NCBI GenBank assembly: GCA_963931925.1
Contig: OZ007576.1
Span: forward strand, 11,502,261-11,566,260
Source of the DNA: Onchidella celtica
Lineage: Eukaryota > Mollusca > Gastropoda > Systellommatophora > Onchidiidae
Direction of reading: 5' to 3'
DNA length: 64,000 nucleotides
Shown: positions 1 through 64,000 of the stretch, one piece after another
Numbering within the stretch: position 1 is the stretch's first letter
How the letters are laid out: the number at the start of each line of letters is the position of its first letter
Position numbers and translations under genes: made by a program
The notes under the pieces: generated by a model
What the model saw: only the letters and a program-made list of their open reading frames with translations
What the model was told of the DNA's origin: nothing
The model's database searches: none

Positions 1-515
1 CCTCGCTGGTTGGGCTGTCCTCCCCGCTGGTTGGGCTGTCCTCTGTGTCAGTTGCTTTTTTCTCAGGGAACTGCCCACACTTACCCTCTCTTCTTCGATG
101 CCCCACTTGTTTGCATTCTGAGCATACCTCTTGATTGGGGCATACTGCGGCCATATAGCCTTCCTGTAGGCATTTCTTACATGTTATTATTTTTACTGCC
201 TCTCTCATCTCTCTGTGATAAATGTTTGCCTTAAAGATGCCCACCATTATGGTCCTGGGTGGTGGGGGAGCTTGGTAGATCAATCCAGATCACCTTTCTC
301 CCCGTCAGCCAGTCTGTTAAAAAACCTTATTGCGATCTGGCCTTCTCCATGACAATGCTGGATCTAATTTTTATCCCTGCTTTTAGCAAGTGTTTTTTAA
401 TCTCTTCATTATCATAAGATAATGGGATATTGCTCACCGTAAGCCTTGTGGCCAGGATTTCCATACCATCTCCGTTTCTTATGACAAATGAGTTGCTCGA
501 TTTTGATTCTTCCAT
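1..515 (-). mobile_element. Decayed non-LTR retrotransposon ORF1 fragment (CCHC zinc knuckles)
   Basis: Read on the minus strand. The part at 515-327 encodes 62 residues with an RRM-like stretch (LTVSNIPLSYDNEEIKKHLL). After frame breaks near 327-260, a second frame runs from about 265 to 1. It encodes a proline-rich PPPPRTIMVGIFKA segment followed by two zinc-knuckle-like clusters: C-K-K-C...G-Y...C around 180-150 and C-S-E-C-K-x-x-G-H...C around 120-80. An RRM-like part followed by paired CCHC knuckles is typical of the nucleic-acid-binding ORF1 of LINE elements. The frame breaks show it is not functional. It is cut by the window edge, so the rest of the element, including any reverse transcriptase, would lie beyond position 1. 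The exact LINE clade cannot be read from this piece. Confidence 0.6.
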
Positions 516-597
516 TAAATTTCTAATTTATGGACGGTCGTAGTTTGTGTTTTCTTTTCTTTTCTGTCCCATTTGAGATGTCCATGTTTTAATCAAT

Positions 598-1366
598 AAC
601 CAACCAACCAACCAACCAACCAACCAACCAACCAACCAACCAACCAAGCAGCCAACCAAACTACCAACCAACCAACCAACCAACCAACCAACCAACCAAC
701 CAACCAACCAACCAGCCAACCAACCAACCAACCAACCAGCCAACCAACCAACCAACCAACCAACCAAACAACCAAACAACCAAACAACCAACCAACCAAC
801 CAGCCAACCAACCAACCAGCCAACCAACCAACCAGCCAACCAACCAAACAACCAACCAACCAAGCAGCCAACCAACCAAGCAGCCAAGTAACCAAGCAGC
901 CAACCAACCAAGGAGCCAACCAACCAAGCAGCCAACCAACCAACCAACCAACCAACCAACAAACCAAAAAATCAATCAACCAATTAACCAGTCAATGAAT
1001 CAATCAACCAATCAAGCAATAAATCAACTAACCAGTCAACCAACCTTCCAAATGACCAACCAACCAACTAATCAATCAATCAATTAACCAACAATCAACC
1101 AACCAACCAACAATCAACCAACCAACCAATTAACAAACTAAAGAGCCAACCAACTAATCAACCAACCAATCAACCAACCAACCAACTAATCAGCCATTCA
1201 ACCAACCAACAACCCAACCAGCCAACCAATCAATCAACCAACCACGATCCAACCAACCAACCAACCAATCAACCAACCAACAAACCAACCAACCAATCAA
1301 CCAACCAACAAACCAACCAGCCAAGCAACCAACCACCAAACCAGAAAACCAACCAACCAACCAAAC
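598..1366. repeat. CCAA/AACC tetranucleotide satellite
   Basis: About 770 bp of 4-bp repeats, AACC read on the + strand. The stretch 598-960 is nearly perfect, with scattered CAGC or CAAA variants. The stretch 961-1366 is degenerate, with many CAAT and CTAA substitutions. The long open frames with Leu-Val-Gly-Trp repeats on the minus strand are a by-product of the repeat and are not genes. Confidence 0.95.
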
Positions 1367-1627
1367 AAAAAATAATTTGACAGCAAACAAAATCAACTTT
1401 CACAAAGTAATTCATCTATATATTAATCAAAGTGAAACCTTACGACAATTGCAGCGCGCCTTTCGCTACTCCTCTGTTAATGCTGATTCGGTGGCCCTCA
1501 GATTTTATACAACGCTTAGTATAGACTGTCGTCGCGTCTATTTTTTCGGCAAATTAATGTAACTAAGATTGGTTCCGGTATAGACTGTATCACACTCACA
1601 AAACAACTTCCGGTCAGGAAAAACCTG

Positions 1628-1735
1628 GGATACTGGGAAAACGAAGGAAAAAAGAGGGGAGAATGAAAAAGAGGGAAGAAAATGAGAGAGGGGAAGTGAG
1701 AGAGAAGGGGGAGATGATGAGAGAGAAACAGTCCC
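1628..1735. repeat. Purine-rich (GA/AG) tract
   Basis: About 108 bp made almost only of G and A on the + strand, with irregular GAGA and GGGGA runs. It is a low-complexity tract of the kind that can form triplex DNA; no other function is visible. Confidence 0.75.
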
Positions 1736-2030
1736 CTCTCTGTGTCTCGGGTGACCATTTATGTGTTCCAATGAAAAGGGGAGAAACGTGGTCTAATGTT
1801 GTGATTTTTTTTATTTTTTTTTACCCATGACAAAAGTATGTGCATACAACCCAACTGGGTTGCTTGTGCAAAGTAACGTGTAAACTTAAACTTGTTTCAA
1901 AATAATTTTTGCATAGCCCATCCTCATGGAAAAAAACAACCGTATTGATAGGCCTATGTTTTAATATGATAGAAATATAAATTATAGAAACAGAGAATAG
2001 ATTATTTTCAGTAGGCTAAGTATATAATTG

Positions 2031-2226
<196 letters not shown>

Positions 2227-2918
2227 TATATAGTGCTGTAGACCCCGTGTATAGTGACCGATCAAAGCTAAGTAGCCCAGTAGCATTCATTTATGCATAC
2301 GAACAAATTCTTTAAAAAATTGTTTCTGTTCTTTTTAGCAAAGATCATGTGGAAACCGAAACACGCTACAACACGCTAAGCCTTTTGGCTGATTTTGACT
2401 TGTACCCTTAAAACCGCAAAATTTACACAAAAATCATCTGTCTGTCTGTTTAGCTGTCTTTCCGTGTACTTATTTAAAACATTGCCAATGACTGTAACTC
2501 TCCGCTTTGTAGGCTATAGCATTGTAGTTAATCTTCTATGATATGATTATCTCAACCGTCCACCCCCACCCCCCTCCAAGTTAGCCTGACTAAACTTCAA
2601 CCTCCCCTACCTCTCACTTTCCTCTCCGTCTCCTCCCTTCTCTTCTCCTTATTCCTCTTGTCTCTCCAGTTCTCCCTATTACTTTCTCTCTCTATTATCT
2701 CTCACAGTATAATTATGATTGGACTCCAAACGTTATCTTATGTTTTCTAATCAGCTTTTCCTTTTAAATTTTTGATAACCTACTGCTAGTACTAGACAGG
2801 ACCGTGTATCAGTGTACAGTAGCACACGCGTGTCAAGTCTTCACTTTTTGTCAACCGAACTGATGTGTTGCTATCGCTACATCCTCACATATGTACACAG
2901 GCATCAAGGATTTGAACA

Positions 2919-3052
2919 ATGTTTTGTGGAGTCAAACTAATTGTTGTCGTTGTGTTGATGGTGATAGTGGTGGTAGCTGGAGTTGCAGAAGCTGTGGCCC
3001 GCGGCTGCTACAATCCGGATCTAGAGAAAGGCTTCGGCAAGCTCATTGTTAA
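2919..3052 (+). CDS. CTSZ: CTSZ exon 1: start, signal peptide, propeptide cysteine
   Basis: Encodes residues 1-44 plus two bases of codon 45. It has a Val-rich hydrophobic core, then ARGCYNP with the propeptide Cys30. The donor is AA|GTACGT. Confidence 0.93.
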
Positions 3053-6000
3053 GTACGTTTCCTTGTATTCAGTTATGTATTCACAATGTTTCTCTAATCT
3101 GAAAAGATCATTAATTAAAACAATAAGACAGGGGCAACTGAAATTTCAGGGCACATCTGTCGCCTCGGGAGCCTCGAACATCTAACAGCCACAGGGAAGA
3201 TCGAAGGCGGAAAAAGCAGGGGTAGACAGAGAAAAACTTTCACTGAAAGTCTTAATTCATGGACAGCAAACAAACGTCACAACAACAACTCTTTCTTGAG
3301 GTTGGTTGATGACAGATCTGAGTGGAGAGCCATATGATCGCCAATGTCTGCTTCAGACAAGGCAACTGATGACGATGATCCACGGTGTGCGAAGTTACCA
3401 ATAGCGATATTAGACCAGTCTGAAGTACTATTACATTGGTATAGATACAAATGATTGTGAATATGAATGATGCCGTTTACGTGGTTATTTTTCTTACGCG
3501 TGTTGGGGTGGGAAAAGGATTAGATAGAAGTAGAAAGGTAGGGTATATATATGTTAAGTTTTACGTTTATGGTCATTTGTCACTTATTCACATTAGTTAC
3601 GTTCTGTAAAGATTGTAAATGCGAAACAATTGTGCAGTGTTATAAAGCCTTGGGAGCTCCACATAAGAAATACATGTTTCAAACAACAACAAAAAAGTCC
3701 GTTTTCTGTTGTGACATTGTTTGCTTTTAAATTAAAAAAATTAATTTTATTAATAAATTTTAAGATTATAGAGTTATGTGATCACGAGAGACATACAATC
3801 ATGCTTAATATTTTTGTGTTTCCGTTTTCCTGGATCAATCATATTACATTTATATTTTCTTGGAAAATTTGGCCAATTCTGTAGCATTAATAATTATTAT
3901 TTCGTGTATTTAAGTCATTTTTGCATCTTTTTATCTCACATGTTTACAACGATGATGGTGGTGATGATGATCATGATGATGATGATTGTGATCGTGATGG
4001 TATGCTGTGACGATAAACCACCTCCATTTCAGAACTTACCCCCGACCATGGGAGTATCCCGAGATATTGGCATCTCTCCCCACTCACTGGGACTGGCGAA
4101 ATGTTAATGGCACCAACTATGCCAGCACCACTAGAAACCAGCACATACCACAGTGTGAGTGTTTGGGTCGTTAGCAGACTATAAGCACTTATTAAAAGAA
4201 ACAAAGTTATATTCGCCTATGCAAAGGGTTTTTTTTTCAGCACTGATGGGAATTTCAATGCAATTCTTTTTAAACAATCAATAATTAAAATTTCATCGGA
4301 AATTTTACATTTCATTTATTCCCTAATGCATTTTAACTTTACCTTATCATGTACTAACTGCGCCAAAAAGTCACTCTTAATGAGGTCTTAGTGGTCTTGT
4401 TCACAGCATCCGCTCCGCTCCGTTAATTTACGGAAAATGACATATGACAAAATAAAACACTCTTTGCCTCTGTGTACTTGTCCACAGCATTCGTTCCTCC
4501 CCGCTCCTCACCGCCATAGAGGCAAGGAGTGTTATACGATTTGTCACACGTCGTTTTCTGTAAACTAGCGGAGCGGATGCTGTAGACAAGACCACTTAGT
4601 CTCATGACCATTTAATCTTTTTGTACTATTCTTGGAAGTTGGTTCTTTATAAAGAGTTCTGTAGCGAAAACGTTACAGGTTCAGCCCAAGGCACGATCTT
4701 CCTAGAGAAAATTCTAGTCTTTGCCCGAGAGCCAGCTTTCTTCCGATTTCTAAGAATTTTATGTAGCTTTGGCAAGTGCCGTCACTTCCAGACATTCCAT
4801 GAAATATGGCATTCCATGCTAAGAAAACACTTGCCTTCGTTTTAAGGAGATAATGAATTACACATGATGGGTGATAAACTTTAGATGAACAAAATATAAT
4901 TTAAAAAAAAAACAACAACCTGACATATGGTTTTGTTTTGTTGTTTGGGGGTCACGGTCTGACTTTGCTTTACATGAAGTTTATTGTGTGGTCATGTCCG
5001 CTTGCCTGGTCCAGGGCCGGATTAAGACTTTTGGAGGCCCTAAGCACTTAAAGGTTTTGGTGCCCCCATGTACGGTTCATAATGTAATTCAAAATATAAG
5101 CAAAAATAAACCATTGAAAATAGATGTGTTTTTTTTTAAACGCGAGTCTTGTACGCCAGCACATACTTTAATTTTTTTGTACATTTATTGTGGGGACCCC
5201 TTTTTGTGGACCCTTGTTCAGCTGCATCTTTCGCAGTTTTGCACCACGGATATAAGTGATCTTTGACAAGTCGTTCTATGCCTATTTCAAGGTCTATAAT
5301 TCGATATGTTGCCTTTATAAAAAAAATACCACAAGTTTATCTAGAGTACCTATTTCAATTGGTTGTCAGTTTTTCATTGGACAGCTATATGCAAATTTGG
5401 AAGCCATTCTATTGGCAATTCACCATGATATAAAGGTAAAAATTAAGAGATTTCATCTTTCACACTGTGTGCTAAACATAAACGAACCTTCGTGGATTTC
5501 ATGATTATACTTTACGCGGTCACACACAACTGGATATTTTGCACAAAAGTTTGTCATGTATTAAATTCCTCGATTAGTTATGTAGCGTAAACTTATAAAC
5601 TTTGTGCATTTTTGTGTGGCAAATTCTTTGACAAACACCCGCCATAGATTTGTTACCGTTCATACACTTCCAGACTGTGGTTCTTGTTGGTGCATGGCAG
5701 CTACCAGTGCCATGGCCGACAGAGTCAACATTCAGCGAAAAGGGGCCTGGCCATCAACGTACCTGTCTGTTCAGGTAAATGATATATTATGTTTGTAATA
5801 AAGAAAACGGAATCTTGACTTCTATTTTTGAAATAACTAGCACCATCGCCTTATAGTAGGCTACAGTTGGGGGGGGGAGGGGGGTGGGAGAGGTGATCCT
5901 CATTGTGGGGAGATGTGTTCCTCATCGTGCGGTGAGGCGGGTTTCCTAGCAAAGCCTGGGCGGCGGAAAAATCAATGGAAATTGTACCCTTGTAGTTGAA

Positions 6001-9000
6001 ATAGTTTTTATCTGATTAAAAAGAGCATCTCACCCTGACCTAGTTACAGGTTATTTTAACACCACCTAGATGTTTGTTTCAACTCGTTCAAGGCAACATA
6101 CAACAGATCCAAATTGTCAAAGGCATGATACAATTTTATTAGGCTAAGTTTCTGCAATCTCTTGACTTTTTATCACGGTCTAGCTCTGAAGGTTGAAAAT
6201 AATAATAACAATAACAGCAAACTGTACGAATAGATCTGCTCTGGGCGAGGATGAACATTCGTTATATTAAAACTTCACGAAATTTCTATCACTTGTTCAA
6301 GTTTTCATTATTGTTTGCTCCTGACACTTTATTGTTTGCTCCTGACACTTTATTGTTTGCTCCTGACACTTTATTGTTTTTTTGGTTGCTTTTTGTTGTT
6401 GTTGTTTTATTCATAATTACCAAAGGTTATTGTTTGTTACAATTTGCTCACATGTGATCTGTGTACGTCTAGCTCACAGTGTTTGTACCAAAGAGAAACA
6501 TCTGATTTGTTTCTGATGCTTTAACTTTGGTATTATTTGCCTTGCGGGAAAATCGTTACTAGTACATGGATAAATATGGGCCTATAGTCGTGTTTTCAAA
6601 TGTGTACGGAAAAAGTCGAAAATTCATCAAGTAGTAAAAGAAAATGTTTCCATGTGTACGGAAACGGCGTAAGAAAGCATTCTTTCTATTTCACTACCTG
6701 AAGGATTTTTGACGTCTCCGTTTCCGTGCACACGAAAACCCAGTTTAATAGGGCGCGGGAAGGGACAGACCGGCTGAAGCACAATCGTTCCGATGGGCAG
6801 GGCTACAGTGGCACTGGAATGCATTCCAGTGGGATTAGAGATAACTAGTTCAAACCACAGACTAATAAATTAACCAGACTGGAAACACGAGCTTCGGGCT
6901 GTGTCGTTTTTTACGGATTTTCCCGAGCGGCGGTCGTAAAACCAACATGGCCGCCGCTCGGGAAATTCCGATTCTAGTTCTATCTGCAGTAGAAATTTCT
7001 TTTTATTTGTCAAGATTGGTTGTACATGTATTAATTTCTTGGTGCGGAACCAAACTTCCGCGTTCAGTAGGCGCGTCAAAATGGTATCATTCAAAATTGT
7101 AGCTATGCTGAAGCGTCGTTCGCTACCGTAAACCCATAATGGCGGATGGTTCATGACCTTTCGCTGTTTTGTGACGTCACACAATGGGATCATCTAGTCT
7201 GGGTATTTTATTAGTCTGTGGTTCAAACTGTGTTTGTGTTGCAGTCTTCAATTACAATTTATTATGTGTAACAGAGTCCGCGGGAAAAACGGCCTAAGTC
7301 ACAAAGTAAAAATTATGGGCGGTTGGCCCCAAGCTATTACTTCATTGTACAATCTACTTCAGTATCTTTCACAGAAATGGGCTCAGTCCACTAAAACTGT
7401 CATCTAAAAATAATGTAGTCTATGAAAGAAAGCGCTCGATCAAAGTTAAAAGCCCTGTTTTCTCTGTACATGAAATCTGTGACTAAGCCCGTTTTTTTCT
7501 CGTGGATTCTTCGTATATACATCTATATACAGTTAAACCTCACTGACATGAAATAAAAATCGTCGTCGCTCTTTTCATCTTCATATTGCACGTGTGCGTA
7601 GCACGTGATAGACTGCGGCACAGCGGGAGGATGTGAGGGAGGATCTGATGACCTGGTGTGGAAATATGCTCACGATCACGGCATCCCTGACGAAACCTGT
7701 AACAATTATCAAGCCACAACCCAGAGTAAGAGGCGGAGTTTTGACATTGTTCTCGCTCTTCATGTCTTCCAGTTTATCATCAGTATTTCCATTACTAGAT
7801 GAAGTTCTCGGCATTATCCGGGATAAACCTATGAAACCCACCCTTCAATTTCTTCCTCTTTTTGGCCTAGAAAGCTTCCCATATTCTACAGTCTTACCAG
7901 AGAGTATAGAAATAAATTAAATAGTTGTAAAAAACAATATCCCTTACCTTTCTGGGTCTGAAGGGAAATGAAAAAATGCGAGGTCTGGTCTTTTGTGCTT
8001 TGAATTCTGGCAGCCAAAAGCAGTGCACCGTCTGCAATGTGTGTTCTTTAGATCTGCCATGTTTCCAATTGTTTACCGCCTCTATTTTTGGTTGCTAGGA
8101 TCACGCGTAAAAGCGAAGCTTTCCCCTCTCTCTAAATCTATACTCTCTGGTCTTACCAGAGAGTATAGATATATAGAGAGGGTTCACTATTGGTCGATTT
8201 GCACTGCGAGACTTGGGAGGCTCTGCGAAACCACTGTTAGCATGGAGCGGAAAGTAGGTCACTACGGTAAACAATATTCGTTTGTGCATTTCCACGGGCG
8301 TAGGAGCTTACAAACGGCTTTAAATAGTTTCAATCAGCCCAAAAATATGAACAAAGCACGGTAAACAGATATGCACACTATCTTTGGTGAAGAAAGTCTC
8401 TTTGAATTCTTCAATTTTTTGTTTACCGCAGCGACCTAGTTTCGCCATTTGGCGGAAGTGAACCCTCTCTATACATCTATACTCTCTGCTTTCAATCATG
8501 GTCTTACTACAGATTTCATGCCCACCAGAGCACTACGCACTCATTTCTGGTAGGGAAACTGCGCGCACACGCCGCACCGAACTGAAGGCGCATTAATAGT
8601 AATACAGCTTTTCCGGTGCGATGGGCTTCCTACGGGGAGCCAATCATTGCATTTTACATTTTACTATTTTTATTTAAAAATACCTGAAACTTGAATCAAC
8701 ATAATCGGCAGATACAAGAACGATTGGGCTGGATTAGTTGACACTTTGGAAAATTAACTTTATCATTGTTGAATCTGTCATTTAGGCTGTAGGGTGGAGC
8801 AAAGAAAGGGTCAAAATTGCACCACAATGAATTATTCCCCCAACAATTTTCATTTTAATAGGGGGATTCTTTATCGTCGCCACAGTCATTAGTAATATGC
8901 CTTTACTCTTTATCTACTTCACTTGGAGAAGCAGGATACACTATGTAATCATCGGTGCCTTTACTTTATCAGTTTCATGCCCACCTCATCATATTTTATT

Positions 9001-10971
9001 CCATGAGAAAGTAACTGAAGTAACAATCTTATCTTATCAAGATTTCTGTTCGCTTTTTTTTTTTGTTTTTTTGTTATCGCCAAATGCATTACCGTTAACT
9101 TTTAAAAACATAAAACGTAATAAATGTGAATCAAATCCTGACATTTCTCTATCTTGAAAGCTTGCCAGGTGCGTTTCGATTTCCATATTTTCGATTCTGC
9201 AGGCAGATGCAAACATGAGCAGTGATGCGTTTTTATTGCTTCTAAGTCAACTTTTTCTTCTTCTTTTTTTCCCCAGACTGTACAGATTTCAACCAGTGTG
9301 GTACATGCACCACTTTCGGTGACTGTGAGGTGTTGAAGAAGTACAGGTTGAGTTTTCAGTGACACTTGTGAATTATTATTAATTCTATTTTTGCGCAAGT
9401 AATGTGTAGGAATACGAGACACAGAATACCGAGACGAACCATTCCTTCTCCCACTGTATGTCCACAAACTGCAAGCGTATAAATATGGTGAGCACAATCC
9501 TTTTTCGTTCAATGATGAAGGAGTGTGGTGCGAATTGGTGCACTGTTGACACCAATGATACGCACGCAAGTCGAAAGACGGAATAATAACGAATTGATTC
9601 GTCTCGGTATCCTGAGTTTCGCGGGTAACTTACATTCCGAGGCTGAATCGGGTTATGTACCGTTCTACATGTACCAACTGGTGAGCTAACTGGCAGATTT
9701 TATGATTATTTTGATTGCTCCTGTTGCTGCTGCTGTTTTTGTTAGTGATGGTGGTGATGGTGATAATGGTGATGAGGAAGATGGTGATAATTATGTCCTA
9801 TTATGTCTAATTTTGTCTTAAAATTCGAAATTCTGGCCTATTTTGACCAAAGTCTTTTGTCAATAGTATTATATTGCGTCATAATAGAACGTTTTGATAA
9901 TGCTTTTAAATTCTAGTTTAGAAATTTGATTATTAAATTTAACCACTTGTAGACAGTTTTTAGCGTTTCTGAAACTGATGTGAATAATATGATGATGACG
10001 ATATTGATGATGATGATGATGTTGTTGACGGTATTGATGGTGTTGATGATGTTGATGATGATGATCATGATGATGATGTTGATGTTGGTGATGATGATGA
10101 TCATGATGATGATGTTGATGATGTTGATGTTGGTGATGATGATGATAATGATGATGGACATCATGATGACGTTCATGATGGGGAGGACGATTTTTTTGTT
10201 CTTGCTCTGATATGACTGAGTTATTCAAGTTGCATAAAGTTATTTCTAATTGTTCCTGTTACAGCCTCTCTTCTTTGGCTGTTTAAATGCTTTTATCACC
10301 ATTAATTTCTTATGTATTGGGGGAGTTAAAGGGACGATGCAAATTACCATAATTCTGCAATGGCTCTCTGCAGGTTGGTCAGAGTTGGTGACCATGGTCC
10401 ACTGAAAGGCAGAGAAAATATGATGGCGGAAGTGTACACGAACGGGCCAATCAGGTAAAATTGTAGCCTACATGTAATATCTCTTCTCCGACTTCTAGTC
10501 TGGGGTTCTTGGGATAACAGGACTGAAATATTTTCAAAACAAGGCAGTAGTTAAGCATGATTTGTGAGTGAATCTGGAGAAATCGGGTTTACAGTTAAAG
10601 ACCAAATTCCTGAGAAAACCCCGGGGGGGGGGGGGATACGTATTTTCTATGGAAATTGAGATTTACTTATAAAATGAAAGATTAGCCACTTGTTTTTATT
10701 CCGTTAAAGTATTTTGCTTGGAATCGTCTTAGAAAGAGTTTAATATTTCAAAGAGGTATAAATATTTCACCTCAAGCCCGATTTCGCCAGATCCACTCAA
10801 TTCCTCACAATTTAGCATACTGGCATTTCAACTTATAAAGTTCCTATCTACGACTGTCCATTATGGTCACACAATGCTAGGGGGTGATTTAATTTCTGTG
10901 TGGCAGCAAAGCATGCAGTATTTGAATGGTGTATTTATCAGAAAGTCCGTGGTATTTGGACTGTGTGTGTG

Positions 10972-11006
<35 letters not shown>

Positions 11007-13721
11007 GGGAGGGAGAGTGGAAGGGAGGGGAGAAGATGGTTTTGTTGTTGTTGTTGTTGTTGTTGTTGTCTCGTCGTTATTGCTGTTGTTTTATGTCTAA
11101 GTCTGGATGAGGTGTCCACTAACTTTCATTGTTCTTTGTGAATATAAATGTATTTCTGTAACTGTCTTATGCTCACTCTTTGCGATCCAAGTTTACCTGC
11201 TCAGCAAAGTTTTGCAGGGAGCAATCTACAAACATCTTTCTCTTCTCAACTTCTTCAAGTTAGTTCAAATTCTGCCACTGTTATACAAGAATAAGAAGAT
11301 AAGCTAAGATAGATAATGATAACTTTATTATCCTGTTGCCAGGAAATTTGTTGTCACAGCGACAGTAACAGTAGCCCACTACAACCAATACAATATCAAA
11401 GGCACACAGGTCTCAAACGCATACCGCACCCAGGCAATAGAACCACATTACAGTGTGTGTGCTTCTGGTTTTGTTTCTTGCTTTCCATTTTCTTTTGTGC
11501 CGAGGTCATCACCCCGCTGATCAGTACAATCTAAAATAACAATGTACATGTATTTTTTGTCTCATATGTAGCTGTAAAATCGATGCCACAGACAAGCTTC
11601 ACAACTACACAGGGGGAATATACGAGGAATACAAGTATCTACCCATTGTAAGTTGGTAATACGTGTATGGGAAATGCAAACCTTTAGGGGTTTATTTCAG
11701 GCCATAGATCTGACCAAAAGCAATGCTTTGCCAATCGTAAGTTGATAACGCATGTATAGGAAGTGTTTCGGTTGTTTACAAAAAAACAGGTTACTAGAAC
11801 TAGATTAGATTGACAAGAAAACTAGAAGTTGTCGGATTCACGAAAACGTTTATTGTGTCTTTCTTATTACACAGGAAGTAAGTCATCTCCCCTCCACATA
11901 ACAACGCCGAGAACCATCCTTCTTACACCACAAAAACTAATAACATACACACACACACCAAGTATTATACCGAAAAGTTAAAAGCAAAACAAAATAATGA
12001 TCGCTACAAGTGTGAGTTATTGGGGTTTATCCGAGGGATAGGTTAAACAAACGCACTGATAGTGATAAACCATGGGTTCATCAAAGAAAGCCACGACCTA
12101 TAGGTCGAGGGTAGGGTTCCAAACTGTCGTATCTGAAAATGGCTACTTTTCAGGAGGCGAAAAAAACTGATTCATTTTTAAACGGTTAGAGGTAAAGGTG
12201 TTAAGTTTTTGCATGTGAGCTTTAAAACACAAAGCGAGTAAATGTTCATGGTTCATTTTTGGCTGTTAAGTAAGGAATTCATGCTCTAAGAGTTACGATT
12301 AATTGTAAAGTCGAATCTTGAAGATGCTCCCAAGCATGAGATACGTCCCAAATATATTGTTTCGTGTCTTTCTTGGTATTTGATCCATCGACACGTCGTT
12401 TTGACAGTACATGGGTATTGCATTGCTCTTTCATATATGTTTCACTTCCAAAACATCGTAACTTGAGTTACGACGGTCTGGAACCCTACCCTCGAGGTGG
12501 AGGTTAAATTTAGGCATGGATCCATGGCCTAAAGCCCCTAAACAAACCTGCTTCTCGGGTGTTATGGACTTTTCTGGTCTCCATCAAAAGTGAATGAGAA
12601 ACTGATGAAATAAAAGAGGAGGAACGTGAAGTGGTAAAGATTTTTATCATGTTCTCGGTACCGTACTTGTGATTTAAAGTGTCATTAATACATGTATTAG
12701 GTACAGGTTATTTGGGCCATGTAGCTGAAAAACGGATAACAGACTTTTTGTTGACCAAGTTGTGGCCAACTTCCACTAAGCTTGCTGGCCATTTCGCCAT
12801 GGACAAGGTTACTGTGGCCGAGGAGCCAAGCATGATCTTAACCCCAACCCCTGTACTTTGCCCAAAATTCACGGTGAAAACAACCCCCCGGATTGGCCAC
12901 ATGGCTCAACAGTCACAATGTTAAAATAGTAAATGTCTATTGCACTATTAGATTCATTTTTATGGTATTGTAATTTTATTACTTGACTTCGTCTTCGTGT
13001 CATGTTCGTTTGCTCTTTGTCTTTCTAGTCCAATCATGTGGTAGCTGTCAGTGGATGGGGCGTGGAGAACGGGACTGAATACTGGATAGTTCGTAACTCC
13101 TGGGGCACACCTTGGGTAGGTGTGACTAATTCATCCATGAACCTTATTCAACCATCTCTACCTATACCTAATTTCTGTATATCCAAACGTTCATCTAATT
13201 AATCACTGATTTTCTTTTCTGTTCAATCGTCCGTGCCCTCATTCATCTATAATTATTTCCAGCCAATCATCACTAGTCGGGTGTACAATTCATTGATCTT
13301 TCCTCCCACCCCTTCTTCGTTCACTCACCCATCCATGCATTCACGAAGATAAGTTACACCTATTAGGCTGCCTCTCTATGTAGTCCTGTTTATTCACACA
13401 ACCGTAATACAGAATCTTAGCGGTACTATCTTTTTCACCCCGCAGGTATTTGCCCACTCAGTCATCCATCCATCTAATCTATCCAATCTCTCTTATACCA
13501 AGCCTTCCATCCATATTATAATTTCTCATCTCTCCATTTACTCACCAAATACATTGCTAGATTACATGGTACAAACACATTGACATCCAGTGTACTCTTC
13601 ACTGCAGGGAGATGACGGCTGGTTCAAGATTGTCACTAGTGCTTTCAAGGGAGGTTCCGGTGATCACTACAACTTGGGCATTGAGAAAAATTGCGCTTAT
13701 GGTGACATCGTCTCTTACTGA
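2919..13721 (+). CDS. CTSZ: Cathepsin Z (cathepsin X), nine exons, 302 aa
   Basis: A papain-family (C1A) cysteine protease of lysosomes and the secretory route, acting mainly as a carboxymonopeptidase. Spliced exons: 2919-3052, 4033-4154, 5674-5774, 7602-7725, 9277-9346, 10374-10454, 11572-11647, 13029-13115, 13608-13721. All introns are GT-AG, phases join without a break, and the sum is 303 codons including TGA; the human protein has 303 residues. Visible features are a hydrophobic signal peptide (about residues 5-25), a very short propeptide with Cys30 (in this family it caps the active-site Cys), the HIPQY mini-loop at 82-86 that marks cathepsin X, catalytic Cys90 in CGSCW, His239 in NHVV, and Asn259 in NSWG. 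The start is the only Met ahead of the signal peptide. The integrin-binding RGD of the human propeptide is absent. Introns are rich in small inverted-repeat elements. It converges on the carboxypeptidase D gene. Confidence 0.97.
3075..3400 (+). mobile_element. LINE reverse-transcriptase C-terminal remnant in CTSZ intron 1
   Basis: Encodes, with at least two frameshifts, a decayed LINE ORF2 tail: [11 protein letters not shown] (about 3118-3150), then [20 protein letters not shown] (about 3150-3210), then [16 protein letters not shown] and finally RSEWRA followed after a 1-base shift by [10 protein letters not shown] (about 3318-3365). These blocks in this order mark the C terminus of many LINE polymerases. 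It begins within about 25-60 bp of the exon 1 donor. Confidence 0.6.
4033..4154 (+). CDS. CTSZ: CTSZ exon 2: end of propeptide, mature N terminus, mini-loop
   Basis: Acceptor TTTCAG. Encodes [16 protein letters not shown], then the mature start around [15 protein letters not shown] and the QHIPQ part of the cathepsin X mini-loop. The donor is CAGT|GTGAGT. It is too short and out of phase to appear as a long open frame. Confidence 0.95.
4391..4595. mobile_element. Foldback MITE (PIF/Harbinger-like), copy 1, in CTSZ intron 2
   Basis: A 205-bp element whose ends are inverted copies: GTGGTCTTGTTCACAGCATC at 4391-4410, and its near reverse complement closing at 4595. A second inner inverted pair (CACTCTTTGCCTC / GAGGCAAGGAGTG) lies inside. 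It is flanked by the 3-bp direct repeat TTA on both sides (4388-4390, 4596-4598), the TWA target typical of PIF/Harbinger. A related copy lies at 48369-48570. Confidence 0.7.
5021..5240 (+). mobile_element. Possible hAT-like element start (CAGGGCCGG terminus)
   Basis: CAGGGCCGGATTAAGAC at 5021-5037, followed by GGAGGCCCTAAGCAC and GGTGCCCC, resembles the end of hAT-type non-autonomous elements common in invertebrate genomes. I could not find the matching other end, so this may be a truncated copy. Confidence 0.3.
5674..5774 (+). CDS. CTSZ: CTSZ exon 3: active-site cysteine
   Basis: Acceptor TTCCAG, donor CAG|GTAAAT. Encodes [17 protein letters not shown] and the conserved KGAWPST block. The nucleophile is Cys90. 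The residue two positions on is an extra Cys (CWC) where human has CWA. Confidence 0.95.
6306..6377. repeat. 22-bp tandem repeat, three copies
   Basis: Three perfect tandem copies of a unit reading ATTGTTTGCTCCTGACACTT on the + strand (22 bp with the final TT/TA), in CTSZ intron 3. Confidence 0.9.
6848..7226. mobile_element. Inverted-repeat MITE in CTSZ intron 3
   Basis: About 380 bp bounded by an inverted repeat of roughly 30 bp: ACCACAGACTAATAAA at 6854-6869, followed by CCAGACT, and the reverse complement at about 7192-7222. The inside is more GC-rich than its surroundings. No open frame of note. The family is unidentified. Confidence 0.6.
7277..7506. mobile_element. Inverted-repeat MITE in CTSZ intron 3
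   Basis: About 230 bp with inverted ends of about 27 bp: TCCGCGGGAAAAACGGCCTA followed by AGTCACA at the left, and the reverse complement TGTGACTAAGCCCG... through CGTGGA at the right. It lies 96 bp before CTSZ exon 4 and 50 bp after the previous inverted-repeat element. The family is unidentified. Confidence 0.6.
7602..7725 (+). CDS. CTSZ: CTSZ exon 4
   Basis: Acceptor GCGTAG, donor CAGA|GTAAGA. Encodes [14 protein letters not shown] and [13 protein letters not shown], both hallmark cathepsin X segments. Confidence 0.95.
7898..8149. mobile_element. hAT-like MITE, divergent 252-bp copy, in CTSZ intron 4
   Basis: Begins CAGAGAGTATAGAAAT and ends ATCTATACTCTCTG. Terminal CAGAG is typical of hAT elements. 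It is flanked on both sides by GTCTTAC (7891-7897, 8150-8156), consistent with a target-site duplication of 7-8 bp. Most of its interior differs from the 332-bp copies, apart from a GTTTACCGC block. Confidence 0.6.
8157..8488. mobile_element. hAT-like MITE, 332-bp copy, in CTSZ intron 4
   Basis: Starts CAGAGAGTATAGATATATAG and ends with the inverted complement CTATACATCTATACTCTCTG at 8488. It is homologous along its whole length to the copy at 21517-21850, and lies head-to-tail 7 bp after the shorter family member at 7898-8149. Confidence 0.75.
9277..9346 (+). CDS. CTSZ: CTSZ exon 5: cysteine-rich insert
   Basis: Acceptor CCCCAG, donor ACAG|GTTGAG. Encodes [16 protein letters not shown], matching the CDKFNQCGTC region of vertebrate cathepsin X with all four cysteines in place. 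Confidence 0.93.
9413..9627. mobile_element. Foldback element in CTSZ intron 5
   Basis: About 215 bp with imperfect inverted ends: GAATACCGAGACGAACCATTC near 9424-9443 pairs with GAATTGATTCGTCTCGGTAT near 9591-9610, with weaker pairing outside (ACGAGAC / GTTTCGC). No coding content. The family is unknown. Confidence 0.5.
9972..10182. repeat. ATG/TTG trinucleotide repeat
   Basis: About 210 bp of imperfect GAT/ATG triplets mixed with TTG in CTSZ intron 5. The His-rich and Met-rich open frames here are by-products of the repeat. Confidence 0.9.
10374..10454 (+). CDS. CTSZ: CTSZ exon 6
   Basis: Acceptor CTGCAG, donor TCAG|GTAAAA. Encodes [19 protein letters not shown] and VYTNGPI, homologous to the VGDYGSLSGREKMMAE region of the human enzyme. 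Confidence 0.95.
10973..11072. repeat. GA and TTG microsatellites
   Basis: A GA dinucleotide run (about 10977-11002), then a G/A-rich tract and a TTG run (about 11041-11070), in CTSZ intron 6. Confidence 0.9.
11572..11647 (+). CDS. CTSZ: CTSZ exon 7
   Basis: Acceptor ATGTAG, donor ATT|GTAAGT. Encodes [20 protein letters not shown], matching the NYTGGIYAEY region of the family. Confidence 0.95.
12105..12496. mobile_element. Inverted-repeat MITE in CTSZ intron 7
   Basis: About 390 bp bounded by a 28-bp imperfect inverted repeat: TCGAGGGTAGGGTTCCAAAC then TGTCGTA at the left, TACGACGGTCTGGAACCCTA then CCCTCGAG at the right. The interior has no coding content. The family is unidentified. Confidence 0.65.
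13029..13115 (+). CDS. CTSZ: CTSZ exon 8: catalytic His and Asn
   Basis: Acceptor TTCTAG, donor TGG|GTAGGT. Encodes [19 protein letters not shown] with catalytic His239, followed by [10 protein letters not shown] with Asn259. Confidence 0.96.
13608..13721 (+). CDS. CTSZ: CTSZ exon 9: C terminus and stop
   Basis: Acceptor CTGCAG. Encodes [16 protein letters not shown] and ends [16 protein letters not shown] before TGA at 13719-13721, as in the NLAIEEHCTFGDPIV end of the human protein. Confidence 0.95.
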   Translation, partial: GDDGWFKIVTSAFKGGSGDHYNLGIEKNCAYGDIVSY

Positions 13722-14870
13722 GACAGCCAGCTGACAGAAGTGGAGAGAAAAAAGGCTTACGGGGTGTGAGGGGGGGGGGGGGGGGAGGGGGGTCCAAATG
13801 AAAACAACCGAAAAACATAACAATCTTGCTCCAGTGGGTGGAAGGGGATGGGGGATGACAGGAGGTTTTGCAGAAGGCAGTAGCAGATAAGAACTGAGAT
13901 CAAATCCGTAACATTAAGATGAATAGCCTGCAAATAGCCTGCCAGACCACACGCTGTCATCGTGGTTTTGAAAAGAAAAGAAAAGGAAGGCAAACTAAGA
14001 AACATTGTACTGCCCACGTTCTTATCATTGTTATGAATATTATTTACTGTTGTCAACACTATTATCTTCGTTGCCGCTGCTATTGTCACTGACATTACAG
14101 GCAAAGCCTAATCTCATCAACTTGTCATATCTGTGAAAAGTTCAAACATTCATTCACACCACCCGAATAAGAAAGATACCGTCAACGACCACAACAACAT
14201 AAAACACTGCAGTTGCACATACAAAATGAGAAAAGACTTTTCATTGAAAAGTAATCATTTTATTATGATTACTAAATGGAAGAAGTTGAAGCAAACAAAA
14301 AATGTTTAATATACAGCAAAATAAGGCCCGGCTGTCAAGTTCAGGAGTAATTTAATATGCATGAACAAAACAAGTAAGTAAAAAGTCAACCCAAATAACT
14401 TAAGTTATATCACACCATTATGAAACTGACCTGACAAACTGTCACCAAAACTACGCTGCTCTCTCTAAATGTATGCTCAAATTAATTATGTCTCATTTTG
14501 TTGTTGTTGTTTGCGTTTCTACAATGAAACTGACAGTTGCTGTGCTTTAACATACTATTATACAGCCCTACTCCGTAATTTATAAAGTTCTGCAGAATCA
14601 CAAAACTGTTAGTAGCCACAGCTCATTTGTCAGAATATGTAATCCTCCCCATCTAATGACAAAGAGGGGATTGTGCTCAATGAGTTTCTTTAACAAATCA
14701 ACAAAATACGTCAGTCCATCCAAGATCATTACAGTGTTGGTCACCAAACACTTTTTTCCTTTGACTGATTCGAAGGGCTGTACAGACAAGCCCTTTGCCT
14801 TCCTGAAAAAAAAAAATTGAGAAAATAACCACATGTAAATCAATTATAATTTGATGAGAGTGAAGAAAGA

Positions 14871-14876
14871 AATAAA
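14871..14876 (+). other. CTSZ: Candidate CTSZ polyadenylation signal
   Basis: First AATAAA on the + strand after the CTSZ stop codon, giving a 3' untranslated region of about 1.15 kb. There is no transcript support; a variant hexamer nearer the stop would also be possible. Confidence 0.25.
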
Positions 14877-17411
14877 CTGTGTGGCAGTTTCCACACCCTA
14901 TTTCACATTCGGCAATCAAAAGGTAATTAGCAGGTACATCATACTGGTGCAACCTGAGGTGAATGTTTACCCAAATGTGGACAAAATCTCAAAAAATGCA
15001 GACCTACATTAATTTGTGACAAGCAGAATGGAAAGAAATCTAATTAACTATTGATGATCAGCTCAACTTTTCTTTTTATTTAAAAAATGAAACAAAATTG
15101 AGTCCAGAGCAAATGTCTATCAAAATTTCATAGAATAAATCTGAATGGTCACTTAGGTCACAACCTTTTTATACCAGATAAAAAGAACATCAACATAGTG
15201 AAACCAATACAACAGGAATGTTATTGGTGCAAGAAAACCAAAACTGAATGTTTTAGGACAGCAAGAATTCTAAGAAAGGAAAAAAAAAAAAAAAACATAA
15301 AAATTTTCAATCTATAGCTAATCAGAGGTGATGGGAATCTTTCGCTGTGGCTGGGGAATGCAAATCTACAAACAAAAGTCTTTTTTTTTTTTACAAATAA
15401 CTACAAATATTAAATAAATGTGATGAAATATCTGCAAAAACCGTTATTCAGTAACCACAAACCTGATGAGTAAATCAGGTGTTTCAAGGCAAACTCTTGT
15501 GTCTTGTGACTCTAGTATTATTCCACTTCCACCCTTAATTCATTTGTAGTACCACAAAAGTATTGAATGTAACCACCACACACAATGTTTCTGTTGCAAA
15601 CACATCTGAACAGCCAGGGTTCAAGAATATCCAAAGTGGTGGCCACATCACCAACAAACAGCCATGTAGCTCGAGTCTACATGAGCAGCCTGGGAAAATG
15701 AAGGTGATCACAGAACTTAACTCAGTGTCTAAAACATGAAGAATTAGGTTTTGGGGGGGCTGCTGTGTCACATACTTTGATAAACTCAGTGAACTATTCA
15801 AGGGATCCCATATTTAAAACTGCTTTGTCAGACATAAGTATTTTTTTTTTTTTTTTTTAAAGAGCATTCTGAGGACACTGTGAGTGCAGACATCTGGTAA
15901 ATTTTCCAAAATGTATCTTTCAATCAATTATATTTTTTAAAAAACCCCCCAAAAAACCATGCTGAAGTACTGGTGGGTTTATTTAATAACAATGGGGCCA
16001 AAATGACAAAAGCTCGAGTTCCAATAGGCTCTGTCCTCTTTAAAATAAGCAACCAAACTGTTACCTATATCTGGTGTCACACAATACCACAATTAGATGA
16101 TTCAGATTTTTACAAACTTTTCACTTCCACATTTATGAAGTATGGTAAACATTGCTCTTAGTACTAGCCATTTGATATGATTGGTCAAAGTTTTACTCAT
16201 GGCGCATCATTTGCAAATATTTTATATGTCCACAGTATGTAATATACTCCCATAAACCCCAAAGTTTAATTACATGTACTGAAAAAACTCATAGGGAAAA
16301 AAAACAACAAAATAAACAATATGGAATGATTCAACTTGGAATAACATACATGTCAGTATTTCAACATATTTATATACATAAGTATCTACATTATACTGTA
16401 CCATTACACCTTAATGTTATGAAAGAAAAAAAGTGTATCCTCAATGTGCCATCTTAATACCTGACAACAAACCAAATTTCATTTGAGGTGCCTTTTGATT
16501 TTCACACCAGATTTCAGTTCCTTGGTATCTGTGGCTTTTTAAAAGGTATAAGTCAGAGTGGTAATATCAAATGCCGACTCCACGAAACTCTGCGATAAGG
16601 TAAAAACAGCTAAAATGGCACACATCAAAAAATGACCGGACGGCAGAAAAACAAAGCTGGAGAAAATCTTAATCAAAGTGGCTTAGTGGATTTGACACTG
16701 ACAACATTTTCAAGAATTTCCACTGGCGGTGTTTTCTTCAGGTTTTTGATGTGGATTATCAACCAACACTATGAAAGTTCAGTGCTGCAAAAACTTGAAA
16801 AAATTCAGACAAGTAATTTACCACTTCTATTCTAATAGTTCCTGATCTCTTCAATTTGCAAAACCCAGGCACAACATTTACGTATTGAACGATTGGTGTG
16901 TTTCTGAACAGCATGTCATCCCAATTCTACATTCATAAATCTCAGTACAAATAACTGATGTAAAAAGATCAGTCAATTTCAAAAGGTGAAAAACAAAATG
17001 ACAAAAAATAACATGATACTGATGATAACATGAGATTGTCAGATACTTGGAAACCACAAAATTTTGTTGTTGTTTTTTTTCTGTCTGTAAAACTTCTTAA
17101 ATACGTACTGGTTGCTGGCCATTCATAGATGAGCATGGCAGGGCATCAAGTATATAATATTCAGCCTCTGATACTTCCAGCAATTGCTACAGCACATCTT
17201 GGCTTCTGACTAATGTAACTCCCCCACCTCGGCCACTTCAAAATCTATTTGTACGTCCTAGCATCACATTAAATCCAAGATTTGAAATGAAGGTATAAGC
17301 TTAAAGCCGCAATGTGATATAACATCCTTTAATATCATGATGCAAAAGTGGGTGCTTTCCAAACACAGGATTCAGCAATGAAAAAAACAAAACTCTACAA
17401 ATTCTTTGCAG

Positions 17412-17792
17412 TGATTTATTGCAATAAGCTACTTAAGATTAGACGGACAGACAAGGTCAGCAATGAAATTGTTTGGAAAAGAACTAGACAGAGCCCAGTC
17501 AGAGAGGAAATTGGTAGGAGGCGATGGAGGTGGATCGGCCACACTCTCAGGAGGCCAGGAAACAGCATCGCGAAGAAGGTATTGGATTGGAATCCCCAGG
17601 GCAAGAGATCAAGAGGAAGGCCGCGCGGAACGTGGAGAAGAGCCAGAGAAAATGATGTGCAACGAAGCGGAAAGACTTGGAATAATGTAAAGAGGCTGGC
17701 CCATGATAGAGAGGGATGGAAAGTGTTTGTTGGTGGCCTATACCCTGATCCAGGGTGAGAAAGGCAATGATGATGATGATGATTTATTGCAA
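17412..17792 (+). mobile_element. 5'-truncated LINE insertion with 13-bp target-site duplications
   Basis: Body at 17425-17779. The open frame encodes the C-terminal end of a LINE polymerase: IGRRRWRWIGHTLRRPGNSI, then WNPQGKRSRGRPRGTWRR, then DREGWKVFVGGLYPDPG before the stop at 17756-17758. The 3' end is a short GAT/ATG tail. TGATTTATTGCAA occurs at 17412-17424 and again at 17780-17792, a perfect 13-bp target-site duplication. The frame is unbroken here, suggesting a fairly recent insertion. From memory, these motifs and a microsatellite tail recall RTE/CR1-type LINEs, but the clade is not certain. Confidence 0.85.
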
Positions 17793-19934
17793 AGATCAAC
17801 ATCTTTGTAGATGTGAAACAATTCATGGCGTTATCTTTTTGTTTCTTCTTTTCCTGTTTGCACTTACACAGTTTCATTCATGGATCCATGGAAATATGGC
17901 ATTCCTGAGAAACTACAAGGACAACACGTGTGATCATGTACATAAAGTGTATTGTGACATTTTGATTAGAAATGTGACACCATGGCTTTCAAATTTGACA
18001 AAAATATTATAAAAAGAAAAGAAAGAAAGAAATTTGGTAATAAAACGATATCCAGCTGGCTGTTTCTATTTCCCAAATGATGGCAAATTCTTGGCTGGGA
18101 TACGAATTCAATCATTTACTTAACTCTTGCAGGCTTCGCGACAACATATTTTTCCCCATTGTATGCTGTCCAGCACCCACTCACTATCATATTTAGCATG
18201 TGCAATGGGTGTCCATAGCGCAGTGATGGGGTTAAATATTCATCTAATTGTTCCTTGTTTTAGTTTTATTTGGTCATTACTGGATTATTTATTTCTTTAA
18301 AAAAGCCAGACATGGATAAATCCCACCTTTATGTGGAAGCCGCTTGATGCTTCTTTAAACAAAATGTTTTAGATAGCTCTCAGAAATATTTTGCAGATGA
18401 CACTTACAATACCACTCGCTCAACATTCAGATGATGGTTGCCATGTACCATAAATATTCAACCTGTCAAGGCAAGATATGCTAAATAGTTATTTAAATGA
18501 GTATAAATTTGATTATCATAGTTGTATCAAGATCCCGACACCAATTCTTGCCAAGTATAGACTCACAAAAGTTTGTTTAGTCAAAGAATATTTTTTTTTA
18601 TAAATATAGAATGAAAGAAATGGACACCATTATCTGGAGTATATAGTAACATCTTTAAAAACAGGAAGAAAATAAAACTAAAAAGAAAGGAATGAAAACA
18701 ACTACAATAAATTGATTAAGTAGGAAAATATTATAGTCAAATGTTTTGAGTAACATATGTGACACATAGCACAACATGGGAATTATTCAATTCAAAATAG
18801 TAAATAACTGGTTATATTGTATTACAAACATCACAGAAAAATTGTCTGGAATTGAAATTGTAGCCATTAACATTCATGACTGCCTCTAAATTTGTGTCGG
18901 AAAAAAACAACAAAAAACTGCCAGATCCATTATGCAAAATCTATTCAATCACTAAAAGTCCGAATGTAGCCAAACCTCAACTAACTGATTACAGGTTACT
19001 ATTGTCTTATAGATATAACGTTTTTATCAGTTATAACAAATCCATTCCATAGATACTATTTATTTAAAATATATAAAAGTCAGAGGATTTTAGTATTCAA
19101 CTCCTGAATGAGTTAAAAATTTCACTATACGTCACCACCCATCCAAAGTGCATTTTAACGTCAACATGAAGGAACAAATAACATTCCTCTTTTGTGTACA
19201 TGAGCATTGATTTCAAATTTTAACCTGGTCTGAATATAACGGCTCTTCAAAACCACAAATTAAATATCAACTTCCTGCATGTGCTGAATACTGAGTTAAA
19301 AATATCATTTACAAACACTCAAGACTAATAGGACAAACGAAAGAAACATTTAAATTTTGAATGCTTGCATAGTTAATTTTTAAGTTTGAAACTGTATTTT
19401 ATCAACATTAAAAGTAATGAATTAAAGACTCAAAATAGTTTTCAAACAATGTTTGAAACTTAAAATAGTTTTGCATCCATTGGCTATTGCTCACTTTGCT
19501 TTTATAAGCATTTCATGTCATTTTACGTACATTTCCTATAACAAAATTTTATTTACAAAATATAAAAAAAAATTTCATATGGATTAAATTGGGATTAAAG
19601 GGCATAATGCTCTACAGGCATAAGAAAGCAAACATAAGTATAATTTATTAACATAGCACATCAATGCACAAAAAGAGGCTTCCTTCAGTTATGACTTATC
19701 ATGTTCTTCTCATGTATGAATGCACAGAGCATCTAGTAAGCTCAGCCAGGTCAGGTTGTAAACTGAAGTGGTTTAAAACATATATATATGGTTTGTAAAC
19801 TATTTTCATCACAAACCAAATCAACCATCTGAATGGATTCCGATACTCAACATAAAATCCTGCAGGTAATGAAAATTCTTTAAGCATAACGATACACATT
19901 TCTAATGCTGCTAAACATAACTGCAAAACTGTGT

Positions 19935-20130
19935 AAGTGTAAGTCCCACCTACTTAAGCCCATTTTTGACATGCTTTCTTACTATTTGCATTAACCTTGT
20001 GTGCTAGTGTAAGTCCCTGCCACCCAGCAACTTAATCCCATTTGCGATGCGCCTTTTTGACTAGTACAAGTGTAAATCTCAGCTATATGAACCCATTTTT
20101 GACATATCTCCTTATTACATTAATTTGAAA
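19935..20130. repeat. Weak tandem repeat of about 65-80 bp
   Basis: Three diverged copies of a segment running from AAGTGTAAGTC through CCCATTT and GACATG-like blocks, each followed by a stretch ending TAGTGTAAGT or similar. Function unknown. Confidence 0.4.
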
Positions 20131-21516
20131 CACAAATCCCCTAATAAGTCTGACTTCCCTTGTCTATTTTCAGGAGACTCACTCAATACTGAAAATATTT
20201 AATTTTAAGGACACATGAATCAACTGCCATGAATGTGAATATTCTTATACACCTGCACTACACCAATGGAATGTTATCAGATCCATCCAATAGAGAGTGT
20301 ATATGTGTAAGACAACATAATAATATTATGTCCAAAATGAAACAAATCCAACAATCATATTCAAACATCATAGCAATTATTTTCTAAAATTCAATGCATT
20401 CAATGGCCAGACGGATAAGAAATCTTCAAAGACCATCACAAAGGAAACATGACAACATTATGCGACTGGATCGACTTAAATGTAGATGGTAACATTAGTA
20501 AAGAGTTCGGAATGCTACAATTATGCCACACCAAATATTGAATCTGTCAATGAACCGAACAGACTTGTACCAAAAATTGGTTTCTTCCATCACCACTGCT
20601 TTATTACGATGCAAAACATCAAAATAAATGGAATGAATTAAAAAGCACACATTCCTTGGGTGTGAGTTTCTAGAATTTGTCAGGATTTGCTAAGTATGGA
20701 ATGTCAACACACAATAAAATGGAATTTCAATATTCTTTTATATTTTCTTGATCATAAACAAAACACTGGGCAACAAAATGATAATTCCATAAACAGAATG
20801 TACTGCATGTGCCTGGTTCACTCTTACATGTTTTTTTTTAACATAATTAGTTTCACTGAGATAAAGCTGATATAACATAAAATACAGTATCACAATAAAA
20901 CGTAAACCAACATGGAATTTGTCAGTGGAAGTAGGAAAAATGGATAAAAGACATGAAAAAAAAAAGATCACAAAACAGATTGAGGGCAGAAGGAAAAGCT
21001 GCAAAACATGTCATAGTAATCAACAGCTGTAGTATCACATAATAAATTTCACTTGCAAACCAACCTGACATCAGATCCTCATACAAAAAAAACATAAAAG
21101 ACTCGCAGCAGCATGCACTCTCCCTAGAATTATATTTACTGCATTCCAATGTTTAATTAAACACTTGAGCCTTGCCAAAGTCCTTTCATGCAGACCATAT
21201 GGTATAATTGAGTCACTGAGTTTCATTTGAAAATCAAGTCCGTTATCTCTAATCAAACAGGGTAAAAAAGAAATTGACCTCTTCATGCAATATAATAATC
21301 TTGTCCAATCAATTATGAAAGTTATGAACATACAAAAGTTCCTCCCAAACTGTGGTTCTCATCAAAGTCAAATTGATAATAATATCTTTATGCTTAATTA
21401 AATGTTGCATAGACACATGGCTGTAAAAAACTGAACTGTATTTCACGCACAAGGTCTTATTTCAGTTTTGAGTTTTGAGTTTGGAGAAAGCCTGTTGATG
21501 TGATATCATAAAACAC

Positions 21517-21850
21517 CAGAGAGTATAATAATGTATAGAGAGGTTTCACTATTGGTCCATTTGCACTGCCAGACACGGGAGGCGCCACGGAACCACTGTT
21601 CGCATGAAGCGGAAAGTAAGTCGCTGCGGTAAACAATACCCATTTGTGCATTTCCACGGGGAGTAAGAGCTTACAAACGGTTGTAAATAGTTTAAATCAG
21701 GCCAAAAATATGAACAAGCCACAGAAAACAGATAAGCACACCATCTGTAATGAAGACCGTCTCTTTCAATTCCTAATTTCTTGTTTACCGCAACATCCTA
21801 ATTTCGCGATTTGGTGGAAGTGAGATCTCTCTATACATCTATACTCTCTG
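21517..21850. mobile_element. hAT-like MITE, 334-bp copy, downstream of CPD
   Basis: Starts CAGAGAGTATAATAATGTAT and ends CTATACATCTATACTCTCTG. It is homologous along its whole length to 8157-8488, including the blocks TTTCACTATTGGTC, GCGGTAAACAATA and TTGTGCATTTCCACGGG. No clean target-site duplication is visible. Confidence 0.75.
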
Positions 21851-23365
21851 ATAACAGTAACACTGTGCTAGGAAAAAGCATGACGATCAACAGAATATAA
21901 TTGGAACAGTAGGACAGATAGGCTCACCAACCACCCCCGTTTTTATTTCAGTGTCCTGACACAATGGAACGAATTTACATTGTTGCTTTCTTTGTCTGTC
22001 AACACATTCAACTGAATTGTCACATGCATACAGATAAGTATCATTTCTCAAATATTGTTTCAAAGCGACATAAATAATTCCTGTTATTGAGAGGCCCCTG
22101 GTGAGATCATTAGAGATAACAATAAAGGCACAAAGCTAAAACACATGAATCTGTCTTTCTTTGTTTTCTTTCTCACTTCACAAATCAACTATCAGAAACT
22201 GTCCCCGCACTTGAAGAGATTCATGTCCCAAACAACTTGTGAACAGTGTTATCAGTTTTCCTTCTTTGACTAGCAAGATCTCATTCACCAACACAGGTTG
22301 TCTTGGACTTCAAGTCTGCAATACTAAAGGACTCATAACAATCACTAAACAAAACTTTCTGGAGATTTTATGAGGTTTTCTAAAAGATTTTTCAAATATT
22401 TCAGAAGGATCAGAAAACACTTTTCCTACAGATAACTTGCATAGGTCCTCCTGATATGACAAGATAGCAGCTTTCAAGACTCTCACAAAAGTAGAGGTAT
22501 ATTATCTCGTGAGAACAGTCGCAAGTATTTTCACAAGACATGGGTAGCAATAGTGGCAAGCTCAAGTTTTAGGAACTTCTAGAAGAAAGAGGGAAAGATG
22601 GGAGATTTTAGGACAGAACAATTTCTAAGAGATTCTAGGATTTTCTAGAGTGCTGCAAGCCTTATGCTAGTACTTCCTAGAATTCTTTCCTGAGAGTGTT
22701 TAGATACTGCTTGTAAATTAACAACACAGTTGCACCCCCTCATTTCTCCAGAAAAAATATTTTGTGACAATCTTTTGTTTCAGAATACTTGTATCACCAT
22801 CTCTGGATTGCATAGACTATAAAAAAGTTTGTTTTAAAATACAGCAATATGAATGTATGTAAAAAAATCCCATCATTTTAAACCTACGATGGGATCCTCC
22901 ATTTTCATTTCATCAAAAGGAAGGACAGAAAATGTTCTTTACTGAGGTATTATGTAAATAGTGCACAAAAAAAGTTACACAAGCCTGATTCAGTTTGATA
23001 ATTCGACATGTACAAATATGAGACACCTTCGTCTTGCAAATCAAGTGTTCACACACATAAAACAGAAAAACTCTTTCAACACTGAATTAAACTTGACTCT
23101 CTTTGACAAAACAGATCTTCATGTGGCCGTAATGGGTGTTTCCATTATACACACATGCTTTATCTTCCACCAGGGAAGGGGAGATAACAATATTTCAGAC
23201 AATTCCAATGGTTTGAGACCGACCTACATCAATTCTATTATTTTCTCTTCTTCAAAATGAGGGAGCCACAACGCTGTTCACCATTTAAACAATGTGATCT
23301 TTTGGTCTAAGTTGCAACTGCAGTAGGAGCTCTAAACTGCAGATAATAAGCTTAAAAAAACATTT

Positions 23366-23371
23366 TTTATT
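23366..23371 (-). other. CPD: Candidate CPD polyadenylation signal
   Basis: First AATAAA (TTTATT on the + strand) after the CPD stop, 135 bp downstream. Vertebrate CPD transcripts have long 3' ends, so later signals may be used as well. Confidence 0.3.
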
Positions 23372-23505
23372 CAAATCCTTTCCTCCATTACATATCAGAA
23401 TTTTGTTTAATAAAATGAACTCCAAACATGGCAAATATAAAATCAAGGGGCTTTTAATTTTCTCTCTGGTCTTGAGATATTATGTTTCAACTTTAAATAT
23501 TCACT

Positions 23506-23795
23506 TTAATGACTGTTATTAATCAAATGCTTTTCAAATAAATTATTCTCCCCTTCCTCATCACTAGAAGGGACATCACGAAACTCTTTCATCATTGGGG
23601 AGGCATAACTTGGTGGTGATTTTGACTTGTACTGGATTCGGCTTGGCAGCCCCACTTCCAAATCATCACTGTCTTCATCATAATCATCATCATTATTCAG
23701 CTGGCTGAAGCCCATGTTGTCATATTTCATGCGGCCAGGTTTCTTCAAGCACATCACTGCTGTGATAAATATGACCACCACAAGGACAATGCAAC
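23506..23795 (-). CDS. CPD: CPD exon 28: membrane span, cytosolic tail, stop
   Basis: 290 nt, residues 1582-1677. Encodes [18 protein letters not shown], then a tail of about 80 residues with YDNM at 1606-1609 (YxxM/L-type sorting signal), an acidic run [14 protein letters not shown] at 1642-1645 (PPxY, WW-domain type) and SSDEE at 1658-1662. TAA is at 23508-23506. Confidence 0.96.
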
Positions 23796-26700
23796 CTGAT
23801 GAATAAACGCAAAGGATAAAATATATCTATTGAAACTGCTAGAATGGAGATATCCAGCTTTGACAAGTTGTGCGTACCACCTTCCAATAGGACAGCAACT
23901 TAACTTAGTGGGTGCACAGGTTGCCAGTCTTTCATCTGTTTGCATGCATATACAGACTCGACTGGATGTCATGTTTCAATAAAAAAGACACTTCCTATTT
24001 CTTGAAATTCGATCTCATAAATGTGGCCATTTTTATAATAAGCTTTTTGGAGTCAATATTAGTCTAAACTACATCCACCCACAGTTTAATTTCTGTCTTA
24101 TAGTATGTTATGTGTGTGTATCTATATGTATACAATGTATGTGTAGCAGAGAGAGAGAGGGTGAGAGAGAGAGCGTGAGAGAGAGAGAGTGAGTTGCAGA
24201 TGGAGAGAACACGACTGTCTGTAAAGCGCCTAGAGCAAACAGCTTGGATTGGGCGCTATATAAATGATCTTCATTATTATTATTATTATTATTGTCTATC
24301 CTTTCAACAGTCTGTTTAATTATCTGCCTTTACATTTCATTATTCATATCTATTTGCCTGTCCACAAATATGCCTAATTACAATTTGCTAATTTTTTCTT
24401 TCAATCTCAAAATCTCATAACATATTACAAATTATAAATCAGAGAGGGATGGCAACGATAAAAAAAAAATCTCCAGTACATTGCCCGTATATGATCAAAA
24501 TCTAGTAACTTTATTTTTGTGTCAATGAAGGACATTTAAAATATCATAAATGAAATATACATCACAACGAGTAAACAATGTGTCTGTTCTTCCCCAGATG
24601 CTACTCACAAAAGACACTCATTCAGAGATTATTCTTTTATATAATTTATTCAGACATTAATCTTTTATGAAATAAGTGACATATGATGACCCAAAAAAAA
24701 AGTAGCCCAGGTCTTCTTCTTGCCCCCACTTTGCATAAATAGTTTAAATATATGTCCAGATTTTGAGAAAGGCAAACAGTGTCAAATTTTTGCAATTTTT
24801 ACTTGATTTTATTAAATATTACACTGTTTGTGTTGAAGCAATACTACAAAAACACAACAAGATGAGGCACATCAGCTGGGCATACTATTTACCTACTTTG
24901 ACAAATAAGAGCTGGCATGAAGGACTTAAATGGTTTCATTGCCCCTTACCAAAAACATTCACACTTACCAAATACAGTCATCGTCAGAATGGGCGACAGT
25001 CCAAATAGCCAGGTGCTTGATGTCATTTCAACGTGGATTTCATGAGAATTAGGACCAGAACGAACATGCACTTTCTAGAACAAAAAATTTTTTTAGATCA
25101 ATAAATGCAATATTGATGAGTGCAACCCTTTATTTTCAAGTGATTTTATTTCTGGGTTGTAGTAAACTGTTTATATTGAACAGTATAAATAAGTATTATG
25201 AATTTAATGTTATTCAGGGCAACACTATTCATTTGTCAGAAATTCATGTTTTGAAACATCCAATTCTTGAGTTAATCACAGGCACTGGATCAGGTTTCCA
25301 GAGAACCATGACATGAAGGATTCCACCCACCCATCCATAGTGTTGTCATTAACTAAAATAAAGTGTCCTTTTCTTTCTGTGTCAATTCAATTATTTCAAA
25401 TTCAAGAAAAAAACAACTCTGAATCTCACTTCCCTTCACAAGTGCCATTTCCAAACTGTCACAACAGTGAAAAATTACTTTATACATTAACCCTCATCCT
25501 GCAGGAGGCCACTATATTGGCCTTCCCGTGCAACGTGTAACGCAAGCGAGGCCAATATTTTGGCCTACATATTGCAAAGCCGGTCCTGCGGGAGGCCAAT
25601 ATATTGTATAGCACCGCTGTTCCTCATGTTTTGTTTATTTTGTTGCCACGACATCGTTTTTTTCACGTTTTTTTTTCACACTATTTTTGCTTGTTTATCA
25701 ATCCTGTCACCCCTACTATGTCTAACAAAATGGTATCGCCTGATTAGGTTAATTACAATGCAACTATTCATAACTATTCGTCATACTCATGTAATAGTAC
25801 TAACTGATGGTCCGAAGTTTGAAACTGGGGAAAATCTTGGGGAAACTTTTACTTTGATGTGTTGTCGTCTACATGTGAAATGAGAAGAAAGGTGTTTCAT
25901 CAGGGGAAACTGGGAGAAAATGACCGAATTTGTTGTTGGTTGTTATCTGTATTTGATGTGGTAATTAGAGAGATATTGTGTTGCTTTGATTAAACCACTT
26001 TTCAGTATGTACTCTACAAGCTGGAAATCAAATCTCTTGCTAAAGGTGTGCTAGGAAAACTAACATCATAGTATGTGGAACCTTTACCTAGTTCAGGGGG
26101 AGAAGGCAATGTCATGATACATGTGGTTAGTAAATTAAGTGCTGGCTTAAAAAATAATTTGTTCACCTGAATGGCCTGACTTAGGGACAAAACAAGCACG
26201 CAGCTCTTGGAAAACGGCTCAAACGTGTGTTCAGCGGCATATAAATGCAGAACGTTCTCGATTATGGGCCTTCTGCTTAACAATACAAAGTACTGCATTT
26301 CATCACATGTACTTTATCCAAATATCATAGGGGTTACTTACCATTTATCCACCATTATTGTTGTTTTTGCGTCCTAAAGTAAACATGATACACATTTTCA
26401 AAAGGACCCGATTGACCCGACCACCGAGGTTATCGGCAACACGCGAATGATCGGCTGACTGGCCCCTGGCTTCCCCGCACAGGGCATTATGTGGACAATT
26501 TCACTCAATGTGGGACAAGGGTTAATGTCTCCTGTAATGACCAAAGCCAAAATGTGCAAACTGTACCTGCCATCAGTGAAATTTCACTTCAAGACCTATA
26601 AGACAATCACTAATCAACAAACAGTAGAAATACAAACATACCATTTCTTTGTCCTTGTATCCGCTAGCTTCAAGGGAAAGAATGTGCTCTCCTGGCGGCA

Positions 26701-29700
26701 AGTAAAATGCAAACTGGCCTTCTTTGTTTGCAATCTGTGTATAGGATGCTGATTTGACCTTTAACTGAACATGAGCCACAGGTCTGCCATTTTCTTTATC
26801 TTGCACAGTTCCAAACACTCCTTTGCGAGACTATAGAATAGAATAGGTAATTCATATCACAGTGATTTTCATACCACAAGATAAAATTGAGAATTGAAAT
26901 TAGCATGTAAAACCTGGCCAGTGCAACGATAGTAGGCCAAATCCCAACAATGATGAAAGAACGAAAACAAAATGTTGCACTTAATGGCAACCACAGACAG
27001 ATAAAAAGAACACGAGGACGACCAGGAAGAAGATGGCAGGATGATATTAAAAAGAGAGGGGGGAACAACATGGATGAGGAAGACATCAGACAGAAAGGAA
27101 TGGAAGTCACTGTCGGAGGGCTACATCCTGCAGTGGTTGGACAATGCCTTCGTGAAGGAAGTGACTTTTTTCATGACATGTCATGGAAATGGCTTTACAA
27201 GAACTTTTCACAACAGAATTTTTATCCAATCAGAATTAACCTTCTTCTTTCCCAGATACTGATTTGACTGGAAATGAAATGTTCACTGCTGGCAGTTGGA
27301 AGAGAAGAATTTATTGATTATGGTGAGGGAAGGTGAGATACTGAGGGTAGTGGAAGAAGACAGGAGACTGATGGTGGCAGTGGCATAGAAGAAGTTGCTA
27401 ACTGTGAAGGAAGCAAAAAATGACTGGAGGCTGATGGTGGCCGTGGAAGTACTGGTAGATAAAAAATGATGGAGATAGTGGAAGAGTGAACACTGCTGAG
27501 AGGCACAGAAGGGATAATGGTCTATTTGTACTGATGAAGTTATGGCACGAAATTTTCTAGAGCTAGCTAAAAATGTCATGTTTTCAATTTGTTTGTCTGA
27601 TCAATTTACATTCTACGTAATTGTGAATATGTAATATTAGTAGAGGCTACTCCAAATTTCATGGTTTGATGTCAATTAATTCATCTTTTAATTGTGCTGT
27701 CTGCAAATTAGTACTGAGTATTGAACTCCGTCCATAAAAACCAAAAAAAAAAATACAAACTTCAGTGGAATCTTGGATTAACTCATCACTAATACTAAGA
27801 ATGATTTATTTTTTTCTTTGTAAAATGCCTAGAATGTATGGGGGGATGATATGGTTACATCGTTACGAGAGAGCACTAGATCTGCTACGAACACTTCTCT
27901 CTCCCTCTCTTATCTCTCTATTGCCCCCACCCTGGACAGAACATACATTTATTTATAAAACCCGTCCTATTGAGAAAAGCGTCAGCAAAACTCGTGGTAT
28001 GTACTGGATATGTCGTGGACAACTTGCTAAGAAAAATTTTCACGATTTTTATGTCATGTAAAACTTCACGAGAAAAATTTCCAAGACGTCGTGAAAATAG
28101 TCACTTCCCTTGGTGAAATGTGAAAACTGTGATGGTTGTGGACTTTGACGTAAGCCCCTGTTAATCATTTTAGTCAAGGGCGAAAGTACATACTTCAAAC
28201 ATAAATTATTACTGCATTTGGCAGCAAAAATAAAATTTAAATGCAAGCATTCCACGAAAACTAAAATTTATGTTTGTAATGCATCAGCACAATGGTGAAA
28301 TCACTTGTAGGTCATCAGTACCTGAAGTGGCTGGACAAGCAAAAACTAATCTGCGTGACTGCATCTCCAGTCTCACAGGCACAAAAATGTTGTTACAAAT
28401 ATGTACGTCCCCCAAGTTTTTCTTCTGCACCACGGGTACATATTTTAAAGCCTTTAGTGATTCCAGAGCTAGAGAGCTCCTCCCGAAATGCTCAGTGACA
28501 ACAGCCTTAATTAATTATGATTAATTATTCTTTCAGATTTTCTTTTTGTTTTGTTTTCCTCCTGTTTTTTGGTTGAAAGAGTAGGGGGCAGGATTAGGGA
28601 TTCGATAGATTTAAGGTTGAGGATAAGGACATACGTAGGCACCCCCACCACAAAACGCTTGGGGTACATATGTACTTATAACAACAGCTTTGGCACAATA
28701 CATTAATAAACTATAGGTCTAAAGATTCTCAGCCTCATATTATGAGTTCCAATTCAAGGATGTCATACTCAGTCTAACTAGAACAGTTGATGTAAACATG
28801 CAGTTCACTTATATTATATATTAATACAGCTCTCCTGAACTATGTTGAGTGATTTCAATACGGAATTATAAAGCTAGGATCAACTCCACAAGCACCCTAA
28901 TTTTTAAGATTTCATACTATTAAAAGCCAATCAATGGTGGATAACTCAATTGCCAATAATATCAGATGATACTGATCAGTTGAAAAATAAGTTCTCCGGT
29001 ATATTTGGGCTGGACAAGATCACCTGGTAGCCCAAACATGACAGAGTTTGAGTTTGATGTTAAATGTGAATTGGCTAACAGATATACTTTTATAGTATTA
29101 CTGTCTCTGGTGAGATAAAATAGTTCAATCATTTAATTATGTGAGCATATAATCTCAAGCCTTTAACTACAGAAGTTAAACCAATGAAAAAAACATCTCT
29201 GTTTAAGGAAAAATTTATGACCCACATAAAATGTCTACATTCCTTTTTTCATAGGAATGAACACAGATGAGCCTAATTATTCAACAAAACATTAACACGG
29301 GTGATTTCTGGTTACAAATCCCATAGAATTAACAAACCAATATGAATCGTTACATACCTCTCTGATCATTGACATGAATGGTTGTCTCATCTTCTCCCAG
29401 ATGTCAGCAAGCTCCTTAGCCGGTGGATATCTACAGCATCCGGCGAAGAGTTCTATCACTGCTTTGTTGGCATACCAAGTAAAGTAAGACTGCAGAGGAC
29501 ACAATGTGATATTTTACATTTCTGAATATTATAAAGGATATACCCACCTATTATAAATTACAACCTCTCACTTTGGTCTTTGAAAGTGTTTATTTATTTT
29601 TGTTTCTTTCACTCATTTTCCTCCAAAAGTAGACTAAACTCATATCAAAAACAAAATCAAAAAAATTATCTATCTCAAAGAGATCAACATCAAAATATTT

Positions 29701-32700
29701 TTGACACTTTAATCCTCTAGGCTCCAAAATGGAAATGACAGAAATTATATGATATGTGTGTGTATCTGAAATACATTTTAACTGATTTTCAGTGATACTT
29801 CTTTTACATTCTTTTATGCATATTGTATAGTGAGTAAACTGTGTTGACCTTTGTTAAAAAAGTGCATATTGTTGTGCAAGAATACTGTTCTTACATGGCA
29901 CCTTGGCCTCTATAGGATAATAACAAACCACATCATAGCATAAATCATGTATGTTTTATTTAAATTTCAAGAGCCTAAATGAAGCAGCTGGGAAGAAAAG
30001 TCGTACATATGCTCAATGTCTGTTTGTCACCATGCCAAACACAGCTTTCAAATTATTTTAGGGTCTCATTTCCTCGAAGTGAAAACTAGTTTTTTCTTTC
30101 AGTGGGGAAAATAGTGAGGAGCACCATTGCTGCATCAGTCTGGCTGTGAACAACAAAAGAATACTTGAAATGCTTACCGCTAAGCTGCCATCATGGAGAA
30201 AGTAATCTTTGTATGGTACAACTAATGAACTATATGCTTTGCCTGAAAAAGAGAGAAAGAAAAAAAAAATATGCGTCACATTTTCTGCCCAACATAAAAC
30301 ACTTTTTTTCACTGACATTTCATCATCCTCATCCATTTCTCTTCTCTTTCTCTTTCCAAAAAAAAAAGGGGGGGGGGGGAGGGGGGGATGTGTGCAACCA
30401 TTCAATATGATGAAAGAATTATTGCATATGAATGGCTCTTTGGAATAATGCCTAAACACATGATTTACATGTGCAACAATATTGAATATAAGAATTGGCC
30501 AAATGTTTGGGAAATGGGACTAGCAAGGTAAACCATTCTCATACAGGCAGCAGACTGACACTTCCTGAATACATAATTTAATTTGTACCTTTGTGATCAG
30601 GACAGGCAGAGCCATTTGTCATCTCTGCAAAACCACCATTGACAAAAGCACTGGCCAGGTCTGAAAGAGACAAACATGATGATAGAGGTGTAATCTGTGT
30701 TGAAATGAATGGAAAATTTGGATTTCAAATGATCTTACAAAAAACTACATAAGCAGGAGTTTCACATATGTGAAAAATAATAATTTATGAATGCGAACAA
30801 TACACACAGACACACTGAAATTAGACATATAGTTCTTATGATGTTATTTCCTTCACATAAATTACCTTTGGTTATAGTTAACATTTCCGTACACACTATT
30901 AGTTTGAGAAAACTCTATATTACAGCTTCTGTTTCCCTCCAATTATGCAATCAAACTTTTGACCCTTCAGAGAACTTCAAAATCATTCTCATTCATAAAA
31001 CTGCACAATGGCCAATCATTCTCTCCAGGACTGGTCAGTTCTTATAAGAACTGTGTACACTTTTTGAATATTTGGTAGCCAGTAAATATGCCATATAAAG
31101 GTGGGTGTATTTGTTGTTTAACCATTATACAAGACACAAGTCTGGTGCACTGGAGGGGTTACTGACACTTTTTCAGTCTTGCACCAAACTCAACTACTTT
31201 AAGTGTACTGAAAATCTGAATTTGGCCAAGCCATTTTCACACAAGGCCTAAAGATATATCTAGTCACAGGTTTACCTTCATAGACTGGATCAAAGTAGCT
31301 GACAATGTTATCTCCACTGCGTACATTGATAATGACAGGCTGGTTGCTGTCGGCAACAGCTTTCTTCACTGCTTTCGTCTCTAACTGCTCCACCTCTTTC
31401 CCATAGTCTGATGGATCTGTTGAAAAACAAACAAACAAGTTCATACAAGCACCATCCTTCTTTGTCTACTAAAGAAAAATAGAGAACAATAATACTAACT
31501 TATGGGGATGAATCTGAGTTTGAGTTTGGAGAATATATGTCCACACAATAACGGTTGTACGGAGCTATGAAGAAGCAAGACGACAGACAGAATATAGCAG
31601 AATGATAGGACAGAAGTAGACCCTGCCAGGAGCACCCACAACGTTGTATCCTATGTTCTACACTGCAAATAAATCATTTTCCCAACTTATGGGAAGATGG
31701 GTAGGTCATTTAATTTGTGATGTAGAACACAGGACACAAAAGAAATAAACAAATTAAAGTACTACATGAGTCAGACACAAACGCAACATCAAAAGAAGCT
31801 GAACACAACAGTTTTTGCTTCCACTTTGACAAACAGCCTATTGGGTCCAAAGTATGGGTTTTTTAAATATTACATCAGACACCGAATAAACTTATATAAA
31901 CTTATGAACTGACACTTTTCAGTCTTTTGAGACTTTCTTAAAGAAGATGATGAAAAAGACTGTTTAAGAAATCAAATGAAGAGGAAAAGATCAGCACAGA
32001 TGAACTTACTGTAAAAGTTCTTGTCCAAGTCCACATTCTCAGAATTGTTGTGTCCAATACCTGCCTGACAGTTGTCTGCAGAGGCCATCCTTGAGCCTTC
32101 AATGTTGACGGCAGGCAAGATGTATATATGCATGCTATCCAGCATCTGAGGAATGTCAAATATGATGTGCAAGTATTGTAAGAAAACACAATAATAGCTC
32201 AAGGCAGTGGCCTTTCATCAGAAGGTTGCCAGTGTCAAGCTCCAAAAGTATGGTCCATTAGAACACAGATAACTGCTACTTTTTTCGTGCAATTGAAAAG
32301 GACAGTATGGGACTAAATTAAAATGCAAATTACATCTTCTCCAACATAAAATATTTTCATATCTGGCTGAACTGAGCACACAAATAATATACACTCTAGC
32401 AGTCACTGCCAAGAAACACAAAGCTTATTTGCCAATGAAATAAATGTAATGCATCATGTCTGGAAAGTGTACGTTTGAATGGAGTGGTACTGTTCCTACT
32501 CAGTTTAACATATTCTATATGGAAATCTCCACAGACAGCAAAAATAATGGTATAAAAAGTGCATCCACAAAGCAGGTAATACATTCTCTGACGTGACAAG
32601 TACAGAGCAACATTAAGTTGATTAACTGTAACTATCAAATAAAACAAAAACTTACACTTTTCATGAAATCATCTGCTTCATACTCATGACACAAATGGAC

Positions 32701-35700
32701 TATCAGCTGAAGCAGCACCTCTCTTGATATCATTTCTTCTCCATGAATGTTGCCAATAAACAATAGCCTAGGCAGGATATGCTCGTCCACATGACGACTG
32801 CCAAAGTGCATCATCCATATATCTAAGTCGTGCTTTGTTTTTCCAAGACTGGCGGACAAAAATACAAAACTTTGTCAGACATAAAGAGAGAATACAAGCA
32901 CTTTTGTGTGACCATATCTGTGGTGGGATAGCCCATACTGGATACTTTAATAAATACAGTTTACTCCTATTATCTGACAGTGATATATTAAGATACACCA
33001 ATTCATTCTTTGAAATTGTTTCCCTTTTCTGACCCCCCATTGCTATGAATTTCATATGGGGTGAGCATCTCATGGACATGAAATGTAAACGGTTAGTATT
33101 ATATTAAACACTGAGCATACATTTCACAACTCTTGATTTATTTAACCTTACCCGTAAAGTTCACTATTAGCCTAATAAGAGATTGGCTAGGCCTAAAAGA
33201 AAAATAGTGAAGTTGGTTTTACCTGCACTGACCAAGTCCAGGACTCATGCCCATAAAGTTATGTTCCTTGAAAGGATATTTCTTCTGTATGAAGTTTCAT
33301 TTTTTGTATGTCGTCCCCTTAGAACGATAAAGTTCAACTCACTTTCATTGATTTTTGAGACACTGAGGATTGAAATTTCCTGTGCTCATAGCTTTTGATG
33401 ACACTTTTTTCGTTTTTAGTAATACTTACAAATTGCACAGCAAATCCACATGATATTTTGACATACAATGGAAAACGCATGTACAAGTAGTGTGTAATGT
33501 GTATCTCAGCCGAGCCAAAAAGTGGAGATAGAACCTTGCCACTCTAAATGGACGATGTGCACTTATATACCCATAGCCTTATTTAGTGTAAAAAGATCTG
33601 AAATGCAAAAAAATCATAAACAAACCTGGTCATCTCTGCGATAGCTGGGCACTGTGCAGAAATGTCTTTCAACAGTTTGGTCATCTGAGAGTAGTCATGG
33701 TATACTAGGTTTTGGCTTTCCACAGACTCAGCTTTCAGCTGGATGGTCAACTCTGTCGGTGTGTTTTCAGCTAGGACCACTGGTTTAGTCACTGGTGCAT
33801 AGCCTGGACGAGAGTGAAAATGATTAAACACTTAGGTAATAAATGATGTATGTGTGTATATATTGAAGAATGCTCATCATTTGTGCAAAACAAAAAGCAA
33901 AAGTCATGGTCATGCATCCAATCCCAACTTCAGTTGCAAAAGGTGCAGCATATCCAGGACGTCTGTTGGACTGACATTTTTATTTTCCAGAGCAAGTATG
34001 CAAAGAAAATACAGATAAGAAAAGCACAAAATATAATTGGAAAAAAAAAACAACCTTCATCCTCTTAAAACAAGGTAAAAATCAACTACCTAAATCACAT
34101 TACTATATTGCATATTATATAGTTTGAGTTCTGATTTTACAGGGCAGCAGAAATCAATAATTAAAATGACAAGTGGGCTTACAGACTTTAAAAATATATT
34201 GTTTGAAAAGAAGCCAAAACAAAACAAGTTATGCAGTTCTAAACAGTACCCCAACAGCTGTCAACACTAATATTTTGTTATAAATATCTCCTTTCTTGAG
34301 AACAACAATATTAGGTTAGTTCTAGACAGGACAAGAGAATCAGTACTTAATCTTCAGGTAGTTTACACCAAGGCACAATTCTGCGGTGTATGATCCTTTT
34401 ATAAAATCACATAAAGGAAGCTGTAACAAAGTCCATTTTTCCGCTCTCTGGACTTGTGAGTGTGTGCTACTTTACTTTTCCTTTTTAAATCTTACCTGGA
34501 GCCTCAATAGTGATGGTGTGAGAGCTGACAGTCGCCAGGTAGAAAAAGGAGGACGTCATCTCTCGCTTGGGCCTGCTATCCAGTTGAAGGAAATATGACT
34601 CAATTTCACTTCCATCTTCAGTAGTGACCAATCCTTGAATGCCTTTATATAGGTACAAACATTGTAATTTTTTAACAGCACCATATAGCAAAACCAACCT
34701 TTTGATACAGTTGTACAGTAATTTGTGTCCTTAACCTCTTCCACACCGAAGACATTCAAAGACTTAACAATGGGAGAGAAAAGGTCAGGAAATGTCGCTG
34801 TTAAAGATTTAAGACAGTCAGACTGAAATGTCTTACTGCAACAGCTTCTGCAGCATATAAATAAAACCTATTACTGATCATTTCATTTGACCTTTCATAA
34901 ACCTTAGCTATTTAATCTGTCCTTACGTACTTCTCAGGGCAACAAAATCCATTTTATTTCATTAGAACAACTGGGTTTTGCAAAGCCCTCACCACTGCCT
35001 GTACTTTTAGTTCTTACACTTTCGTTTAGTTAAAATTTTGAAACTGACACAAAACAACAATGTGAAAATCCTGATTACAGCCACACCATCAATAACAAAT
35101 TCCATGCTTTATCATGTGGCACTCTGACCTTTAAAATATATTACCATCACCAAAGGAATAGGGGTGCACAAGCTACAACCATAAAATCAATTGTGGCAAA
35201 TTCCAACCAGTTACTATTTACTTCTTTCCCCCAAAATGAAAATAATTACTTCAAATTAATCAGCATAAGTGTAATTTCTCAGAATTGGCTTCATGTGATG
35301 TTTCTATCTCAGTAATCATATGCAATCCATCGGTATCTTGATATAAAACATGATGATAATATTATGCTCTGTTTCCTTCTGCTCAAGAAAAAGCTTGTAT
35401 AATAAAATTCCTATAAGACCTACCTTGTAAAGATTTGGCAAGGACATTCAGTAAAGGCTGTAGAGAAGACATCCAGATATCTGGCAACTGTGAGGCTTCT
35501 GGGTACTTGCAGCATGCGATGTGAGTGTCAAGCTAATTGGAGATTACAATAAAAAGGAATATATCAAATACATGAGCATGACAAAACAGTCTGAAACCAC
35601 AACTAAGGTAAGTGGCAAGAAATGAGATTCAATAAGGAGTATTTTGTATCAAATTTGATATAGCATTTCGTCAAAATAACAAAGTCTGTTCTGTGTGCAA

Positions 35701-38700
35701 AAAAATGGTCTCTCCATTTGACTCCATGCACCAAGAAATGAATCATACTACACAAATAAAACAATTTCAGGTATTAGTTAAAAATATTCTCATCCAGCAA
35801 ATATCTGATGTCTATTCATTGAATATTTTGCAAACGCTAAAATATTCTCATATCGCAGGTCTGCTGTGGATGCTGAAAAGGATTCTTCAATTATTGCATT
35901 TCCCACTGTGGCCCACTCACTTCACCTACAGTTTATATACAGCCTGACCAATCACCCTCACTCTGCAACCCCCAAATCTTGCTATAAAAATGAGCACAAT
36001 ACTCAACTTCTGCGCCAGGCCACCATAATAGATCATGACTCTGGCCAAACTGATGAAAGATATTATATAAGCAGTTCAAATGTGAACAAAGCTGGCTCTT
36101 GAAGTAAATAATAAATAACTGCTATAAAACAAACGAAAAACTAAAAAAAAAGAAGACCAAAAAAGAAAATGAACAGAAAAGAAAAAATATGGTGAAGAAA
36201 AAAAGGATTTGAGAACATGCACATTTTTAAGAGGCCACAATTTTCAAATAATCATCCACTAGAGAAAATGTTCGTTTGGGCGGTTATTGTAAATACAGAA
36301 CCAGGCAAAGACATAAGCATGTAATGGTTCCTCAGTTCATTACAGAACTCTGCACTTACCATCAAAGTCCTGTACTGTGAGTAAACTGTGTCTGCCAAGG
36401 CTACGGCTTCATTACCCATGTCCACACCATGTATTATGCCAGTGTGACTGACACCACTGCATGCATCAAGATGGTAGACATCGGTCATTGCTCGAGCAAA
36501 GGCAGTGGCCAGTTCTTGCAAAATATCCTCATCTTCAGTTAAAGATGAGGCTGGACTTGTTTCGCTGCTCACAAGAATATTGCGGGGCAACCTTTTAAAA
36601 CAAAAATTTAAAAGTATGGAATTTGTATCTTAATAAAGCAAATGTGATTTGGTGACCTCAGATGAGAGGTATTATTTACAGAATATTAATTATGCATAAC
36701 AAAACAAATAATAATAATAACCATAATTTAATTTTTTTTCTTATACACAATATAAGTAAAAGGCTAAATACTTCATAATTTACATGTGAAGTGGTTTTCC
36801 AGAAAAATTAATTCCCGTGCAAGCTGATTTAACCCTGTAACTTCTTTTTGAGTCCATCACTGAAATTTCACACACAATTATGAATATATTTCAGTTTTTG
36901 AAGCCACAATTCAGTGAGCACTTCCAGGTAAAACCATTTGAATTTTTTCTCAAAAAAATGTATCTGTCACAGTAATAGCATCATTCACAATTTGCATCCA
37001 ATAATGAAGCCAAATGACAACAAATGAGCAAATATTCACAAGGCTATGTTCTTACCAAATTAAAACACCTAGGATGAGAAAGCTAAAATCAAGTTGCCCT
37101 GAATCTTTTAAGGTCTGATGCGTGTGCATGATGTATGTAGAGAAAACCTTATTACACACTGAAATTACTCACACAATAAATTTTCCGCCTCCCGCCACAT
37201 TCAGGATCAGATCAAATTTGTGCCGTGCAATCAAGTTGATCAAGGACGACACCATGGGGTCCTAAAAATTACAATACAAATATACATATTGTTACTACAT
37301 GTTTCTATCCACTTATCTCCAATTTTAAAGTTTTTACTGGAGGCGCAAAGAAGTAACTGAAGTTGAAGGTTGGCTTGCAAATGTTAAAATTCCAGGAAAT
37401 GGAATACCTGATGAAAAATACAACACTTCAAAATGCCTAATGTTATCAAAGAATGCAGTATGGCTATGGTGATGTACCATCTATTCTCCAATATCAGAAT
37501 AAGTTGGATGAAACATTCAGTAATGACATGTAAGTAGTAAGGTGCACTTGAATGGAACGACTTACTGAATTTTCTGTGACTGCCAGTTCTATGGTTCATA
37601 TATTGCTAGAAATAATGCATATTCCTGCTAACTAATCTGTGATTGCCAGTTCTATGGTTCATACACTGCTAGAAACAAATGCATATTCCTGCTAACTAAT
37701 ACGGACTTAGTAGACCAATGATTGCTTTTGTAGTCACTCTGCAGTAATGCCATTCATCAAGAGTTATCAGATAAACAAATGAGCAGGATCAACCTTTTCA
37801 TGAGCATCAGAGACAAGTCTTGCGAAAGCTGTGCATGTATACAGAAGATCCTCCTGGGCATGTAATATGATGCAGAACAAGCATAAAAGCCGCACTCCGT
37901 GCAGACCCCCAACCACTGTCCTGCCACATTCTTCCCTCTGTAGCAGGTATTTCTGTGTTCTAATTTAGCTGGGAGCACGCAGAGTAGTTTACAACAGCCG
38001 GCATGAAGTGCTCATGCCATGGGTCATGTGCTTGTGAAAAAAAGGGATCGGATGGGAGCAGTCAACGACACAAAAGCAAACGCAAAAAAATTGAAAAACA
38101 AAACCAATGAAAAAAATCCGAACTTCGGTGCACCTTCCACGGTATCTGAAACCTACATGTAAAATTTGGTTACTGTAGGTGGCCTAATAAAAAAGCCTTT
38201 TGCGTTCAAAGGTAGCAGATCTACTACAGTGGGTACTATCAGAAAATTTTCAGTAGTAAACCTGTGTGCTTGTCTATTGTCCAATAACTCTATGGTCATG
38301 ATGTCAGGTTTCTAATCCAGCACTGACAGATCTTGTACGTACCTGGTCTTCCACAAGTTTGTTGAACTTTGGAGAATTGTATTTTTCACCAGTGCAGTCT
38401 CCCATAACTGCAGAGGACATACCATGTACATTGATCTGAGGTATAATGTGAACATGGGCTGTGCTCAGAATCTTTGTCACAGTGGGCTCTTCATATTTAA
38501 AACCTGAGGAATATGAAGGTAATAATGTGACAATAACCCGGGTTTTCAGCATCTCTTGGCACTGAAAGCAATGGATCCCAAATTGGACTACTATTGTGCC
38601 AGGAGAAATCAAGTGCTATGTAAAAGATAATCTAGTTCATGTATTACACAAAAGTCCATGCCCTTCTACACTGAGCTGCTGGCTTTATTAAGTCAGTCAG

Positions 38701-41700
38701 CTCCTGCTTGTCTTCAAAGGAGGTGCATGATGACAGGTAAACCCAGTTTACACTTGCTCACACTTGCTTGACAGTTGAAAGAAAAACATGCACATCTCTG
38801 CAGATGAACAATTCATAAAACTGGTAAGCCAACTAACTTGGTGTGGTTTTAAAGTTAAGTTTCAATCACCAACGTCTAAATTGAGACCTAGAACGGCATT
38901 CCCTGTCATACTTTTTAATGCTACTTGAAGAAAATATATTTTTTGTGGTTTTTTGGGGGCTCAAAATGTCAGAACACTTTCTTCTGTTCATCTCAGCTGT
39001 GGCTCAAAATCATCGGAAGCATTAAAAATACAGCGAATTTCAAGACCTTTAAAAATACGAAAATTATGGAAGGGTGGTCACATCTGCTGCAGGCACATTG
39101 ATGACTGAAGAGACCTATGCGGGACAGGCAGGCTCTGCCACAGTGACTGCATGGAAAAGTCAGAACTGGGCTAGGCGCTGATAGGGCACAGTTCTTTTGA
39201 CAACCCCTCTTCTCTGCCCCACTGATATGGGAAATGACTTGTTTAATTGATATCCTCAAAGCAACACCAGTCAGCAGTTTGAGTTTCCCACTGGTCATAG
39301 ACGATGTTCCAAGATACGAGGGACTTTTTGAGCGAGTCTTTGTACTGCTTCTAGACATCTGCATTGAGCATAGTTCTGATATTTCAGGAAGCAAGATTGA
39401 GTCTATTTCTACCTTTTGAAGCTGGTAAGGTTTCTTTCTTCCTGATTTTAAATCGGCCGCTTAGGAAGATGCCTGTTGACAGCGGTAAGCCAACCAGGTA
39501 ATATGGAGATGAGCTTTCTTTAGGCCACCATTTGTAGACTCTCTCCATTTGGAGCCAGTAGTTCTGTCCCTGAGAGGGGTTACTTGGTCACTCAAGGTGC
39601 TGCCAAGCACTGCTCAGTGCTGTCATCTTCAGTCAACAATAAAATGACCAATACTCCTGGGCCGCTCACATACAGAATTGGGACTGCCCATGTCAGTGAT
39701 ATCTTCCACCAGTTTAGACAACAGCAAGTCAACCATGAGACAGGTAGTACTGGTTTATATGGTATCAGAAACATATATATCTTACCTTTTTAGAAATAAA
39801 AAATGATGAATGCATGTTTATCAACTATATAAAACAGCTTCTGGAATTGCTACGCTCTTCCCATTATTATTCAAATTCACAAACAGATTTGATTCTGTCC
39901 AATAAAGCCATCAAACGAAAAACTTACCTGTAATTAAATGACGAGCCAACCTCACCAAGATTTCTTGGCCCACTGGTGAGTCTCCATTTAGATCTCCCAG
40001 CAACAACACATGAGGCCTGTTGTCATGGTGGACACTTGTGCCCATGTCACCTGCACCTAGTTCCTGGCAGGACAACAATGATATTTATGATTCTGATTTG
40101 AAAAACTAGTGCAAACCAAAAGTAATCATAATTTTGACTTTAAAAAAAAAAAAGAAAAACCTCATGCACACTAAAGCTAATTATAATTTTGACTTACAAA
40201 ACTAGTGTAGACCAAAAACAATTATGACACATCAAACAGGTGCACACCACTGTCCCTTTGTAAAGTGTTTTAAAACTACATGAAACCATCCCTATTCATA
40301 GTGTCTGTGGTGGAATAAAATGCTTGTGGACAGTACACTACAGACAAGAACAGCATTTGCAATATATTTCACTGGTTTACAGAGCCTGATAACTGTACAA
40401 GACAGAGTTCAAGTGAAATTATAGTCAATTATAACTAACAGTGTGCATTATCACTGATGTTTAGTCCCCTGCCAGTGAAGCCATATTATACAGAGAAGGT
40501 GACACTGACAGGGCAAGAGAGTACTAAATCAAAATTGTAGTTAAGTGTGCTTGACCGGGCCTAGTAGTTCTATGAAGATAAAAATTCTGTGAACAAAAAT
40601 ACAGTGTTTCTGAACTAACTGCAAAACATCAGTATGTCCATGACTTCCGTGCACGGCATGAAAAAAATGATGATCATCCCCTGCAGTAAAATTTTCTTTC
40701 AATAGCTAGACAAATTTAACTTTCAGAGAAAGGTAAATCTGTCAAAATGTAAAGAACAAACAAAGTTGGTAAGTTTGGTCAAATTAGTCCATCAGTTTAA
40801 TATGGCGGCTTTCGATATGTACAGGTCAGAAAAACACAGGAATGTTTCTGGAGCCACAGTTCAGATGAATTTGGTGTTTTGCTTGAAACTGACTTACAAT
40901 AGTATCAATTATTTATTTCTCATGCTTCTGCAGAGTCAAAAAAATCTTCACTCAATTGGGAATGTCCACTACAAGTATCAAGCCATACTTGATTTTGATA
41001 CTTGTGTAACACCAGACCTCCATGAGTGACATTCACCAAAGTGCAAGATATTTACAGACATAAAAAGCAGATGCTAAGAAATCACTTTCATCATTAGCAT
41101 TAGTAATGCTATAATTACTGACTTACTTTAAAGAGATGTAACATGGAAACCACATTTCCATCAGCTGTGGGAGGAAAGTTCTCATATGTAGCAAAATTGG
41201 AATGGGTTCGAGCCAGCTTCTCCAGAGTGTTTTTTATGTCTTGGTTGGTCATGTACTTCTCATCCTCCATATTTTCCTTTATGTCATAATCTTTTTCCGC
41301 TGACCAGTGGGCAGCTCCTCCCACACCCAATGTGAAGTTAACTGACACAGCAGCCCCAGATGAAACTTTCACTACAATTGACTGAGGTGCATACCTTAAA
41401 TTTAGAGAAAAAAAAAGGTGAAGTAAGAAATACTTGACATAACATTGGTGTGCTGCTCTCTAGCAAAACAACACAAAATGGCATGAAAGAAATATTCAGA
41501 AAGAGGAGTGAACAGCATCAGACTAAGTAAGCTCATACAGGAATGTATAATTTGTATTTTGTGTCCTTTAATCCCAATTTGGGGAATTTGCCTTAGTGAC
41601 ATTGCAGCCTAGTTACAACTGGAGCAGTCATGTTGTTGCCGCCACAATGCAGCACCATTCATCATTTTTTTGTTGTGGTTTTTTTAATATTTGAGGGGGG

Positions 41701-44700
41701 AGTGGTAGGGGTTGTTTTGTATTTTTTGCCTGGGCAGCCGCCTGTACTTCTCGAATTCCAACTGCCAAGGTATCTTTAACATGCACAACAGGCACATGGG
41801 CCCTCTGAGTTTTATGGCCTTATCCGAGAACACCAGGTGCTCAATCCTACCTTCCACAGGATCAGGAGCAGGAAAATATGAGAAAAATCCCAAAATTCCA
41901 ACATGCCTGCACCGACCGGGAATCAAACCCGGTACCTTCAGCATGAGAGGTGAGCACCTTGCCTCTAGACCAACATGAATAATGTAAATTCAAATTTGGA
42001 CATTTAAAGGCTTACAACAATAGACTTTTTTTTTTACAAATATTTGAAATATAACATGTTGGATTGCAAACTAATACCGGCAGTTTTTAATAACTAATCC
42101 ATTTCATAATTATTTGGACATATGGCAGCTGTTTTTCTTTTTTTTATAACACATTTCGTTACTGTATCACACAATTTTAAAATTTCTTTATTTTGTGTGG
42201 TCTGGAAAGAATAATATGTGACTATCATCATGATACAATTTTAACACTTATAATAATTTATATATTATATGTGGTCTGAAAAGAACACTTTGCGATACAT
42301 GACTCATAAATTTTCAAGTATAAATAAACAGAAAGAAATCCATGTAGTGGGAGTGAACTAGTTAGGAAAAAGAAAAAGCTTAATGTCCTGTTCATCCTCT
42401 TACAGCTCACATAGGTGAATGAATGAGTTTATCTTTATTAAATTCTTTTTTCTTCACTCAGAATTTATTTATAAAATAAATTTTTCATCTTTTTGCTTCC
42501 AACAACTGCCATTGGGAAAGCATGCCCTCCAGTTTTCACAGGGATTTTGTCACATTATGACTTAAAACACTGATATCAAAAACTGCTTCAATTTAAAGAT
42601 ACTTTATCATGTCAATACTTTACGAACATATTTATGTTACAACTAAAATACAGTTACATTTCTACTGGCATTTGATTTTTAATTTCTTTTTTTTTTTTTT
42701 ATTTCATTACAATGTAGTTTTTTCATTAATTTTTAATTTCAATTTATTTAGATGACGGTAAAGCAATTTTTGACCCATCTGTAAATATTTATATTTATAT
42801 TTGTTTTTCAAATATTTATTTTTCAAATATTTATTTTTATAGACATGTATAAATTTTGTTTCAAAAACAGATTATAACATTGTTTATACTTACCCTCGGG
42901 CACTGACTGTCACTGTGTAGGTTCCAGGAGTCAGCAGCCTCCAATAGTCTCCATCAGCAGCTGTGTAGATCGGATGGTCAATGTCATTAACACGGATGGA
43001 AGCATTGTAAATCCCTTGGCCACTCTGTTTGTCTGTCACAAATCCCCTTATCCCCTTGTGCACCTGTGCAAAATATCAATGAATACAGTGGTGATTTATC
43101 AATTCAGCATTAAAGACAGAAGATGTTGTGTCAGCTGTGGCTTCTATTACTGCAGGCAACAAAAATATCCGTGACACCTTCATGCTGAACTAAAACTAGA
43201 AACGTAAACAACAGGCTCTATGACAAACACTTCTTTCACATTACTGGATTCATGTAAAGGGATCAAATCTATTTCATTATTAACGCTCACCCCACGACCG
43301 ACACTCAAAGCCCGCTGTCCAGTCAGTGACCTTACTCACGGAGAATCATGCCTGGGTCGCACTGACCCGTGCCAATGCACGATCACCACACTACCGCTGT
43401 CCACATGGCTCTGTTTTTATAGATCGGTATGAAAACATTCGCTGCTATGCTCTATCACGCTTGATAATGGATTAACCAGCGAAACCTTTGTCTGTAAGTC
43501 TCTAACCAATGATCTGACTTATGAAACTAAACTGACAGCTGTACTTTTCGTGAGAACAAAGCATGATAACTAGCCACGCCCTCCCAAGCCCTACCCAAAT
43601 GGTTTCATCCTGATTGACACATACTAATAGACCAATGTGGGCATTTGGTGCAAAGATTATTTCAGAGCTTGTTTCTGATTAGTTCTTAGATAGAGAACTC
43701 CAGATGGTGGTCAGCTTGTGAGAAAATGAGATAATATTGCAAATTTGTTGAGCAACAGTTCGCATGTCGATGTTACATCTCTTGAAAGCCTGGGGAGAGC
43801 CTTTGAAAGCTCAGTCTTTGTGATTCCGACCAGTGGTTCACTGGTTAACATGTCCACGTCACAATGCTTTTGATTTAGAAGAGATACAGTGAGCAATAAG
43901 ACGGTAGTAACGTCTCAAAGAGATCAGTGACCCGACGCATAAAAATCCGGCTTGCACGCTGCGTGGTCAGCTTGACCTTACCGACTTTGTCCGCCCGTGC
44001 AGAGCGGATGTAAGGAAAGTTGATGCCGACATATACCGCCCTTCACAGGGTGAGGGTTAAGAATTGGTGAACATGTAAATGTTTCTTGTTCTGCTTCATT
44101 TGGCATGTTTTTCTTTTTTGTGACAACTGTGGCACCTTTCAGGCTGTCTTGATACTAGAAGTATAAACAATGTTCACTATGATTGACACTTCTTTCACAA
44201 TTGGATTCATGCAAAGAGGTCAAAGGGGTCAAATCTACTTCACTATAAAATTTTTACAAACATTTAAGTATTTCTTGTCCTGCTTCACTTGACATGTTTT
44301 TCTGCTCTGTATTTATTATTTTGCTGCCAAATATTGCCAGACTGTTCTCTTACAGCAGTAAAAAAGCAAACAAAGTTACTTATTGTGATCTGAACTGTGC
44401 AACAACTATGACACAGCCAGAATCAAATGACATGAATAATATTTACGCATTAGTATGCTCTTATTGGATGTAACTGTACCTGTCCTATGTACACCAGCAG
44501 AGAGTCCTTGTTGGCTGCCCAGTATTTAGGAAGTTCAGACTCCAGGGGAAATTTGTAACAACCCAGTTCAAGGGTCAGTTCAAAGCAATTGGTGAAACCA
44601 TAATTCCAGTCCTGCATTCCACCTGGGAACAGAAGAATGCACAAAAACTCACCTGAAGGATGAATACATTGAATAACAAAAGAAAAAATTCAGAAGAAAA

Positions 44701-47700
44701 CTTGCCTGAAGTTGTTACATGAGTTAAGTGGTACCCATTACATGCTTATATAAACATCCTCACTCAATTCTTTCTACAACTTTTATGATCAGGGATCTTT
44801 TTTTTTTTGTAATATCCATAAATGCATTCACAATTGTCATATCATGTGCTGAAATAGCAAAATCAGCTCTCCATTTTGTTGAGATTAAAAATAAAAGGTG
44901 GTAGATAAGTGTCAGAAAGAAAACAAAAAGGAGGCCAGAACTTCTTAGGTTTAAGAATTATTTCTATCAATGTTGTCCATCTGCTACACTGTAATACACT
45001 GAAAAAAAACAATCTCTATTACTCCCAAAAGCAAAGATGCAAATAATTGCATGAAAATACTACACCTCACAGATAGATACTTAATGTCCTACTGTATGTT
45101 AATCCATGAAGTATATAACCACTGTGAACAAGACCATAAGTGGTGCAATCTACAGTAATGAACAATGTGTACTAAACTACTACTGCATGCTATGGAAAAT
45201 GTGGAAATTTCATGGGACAATTATTTCTTCTGTTTCAAGCATTAAAATTTTTTAATGTGTCAGTGCAGTAAGATACTTTGACTGCTGATAAGTTTGTCTA
45301 TGTGAATAAATTTTCAAACTTCACTTTCACAACATGCAAAACTAATAGCACCAGTGGTATTTCAAAATGGTGTTTTTTTGTTCGCGTGTACACAATATTA
45401 AAGTGGGAATTCAAGTATGTTACACCGCTTAAATAGCTCTCTTAAGTTTGAGTTGTTTTACAGCCTGTCTTTTTCTGTTCTTGATGTTTTCATTTTGTTT
45501 AGTTGTTTTTCTGAATTTCAAAATTTAAGTTTATGTCAGTCCTATTCCATCCACATGGCAGGGTGAAAAGAATAAGGGGAGAAAAAAGCAGCAAATAGGT
45601 AATGCACAAAAGTCCACAATCATTCCCTTCCTTCTCCTACATTCCCAATTTAAGCACAAAGTTGCCAGCCTTTTTACTCTCTGTTATGAAGGAGGCTAAG
45701 TTCTGACTTCACTGTGATGTTATGAATGAGGCTAAATTTCTGACTCCACTGTGATGTGTCGCGATATGTGTGAACATTGTCACATGAATTTCAGGTTTGG
45801 CCGCTTTGTGTAAGTGTGGGGCTAGTTTGCCAAACTGAGCCACTGGTTTAAGGAGGACTCAGGAATTATTCTACTGTTAAAGGTGTGTGCCCTTATCAGG
45901 CATCCACAGCGGACTATAAAGAAGTGGTTAAATTTTGCACTTTTTTCCATTAATGACACCTCAAATTAGAAAGAATGAACCCTATTCTGTTATTTCAGTT
46001 TTTCATGACAAAATTTAAGATAAATAAAATAACATCATTCACTTGTAGTAGTCTTTCTTCACTTTCACCTACCTGACACCACATACCACTTGGCACCATT
46101 TGTGATACCGTCTTTGAAATATTCACCGCTTATTTTGGGACATGGATGACCTTCATGCATTTTGGAGTGAGCCTGAACAAAATTAAAGGAAAGACACACA
46201 GAAAAAGTGTTTGTAGGTAAAAACAGTAAGAGGGAGTCAGAAAATGCTTGGTAGTGACTAATAGTAATTAATCGTGCAATAGCCTGTTATGACAATGACT
46301 GAACCATGAGGAAAGACTTGAAATTCCAAAGTCATAATGTCGTATCAACCAATTCACAGGCGTTTTGCTTTTTCAAATTCTGATTTATTCCCATTTGTCA
46401 TGTCAGCATCAAAACATACAGGGGCCCATGAATGTATGGTTGAAGTTCTCAAAAAGACCAAATATGTTCCTCACAACTGTAATGGAATGATAAAAAAAAC
46501 ACTGATGTTGCAGGTCTATCATATTCACCATGATATGATCGAATTACATCATGTTGGACATACTCTTACCTTAAAGTTCTTGAGCTATTTTGACATTTTC
46601 CCCATTTTTTTCCACCTGCTTGCCTTGTCATATCCCAATTTTTAAATCTGTTATAGTAATATTCCGTTGCACTAACTCTCTCATTATCTTGCTTTTCCCT
46701 TACAATTTAAAAGGTTATGCAGTTCATATTGAGTTTTCTCAAACCCTGGTTAGGTATACTATAGGTATTAAAATGCAGTTTTCAAGCAACAAAATATCCT
46801 GTCATTTCTTACATCACTTCATACACTGAAGGCAAATATGTCATACGAGCATTAACTGTCCATAAACATAGAATCATGACCAAGCTCTATCATGCTCATT
46901 AAGTGTTACACTAATCTGCACTGTCTACCATGAGCTTAGTGTCAATACCAATTAGCAGACTTTTCATGCTAGGTAAAGATGGGAATCATGTCCTCTAATG
47001 TTAAGACACAGTTGAAAATGTGCAATGACCAAGCAAATCTTTCATAAAAACTACAAACTGCAAAACATTAACACTATACTGGAAACATTCTCTATACACA
47101 GATCAGCGTTTAATTTGACACACTCACCAAAGAATACGCCTCTGCAAGTTGAATAAAAACATCATCATCTGGTGACCTGGAATAGACTCCATGTCCTGAT
47201 GGAAAGTCATCATAAGGATAGTTAGCCACCAAAGATCCTCCATGCAAATTGGCTGAGAGCACAAATGGGTGTTCTTTGCTCCACTTCATCACAGCTTCTG
47301 TTTCAGGTTCTGGACTGATGACTGTTGTGTGGAAGAGGCCTGGGAAATTTCGATTCAGATCAATCTGGTCCGCATTAGCTCTGCCCGTGACGCCGGATCC
47401 GTCTCCTGGATGAAGAAGGCAAAGATGACAATTACAGAAACAGTGAAACCCAATAACACAAGTCAAATAACTTGCTGTTTTCACATAAAAATCTGACTTG
47501 TCTCATCTGATACAACTGCCTATTTATCTCAGTTTTCACATCTTCACAGTTGATATAAATGCACAACAGTAAGCTTGAATGCAAAAAGCAAAATCTGCAA
47601 TTTCCTCCTGAATTTTTGGCAGATTTCTAATTTAAAAACTTACTGTTCATAATAAGAAGCAAAATGACAATATGACTTTCATTTCATATCAAACAGTAAC

Positions 47701-50700
47701 ATGAAAAAGCAACTGTTCTCTTTAACTTCATGAGCAGAATTGTTTTTCTAGTTTAACTGCAGATTTTTGCAATACAAATGCTACTACTTCATCTCACAAT
47801 ATGCCACTGGAAAAAAAGTTTCATATGAAGGAGATACATATTAAATATATGCCTCTAGCACATAACGAGTGACCTCAACACAATAAAACCAGTGTATGCT
47901 GCACCACGTACTAAAACATACACTCAATCTAGTGCAAGCCCAGTGAGATTGCGTCTAACTATCAAAAAGTTAAAACTAAAGTTTCATACTAAATTTTCAA
48001 AAAGTCCTTATTCCACTCAAATAAAAAAAAGCACCAAATTTAGAATATAAAAAGACACAATCAGCATAACAAGGCAACATAGGCTATGTGATATTTCTGA
48101 TGAACTCACCCTCAGATGAAACCTCATATCCATCAGGATTCATGGAAGGCATGATGTGGATGCGTGTCTCATCAACCAGAAGGGTCAACAGATCATCCTT
48201 CTGATAGTTCTCACATAAAAGTTCCGCCAGGAGAAGCAACATTTCTCGGCCAACAACTTCATTTCCATGCATGTTGCCAATATACTTAAATTCAGGTTCG
48301 CCTGTGTGAGTCAACAGAACAGAGAATGATGATACAGAACACAAAAATGATACAGCTTCCCATTATAACTCGTCTTGTCCACAGCATCCGCTCCATTCCG
48401 CTATTTTTTATCGAAAATGACACATGAAAAACACTCTTTGCCTCTGTATACTTGTCCACCGCATCCATTCCGCTCCGCTCTTCACCCCTACAGAGGCAAA
48501 GAGAGTTTTGCATACATCCTTTTCCATTTAAAAAAAAGTGGAATGGAGCAGATGCTGTGGACAAGGCCACTAACAGGCAATACAATAATTATTCTTTATT
48601 CTGCCAATGCACACAGTTCAATACAGAGAGTCTGAATTTATTATGCTGCAAAATAGGAAATGCTAATATCTATTAAGTCCCAGGAAGAGGACACAGTGAC
48701 AAACAAGAAAGATAAAAGAAGGGTAGACTCTACAGCTGTGCCTCAGACAAATCTTGTGAGAAGACGACATAAATCAAGTTTCCCGCCCATATGATTCCTT
48801 TCCACAATTCCCTCTACATATCAGGGCCGCACCCAACATTTGAGACAAAAAGTTTCTCATGACAAAGACTGAAAATACTCAATGCCAGAACAATGGCGAT
48901 AACTGAAGTTAATTCAAGTTAAATGAATTTTTTTAAAAGAGAAACTAAAAGACGAACTAGAGTAAATTAGCAAAGAAGAAGAGGAACAGCAAAAAGTACA
49001 TAAGGGAAGATGATGATTAAAACAACAGAAAAGTAAAAATGATAAAGGTGTTGGAATGTCAATGGAAAAAATATACAGTGGATGGAAAAGAAGCAGAGAC
49101 ACAATGTCAATGGAAAAAATATACAGTAGACGGAAAAGAAGCAGAGACACAATGTCAATAGAAAAAATATACAGTAGACGGAAAAGAAGCAGAGACACAA
49201 TGTCAATAGAAAAAATATACAGTAGATGGAAAAGAAGCAGAGAAACAATGTCAATAGAAAAAATATACAGTAGACGGAAAAGAAGCAGAGACACAATGTC
49301 AATAGAAAAAATATACAGTAGATGGAAAAGAAGCAGAGAAACAATGTCAATAGAAAAAATATACAGTAGACGGAAAAGAAGCAGAGACACAATGTCAATA
49401 GAAAAAATATACAGTAGACGGAAAAAATATACAGTAGACGGAAAAGAAGCAGAGACACAATGTCAATGGAAAAAATATACAGTAGATGGAAAAGAAGCAG
49501 AGACACAATGTCAATAGAAAAAATATACAGTAGATGGAAAAGAAGCAGAGACACCATGTCAATAGAAAAAATATACAGTAGACGGAAAAGAAGCAGAGAC
49601 ACAATGTCAATGGAAAAAATATACAGTAGACGGAAAAGAAGCAGAGACACAATGTCAATGGAAAAAATATACAGTAGACGGAAAAGAAGCAGAGACACAA
49701 TCTCAATAGAAAAAATATACAGTAGACGGAAAAGAAGCAGAGACACAATGTCAATAGAAAAAATATACAGTAGACGGAAAAGAAGCAGAGACACAATGTC
49801 AATAGAAAAAATATACAGTAGACGGAAAAGAAGCAGAGACACAATGTCAATAGAAAAAATATACAGTAGACGGAAAAGAAGCAGAGACACAATGTCAATG
49901 GAAAAAATATACAGTAGACGGAAAAGAAGCAGAGACACAATGTCAATGGAAAAAATATACAGTAGATGGAAAAGAAGCAGAGACACAATGTCAATAGAAA
50001 AAATATACAGTAGAAGGAAAAGAAGCAGAGACACAATGTCAATAGAAAAAATATACAGTAGACGGAAAAGAAGCAGAGACACAATGTCAATGGAAAAAAT
50101 ATACAGTAGATGGAAAAGAAGCAGAGACACAATGTCAATAGAAAAAATATACAGTAGACGGAAAAGAAGCAGAGACACAATGTCAATAGAAAAAATATAC
50201 AGTAGACGGAAAAGAAGCAGAAACACAATGTCAATAGAAAAAATATACAGTAGATGGAAAAGAAGCAAAGAAACAATGTCAATAGAAAAAATATACAGTA
50301 GATGGAAAAGAAGCAGAGACACATTTAAACAGCAAAGGAATTACCTGGTTCATGTTTCCCTGGATTATCAGATATTTCCAAAACCCACAGATCTCTTTGC
50401 TGCACTGATTTACCAATAGAATAAAGTCTGGTAATTGACGGATACTGCTCAGTAAGGTTTTGCAGGAAACTGGTCATTTCCTCATAATTGTGGTGTTTGA
50501 AGTCCTTGGGTTCTGTAAAGTGTGTGGCAGCATGATGGCTGTAAAAAAAGAAATACAAAAAGCAGAATGATTTGTTTGGCTGCTGGAACTGTATGAGTTT
50601 AAAACATTAGAAATACAGAAAAACTAGTAAAAACAATCTCCACTAAATGCTAGTATAACTTTGCAAAAACAAAATAATATGACATTTACATCAAACACTG

Positions 50701-53700
50701 ACATATATATCAATCTTAAAGGGCAAAGGTCGTATGCAAATTTCTGACCTATAATCTTGTAGAGAATCCACAGCAGAGGCCAGGGTGTCAAGTGGATCTG
50801 TAGTTTTGACTGTTTTAATGTCAAGTCTGTGATGACAAAGCAAAGAAAAACACAACATAATTTATGGATAGTAAACGATAATGACCTTTAATAAACATTA
50901 AACATCACCAAAATCCACGGGATTGAAATGATTCACTGCATCATGAGGTCAGAAGAATCATCTGTATCATTCCATGGCACAGGCATACAATGAAAAAAGA
51001 TGTTGCAGATAATGACAGCCCCTTAAGGTCTAAGAAAGAAAGACGAATCTGAGACTGACACCAAAAGGAAAGTGTGAGTGAGCAACAGAACAATGAGAAC
51101 GATAAATTAACAATCGACTCTACTTCGAAATCATTGTGCATCAGACCAAATGTGATCAGCATATGAAATCACTGCGCATATAACAAAATGTGATCAACAT
51201 CTGCACACTGGGAGACATACATGAAGTTGTAACAAAAAAATTTTTTTACCACTGGTTAACACAAATTTAACATAACCGTTGGTGGCAATCATCTTAAGAA
51301 CTACAGACTAATCATTACTGTACATGCGAACTTACCTAACATCAAAGGAATCCAAACTCAAATTACAAAATTAGATGTTTTTAAGGTATCGTTCCATCTC
51401 AAAGACAATTTCTTTGGCGTCATGTATGAAGAAAGGAAACTAAAACTATCTGAATTATCTATCTGTCAGAACCACACCCCATCACAAAAGTCTACACAAC
51501 CATAATGCTAAAAGTTTTGGTAACAATTTCTAATTTCTTAGAAACTGTAATCAAGAATATGGTTTCCTTCACAATTTTGAGTCAAAATTAGGTCTTACTT
51601 AGAAAAAATTATCAATATAGCAAAGAAAATGCAGGATCGAAAAGTCCAATGCACAGATCTCCACAAAAGAAGGGAACAAAACCAATGACAAAATCCAGAA
51701 AAAGATCATTCTGTGCCCAAACACACCATCTTCTTTTTCTTTAACTCAATTTCATTTAGTACCAACCACCTACAGGCACTTCAATGGGCTTTCAAAAAAC
51801 AGTCATGGGTTGTTGTTTTTTTGTGCTTCATGAAATAGGAAAATTGCTTGCATCTAAAAGTGACCTCAGCACTTTCTCAAAAATAAAATAAAATAAACAG
51901 TTCCATTAACAATTAGTTTAAGCAGTTTTTATGTTTATTTTGGAGCAAAAACAGCAAAATACGATTTGTGTTTCACATCTAAAGGTTATTACAGCAATGC
52001 AAACTTGGCTCTAGCAGAACAGTCCACCAATGTGGAACTTGCCACAGGATCTTACCCACTGCTTCTTTTTGTCAAAGCAAAGTCCAGCTTGACTCCCTCA
52101 CCATCTGGCACTTGAACATCTTGTTTAACACTCTCATCATACCTAAAAACCACAAAAAAAGTGATCTGCAACAGCAGGGTAAACTATTTTTATGTATAAA
52201 CAATCACTTGTTGTGGACTGTCAAACATTGTTAAGTAAACCAACGTGCCGTAAAACAAATATACCCCAACTGCTGTGAACTGCAAAACAAAATCTCTAAA
52301 TATTACTATACAGTGAAAGCACAATATCATTACCAATGCATGAGTTTATGTTAGGCAAAAAATCATTCCTCTATACTATATCAAACACCTCTACAAATCT
52401 ATCACATTAATTCAAAGACATTTACAGTTTACAGGCAGCACAAAGGTCAGTACAAAGTTGAAATCAAGCAAATCAAAACCATGTAAAATATGGAGGAAAG
52501 TTGCTAACTTGAAGACTAATACAGGTTCAAATGCTGTGGAATAGTAAGCAGTGCTTTAACGTCACTAACCAAATGCTTACTGCATGTATACACAATCACC
52601 TAAGAGCATCAAAACCCATACCCATAGAGCATATAATAGTCCATTTGATCCTATTTCAAAATCTTTGAAGGAGGAAATATACAGCACATCACATTCTAAA
52701 TGTGATTGTTTCGTTTTCTTGTTGATAAAACCAGTCTACTTTGAACTAATATTAATTTAAACGCACAAATTTATCCTACACCACAGGCAAACTATCCAAG
52801 TGATATCAATTGAGTTATCTGTGAAATTTATCAACTCAATTATTCATCCAAGTACTTCTCACTCTCAGGAATTTAAGTCACTGGAACATTCTATTCATAA
52901 ATAGAGGTGCAATATGACTTTTTGGAAAAGGGTATAGACAATTTATAGCAATTGCTACAAACGATCAAATGCAATGGATCAAAGAAATAATTGAGCCTAG
53001 CCCAGTGTTCAATTATGAACAAGGAATAGAGATACTACAACAAGTGACACAAAGCCGGAATACGCCATCAATTATGACTCAGACTACCCTGCACTATTTT
53101 GGATGAGATCAACTGTTCATAATTAGGCATGTGCACAACAATGTTTCATGTAACATATTGCACATGCTGAAACATTTTCCCTTGAATATTACATTTCAAA
53201 AGTCATTTCCATAAAAGAATTTGAACATTATTTACACCTTCCTTGCTCATTCTTTTATGCATTAGAACAGTAGGTCGGGCATATTAAAAGAACAATCACA
53301 CTAATCACACCTACTATACTGAAAGTAAAAATGAAGCACCGCATTGGAGAGTCCTGTAATCTTACTATAATGGAACTAGAGGGTGAACATGTAAGCGCTA
53401 AAACTTTATCACTACGTGGCCAAAAATCACGAAACTTGGTGCACTGCTTCAATTTTTGATGATGAGTTATGTCGACATCCCCGTTTTGCACTTTAATATT
53501 ATCTATTCACTATTTTTTGAAAAGCAAAATAAGAGATGCATTTTCCCTGAGCAGGATCAAAAAGTTTCACCGGAAATTGCGCTCTACGCCTCTCTTTACA
53601 CATTGCCGGCCAAAAGTCAAATTTTATCACATCTGTGTATTCTGCAAGGAATTGTCATACAACAAAAAATCTATTAGTAATTAGTCTTTGCATTGAATCC

Positions 53701-56700
53701 AAGTCCCGTTATTAATGGGACCTAGATCTAGCTGGGCTTCGTACAAGGAAAATTTGCAAGATATATCTTGCCTGGGTAGGTCAGTAAATATATAACACAG
53801 AATGGGACTACAAGTACACAGAACAAAAGTTGCATCTAATCCAAAATAGCTGCTCACATACTTCCCGTGGTCACGAAAAGTGGGCTTCTTTCACTTCTGG
53901 TAGTTCCCTATTCTCTGGTTATGAACCTTCTTAACCCTAGTCCTGCGGGAGGCCACTATATTGGCCTCCCCGCGCAACACGCGAGACCATTATTTTGTCC
54001 GACACGCTTAACCGCGGGTCCTACAGGAGGCCACATTTTTGTATAGCAACGGTGCGCCTCGCGCTTTGGTTATTCGGTTGCCAAGGCTGTCGTTGTTTTT
54101 GTTTTTTTCCACACTATTTTCGCGTGTTTATCTATCCTGTCACCCCTACTATATCTAACAAAATGGGATCGTCCGATTACGTTTATTACGATGCAACTAT
54201 TCGCAACTATTCGCCATACTCCTGTAATAGTACTGACGGTCTGAAGTTTGAACTGGGGAAAATCTTGGGGAAACTTTTACTTTGATGCTGGTTGTCGTCT
54301 ACATGTGAAATGAGAAGAAAGCGGCCATGTGCGTATTTGAGACGCCGTTCTACGTCTGTAATTATGAATTCCGATGCAATATTAGGGCATACTGCATAAG
54401 GGCGTCTGTCAGTAGGTTTTTCATCAGGGAAAACTGGGAGAAAATGACCGACTTTGTTGTTGGTCGTTGTCTTTATTTGATGTGGTAATTAGAGAGATAT
54501 TGTGTTCCTTTGGTTAAATCGCTTTTCAGTACTGTACATGTATACATGCTCTACGACCTGGAACTGGAAATCAAATCTCTCGCTAAAACTAACATCATAG
54601 TACGTGGACGCTTTACATAGTAGAGGAGGGGGAAGGCAATGTCACGATACATGTGGTTAGTAAATTAAGCGAATGGCTTAAAAAATAATTTGTTCACATG
54701 CATGGCCTGACTTAGGGACAGAAAAAGCGCAGAGGTCTTGGGAAAATGATAAAACGTGTCTTAAACGGCATGTAAATGCAGAAAATTCTTGATTTGGGCC
54801 TTCCATTTCACAATAAAACCTACTGCATATCATCGCAAGTACTTTATCCAAATATCATAGGGGTCCCTTACGATTTATCCACCACTATTGTTGTTATTGC
54901 GTCCTGAAGTATACGCAATACACGTGTTCACAAGGACCCGATTGACCCGACCACCGAGGTCATCGGCAACACGCGAACGATCGGCTGACTGGCCGCTGGC
55001 TATCCCCGCACGGGGCTTTACGTGGACGAGTTCACTCAACGCGGGACGAGGGTTAAAATTTTGAAAAACAATCCAGAGGAATGCACAAGATTCAAGTGAT
55101 TATAAAACTTTGAAATATAATAATAATTATTATTAACAGGATATATAAAACAATGACTTCAAGTTGGGGATATCTGCAGCTGGTAACTTTCTTACCCATT
55201 AGCTATGACTCTGACTGTATATGTGCCAGGCACAAGCAAACGCCAATAATCTCCAAACTGTGCAGAGGTGATATTGTGATCAATACCATCCACAATAACT
55301 GTGGCAGAAGGAATGCCTTCTCCTGTTTCAGAATCCCTGATGAAGCCTTTCACACCAATGTGCACCTGTCGAAAATAGTCAAGCTCACTCATGACACATT
55401 CCATATTTCAAACATCTGCACATGTTTCACATGCTTTTAAGACAAAGCTATGTCTATGCACAATAAATTCATGATACCAGCTTTCATATATATATATAAT
55501 TAATTCTCTAGTGACATATCTTGATGTAGCATATCTTGTTTGTAGGATGCACAACATGTGTTTTATCAGTGTCTGATCTTGCAAAGAATGTTAGCAATTA
55601 GTAATCAGCACTAATAAAGTACGTCTACTTTAATGAGTTTGATGATTTTATATTGCCCAAACACCGACGTGAAAATATACTGCAGTTTAATTTAACTTGT
55701 ATAAAGATACCGTAACAGCAGCATCTGCAAATTTGTCTTTAAATAAAGCCAGGTCTTACATTAAACACAATAACAGAGCTAGATCTTCTCTTACTGTTCA
55801 AGAAATGGCTCAGTATTAAAGGGAAGTCTCAGTAATGAATCCTCTGTGCCACAGAGAAGTGTAGTGAAAATATTACTCGAACAATTATGAAAAGTCAAAT
55901 TCCACAGCACCAGGTGTTATCATAGTGCCTCACCTTTCAAAGACAGCAGGTGAATGAGTAGACAAATGTGAGCATTAAAAATGGGCTTTTCCCCCCATGT
56001 CTATATATTATTGTGGCCACATTAATATTACTAAATCCACTTTTATCATTATGTTAACGCTCACCCTGCGCGCTACCCGTAAAGCCCACTGCCCGGTCAG
56101 TGACCTTACTCACGGAGAATCTTATCTGGGGTCACTGACCCGTGCCGCTATACGATGACCATAATATGCTGTACATGTGGTTCGGTTTTTATTGATCGGT
56201 ATGAAAACATTCGCTGCTATGCCTTATCATGCTTGATAATGAAGTAACCAGCAAAACCTTAGTCTGTCAGTCTCTAACCAATGATCTGACTTATGATTCC
56301 AAACTGACAGCTGTACTTTTCGTGAGAACGAAGCATGATAACAAGCCACGCCCTCCCAAGCCCTACACAAATGGTTTCACCCTGATTGACACATACTAAT
56401 AGACCAATGTGGGCATTTGGGGCAAAGATTATTTCAGAGCTTGTTTCTGATTGGTTCTTAGATCTATACAGACAACTCCAGATGGTGCTCAGATTGTGAG
56501 AAAATGAGATAATATTGCAAATTTGTTGAGCAACAGTTTGCATGTCGATGTTAGATCTTTTGAAAGTGTGGGGAGAGCCTTTGAAAGCTTAGTCTTTGTG
56601 ATTCCGACCAGTGGTTCACTGGTTAACATGTCCATGTCACAATGCCTTTGATTTAGAAGAGATACAGTGAACAATAACACGGTGGTTACGTCTCAAAAAG

Positions 56701-59030
56701 GACAGCGACCTGATGCATAAAAATACGGCTTGCGCATGGCGCGGTCAGCTTGACCTTGCCGACTTTTGCCGCCCGTGCAGCGTGAGCGCTTGCAAAACAT
56801 GGGCGGCATTTGCCCTGCGTAGGGTGAAGGTTAAAATTGTTATCATTCCACTTATGATCATGACTGCTAGCCTTTATTCTTACTTAATATTAATTTTATG
56901 ATCTTTGTTAGGTGGATTTTGTCAAGTTGGAGATACTAAAATATACAATCATGATTCAGAACAAAAGGCATCGCTACAGAGGAATTTTTACCATTTCCAA
57001 ATAAGACAGTAGGGCCTCTCTGTTGTTTTCCCATTCTTGTGGCAGGTTTTCTGGGGGTGGGTATTTGCAGCAGGACAGCTCTACTGTTATTTCCAGACAG
57101 TTGCTGTGCAAATAATTGTAATCTTCCATGCCACCTGTGAGCAAAGAAATTGTCACAATATGACATACTGAACTGGTCTGATTTCATCCATGGACAAATC
57201 TCTCTCTCAGCAATAAATTAATGTGAAACTTAAACCTTTTAATTATTCCACAGCCAGTGATTCGGTGAACCACTTCCATAAATTGTATTAACACAAAAGC
57301 AGACCAGCAAAAATAAATCTTTAATGAGTTGAAATTTACAGACAATAGAACAGTATGTTAACTATACCTGAAGGACATAATATGATAATGCCTTGGTGTA
57401 ATGTCAAAAAGGGACTAATAGTCAAGTATTTAAAAAATTTATTATTCTACCCAACAATGGCCAATTAGGGCAATAATTAGCAATTAGGAAATCACTTTAT
57501 CATTTCTCCCACGTGGATGTTCATAATGAGCTGAACAGGACGAGCTGAATTGTTGATGCTCAGTAATGGCTCTTTTCACATTCTTATTAGTTGCATTTTT
57601 TTTTTTTTTTAGTTTTATTACTCTATAGCCATTTTTGAAATCATGCTTTTCTGCCAATCAACCTGAGTATTTTTTAACTGTTTAGTATAAAAGAGACTAA
57701 CAAAGTGTCCATTTATTATTGTTGTTTCTTTTTTTCCTGAACTGCTACTTTTCGCAGACCTTTCCTGGATGCAGAAAAATTCATTATAACTCTGGAGGGA
57801 AAACTGTTTAGGTTTCAGTATAGTATAGTATAGTCAACGTGTTTCAGACTGCTTATAACTGGAAAAACAATGATTTGCCAGCCCAACCACCCGATGACTG
57901 TGAAGTGTTGTAACTGACAAATTTTGGGGCACGAAAACAGATCACAAATTAGGCACTGCTTCTTTCCTGCCAAACATCAATATTTTCCTTACTATCATGC
58001 TTCTGCTAAAAATCTGACACTATACAGTACCATTTTTTTAAATCTCATATTTATTTGCCAATGAAATACACTACCACCATAACTCAAGCTTTTTTCAAAC
58101 TGAATGCTGTCGTCCAATGTCTCATGCTACTATTAATACTAAGCACCCTCAGATATTCCTTCATTTTGTGGAAACAAACCCAAGGCCAAACTCACCTGGT
58201 ACATCATACCAGTGAGCTCCATTGGTAATGCCATCTGGAAAGTGATCGCCTGTGCAAAGGTGTCCATTCCGCATTGTTTTATGATTGTTAGCATAAGTAT
58301 GGGCTAAAAGTTTAAAAACTAGATCGTCAGAAGCTGCACTGTATTTCCCAACATTTGTATGGGAGGCTGAATCATCAAATGGGTAAGAAGCAACCACACT
58401 TCCTCCATGAAGATTTGCAGACAAAACAAATGGGTTGTTCTCTATCCAGTGAATTATTGCTGCTGTTTCTGGCTGGACAGTGCCAAGATTTCCACCAAAC
58501 TGATCGGGAAAATTTCTGTTTAAGTCAATATTGTGAGCATTGTGTCGGCCAACAACTCCAGTGCAGTCTCCTATTTCAGCTTGCTCAAATCCGTCAGGGT
58601 TCATGGTGGGCATTATAAAAATATTTGTTGAGTCGACTATCTTCCTGACACGGCTATCTCCTTCATCATAGTGGAATAGCAAGTACTGAGCCAGATATAT
58701 GAGCATTTCTCTGCCAATGGCTTCATTTCCATGCATGTTGCCAATGTATTTAAACATGGGTTCACCTGGTTCAGTTGTGTTTACATTATCTGTTATCTGA
58801 AGTGCTAACAGTTTTCTGCCGTTTACACTAGTTCCGATGTCATGGAGCTTGGTAAGATTTGGATATTGGCTATGTAGATCATTGAACATGGTCACTATCT
58901 CATCATAATGATGGTATTTACTGGTATCGATGGTGTGGTCTAATGCATTACTGGTTGTTTCAGGAAACAACAAGGATAATGTCAATGTTATAAAAATTGA
59001 ACTGAACATATTTCGTCCTGGTGTCCACAT
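23506..59030 (-). CDS. CPD: Carboxypeptidase D with four carboxypeptidase repeats, 28 exons, 1677 aa
   Basis: An M14 (N/E subfamily) metallocarboxypeptidase that trims C-terminal Arg/Lys from peptides in the trans-Golgi and endosomal route. Exons on the minus strand: 59030-58196, 57134-56992, 55365-55196, 52142-52056, 50826-50749, 50538-50345, 48301-48110, 47405-47128, 46172-46073, 44622-44480, 43063-42894, 41394-41127, 40063-39928, 38503-38343, 37261-37173, 36591-36360, 35532-35424, 34642-34496, 33803-33626, 32848-32656, 32145-32010, 31416-31276, 30660-30589, 30242-30178, 29489-29358, 26830-26642, 25074-24969, 23795-23506. All introns are GT-AG and the total is 5034 nt, in frame. Order: signal peptide (about 1-28), repeat 1 (about 38-412), repeat 2 (about 450-820), repeat 3 (about 842-1205), repeat 4 (about 1209-1562), membrane span (about 1567-1597), acidic tail. 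Repeats 1 and 2 keep zinc ligands and catalytic Glu (H100/E103/H208/E297 and H514/E517/H621/E711) and the substrate Arg (R172, R585). Repeats 3 and 4 do not. Vertebrate CPD has three repeats and about 1380 residues. Confidence 0.97.
24139..24295 (+). mobile_element. SINE/LINE 3' tail with ATT repeats, in CPD intron 27
   Basis: After a GAGAGA run (24150-24192), the sequence GTAAAGCGCCTAGAGC, then GGGCGCTATATAAATGATC and an ATT trinucleotide tail (about 24273-24293), matches a tail shared by many marine invertebrate and fish SINE/LINE elements. The 5' part is not recognisable. Confidence 0.5.
24969..25074 (-). CDS. CPD: CPD exon 27: start of the membrane span
   Basis: 106 nt, acceptor TTCTAG. 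Encodes [20 protein letters not shown] then [15 protein letters not shown], the outer half of the transmembrane helix. Confidence 0.93.
25491..26521. mobile_element. piggyBac-like non-autonomous element, family A copy 1, in CPD intron 26
   Basis: 1031 bp flanked by TTAA on both sides (25487-25490, 26522-26525). The ends are inverted: CCCTCATCCTGC at the left, ...GGGACAAGGG at the right. TTAA targets with CCC... termini are the signature of piggyBac transposons. Homologous in the same orientation to 53935-55052, which has an extra block of about 90 bp in the middle. No intact transposase. Confidence 0.75.
26642..26830 (-). CDS. CPD: CPD exon 26: transthyretin-like domain 4
   Basis: 189 nt. 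Encodes [20 protein letters not shown] through [20 protein letters not shown], homologous to the last beta-sandwich of vertebrate CPD. Confidence 0.95.
26940..27165 (+). mobile_element. LINE reverse-transcriptase C-terminal remnant in CPD intron 25
   Basis: Encodes, with a frameshift, [20 protein letters not shown] then [20 protein letters not shown] and [12 protein letters not shown]-x-x-RW-x-DD followed by RxxW at this spacing is the usual C terminus of LINE polymerases. It is antisense to CPD. Confidence 0.65.
29358..29489 (-). CDS. CPD: CPD exon 25: repeat 4, catalytic Glu position
   Basis: 132 nt. Encodes [20 protein letters not shown] and [20 protein letters not shown]1452 sits where the catalytic Glu would be, with one extra residue before CC. 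Confidence 0.93.
30178..30242 (-). CDS. CPD: CPD exon 24: repeat 4
   Basis: 65 nt, acceptor TTTCAG, donor GCG|GTAAGC. Encodes [20 protein letters not shown] then LA. Short, supported by phase. Confidence 0.87.
30589..30660 (-). CDS. CPD: CPD exon 23: repeat 4
   Basis: 72 nt. Encodes [20 protein letters not shown] then PDHKG. Short, supported by phase and splice sites. Confidence 0.88.
31276..31416 (-). CDS. CPD: CPD exon 22: repeat 4, third zinc ligand lost
   Basis: 141 nt. Encodes [20 protein letters not shown] and [20 protein letters not shown]; the zinc His of NLHGG is R1379. Confidence 0.94.
32010..32145 (-). CDS. CPD: CPD exon 21: repeat 4
   Basis: 136 nt. Encodes [20 protein letters not shown] and [16 protein letters not shown] is NIEG and the substrate Arg of LNRNF is K1343. 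Confidence 0.93.
32656..32848 (-). CDS. CPD: CPD exon 20: repeat 4, first two zinc ligands kept
   Basis: 193 nt. Encodes [20 protein letters not shown] with H1272 and E1275 in the HxxE zinc positions. Confidence 0.95.
33626..33803 (-). CDS. CPD: CPD exon 19: junction of repeats 3 and 4
   Basis: 178 nt. Encodes [20 protein letters not shown] then the start of repeat 4, [20 protein letters not shown]. The donor AG|GTTTGT is a weak match to consensus. Confidence 0.92.
34496..34642 (-). CDS. CPD: CPD exon 18: transthyretin-like domain 3
   Basis: 147 nt. Encodes [20 protein letters not shown] through [18 protein letters not shown], a diverged beta-sandwich. Confidence 0.92.
35424..35532 (-). CDS. 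CPD: CPD exon 17: repeat 3, catalytic Glu lost
   Basis: 109 nt, acceptor AATTAG. Encodes [20 protein letters not shown]; the catalytic Glu of VELSCCKYP is H1096 while the CCKYP is kept. Confidence 0.93.
36360..36591 (-). CDS. CPD: CPD exon 16: repeat 3
   Basis: 232 nt, residues 1015-1092. Encodes [20 protein letters not shown], a helix [20 protein letters not shown], and [20 protein letters not shown] in place of the ITNGAHWY loop. Confidence 0.93.
37173..37261 (-). CDS. CPD: CPD exon 15: repeat 3, third zinc ligand lost
   Basis: 89 nt. Encodes [20 protein letters not shown] then [10 protein letters not shown]; the zinc His of NLHGG is A1008. The donor is GT|GTGAGT. Confidence 0.92.
37574..37700. 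repeat. 63-bp tandem duplication in CPD intron 14
   Basis: Two adjacent copies of a unit that starts CTGTGACTGCCAGTTCTATG and ends CATATTCCTGCTAACTAAT, differing at only a few positions. Confidence 0.85.
38343..38503 (-). CDS. CPD: CPD exon 14: repeat 3
   Basis: 161 nt. Encodes [20 protein letters not shown] then [17 protein letters not shown]; the NPDG motif of active repeats is replaced by NVHG. Confidence 0.93.
39050..39400 (-). mobile_element. LINE C-terminal zinc-finger remnant in CPD intron 13
   Basis: The minus-strand frame contains [20 protein letters not shown] followed by CAC, a C2H2-like motif with the S-R-I-G-L-x-S-H core found at the very C terminus of many LINE polymerases of molluscs and other invertebrates. 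The upstream frame is poorly conserved, so this is a decayed 3' end. Confidence 0.5.
39928..40063 (-). CDS. CPD: CPD exon 13: repeat 3, lost zinc ligands
   Basis: 136 nt. Encodes [20 protein letters not shown]. In alignment with GNMHGNE of the active repeats, the zinc His is N912 and the zinc Glu is S915. Confidence 0.94.
41127..41394 (-). CDS. CPD: CPD exon 12: end of repeat 2 and start of repeat 3
   Basis: 268 nt, residues 797-886. Encodes [20 protein letters not shown] then [10 protein letters not shown], an acidic linker, and the helix [20 protein letters not shown] that opens repeat 3. Confidence 0.95.
41700..41978 (-). mobile_element. tRNA-derived SINE in CPD intron 11
   Basis: On the minus strand an A box TGGTCTAGAGG (41972-41962) fits TRGYNNARNGG exactly, and a B box GGTTTGATTCC (41929-41919) lies 32 nt further on, the spacing of a tRNA-type RNA polymerase III promoter. 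It is followed by about 200 bp of SINE body with GTTAAAGATACCTTGGCAG and AATTCGAGAAGTACAGG blocks. It is not an intact tRNA, because the cloverleaf does not close at the acceptor stem. Confidence 0.65.
42894..43063 (-). CDS. CPD: CPD exon 11: transthyretin-like domain 2
   Basis: 170 nt. Encodes [20 protein letters not shown] through [20 protein letters not shown]. Same length and phases as exon 3. Confidence 0.98.
43172..44300. repeat. Local duplication of about 170 bp, interrupted by family B copy 1, in CPD intron 10
   Basis: The stretch before and just after the family B element (43172-43283 and 44061-44120) and the stretch 44121-44300 are diverged copies. Both contain TTCTTTCACA...TGGATTCATG, then GGTCAAATCTA or GATCAAATCTA, then TTTCTTGTTCTGCTTCA or TTTCTTGTCCTGCTTCA and GACATGTTTTTCT or GGCATGTTTTTCT. 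Confidence 0.6.
43284..44056. mobile_element. piggyBac-like non-autonomous element, family B copy 1, in CPD intron 10
   Basis: 773 bp flanked by TTAA (43280-43283, 44057-44060). Ends CGCTCACCCC and ...GGGTGAGGG are inverted. Homologous in the same orientation to 56058-56830, which is also 773 bp. A 61-codon minus-strand frame at 43896-43711 is shared with the other copy. Confidence 0.75.
44480..44622 (-). CDS. CPD: CPD exon 10: catalytic Glu of domain 2
   Basis: 143 nt. Encodes [20 protein letters not shown] then [12 protein letters not shown], with catalytic E711. Same length and phases as exon 2. Confidence 0.98.
45680..45760. repeat. Short tandem duplication, about 38 bp, in CPD intron 9
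   Basis: Two adjacent diverged copies of TGTTATGAAGGAGGCTAAG followed by TTCTGACTTCACTGTGATG. Confidence 0.6.
46073..46172 (-). CDS. CPD: CPD exon 9
   Basis: 100 nt. Encodes [20 protein letters not shown] then [14 protein letters not shown], the substrate-pocket loop of domain 2. Confidence 0.96.
47128..47405 (-). CDS. CPD: CPD exon 8: Arg and third zinc ligand of domain 2
   Basis: 278 nt. Encodes [16 protein letters not shown] (R585) and [20 protein letters not shown] (zinc H621), then [19 protein letters not shown]. Confidence 0.98.
48110..48301 (-). CDS. CPD: CPD exon 7: zinc ligands of domain 2
   Basis: 192 nt. Encodes [20 protein letters not shown] (zinc H514, E517) and [18 protein letters not shown]. 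Confidence 0.98.
48369..48570. mobile_element. Foldback MITE (PIF/Harbinger-like), copy 2, in CPD intron 6
   Basis: 202 bp, homologous to 4391-4595. It starts CTCGTCTTGTCCACAGCATC and ends with an imperfect inverted copy (GATGCTGTGGACAAGGCCAC). TAA lies on both sides (48366-48368, 48571-48573), again a TWA target. Inner inverted blocks CACTCTTTGCCTC and GAGGCAAAGAG are kept. Confidence 0.7.
49053..50322. repeat. 48-bp minisatellite, about 26 copies, in CPD intron 6
   Basis: A unit of 48 bp containing GTCAATAGAAAAAATATACA followed by GTAGACGGAAAAGAAGCAGA and GACACAAT, repeated head to tail. Copies differ at a few fixed positions (AATAG/AATGG, GACGG/GATGG, GAGAC/GAGAA). One copy near 49400-49445 has a 20-bp internal duplication. 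Because 48 is divisible by three and the unit has no stop in several frames, long open frames appear on both strands; they are not genes. Confidence 0.97.
50345..50538 (-). CDS. CPD: CPD exon 6: start of catalytic domain 2
   Basis: 194 nt. Encodes [40 protein letters not shown] and [13 protein letters not shown], matching the start of vertebrate domain 2. The donor at 50344 is about 20 bp from a 48-bp minisatellite in intron 6. Confidence 0.97.
50749..50826 (-). CDS. CPD: CPD exon 5: linker between repeats 1 and 2
   Basis: 78 nt, acceptor ATCACAG, donor AG|GTCAGA. Encodes [20 protein letters not shown] then SLQDY. No counterpart of known function; supported by phase and splice sites. Confidence 0.82.
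52056..52142 (-). CDS. CPD: CPD exon 4: end of transthyretin-like domain 1
   Basis: 87 nt, acceptor TTTTAG, donor GTAAGA. Encodes [20 protein letters not shown] then DFALTKRSS. The reading phase joins both neighbours; too short to stand out on its own. Confidence 0.9.
53935..55052. mobile_element. piggyBac-like non-autonomous element, family A copy 2, in CPD intron 3
   Basis: 1118 bp flanked by TTAA (53931-53934, 55053-55056). Left end CCCTAGTCCTGC, right end ...GGGACGAGGG. Homologous in the same orientation to 25491-26521. It begins 143 bp after exon 3. A short frame starting [20 protein letters not shown] (about 54163) might be a leftover of a transposase N terminus; the other copy has a stop in it. 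Confidence 0.75.
55196..55365 (-). CDS. CPD: CPD exon 3: transthyretin-like domain 1
   Basis: 170 nt. Encodes [20 protein letters not shown] through [20 protein letters not shown], the beta-sandwich that follows each catalytic unit in this subfamily. Same length and phases as exon 11. Confidence 0.97.
56058..56830. mobile_element. piggyBac-like non-autonomous element, family B copy 2, in CPD intron 2
   Basis: 773 bp flanked by TTAA (56054-56057, 56831-56834). Left end CGCTCACCCTGC, right end ...GGGTGAAGG. Homologous to 43284-44056. It ends 161 bp from exon 2. Confidence 0.75.
56992..57134 (-). CDS. CPD: CPD exon 2: catalytic Glu of domain 1
   Basis: 143 nt, residues 279-326. Encodes [13 protein letters not shown] and [17 protein letters not shown], with catalytic E297. 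The acceptor is TCACAG, the donor ATG|GTAAAA. Same length and phases as exon 10. Confidence 0.97.
58196..59030 (-). CDS. CPD: CPD exon 1: signal peptide and most of catalytic domain 1
   Basis: 835 nt, residues 1-278. The ATG at 59030-59028 precedes a hydrophobic signal sequence ([13 protein letters not shown]); a second Met at residue 8 could also serve. Contains [12 protein letters not shown] (zinc H100, E103), [16 protein letters not shown] (R172), [16 protein letters not shown] (zinc H208) and [13 protein letters not shown]. The donor is CCAG|GTGAGT. The matching part of repeat 2 is split over four exons. Confidence 0.97.
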
Positions 59031-59200
59031 TATGTTTTTTTATTCCAACATACGAAGCTTTTGAGGATAGGTCTATCTAGCCAACACAATAACAATCTTT
59101 CGACGCATTTCCACTTCCTGTTAGACACTTAGAAACCGGAAGCGCCCACGGTTTGACGTGTTTTAGTGACGGAAAATAAAAAGATGGAAGAAAAATGATT
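59031..59200 (-). promoter_or_regulatory. CPD: Probable CPD promoter region with ETS-type sites
   Basis: Just upstream of the CPD start codon. The minus strand carries CAGGAAGTGG (59120-59111) and GCTTCCGGTTT, that is AACCGGAAGC on the other strand (59134-59143), both with the GGAA core of ETS sites. No TATA box stands out. Position and motif only; no transcription start is known. Confidence 0.3.
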
Positions 59201-60380
59201 ATAGGCCTACCCAAAATAATCAAGTTCTCATTCCGCAATACAAAGTACACTCAGCGCACCGGTCTTGAAGAAAACACTTCGAATTTCACTTTACTACTGT
59301 GATATTTGGATACCACTGTCATGGAAGTGCAGGCCCGACACATTCCTTTGCATGATTGCCCCCAACACAGTAGGCCTAGGCTATAGCCCTATTTGAGGCG
59401 CCCAAAGAATTTGACGAATACGGTTGAAGGGGGGGGGGGGGCGATAATAGGTCTGTTGCATCAACTAAATGATAATCATGATAATAATGATGAACACAGG
59501 ATGAAAGAAAAGAAAATTTTGATCTCAATCGTTTGTAACAAGTACACTGTAGTAGTACCATATAATTGGGGATTTACTTGCACAATGTTTAGGTGGAGAC
59601 AATGTTTGATAAATGATCTGTGAGAGGATGAACGACTTTTTATTTTTAATGTGCTTTCATGGTAGCTCTAGTGCGTGAGTGAGGGACGGCCACTCATAGT
59701 AGTTTAGGGACACTTGGCAGAGTACCATTAATTGGATTATTTCCCTTGTAATACTAGCGCGGGACCCGTTATTCACATCACGGTGAAAAGCGCGCATTTT
59801 GATTGGTCAGTTGGAAATGTTGACCACCGGGCTTCCAACTCTTATATCATGGCTTTAAGTTTCTTACAACTCGCTCCTTCGTTGTTATCCACCGACAGAA
59901 AGACGGGAACCCGAATTCATTTTTGAGAGTAGACAATACCCTATCGGTACAAAATAGGTACTCATGATAACGTTTGTTATCAATGGAGATACGTCGTATT
60001 AATGGACGAAAGTATCCCGCACAAAATTGTCGAATGTTGTTAGTCCTGACACTTTGAAAATTTATATTAAAACTATTACCGGGTTTCTGGTATAAGTAGT
60101 CAGTTAGAATTGTAGCAGCAAGTTTCTACTTTATAATGGTACCAATTTCGTTGTGCTTTGATGCACAGGTCCTATTGAAATAATTAATAAGAGGATCTCG
60201 GATTTAAAGTAAACTATGAGTTAGACGCATGTTATCCCCGATAATTCCAACCTGGGTCAAGTTTATTCAATTATAGCTGGAGGGGACCATAGAGTAATTT
60301 CTGCAGTTTACTGGGATACCTAATTGACATTTGTGTGCACCCTTTTAACCGTACTGTAAATTCGATTGTGTTAGGACCCT
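59201..60380. other. Non-coding flank upstream of CPD
   Basis: I recognise no gene. It contains a G-run (59430-59441) and otherwise unremarkable sequence. Confidence 0.5.
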
Positions 60381-60661
60381 AACCGGTTATGTTGTTCGGC
60401 TGGACTCAATGTCCGAGCCTTTCACTTGTGCAACACGGGCTACGTAATAGCTCTCTCGGACGTCCGCGCTGGCTCATAGATAGGATGCCGGTTCGAGTGG
60501 TCAGTACACTCCATCAAAGACGCAGAGACAAGACCCGACAGCACAGTGAACCCAGCCCAGCAACCCGGGCCCGTAGCAGCCCAGAGGCTTGCCGACGCTT
60601 GCCATCGCCACCCCGCCCCATAAGGCATGGAGCGGTAGCGCAGGACCCGGAGAGACTTTGG
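60381..60661 (+). other. CpG-rich island ending in a splice-donor-like site
   Basis: A GC- and CpG-rich segment in AT-rich surroundings, ending GACTTTGG followed by GTAAGT at 60662. It has an open frame with no similarity I know. It might be the first exon of a divergent or non-coding transcript, or part of an unrecognised repeat. Splice-acceptor-like TTGTTCCAG at 61941-61949 and AATAAA at 62005-62010 could close such a transcript. Confidence 0.25.
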
Positions 60662-62397
60662 GTAAGTTGGAGACTATTATATTAGAAGTGACTTTAATTT
60701 GCGCACCCCCCCCCCTTTCTTGGATGCCGCGTAGAGAATGCTGATCTACAGAGACCATTATGAGTCTCAACGGTAATTGCCATTGTCATTGGACGTGTAA
60801 GATGCGCGATGCAGCGCAGTGTCTTGATATTGTGACTTTATTGTCAAAGTTAACGTTTGCGGTGCTAGATGATAATGATGGCTCGCTACCCCAGCTATCA
60901 CGATTTGCTTGTGTGCATATATATAGTGTGTGTGTAGCATTGCCTTGTTGTTGTAGGCAGTGAGGATTTCCTGACATGTTGATGTGGATGACTTATGTTA
61001 TAGCGAGCGGCACTCCACACTTGATTGTATTACGGGTATTTGTGTACCTTGCCAGTACCACTATGCTATAGAGAGCAGTGTGATTGTGATTGCGTGTTTA
61101 GTGTTTAAGATGTGTAATTAATTACATGTATTGGAGATGCATAATCTTAGTTGGGCCTCACATGGGTGAGCCCCAGGATTGTTCGATGTGCGGCGGTGGA
61201 TGAACAATGTTTCAATGAGTCTACACATGTTGCAATGAGTCTCGCCGACATATATATATATATCATGTGCATGTATTATAGTTATCCAGATGTATTATGC
61301 TTCTATATGAGTTTCGTAAGTGTGTGAAGGACAGTTTCATTTTAAGGAATGTACACATTACTTTATGTATCTAGTGGTGTGTCATACGCATGTTAGCCTG
61401 GCGGCATAGCTCCGCGGCTAAGGTCAAAGGGCATGACCCTTCAGTATCGATTGGGAAGGGAAGTAACCAATACAATAGCCCTGGGGCGGGTTAGTACTAA
61501 TAATGGGAGTGGGCCTATGAGGATGGCCTGCATTGGGATGCAGCGTCTGTGTTATGGCCGGTCAGTGGGCCATGTTGGCCACTGCGTTATTAAATGGAAT
61601 GGCCACTCTGGATGTGTTGTACACCAGCTCAGTGGAGCGAAACTATTGTGTTCTTGCCCCTTCATTTGTTATGTCCTTCATACTTTGATTAGTACATTAG
61701 TTTATGTTGCCAGTGTACTAGGAAACTCCTTGTGTATATGCTATAGCCACTTGTAGTTGTTATTCATTAACCTTAGCGCTATTTTATTCCATGCATACAT
61801 ATCCAGTTGGTTATTGCTTAAATTCTATATTATGTTGTTGTTGTTTGATTTAATACTTAATACTATTACTATGTATGTCCACCATTGATTGCCTGATTAA
61901 TGTTGTCATTATATCCTAATCATATTTTTGTCTTTTTCTCTTGTTCCAGCTTATGGCTGGTTGGGCTTTTTTTGTTTGGTAGCGATACCTTTGTTATGCT
62001 TTTGAATAAATAAGATTGCCAGCAGAACCCTGTGTTTGTTAATCCTGTGTATCCTTAAGGGAGTTACTATTGAACCCACGCAGTAACCACATTAGCCACT
62101 CGTAGTTCATCCAACAGATCAACAATCTCTTATCGCCCTGACGAGGGTTCTTCACCCTGATAAATTTCTGGACACCGCCTCTTCGAATAATTATGTACAG
62201 CAGACGCTCGTTTGCACATCTTAAATCATTAACAACCATTAATTTTTAACAACAAGAAATCGCGCCGACCTACTTTCTCCACAAACTTAAACTCCAAAGT
62301 CCAGAAATTTTTATTGCGGTCCTGCAGATTTTTTTTCCAGGAAAAGTAAGTTTACGAGGTCTTTGATCCCTCACTGTTTAGCGGCTTTGAACACAGC

Positions 62398-62401
<4 letters not shown>

Positions 62402-62434
<33 letters not shown>
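62402..62434. repeat. CT microsatellite
   Basis: About 33 bp of CT dinucleotides on the + strand. Confidence 0.97.
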
Positions 62435-62439
<5 letters not shown>

Positions 62440-63165
62440 GTGTGGAAAAAAAAGAGGATCTGAAGAAAATGATACTGACACTTTTTCATCGGACTTCTCA
62501 TCTCCATCTGTCTCAAAATTTCCGACCATGTGTGTAGCTCAATCAGTTCGAAAATTGAACAAAACATGTACCGGCTTCCTGAATTTTTGTGTTTGACTAG
62601 GCGAAATGTCACTCCAAATTATCTCAGCTCTAACAGCAAAGGGAGGTCACTATTGGGGCGCAATCTATGCAGTGGCGGGGTCACGCTGTACCGTAGCAAA
62701 AGTAGAATAGCTACAGGCCCCGCATTTTCAGGGGTCCAGAACTAACTGCTCGCAGCCTATCGAATTCCGATTCAGTGATTCTGCACTTGCCCTATTACTA
62801 TAGTTCGACTGCACTGCCTTCAACTTGAATGAATGACTGCCCGGTGTTCAAGGTTAACAATTTTAGCCAATTATCTCCTTTGATAGGGATTATTATTTTG
62901 CACAGAAATTTACGAGAGTGTGGTCTCTATCCGATAGCATTTGCAACACGAAGGAATTTGTGGCTGAAATCATAGCCTCTGCACACACACAAAAAAATAT
63001 CGAAACTTGGACACACGCCTAAGCTGAACAGTGGAAACACGCTCCAAGCCTTCAGTCAGTGTTGGCTGATTTGTTAAACCCGGCGGACACAATATGATAG
63101 ATTTCAACAACAGCAAACGTTTTCTAATGATGAAATTTGAACATTTTTCAACCGCAGCTCGGGAG
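62435..63165. other. Non-coding sequence
   Basis: No gene, repeat or signal that I can support. Confidence 0.5.
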
Positions 63166-63169
63166 CATG

Positions 63170-63283
63170 TCTATGTTCCCTCCGGTCTATGTTCCTTCAG
63201 GTCTATATTCCCTCAGGTCTATGTTCCCTCAGGTCTATACATCTATACTCTCTGGTTCCCTCAATGTTCCCTCAGGTCTATTG
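63170..63283. repeat. 16-bp minisatellite with an embedded hAT-like terminus
   Basis: Four units of TCTATGTTCCCTCAGG and close variants fill 63170-63233. TATACATCTATACTCTCTG, the right end of the hAT-like MITE family, follows at 63236-63254, then one and a half more units. Confidence 0.75.
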
Positions 63284-63559
63284 GTGTTTCTACAGGGGAG
63301 CCAACCTCGCCTCCAATACAGCTGAAGTGGGGCGTAAAACGAGAACTCAAAATACCAAACTTGTTATATTCGTAGATATAAAAGCAATAAGCCAACGCAA
63401 CAAACAAGATATAAAGATCAGAATATTTAACAACTCGTATTCTTCATTTAATTAATGAGAAAAGAAGAAATAAAACACTGAATTTGAGAAAGCTCATGAT
63501 ATTGTTTTCTCCAATTATCAGCACCGTAGCTCAAACTTATTTGTTTTCAAAAGGATGTA

Positions 63560-63930
63560 ATTAATACACAAACAAGCAAAAATAAGCAAACAAAAATAGA
63601 AACAAACAACAATGGACAAAACAAAAACACCAAACGTGGAAAAACCAACAACAGACAAGCAATAGACAAACAAGACTCTATTCTTTGAATATACAAATTT
63701 CAATACAACGTTCCACTCATTATTGCTAAACAACTAGAAATTTGAATTAAGGCAGTTTTACACAGTAGTATATGTGAAGAACAAAACAAAAGCATTCCAC
63801 TGTGACAAACAACAACAAAATCATGAATACGCAACAACAAACATGCACACAAACAAATGCCAAAATGAAACCTCGATGAAAAAAACAACAACTAATATAC
63901 AACAACAACAAAAATGAGTAAAACTTGGAG
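63560..63930. repeat. A/C-rich low-complexity sequence
   Basis: About 370 bp dominated by AACAA and CAAACA motifs. The long minus-strand frames over it are by-products of composition. Confidence 0.7.
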
Positions 63931-64000
63931 ATTTTGACAAGAAAAGGTTAACCCTATTACAATTATTGCCATGCAAAAGAAAATTTCAGGTTGGCTCCCC

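Follow-up and report, generated by a model that had tools for sequence, protein, structure and literature searches.

A carboxypeptidase D gene with four tandem carboxypeptidase units, two of them predicted to be inactive, in the mollusc Onchidella celtica

The locus studied here raised the question of whether a carboxypeptidase D (CPD) gene can encode four tandem carboxypeptidase units and, if so, which of the four is additional to the vertebrate set. The gene lies in a 64,000-nucleotide stretch of the Onchidella celtica genome, contig OZ007576.1 (the window). An initial sequence-only reading had proposed four units within a single gene, two of them intact and two decayed in different ways, as opposed to a vertebrate CPD of three units with an inactive third. 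This vertebrate layout is published (PMC5683605, PMC11266112). The gene was rebuilt and compared with solved carboxypeptidases and with its relatives in the same genome, and the observation of a single four-unit CPD gene was confirmed at the level of the predicted gene model.

Gene model and layout of the four units

The exons were rebuilt from stop-to-stop frames, homology anchors, splice signals and a dynamic-programming chain of codon and splice scores, followed by manual setting of edges; the exon count and length claimed previously were known during this work, the claimed exon list was not. The two automatic chains, of 27 and 35 exons, both differ from the model finally adopted: frame and homology led to 21 edges being set manually, exons 15, 25 and 27 were absent from both chains, and exon 17 was lengthened by hand. 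The resulting model occupies the minus strand at window positions 59030..23506, with 28 exons, 1677 residues, GT donors and AG acceptors in 27 of 27 introns each, consistent phases and a single terminal stop; it reproduced the exon count and the length given by the sequence-only reading for a reconstruction closing in frame. The encoded protein opens with a signal-like segment, continues with four carboxypeptidase plus transthyretin-like units and a single membrane span, and ends in an acidic tail.

Most of the first catalytic domain is encoded, together with the signal-like start, by the intron-free exon 1 (58196..59030, minus strand as all others, with an M14 match), and its end with Glu270 by exon 2 (56992..57134, site alignment). 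The transthyretin-like domain 1 follows in exons 3 (55196..55365, Pfam) and 4 (52056..52142, the domain end). Exon 5 (50749..50826), 78 nt of linker only, had no homology support and is optional, being omissible in frame. Exon 6 (50345..50538) carries linker and the start of catalytic domain 2, which continues through exons 7 (48110..48301, HGNE), 8 (47128..47405, DLNRNF and His196), 9 (46073..46172) and 10 (44480..44622, the domain end with Glu270), the motifs in exons 7, 8 and 10 being placed by site alignment. The transthyretin-like domain 2 lies in exon 11 (42894..43063, Pfam) and ends in exon 12 (41127..41394), which as one exon also contains the start of unit 3. The unit 1 catalytic domain is thus mostly a single exon of 835 nt (58196-59030) and its unit 2 counterpart is split by several introns; the single-exon state could have come from intron loss or from a processed copy.

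In unit 3 the site alignment placed NGDSPVGQE in exon 13 (39928..40063), NVAGG in the manually set exon 15 (37173..37261) and the Glu270 position, read as His, in the manually extended exon 17 (35424..35532); exons 14 (38343..38503) and 16 (36360..36591) supply the remainder of the catalytic part, and exon 18 (34496..34642) encodes a degenerate transthyretin-like domain matched through Pfam. Exon 19 (33626..33803) joins the end of unit 3 to the start of unit 4. The latter retains HGEE in exon 20 (32656..32848), reads DLDKNF in exon 21 (32010..32145) and NVRSG in exon 22 (31276..31416), continues through exons 23 (30589..30660) and 24 (30178..30242), and has Phe for Glu270 in the manually set exon 25 (29358..29489), these sites again coming from the site alignment. 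Its transthyretin-like domain is in exon 26 (26642..26830, Pfam), while the end of the unit and the segment preceding the membrane span share exon 27 (24969..25074), which was set manually and supported by the C-terminal comparison. Exon 28 (23506..23795) encodes the span and the acidic cytosolic tail, assigned on hydropathy, and closes with the stop TAA.

The later exons were also scored for coding potential; exons 1-11 were the sole training set for the codon scores, and background and control stretches were drawn from one and the same set of introns. The claimed frame scored best in all 17 of exons 12-28, and for 13 of these 17 no more than 0.4% of equal-length random intron stretches were open and scored as high. 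The corresponding share was larger for exons 15 (2.1%), 17 (1.4%), 24 (9.4%) and 27 (4.8%), and the coding score alone is not individually convincing for these four short exons.

The introns contain several repeats. Intron 6 contains a tandem array with a 48-base unit (49055-50323, about 27 copies with 96-97% matches); the array creates extended open frames of 457 and 333 codons, with both strands affected, and these frames are taken not to be genes. An interspersed element of about 590 bases, perhaps mobile, is present in two copies that are 90-92% alike (43396-43986 in intron 10 and 56168-56764 in intron 2), and a second interspersed pair occurs at 25669-26476 (intron 26) and 54102-55006 (intron 3), its copies agreeing at 83-88% over three pieces. 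The window also has long microsatellites, AACC and TAGA, at 598-1368 and 2031-2178; no tRNA genes and no Rfam match at the gathering score were found in it.

Catalytic residues and the single-gene question

All four units matched Pfam Peptidase_M14, with E-values of 2.8e-77, 5.5e-82, 2.7e-16 and 8.2e-26 for units 1 to 4, and the transthyretin-like models scored above cut-off in units 1, 2 and 4 and below it in unit 3 (22.2 vs 32.3 bits). Over 374 aligned columns unit 2 had 234 residues in common with unit 2 of duck CPD (62.6% identity), and unit 1 had 194 of 371 in common with unit 1 of human CPD (52.3%) and 182 of 367 with that of fly CPD (3mn8; 49.6%). Unit 3 is strongly diverged, its identity to the remaining eight alignment rows being 19 to 27%. 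The best E-values of units 3 and 4 against the solved regulatory carboxypeptidases (CPD, CPM, CPN) were 2.4e-26 and 1.4e-34, respectively, and the matches of unit 4 to carboxypeptidase T (2e-6) and to the digestive enzymes (best 3.7e-4) were far poorer than those to the regulatory group.

Nine sites were scored in bovine CPA1 numbering: His69, Glu72, Arg127, Asn144, Arg145, Asn146, His196, Glu270 and Tyr248, the last of which we take to be an active-site position. Apart from Tyr248 the numbering follows PMC5683605, and the assignment of individual residues depends on the alignment. Units 1 and 2 each retain nine of the nine sites. Unit 3 retains two (Asn69, Ser72, a gap at 127, Asn144, Lys145, Leu146, Ala196, Tyr248, His270) and unit 4 three (His69, Glu72, His127, Asp144, Lys145, Asn146, Arg196, Thr248, Phe270). 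The proposal of two intact units followed by two that decayed along different lines was thereby upheld, the losses in units 3 and 4 being different, and because of the lost catalytic and substrate residues both are predicted to be unable to act as zinc carboxypeptidases.

Judged by the features of CPD, the protein carries more than one M14 plus transthyretin-like unit in tandem, four of four being M14-positive, and has intact zinc ligands, substrate Arg and catalytic Glu in its first two units. A signal start (residues 8-26, mean hydropathy 1.27), a single C-terminal span (residues 1580-1598, mean 3.13) and a cytosolic tail are recognizable, all on a hydropathy basis. The unit beside the span would be inactive according to its sequence, with Arg127, Asn144, Arg145, His196, Tyr248 and Glu270 replaced in unit 4. 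The protein departs from CPD as described in having four units instead of three, and in our judgement the unit number is a trait of the vertebrate and fly forms and not of the CPD family.

From the exon structure we infer that the gene is one transcription unit. An active two-unit carboxypeptidase might have been fused, only in the model, with an adjacent gene for an inactive two-unit membrane protein, and the activity pattern does switch exactly at the border of units 2 and 3. This border, however, falls within exon 12 (41394-41127), a single open exon of 268 nt that runs from the last part of unit 2 into the beginning of unit 3, has canonical splice sites and scores best as coding in frame; in addition, among the six top hydrophobic stretches only residues 1580-1598 resemble a membrane span. 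Since the 3/4 border likewise sits inside one exon (19), two separate genes are very unlikely; exon 27, too, combines the last part of unit 4 with the stretch preceding the span. The sequence-only reading had named RNA reads skipping exons 13-18, or two separate transcripts, as observations that would speak against it; in the gene model such a skip breaks the frame, and two transcripts disagree with unit junctions 2/3 and 3/4 placed inside single exons. Twelve other skips starting at exons 12 to 19 and ending by exon 20 stay in frame, but no skip can remove exactly unit 3, because both borders of this unit are internal to exons, 12 at its start and 19 at its end. A reading of units 3 and 4 as pseudo-exons or as an artefact of assembly is harder still to credit: both are indeed highly divergent, but throughout exons 12-28 the frames are open, the phases fit and the splice sites are canonical, and an identity of only 22 to 26% to units 1 and 2 is too low for a recent assembly duplicate.

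Relatives of the units and the identity of the additional one

The genome (1.14 Gb, 43 contigs) gave 23 matches to Pfam M14, seven of them in the CPD gene and the others at seven other places; M14B relatives are present on contigs 12, 2 and 10, and the reading of paralogues covered 18 stretches around six places. The active-looking carboxypeptidase on contig 12 (G000:C12:46731801-46737615, L012) shows 58% identity with unit 1 across 343 columns, has a start of ten residues in common with it, and gave matches to one unit only within the 60 kb read.

A different family in the same genome was PF14830 (Haemocyan_bet_s), which we take to be the molluscan haemocyanin family: its 33 matches are all on contig 7, in three clusters at 0.27-0.37, 2.51-2.55 and 59.31-59.41 Mb, and eight of them have stop codons inside the matched stretch. 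One translated stretch of 58 residues (L030) matched 14 distinct PDB haemocyanin sequences, keyhole limpet KLH1 included, with a best E of 1.5e-110 that is summed over eight repeats of one chain, while a second translated stretch (L028) had no PDB match at 0.001. These haemocyanin genes support the assignment of the genome to a mollusc.

Units 1 and 2 have three intron positions and phases in common (alignment columns 295, 343 and 401). Unit 4 has one of these (column 343, phase 0), while unit 3 has none exactly, although at column 401 one of its introns hits the same codon with a shift of a single base. Between units 3 and 4 no intron coincides in alignment column.

Trees were built from 12 rows (the four window units, five solved carboxypeptidases and three paralogues of the same genome) and from 13 rows, after addition of human CPD unit 3. 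The sequence used for the latter, like the human C-terminus below, is an assumed one, taken to represent the protein. No branch was starred in either tree, and the end branches of units 3 and 4 were so long (6 to 10 changes per column) that the trees do not decide which unit is additional. Unit 1 fell together with a paralogue and the first units of human and fly CPD at 47/82, and the pairing of unit 2 with duck unit 2 alone was absent from the best tree (p-AU 0.121). A single clade of all four window units was rejected (p 0.001), so that the units were not all born inside this lineage. In the same AU test, the assumed human unit 3 could be placed either with unit 4 (p-AU 0.318) or with unit 3 (p-AU 0.203).

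Vertebrate CPD unit 3 is given in PMC5683605 as H69, A72, Q127, D144 T145 D146, D196 and Y270. Three of these features recur in unit 4, namely His69, Asp144 and an aromatic side chain at position 270, and none of the three in unit 3. The similarity scores of the assumed human unit 3 were 572 with unit 1, 594 with unit 2, 345 with unit 4 and 232 with unit 3, and by this plain measure it is closer to units 1 and 2 than to either inactive unit, which speaks against a special tie with unit 4. The sequence-only reading had held that unit 4 shares the region before the membrane span with vertebrates, and this was borne out against the assumed human C-terminus and favours unit 4 as the counterpart: the C-terminal flank of unit 4 (LFGL...TV.G) scored 30, with a shuffle mean of 14.5 and with 0.15% of 2000 shuffles reaching this score, while the scores of the ends of units 2 and 3 were reached by 49% and 16% of shuffles, respectively.

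Two other markers were discarded. A PVG-x-E motif had been put forward as tying unit 3 to the third vertebrate unit, but the active-looking paralogue on contig 12 reads HGNEPVGREL, and the motif was rejected because of this occurrence. Replaced letters in common were apparently significant under the substitution-matrix expectation for unit 4 with the assumed human unit 3 (14/56) and for units 3 and 4 (16/80), and not significant for unit 3 with the assumed human unit 3 (7/56). The corresponding ratios were 3.05 vs 2.78, 2.48 vs 2.26 and 1.51 vs 2.75 for the sums of the active-row controls, and the test was dropped as evidence of kinship because these controls (sums 2.26 to 2.78) gave similar ratios. 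Among the ten active controls, human CPD unit 1 had the most letters in common with both unit 3 (10/27) and unit 4 (10/20).

On the assumed human sequence and on its position, unit 4 is probably the counterpart of vertebrate unit 3, which would leave unit 3 as the additional unit, weakly supported as this is. The two may instead both descend from an already inactive third unit of the vertebrate type that was duplicated, a history we regard as quite possible, if somewhat short of probable. Both units are inactive by sequence, and the best tree unites them at 55/84 with the human unit 3 as assumed here and at 51/66 with each other; these supports are, however, low and belong to long branches that meet, the replaced letters in common do not exceed the active-row control, and the two units are without an intron in the same alignment column. 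A duplication of the active two-unit block, with unit 3 derived from unit 1, unit 4 and vertebrate unit 3 from unit 2, and the copy of unit 1 lost in vertebrates, appears unlikely. The best solved relatives do fall into such a pattern, with human CPD unit 1 for unit 3 (95.9 bits) and duck CPD unit 2 for unit 4 (122.9 bits), and placement of unit 3 in the unit-1 group was not rejected (p-AU 0.314). Against it, holding unit 4 together with the second units of this protein and of duck CPD was weakly rejected (p-AU 0.033), the best tree joins unit 4 with unit 3 and the assumed human unit instead, and the intron phases at the two ends of unit 3 mismatch (2 and 1).

Predicted function and comparison with known CPD forms

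Taken together, the gene very probably encodes a mollusc CPD, a secretory-route type I membrane protein whose lumenal part would consist of two trimming units followed by two non-catalytic, presumably binding, units of the same fold. According to PMC11266112 and PMC5683605, CPD passes in cycles through the trans-Golgi network, where peptides already cut by convertases lose their C-terminal Arg and Lys to it, and its units 1 and 2 differ in preference and pH. Units 1 and 2 of the present protein would be the counterparts of these active units in vertebrate and fly CPD, with activity judged from the retained sites, and are predicted to remove C-terminal Arg or Lys from the peptides that furin-like convertases release.

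For the inactive third unit PMC11266112 and PMC5683605 report a proposed binding or presenting role: the binding of duck virus preS requires it and the viability of flies without it is much reduced, although the job behind this requirement for full fly viability is given as unknown. Because such a role has been proposed for the inactive vertebrate and fly unit, units 3 and 4 most likely serve binding as well and, by this analogy, would hold substrates or partner proteins for the two active units. Unit 3 lacks all three zinc ligands and unit 4 retains the His-x-x-Glu pair. Molluscs might have doubled the binding part of CPD, with the two units then diverging into a two-part receptor that presents or sorts different peptide precursors or partner proteins to the active units within the secretory route; this idea is speculative and we consider it improbable.

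Vertebrate CPD (human, duck gp180) resembles the present protein in its signal start, tandem carboxypeptidase and transthyretin-like units, single span and cytosolic tail, as well as in having two catalytically intact units first, matching human 1 and duck 2, and inactive ones last. In contrast, it has three units instead of four, and the replacements in both inactive units here are unlike those of vertebrate unit 3. Drosophila CPD (silver) likewise has active units followed by an inactive one needed for full viability, but three units in total as described in PMC5683605. The inactive M14B members AEBP1/ACLP, CPXM1 and CPXM2 have also lost catalytic residues; unlike CPD, they combine a single carboxypeptidase unit with a discoidin domain and are not tandem proteins, according to PMC11266112.

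Among the open-access papers listed in the literature searches, some lists covering 20 of 1,970, 15 of 450 or 5 of 2,447 hits, none was recognised as describing a four-unit CPD. Fan and co-authors are said to have reported in 1999 an Aplysia californica CPD with four units, two of them active. The layout has probably been seen already in the sea hare, and if this is right, O. celtica is a second mollusc with the same four-unit arrangement. The layout is otherwise a modest change in the domain number of a known enzyme. A lineage with two differently decayed inactive units nevertheless offers a natural comparison for the third unit of CPD, in which residues kept in both units may point to the binding surface.
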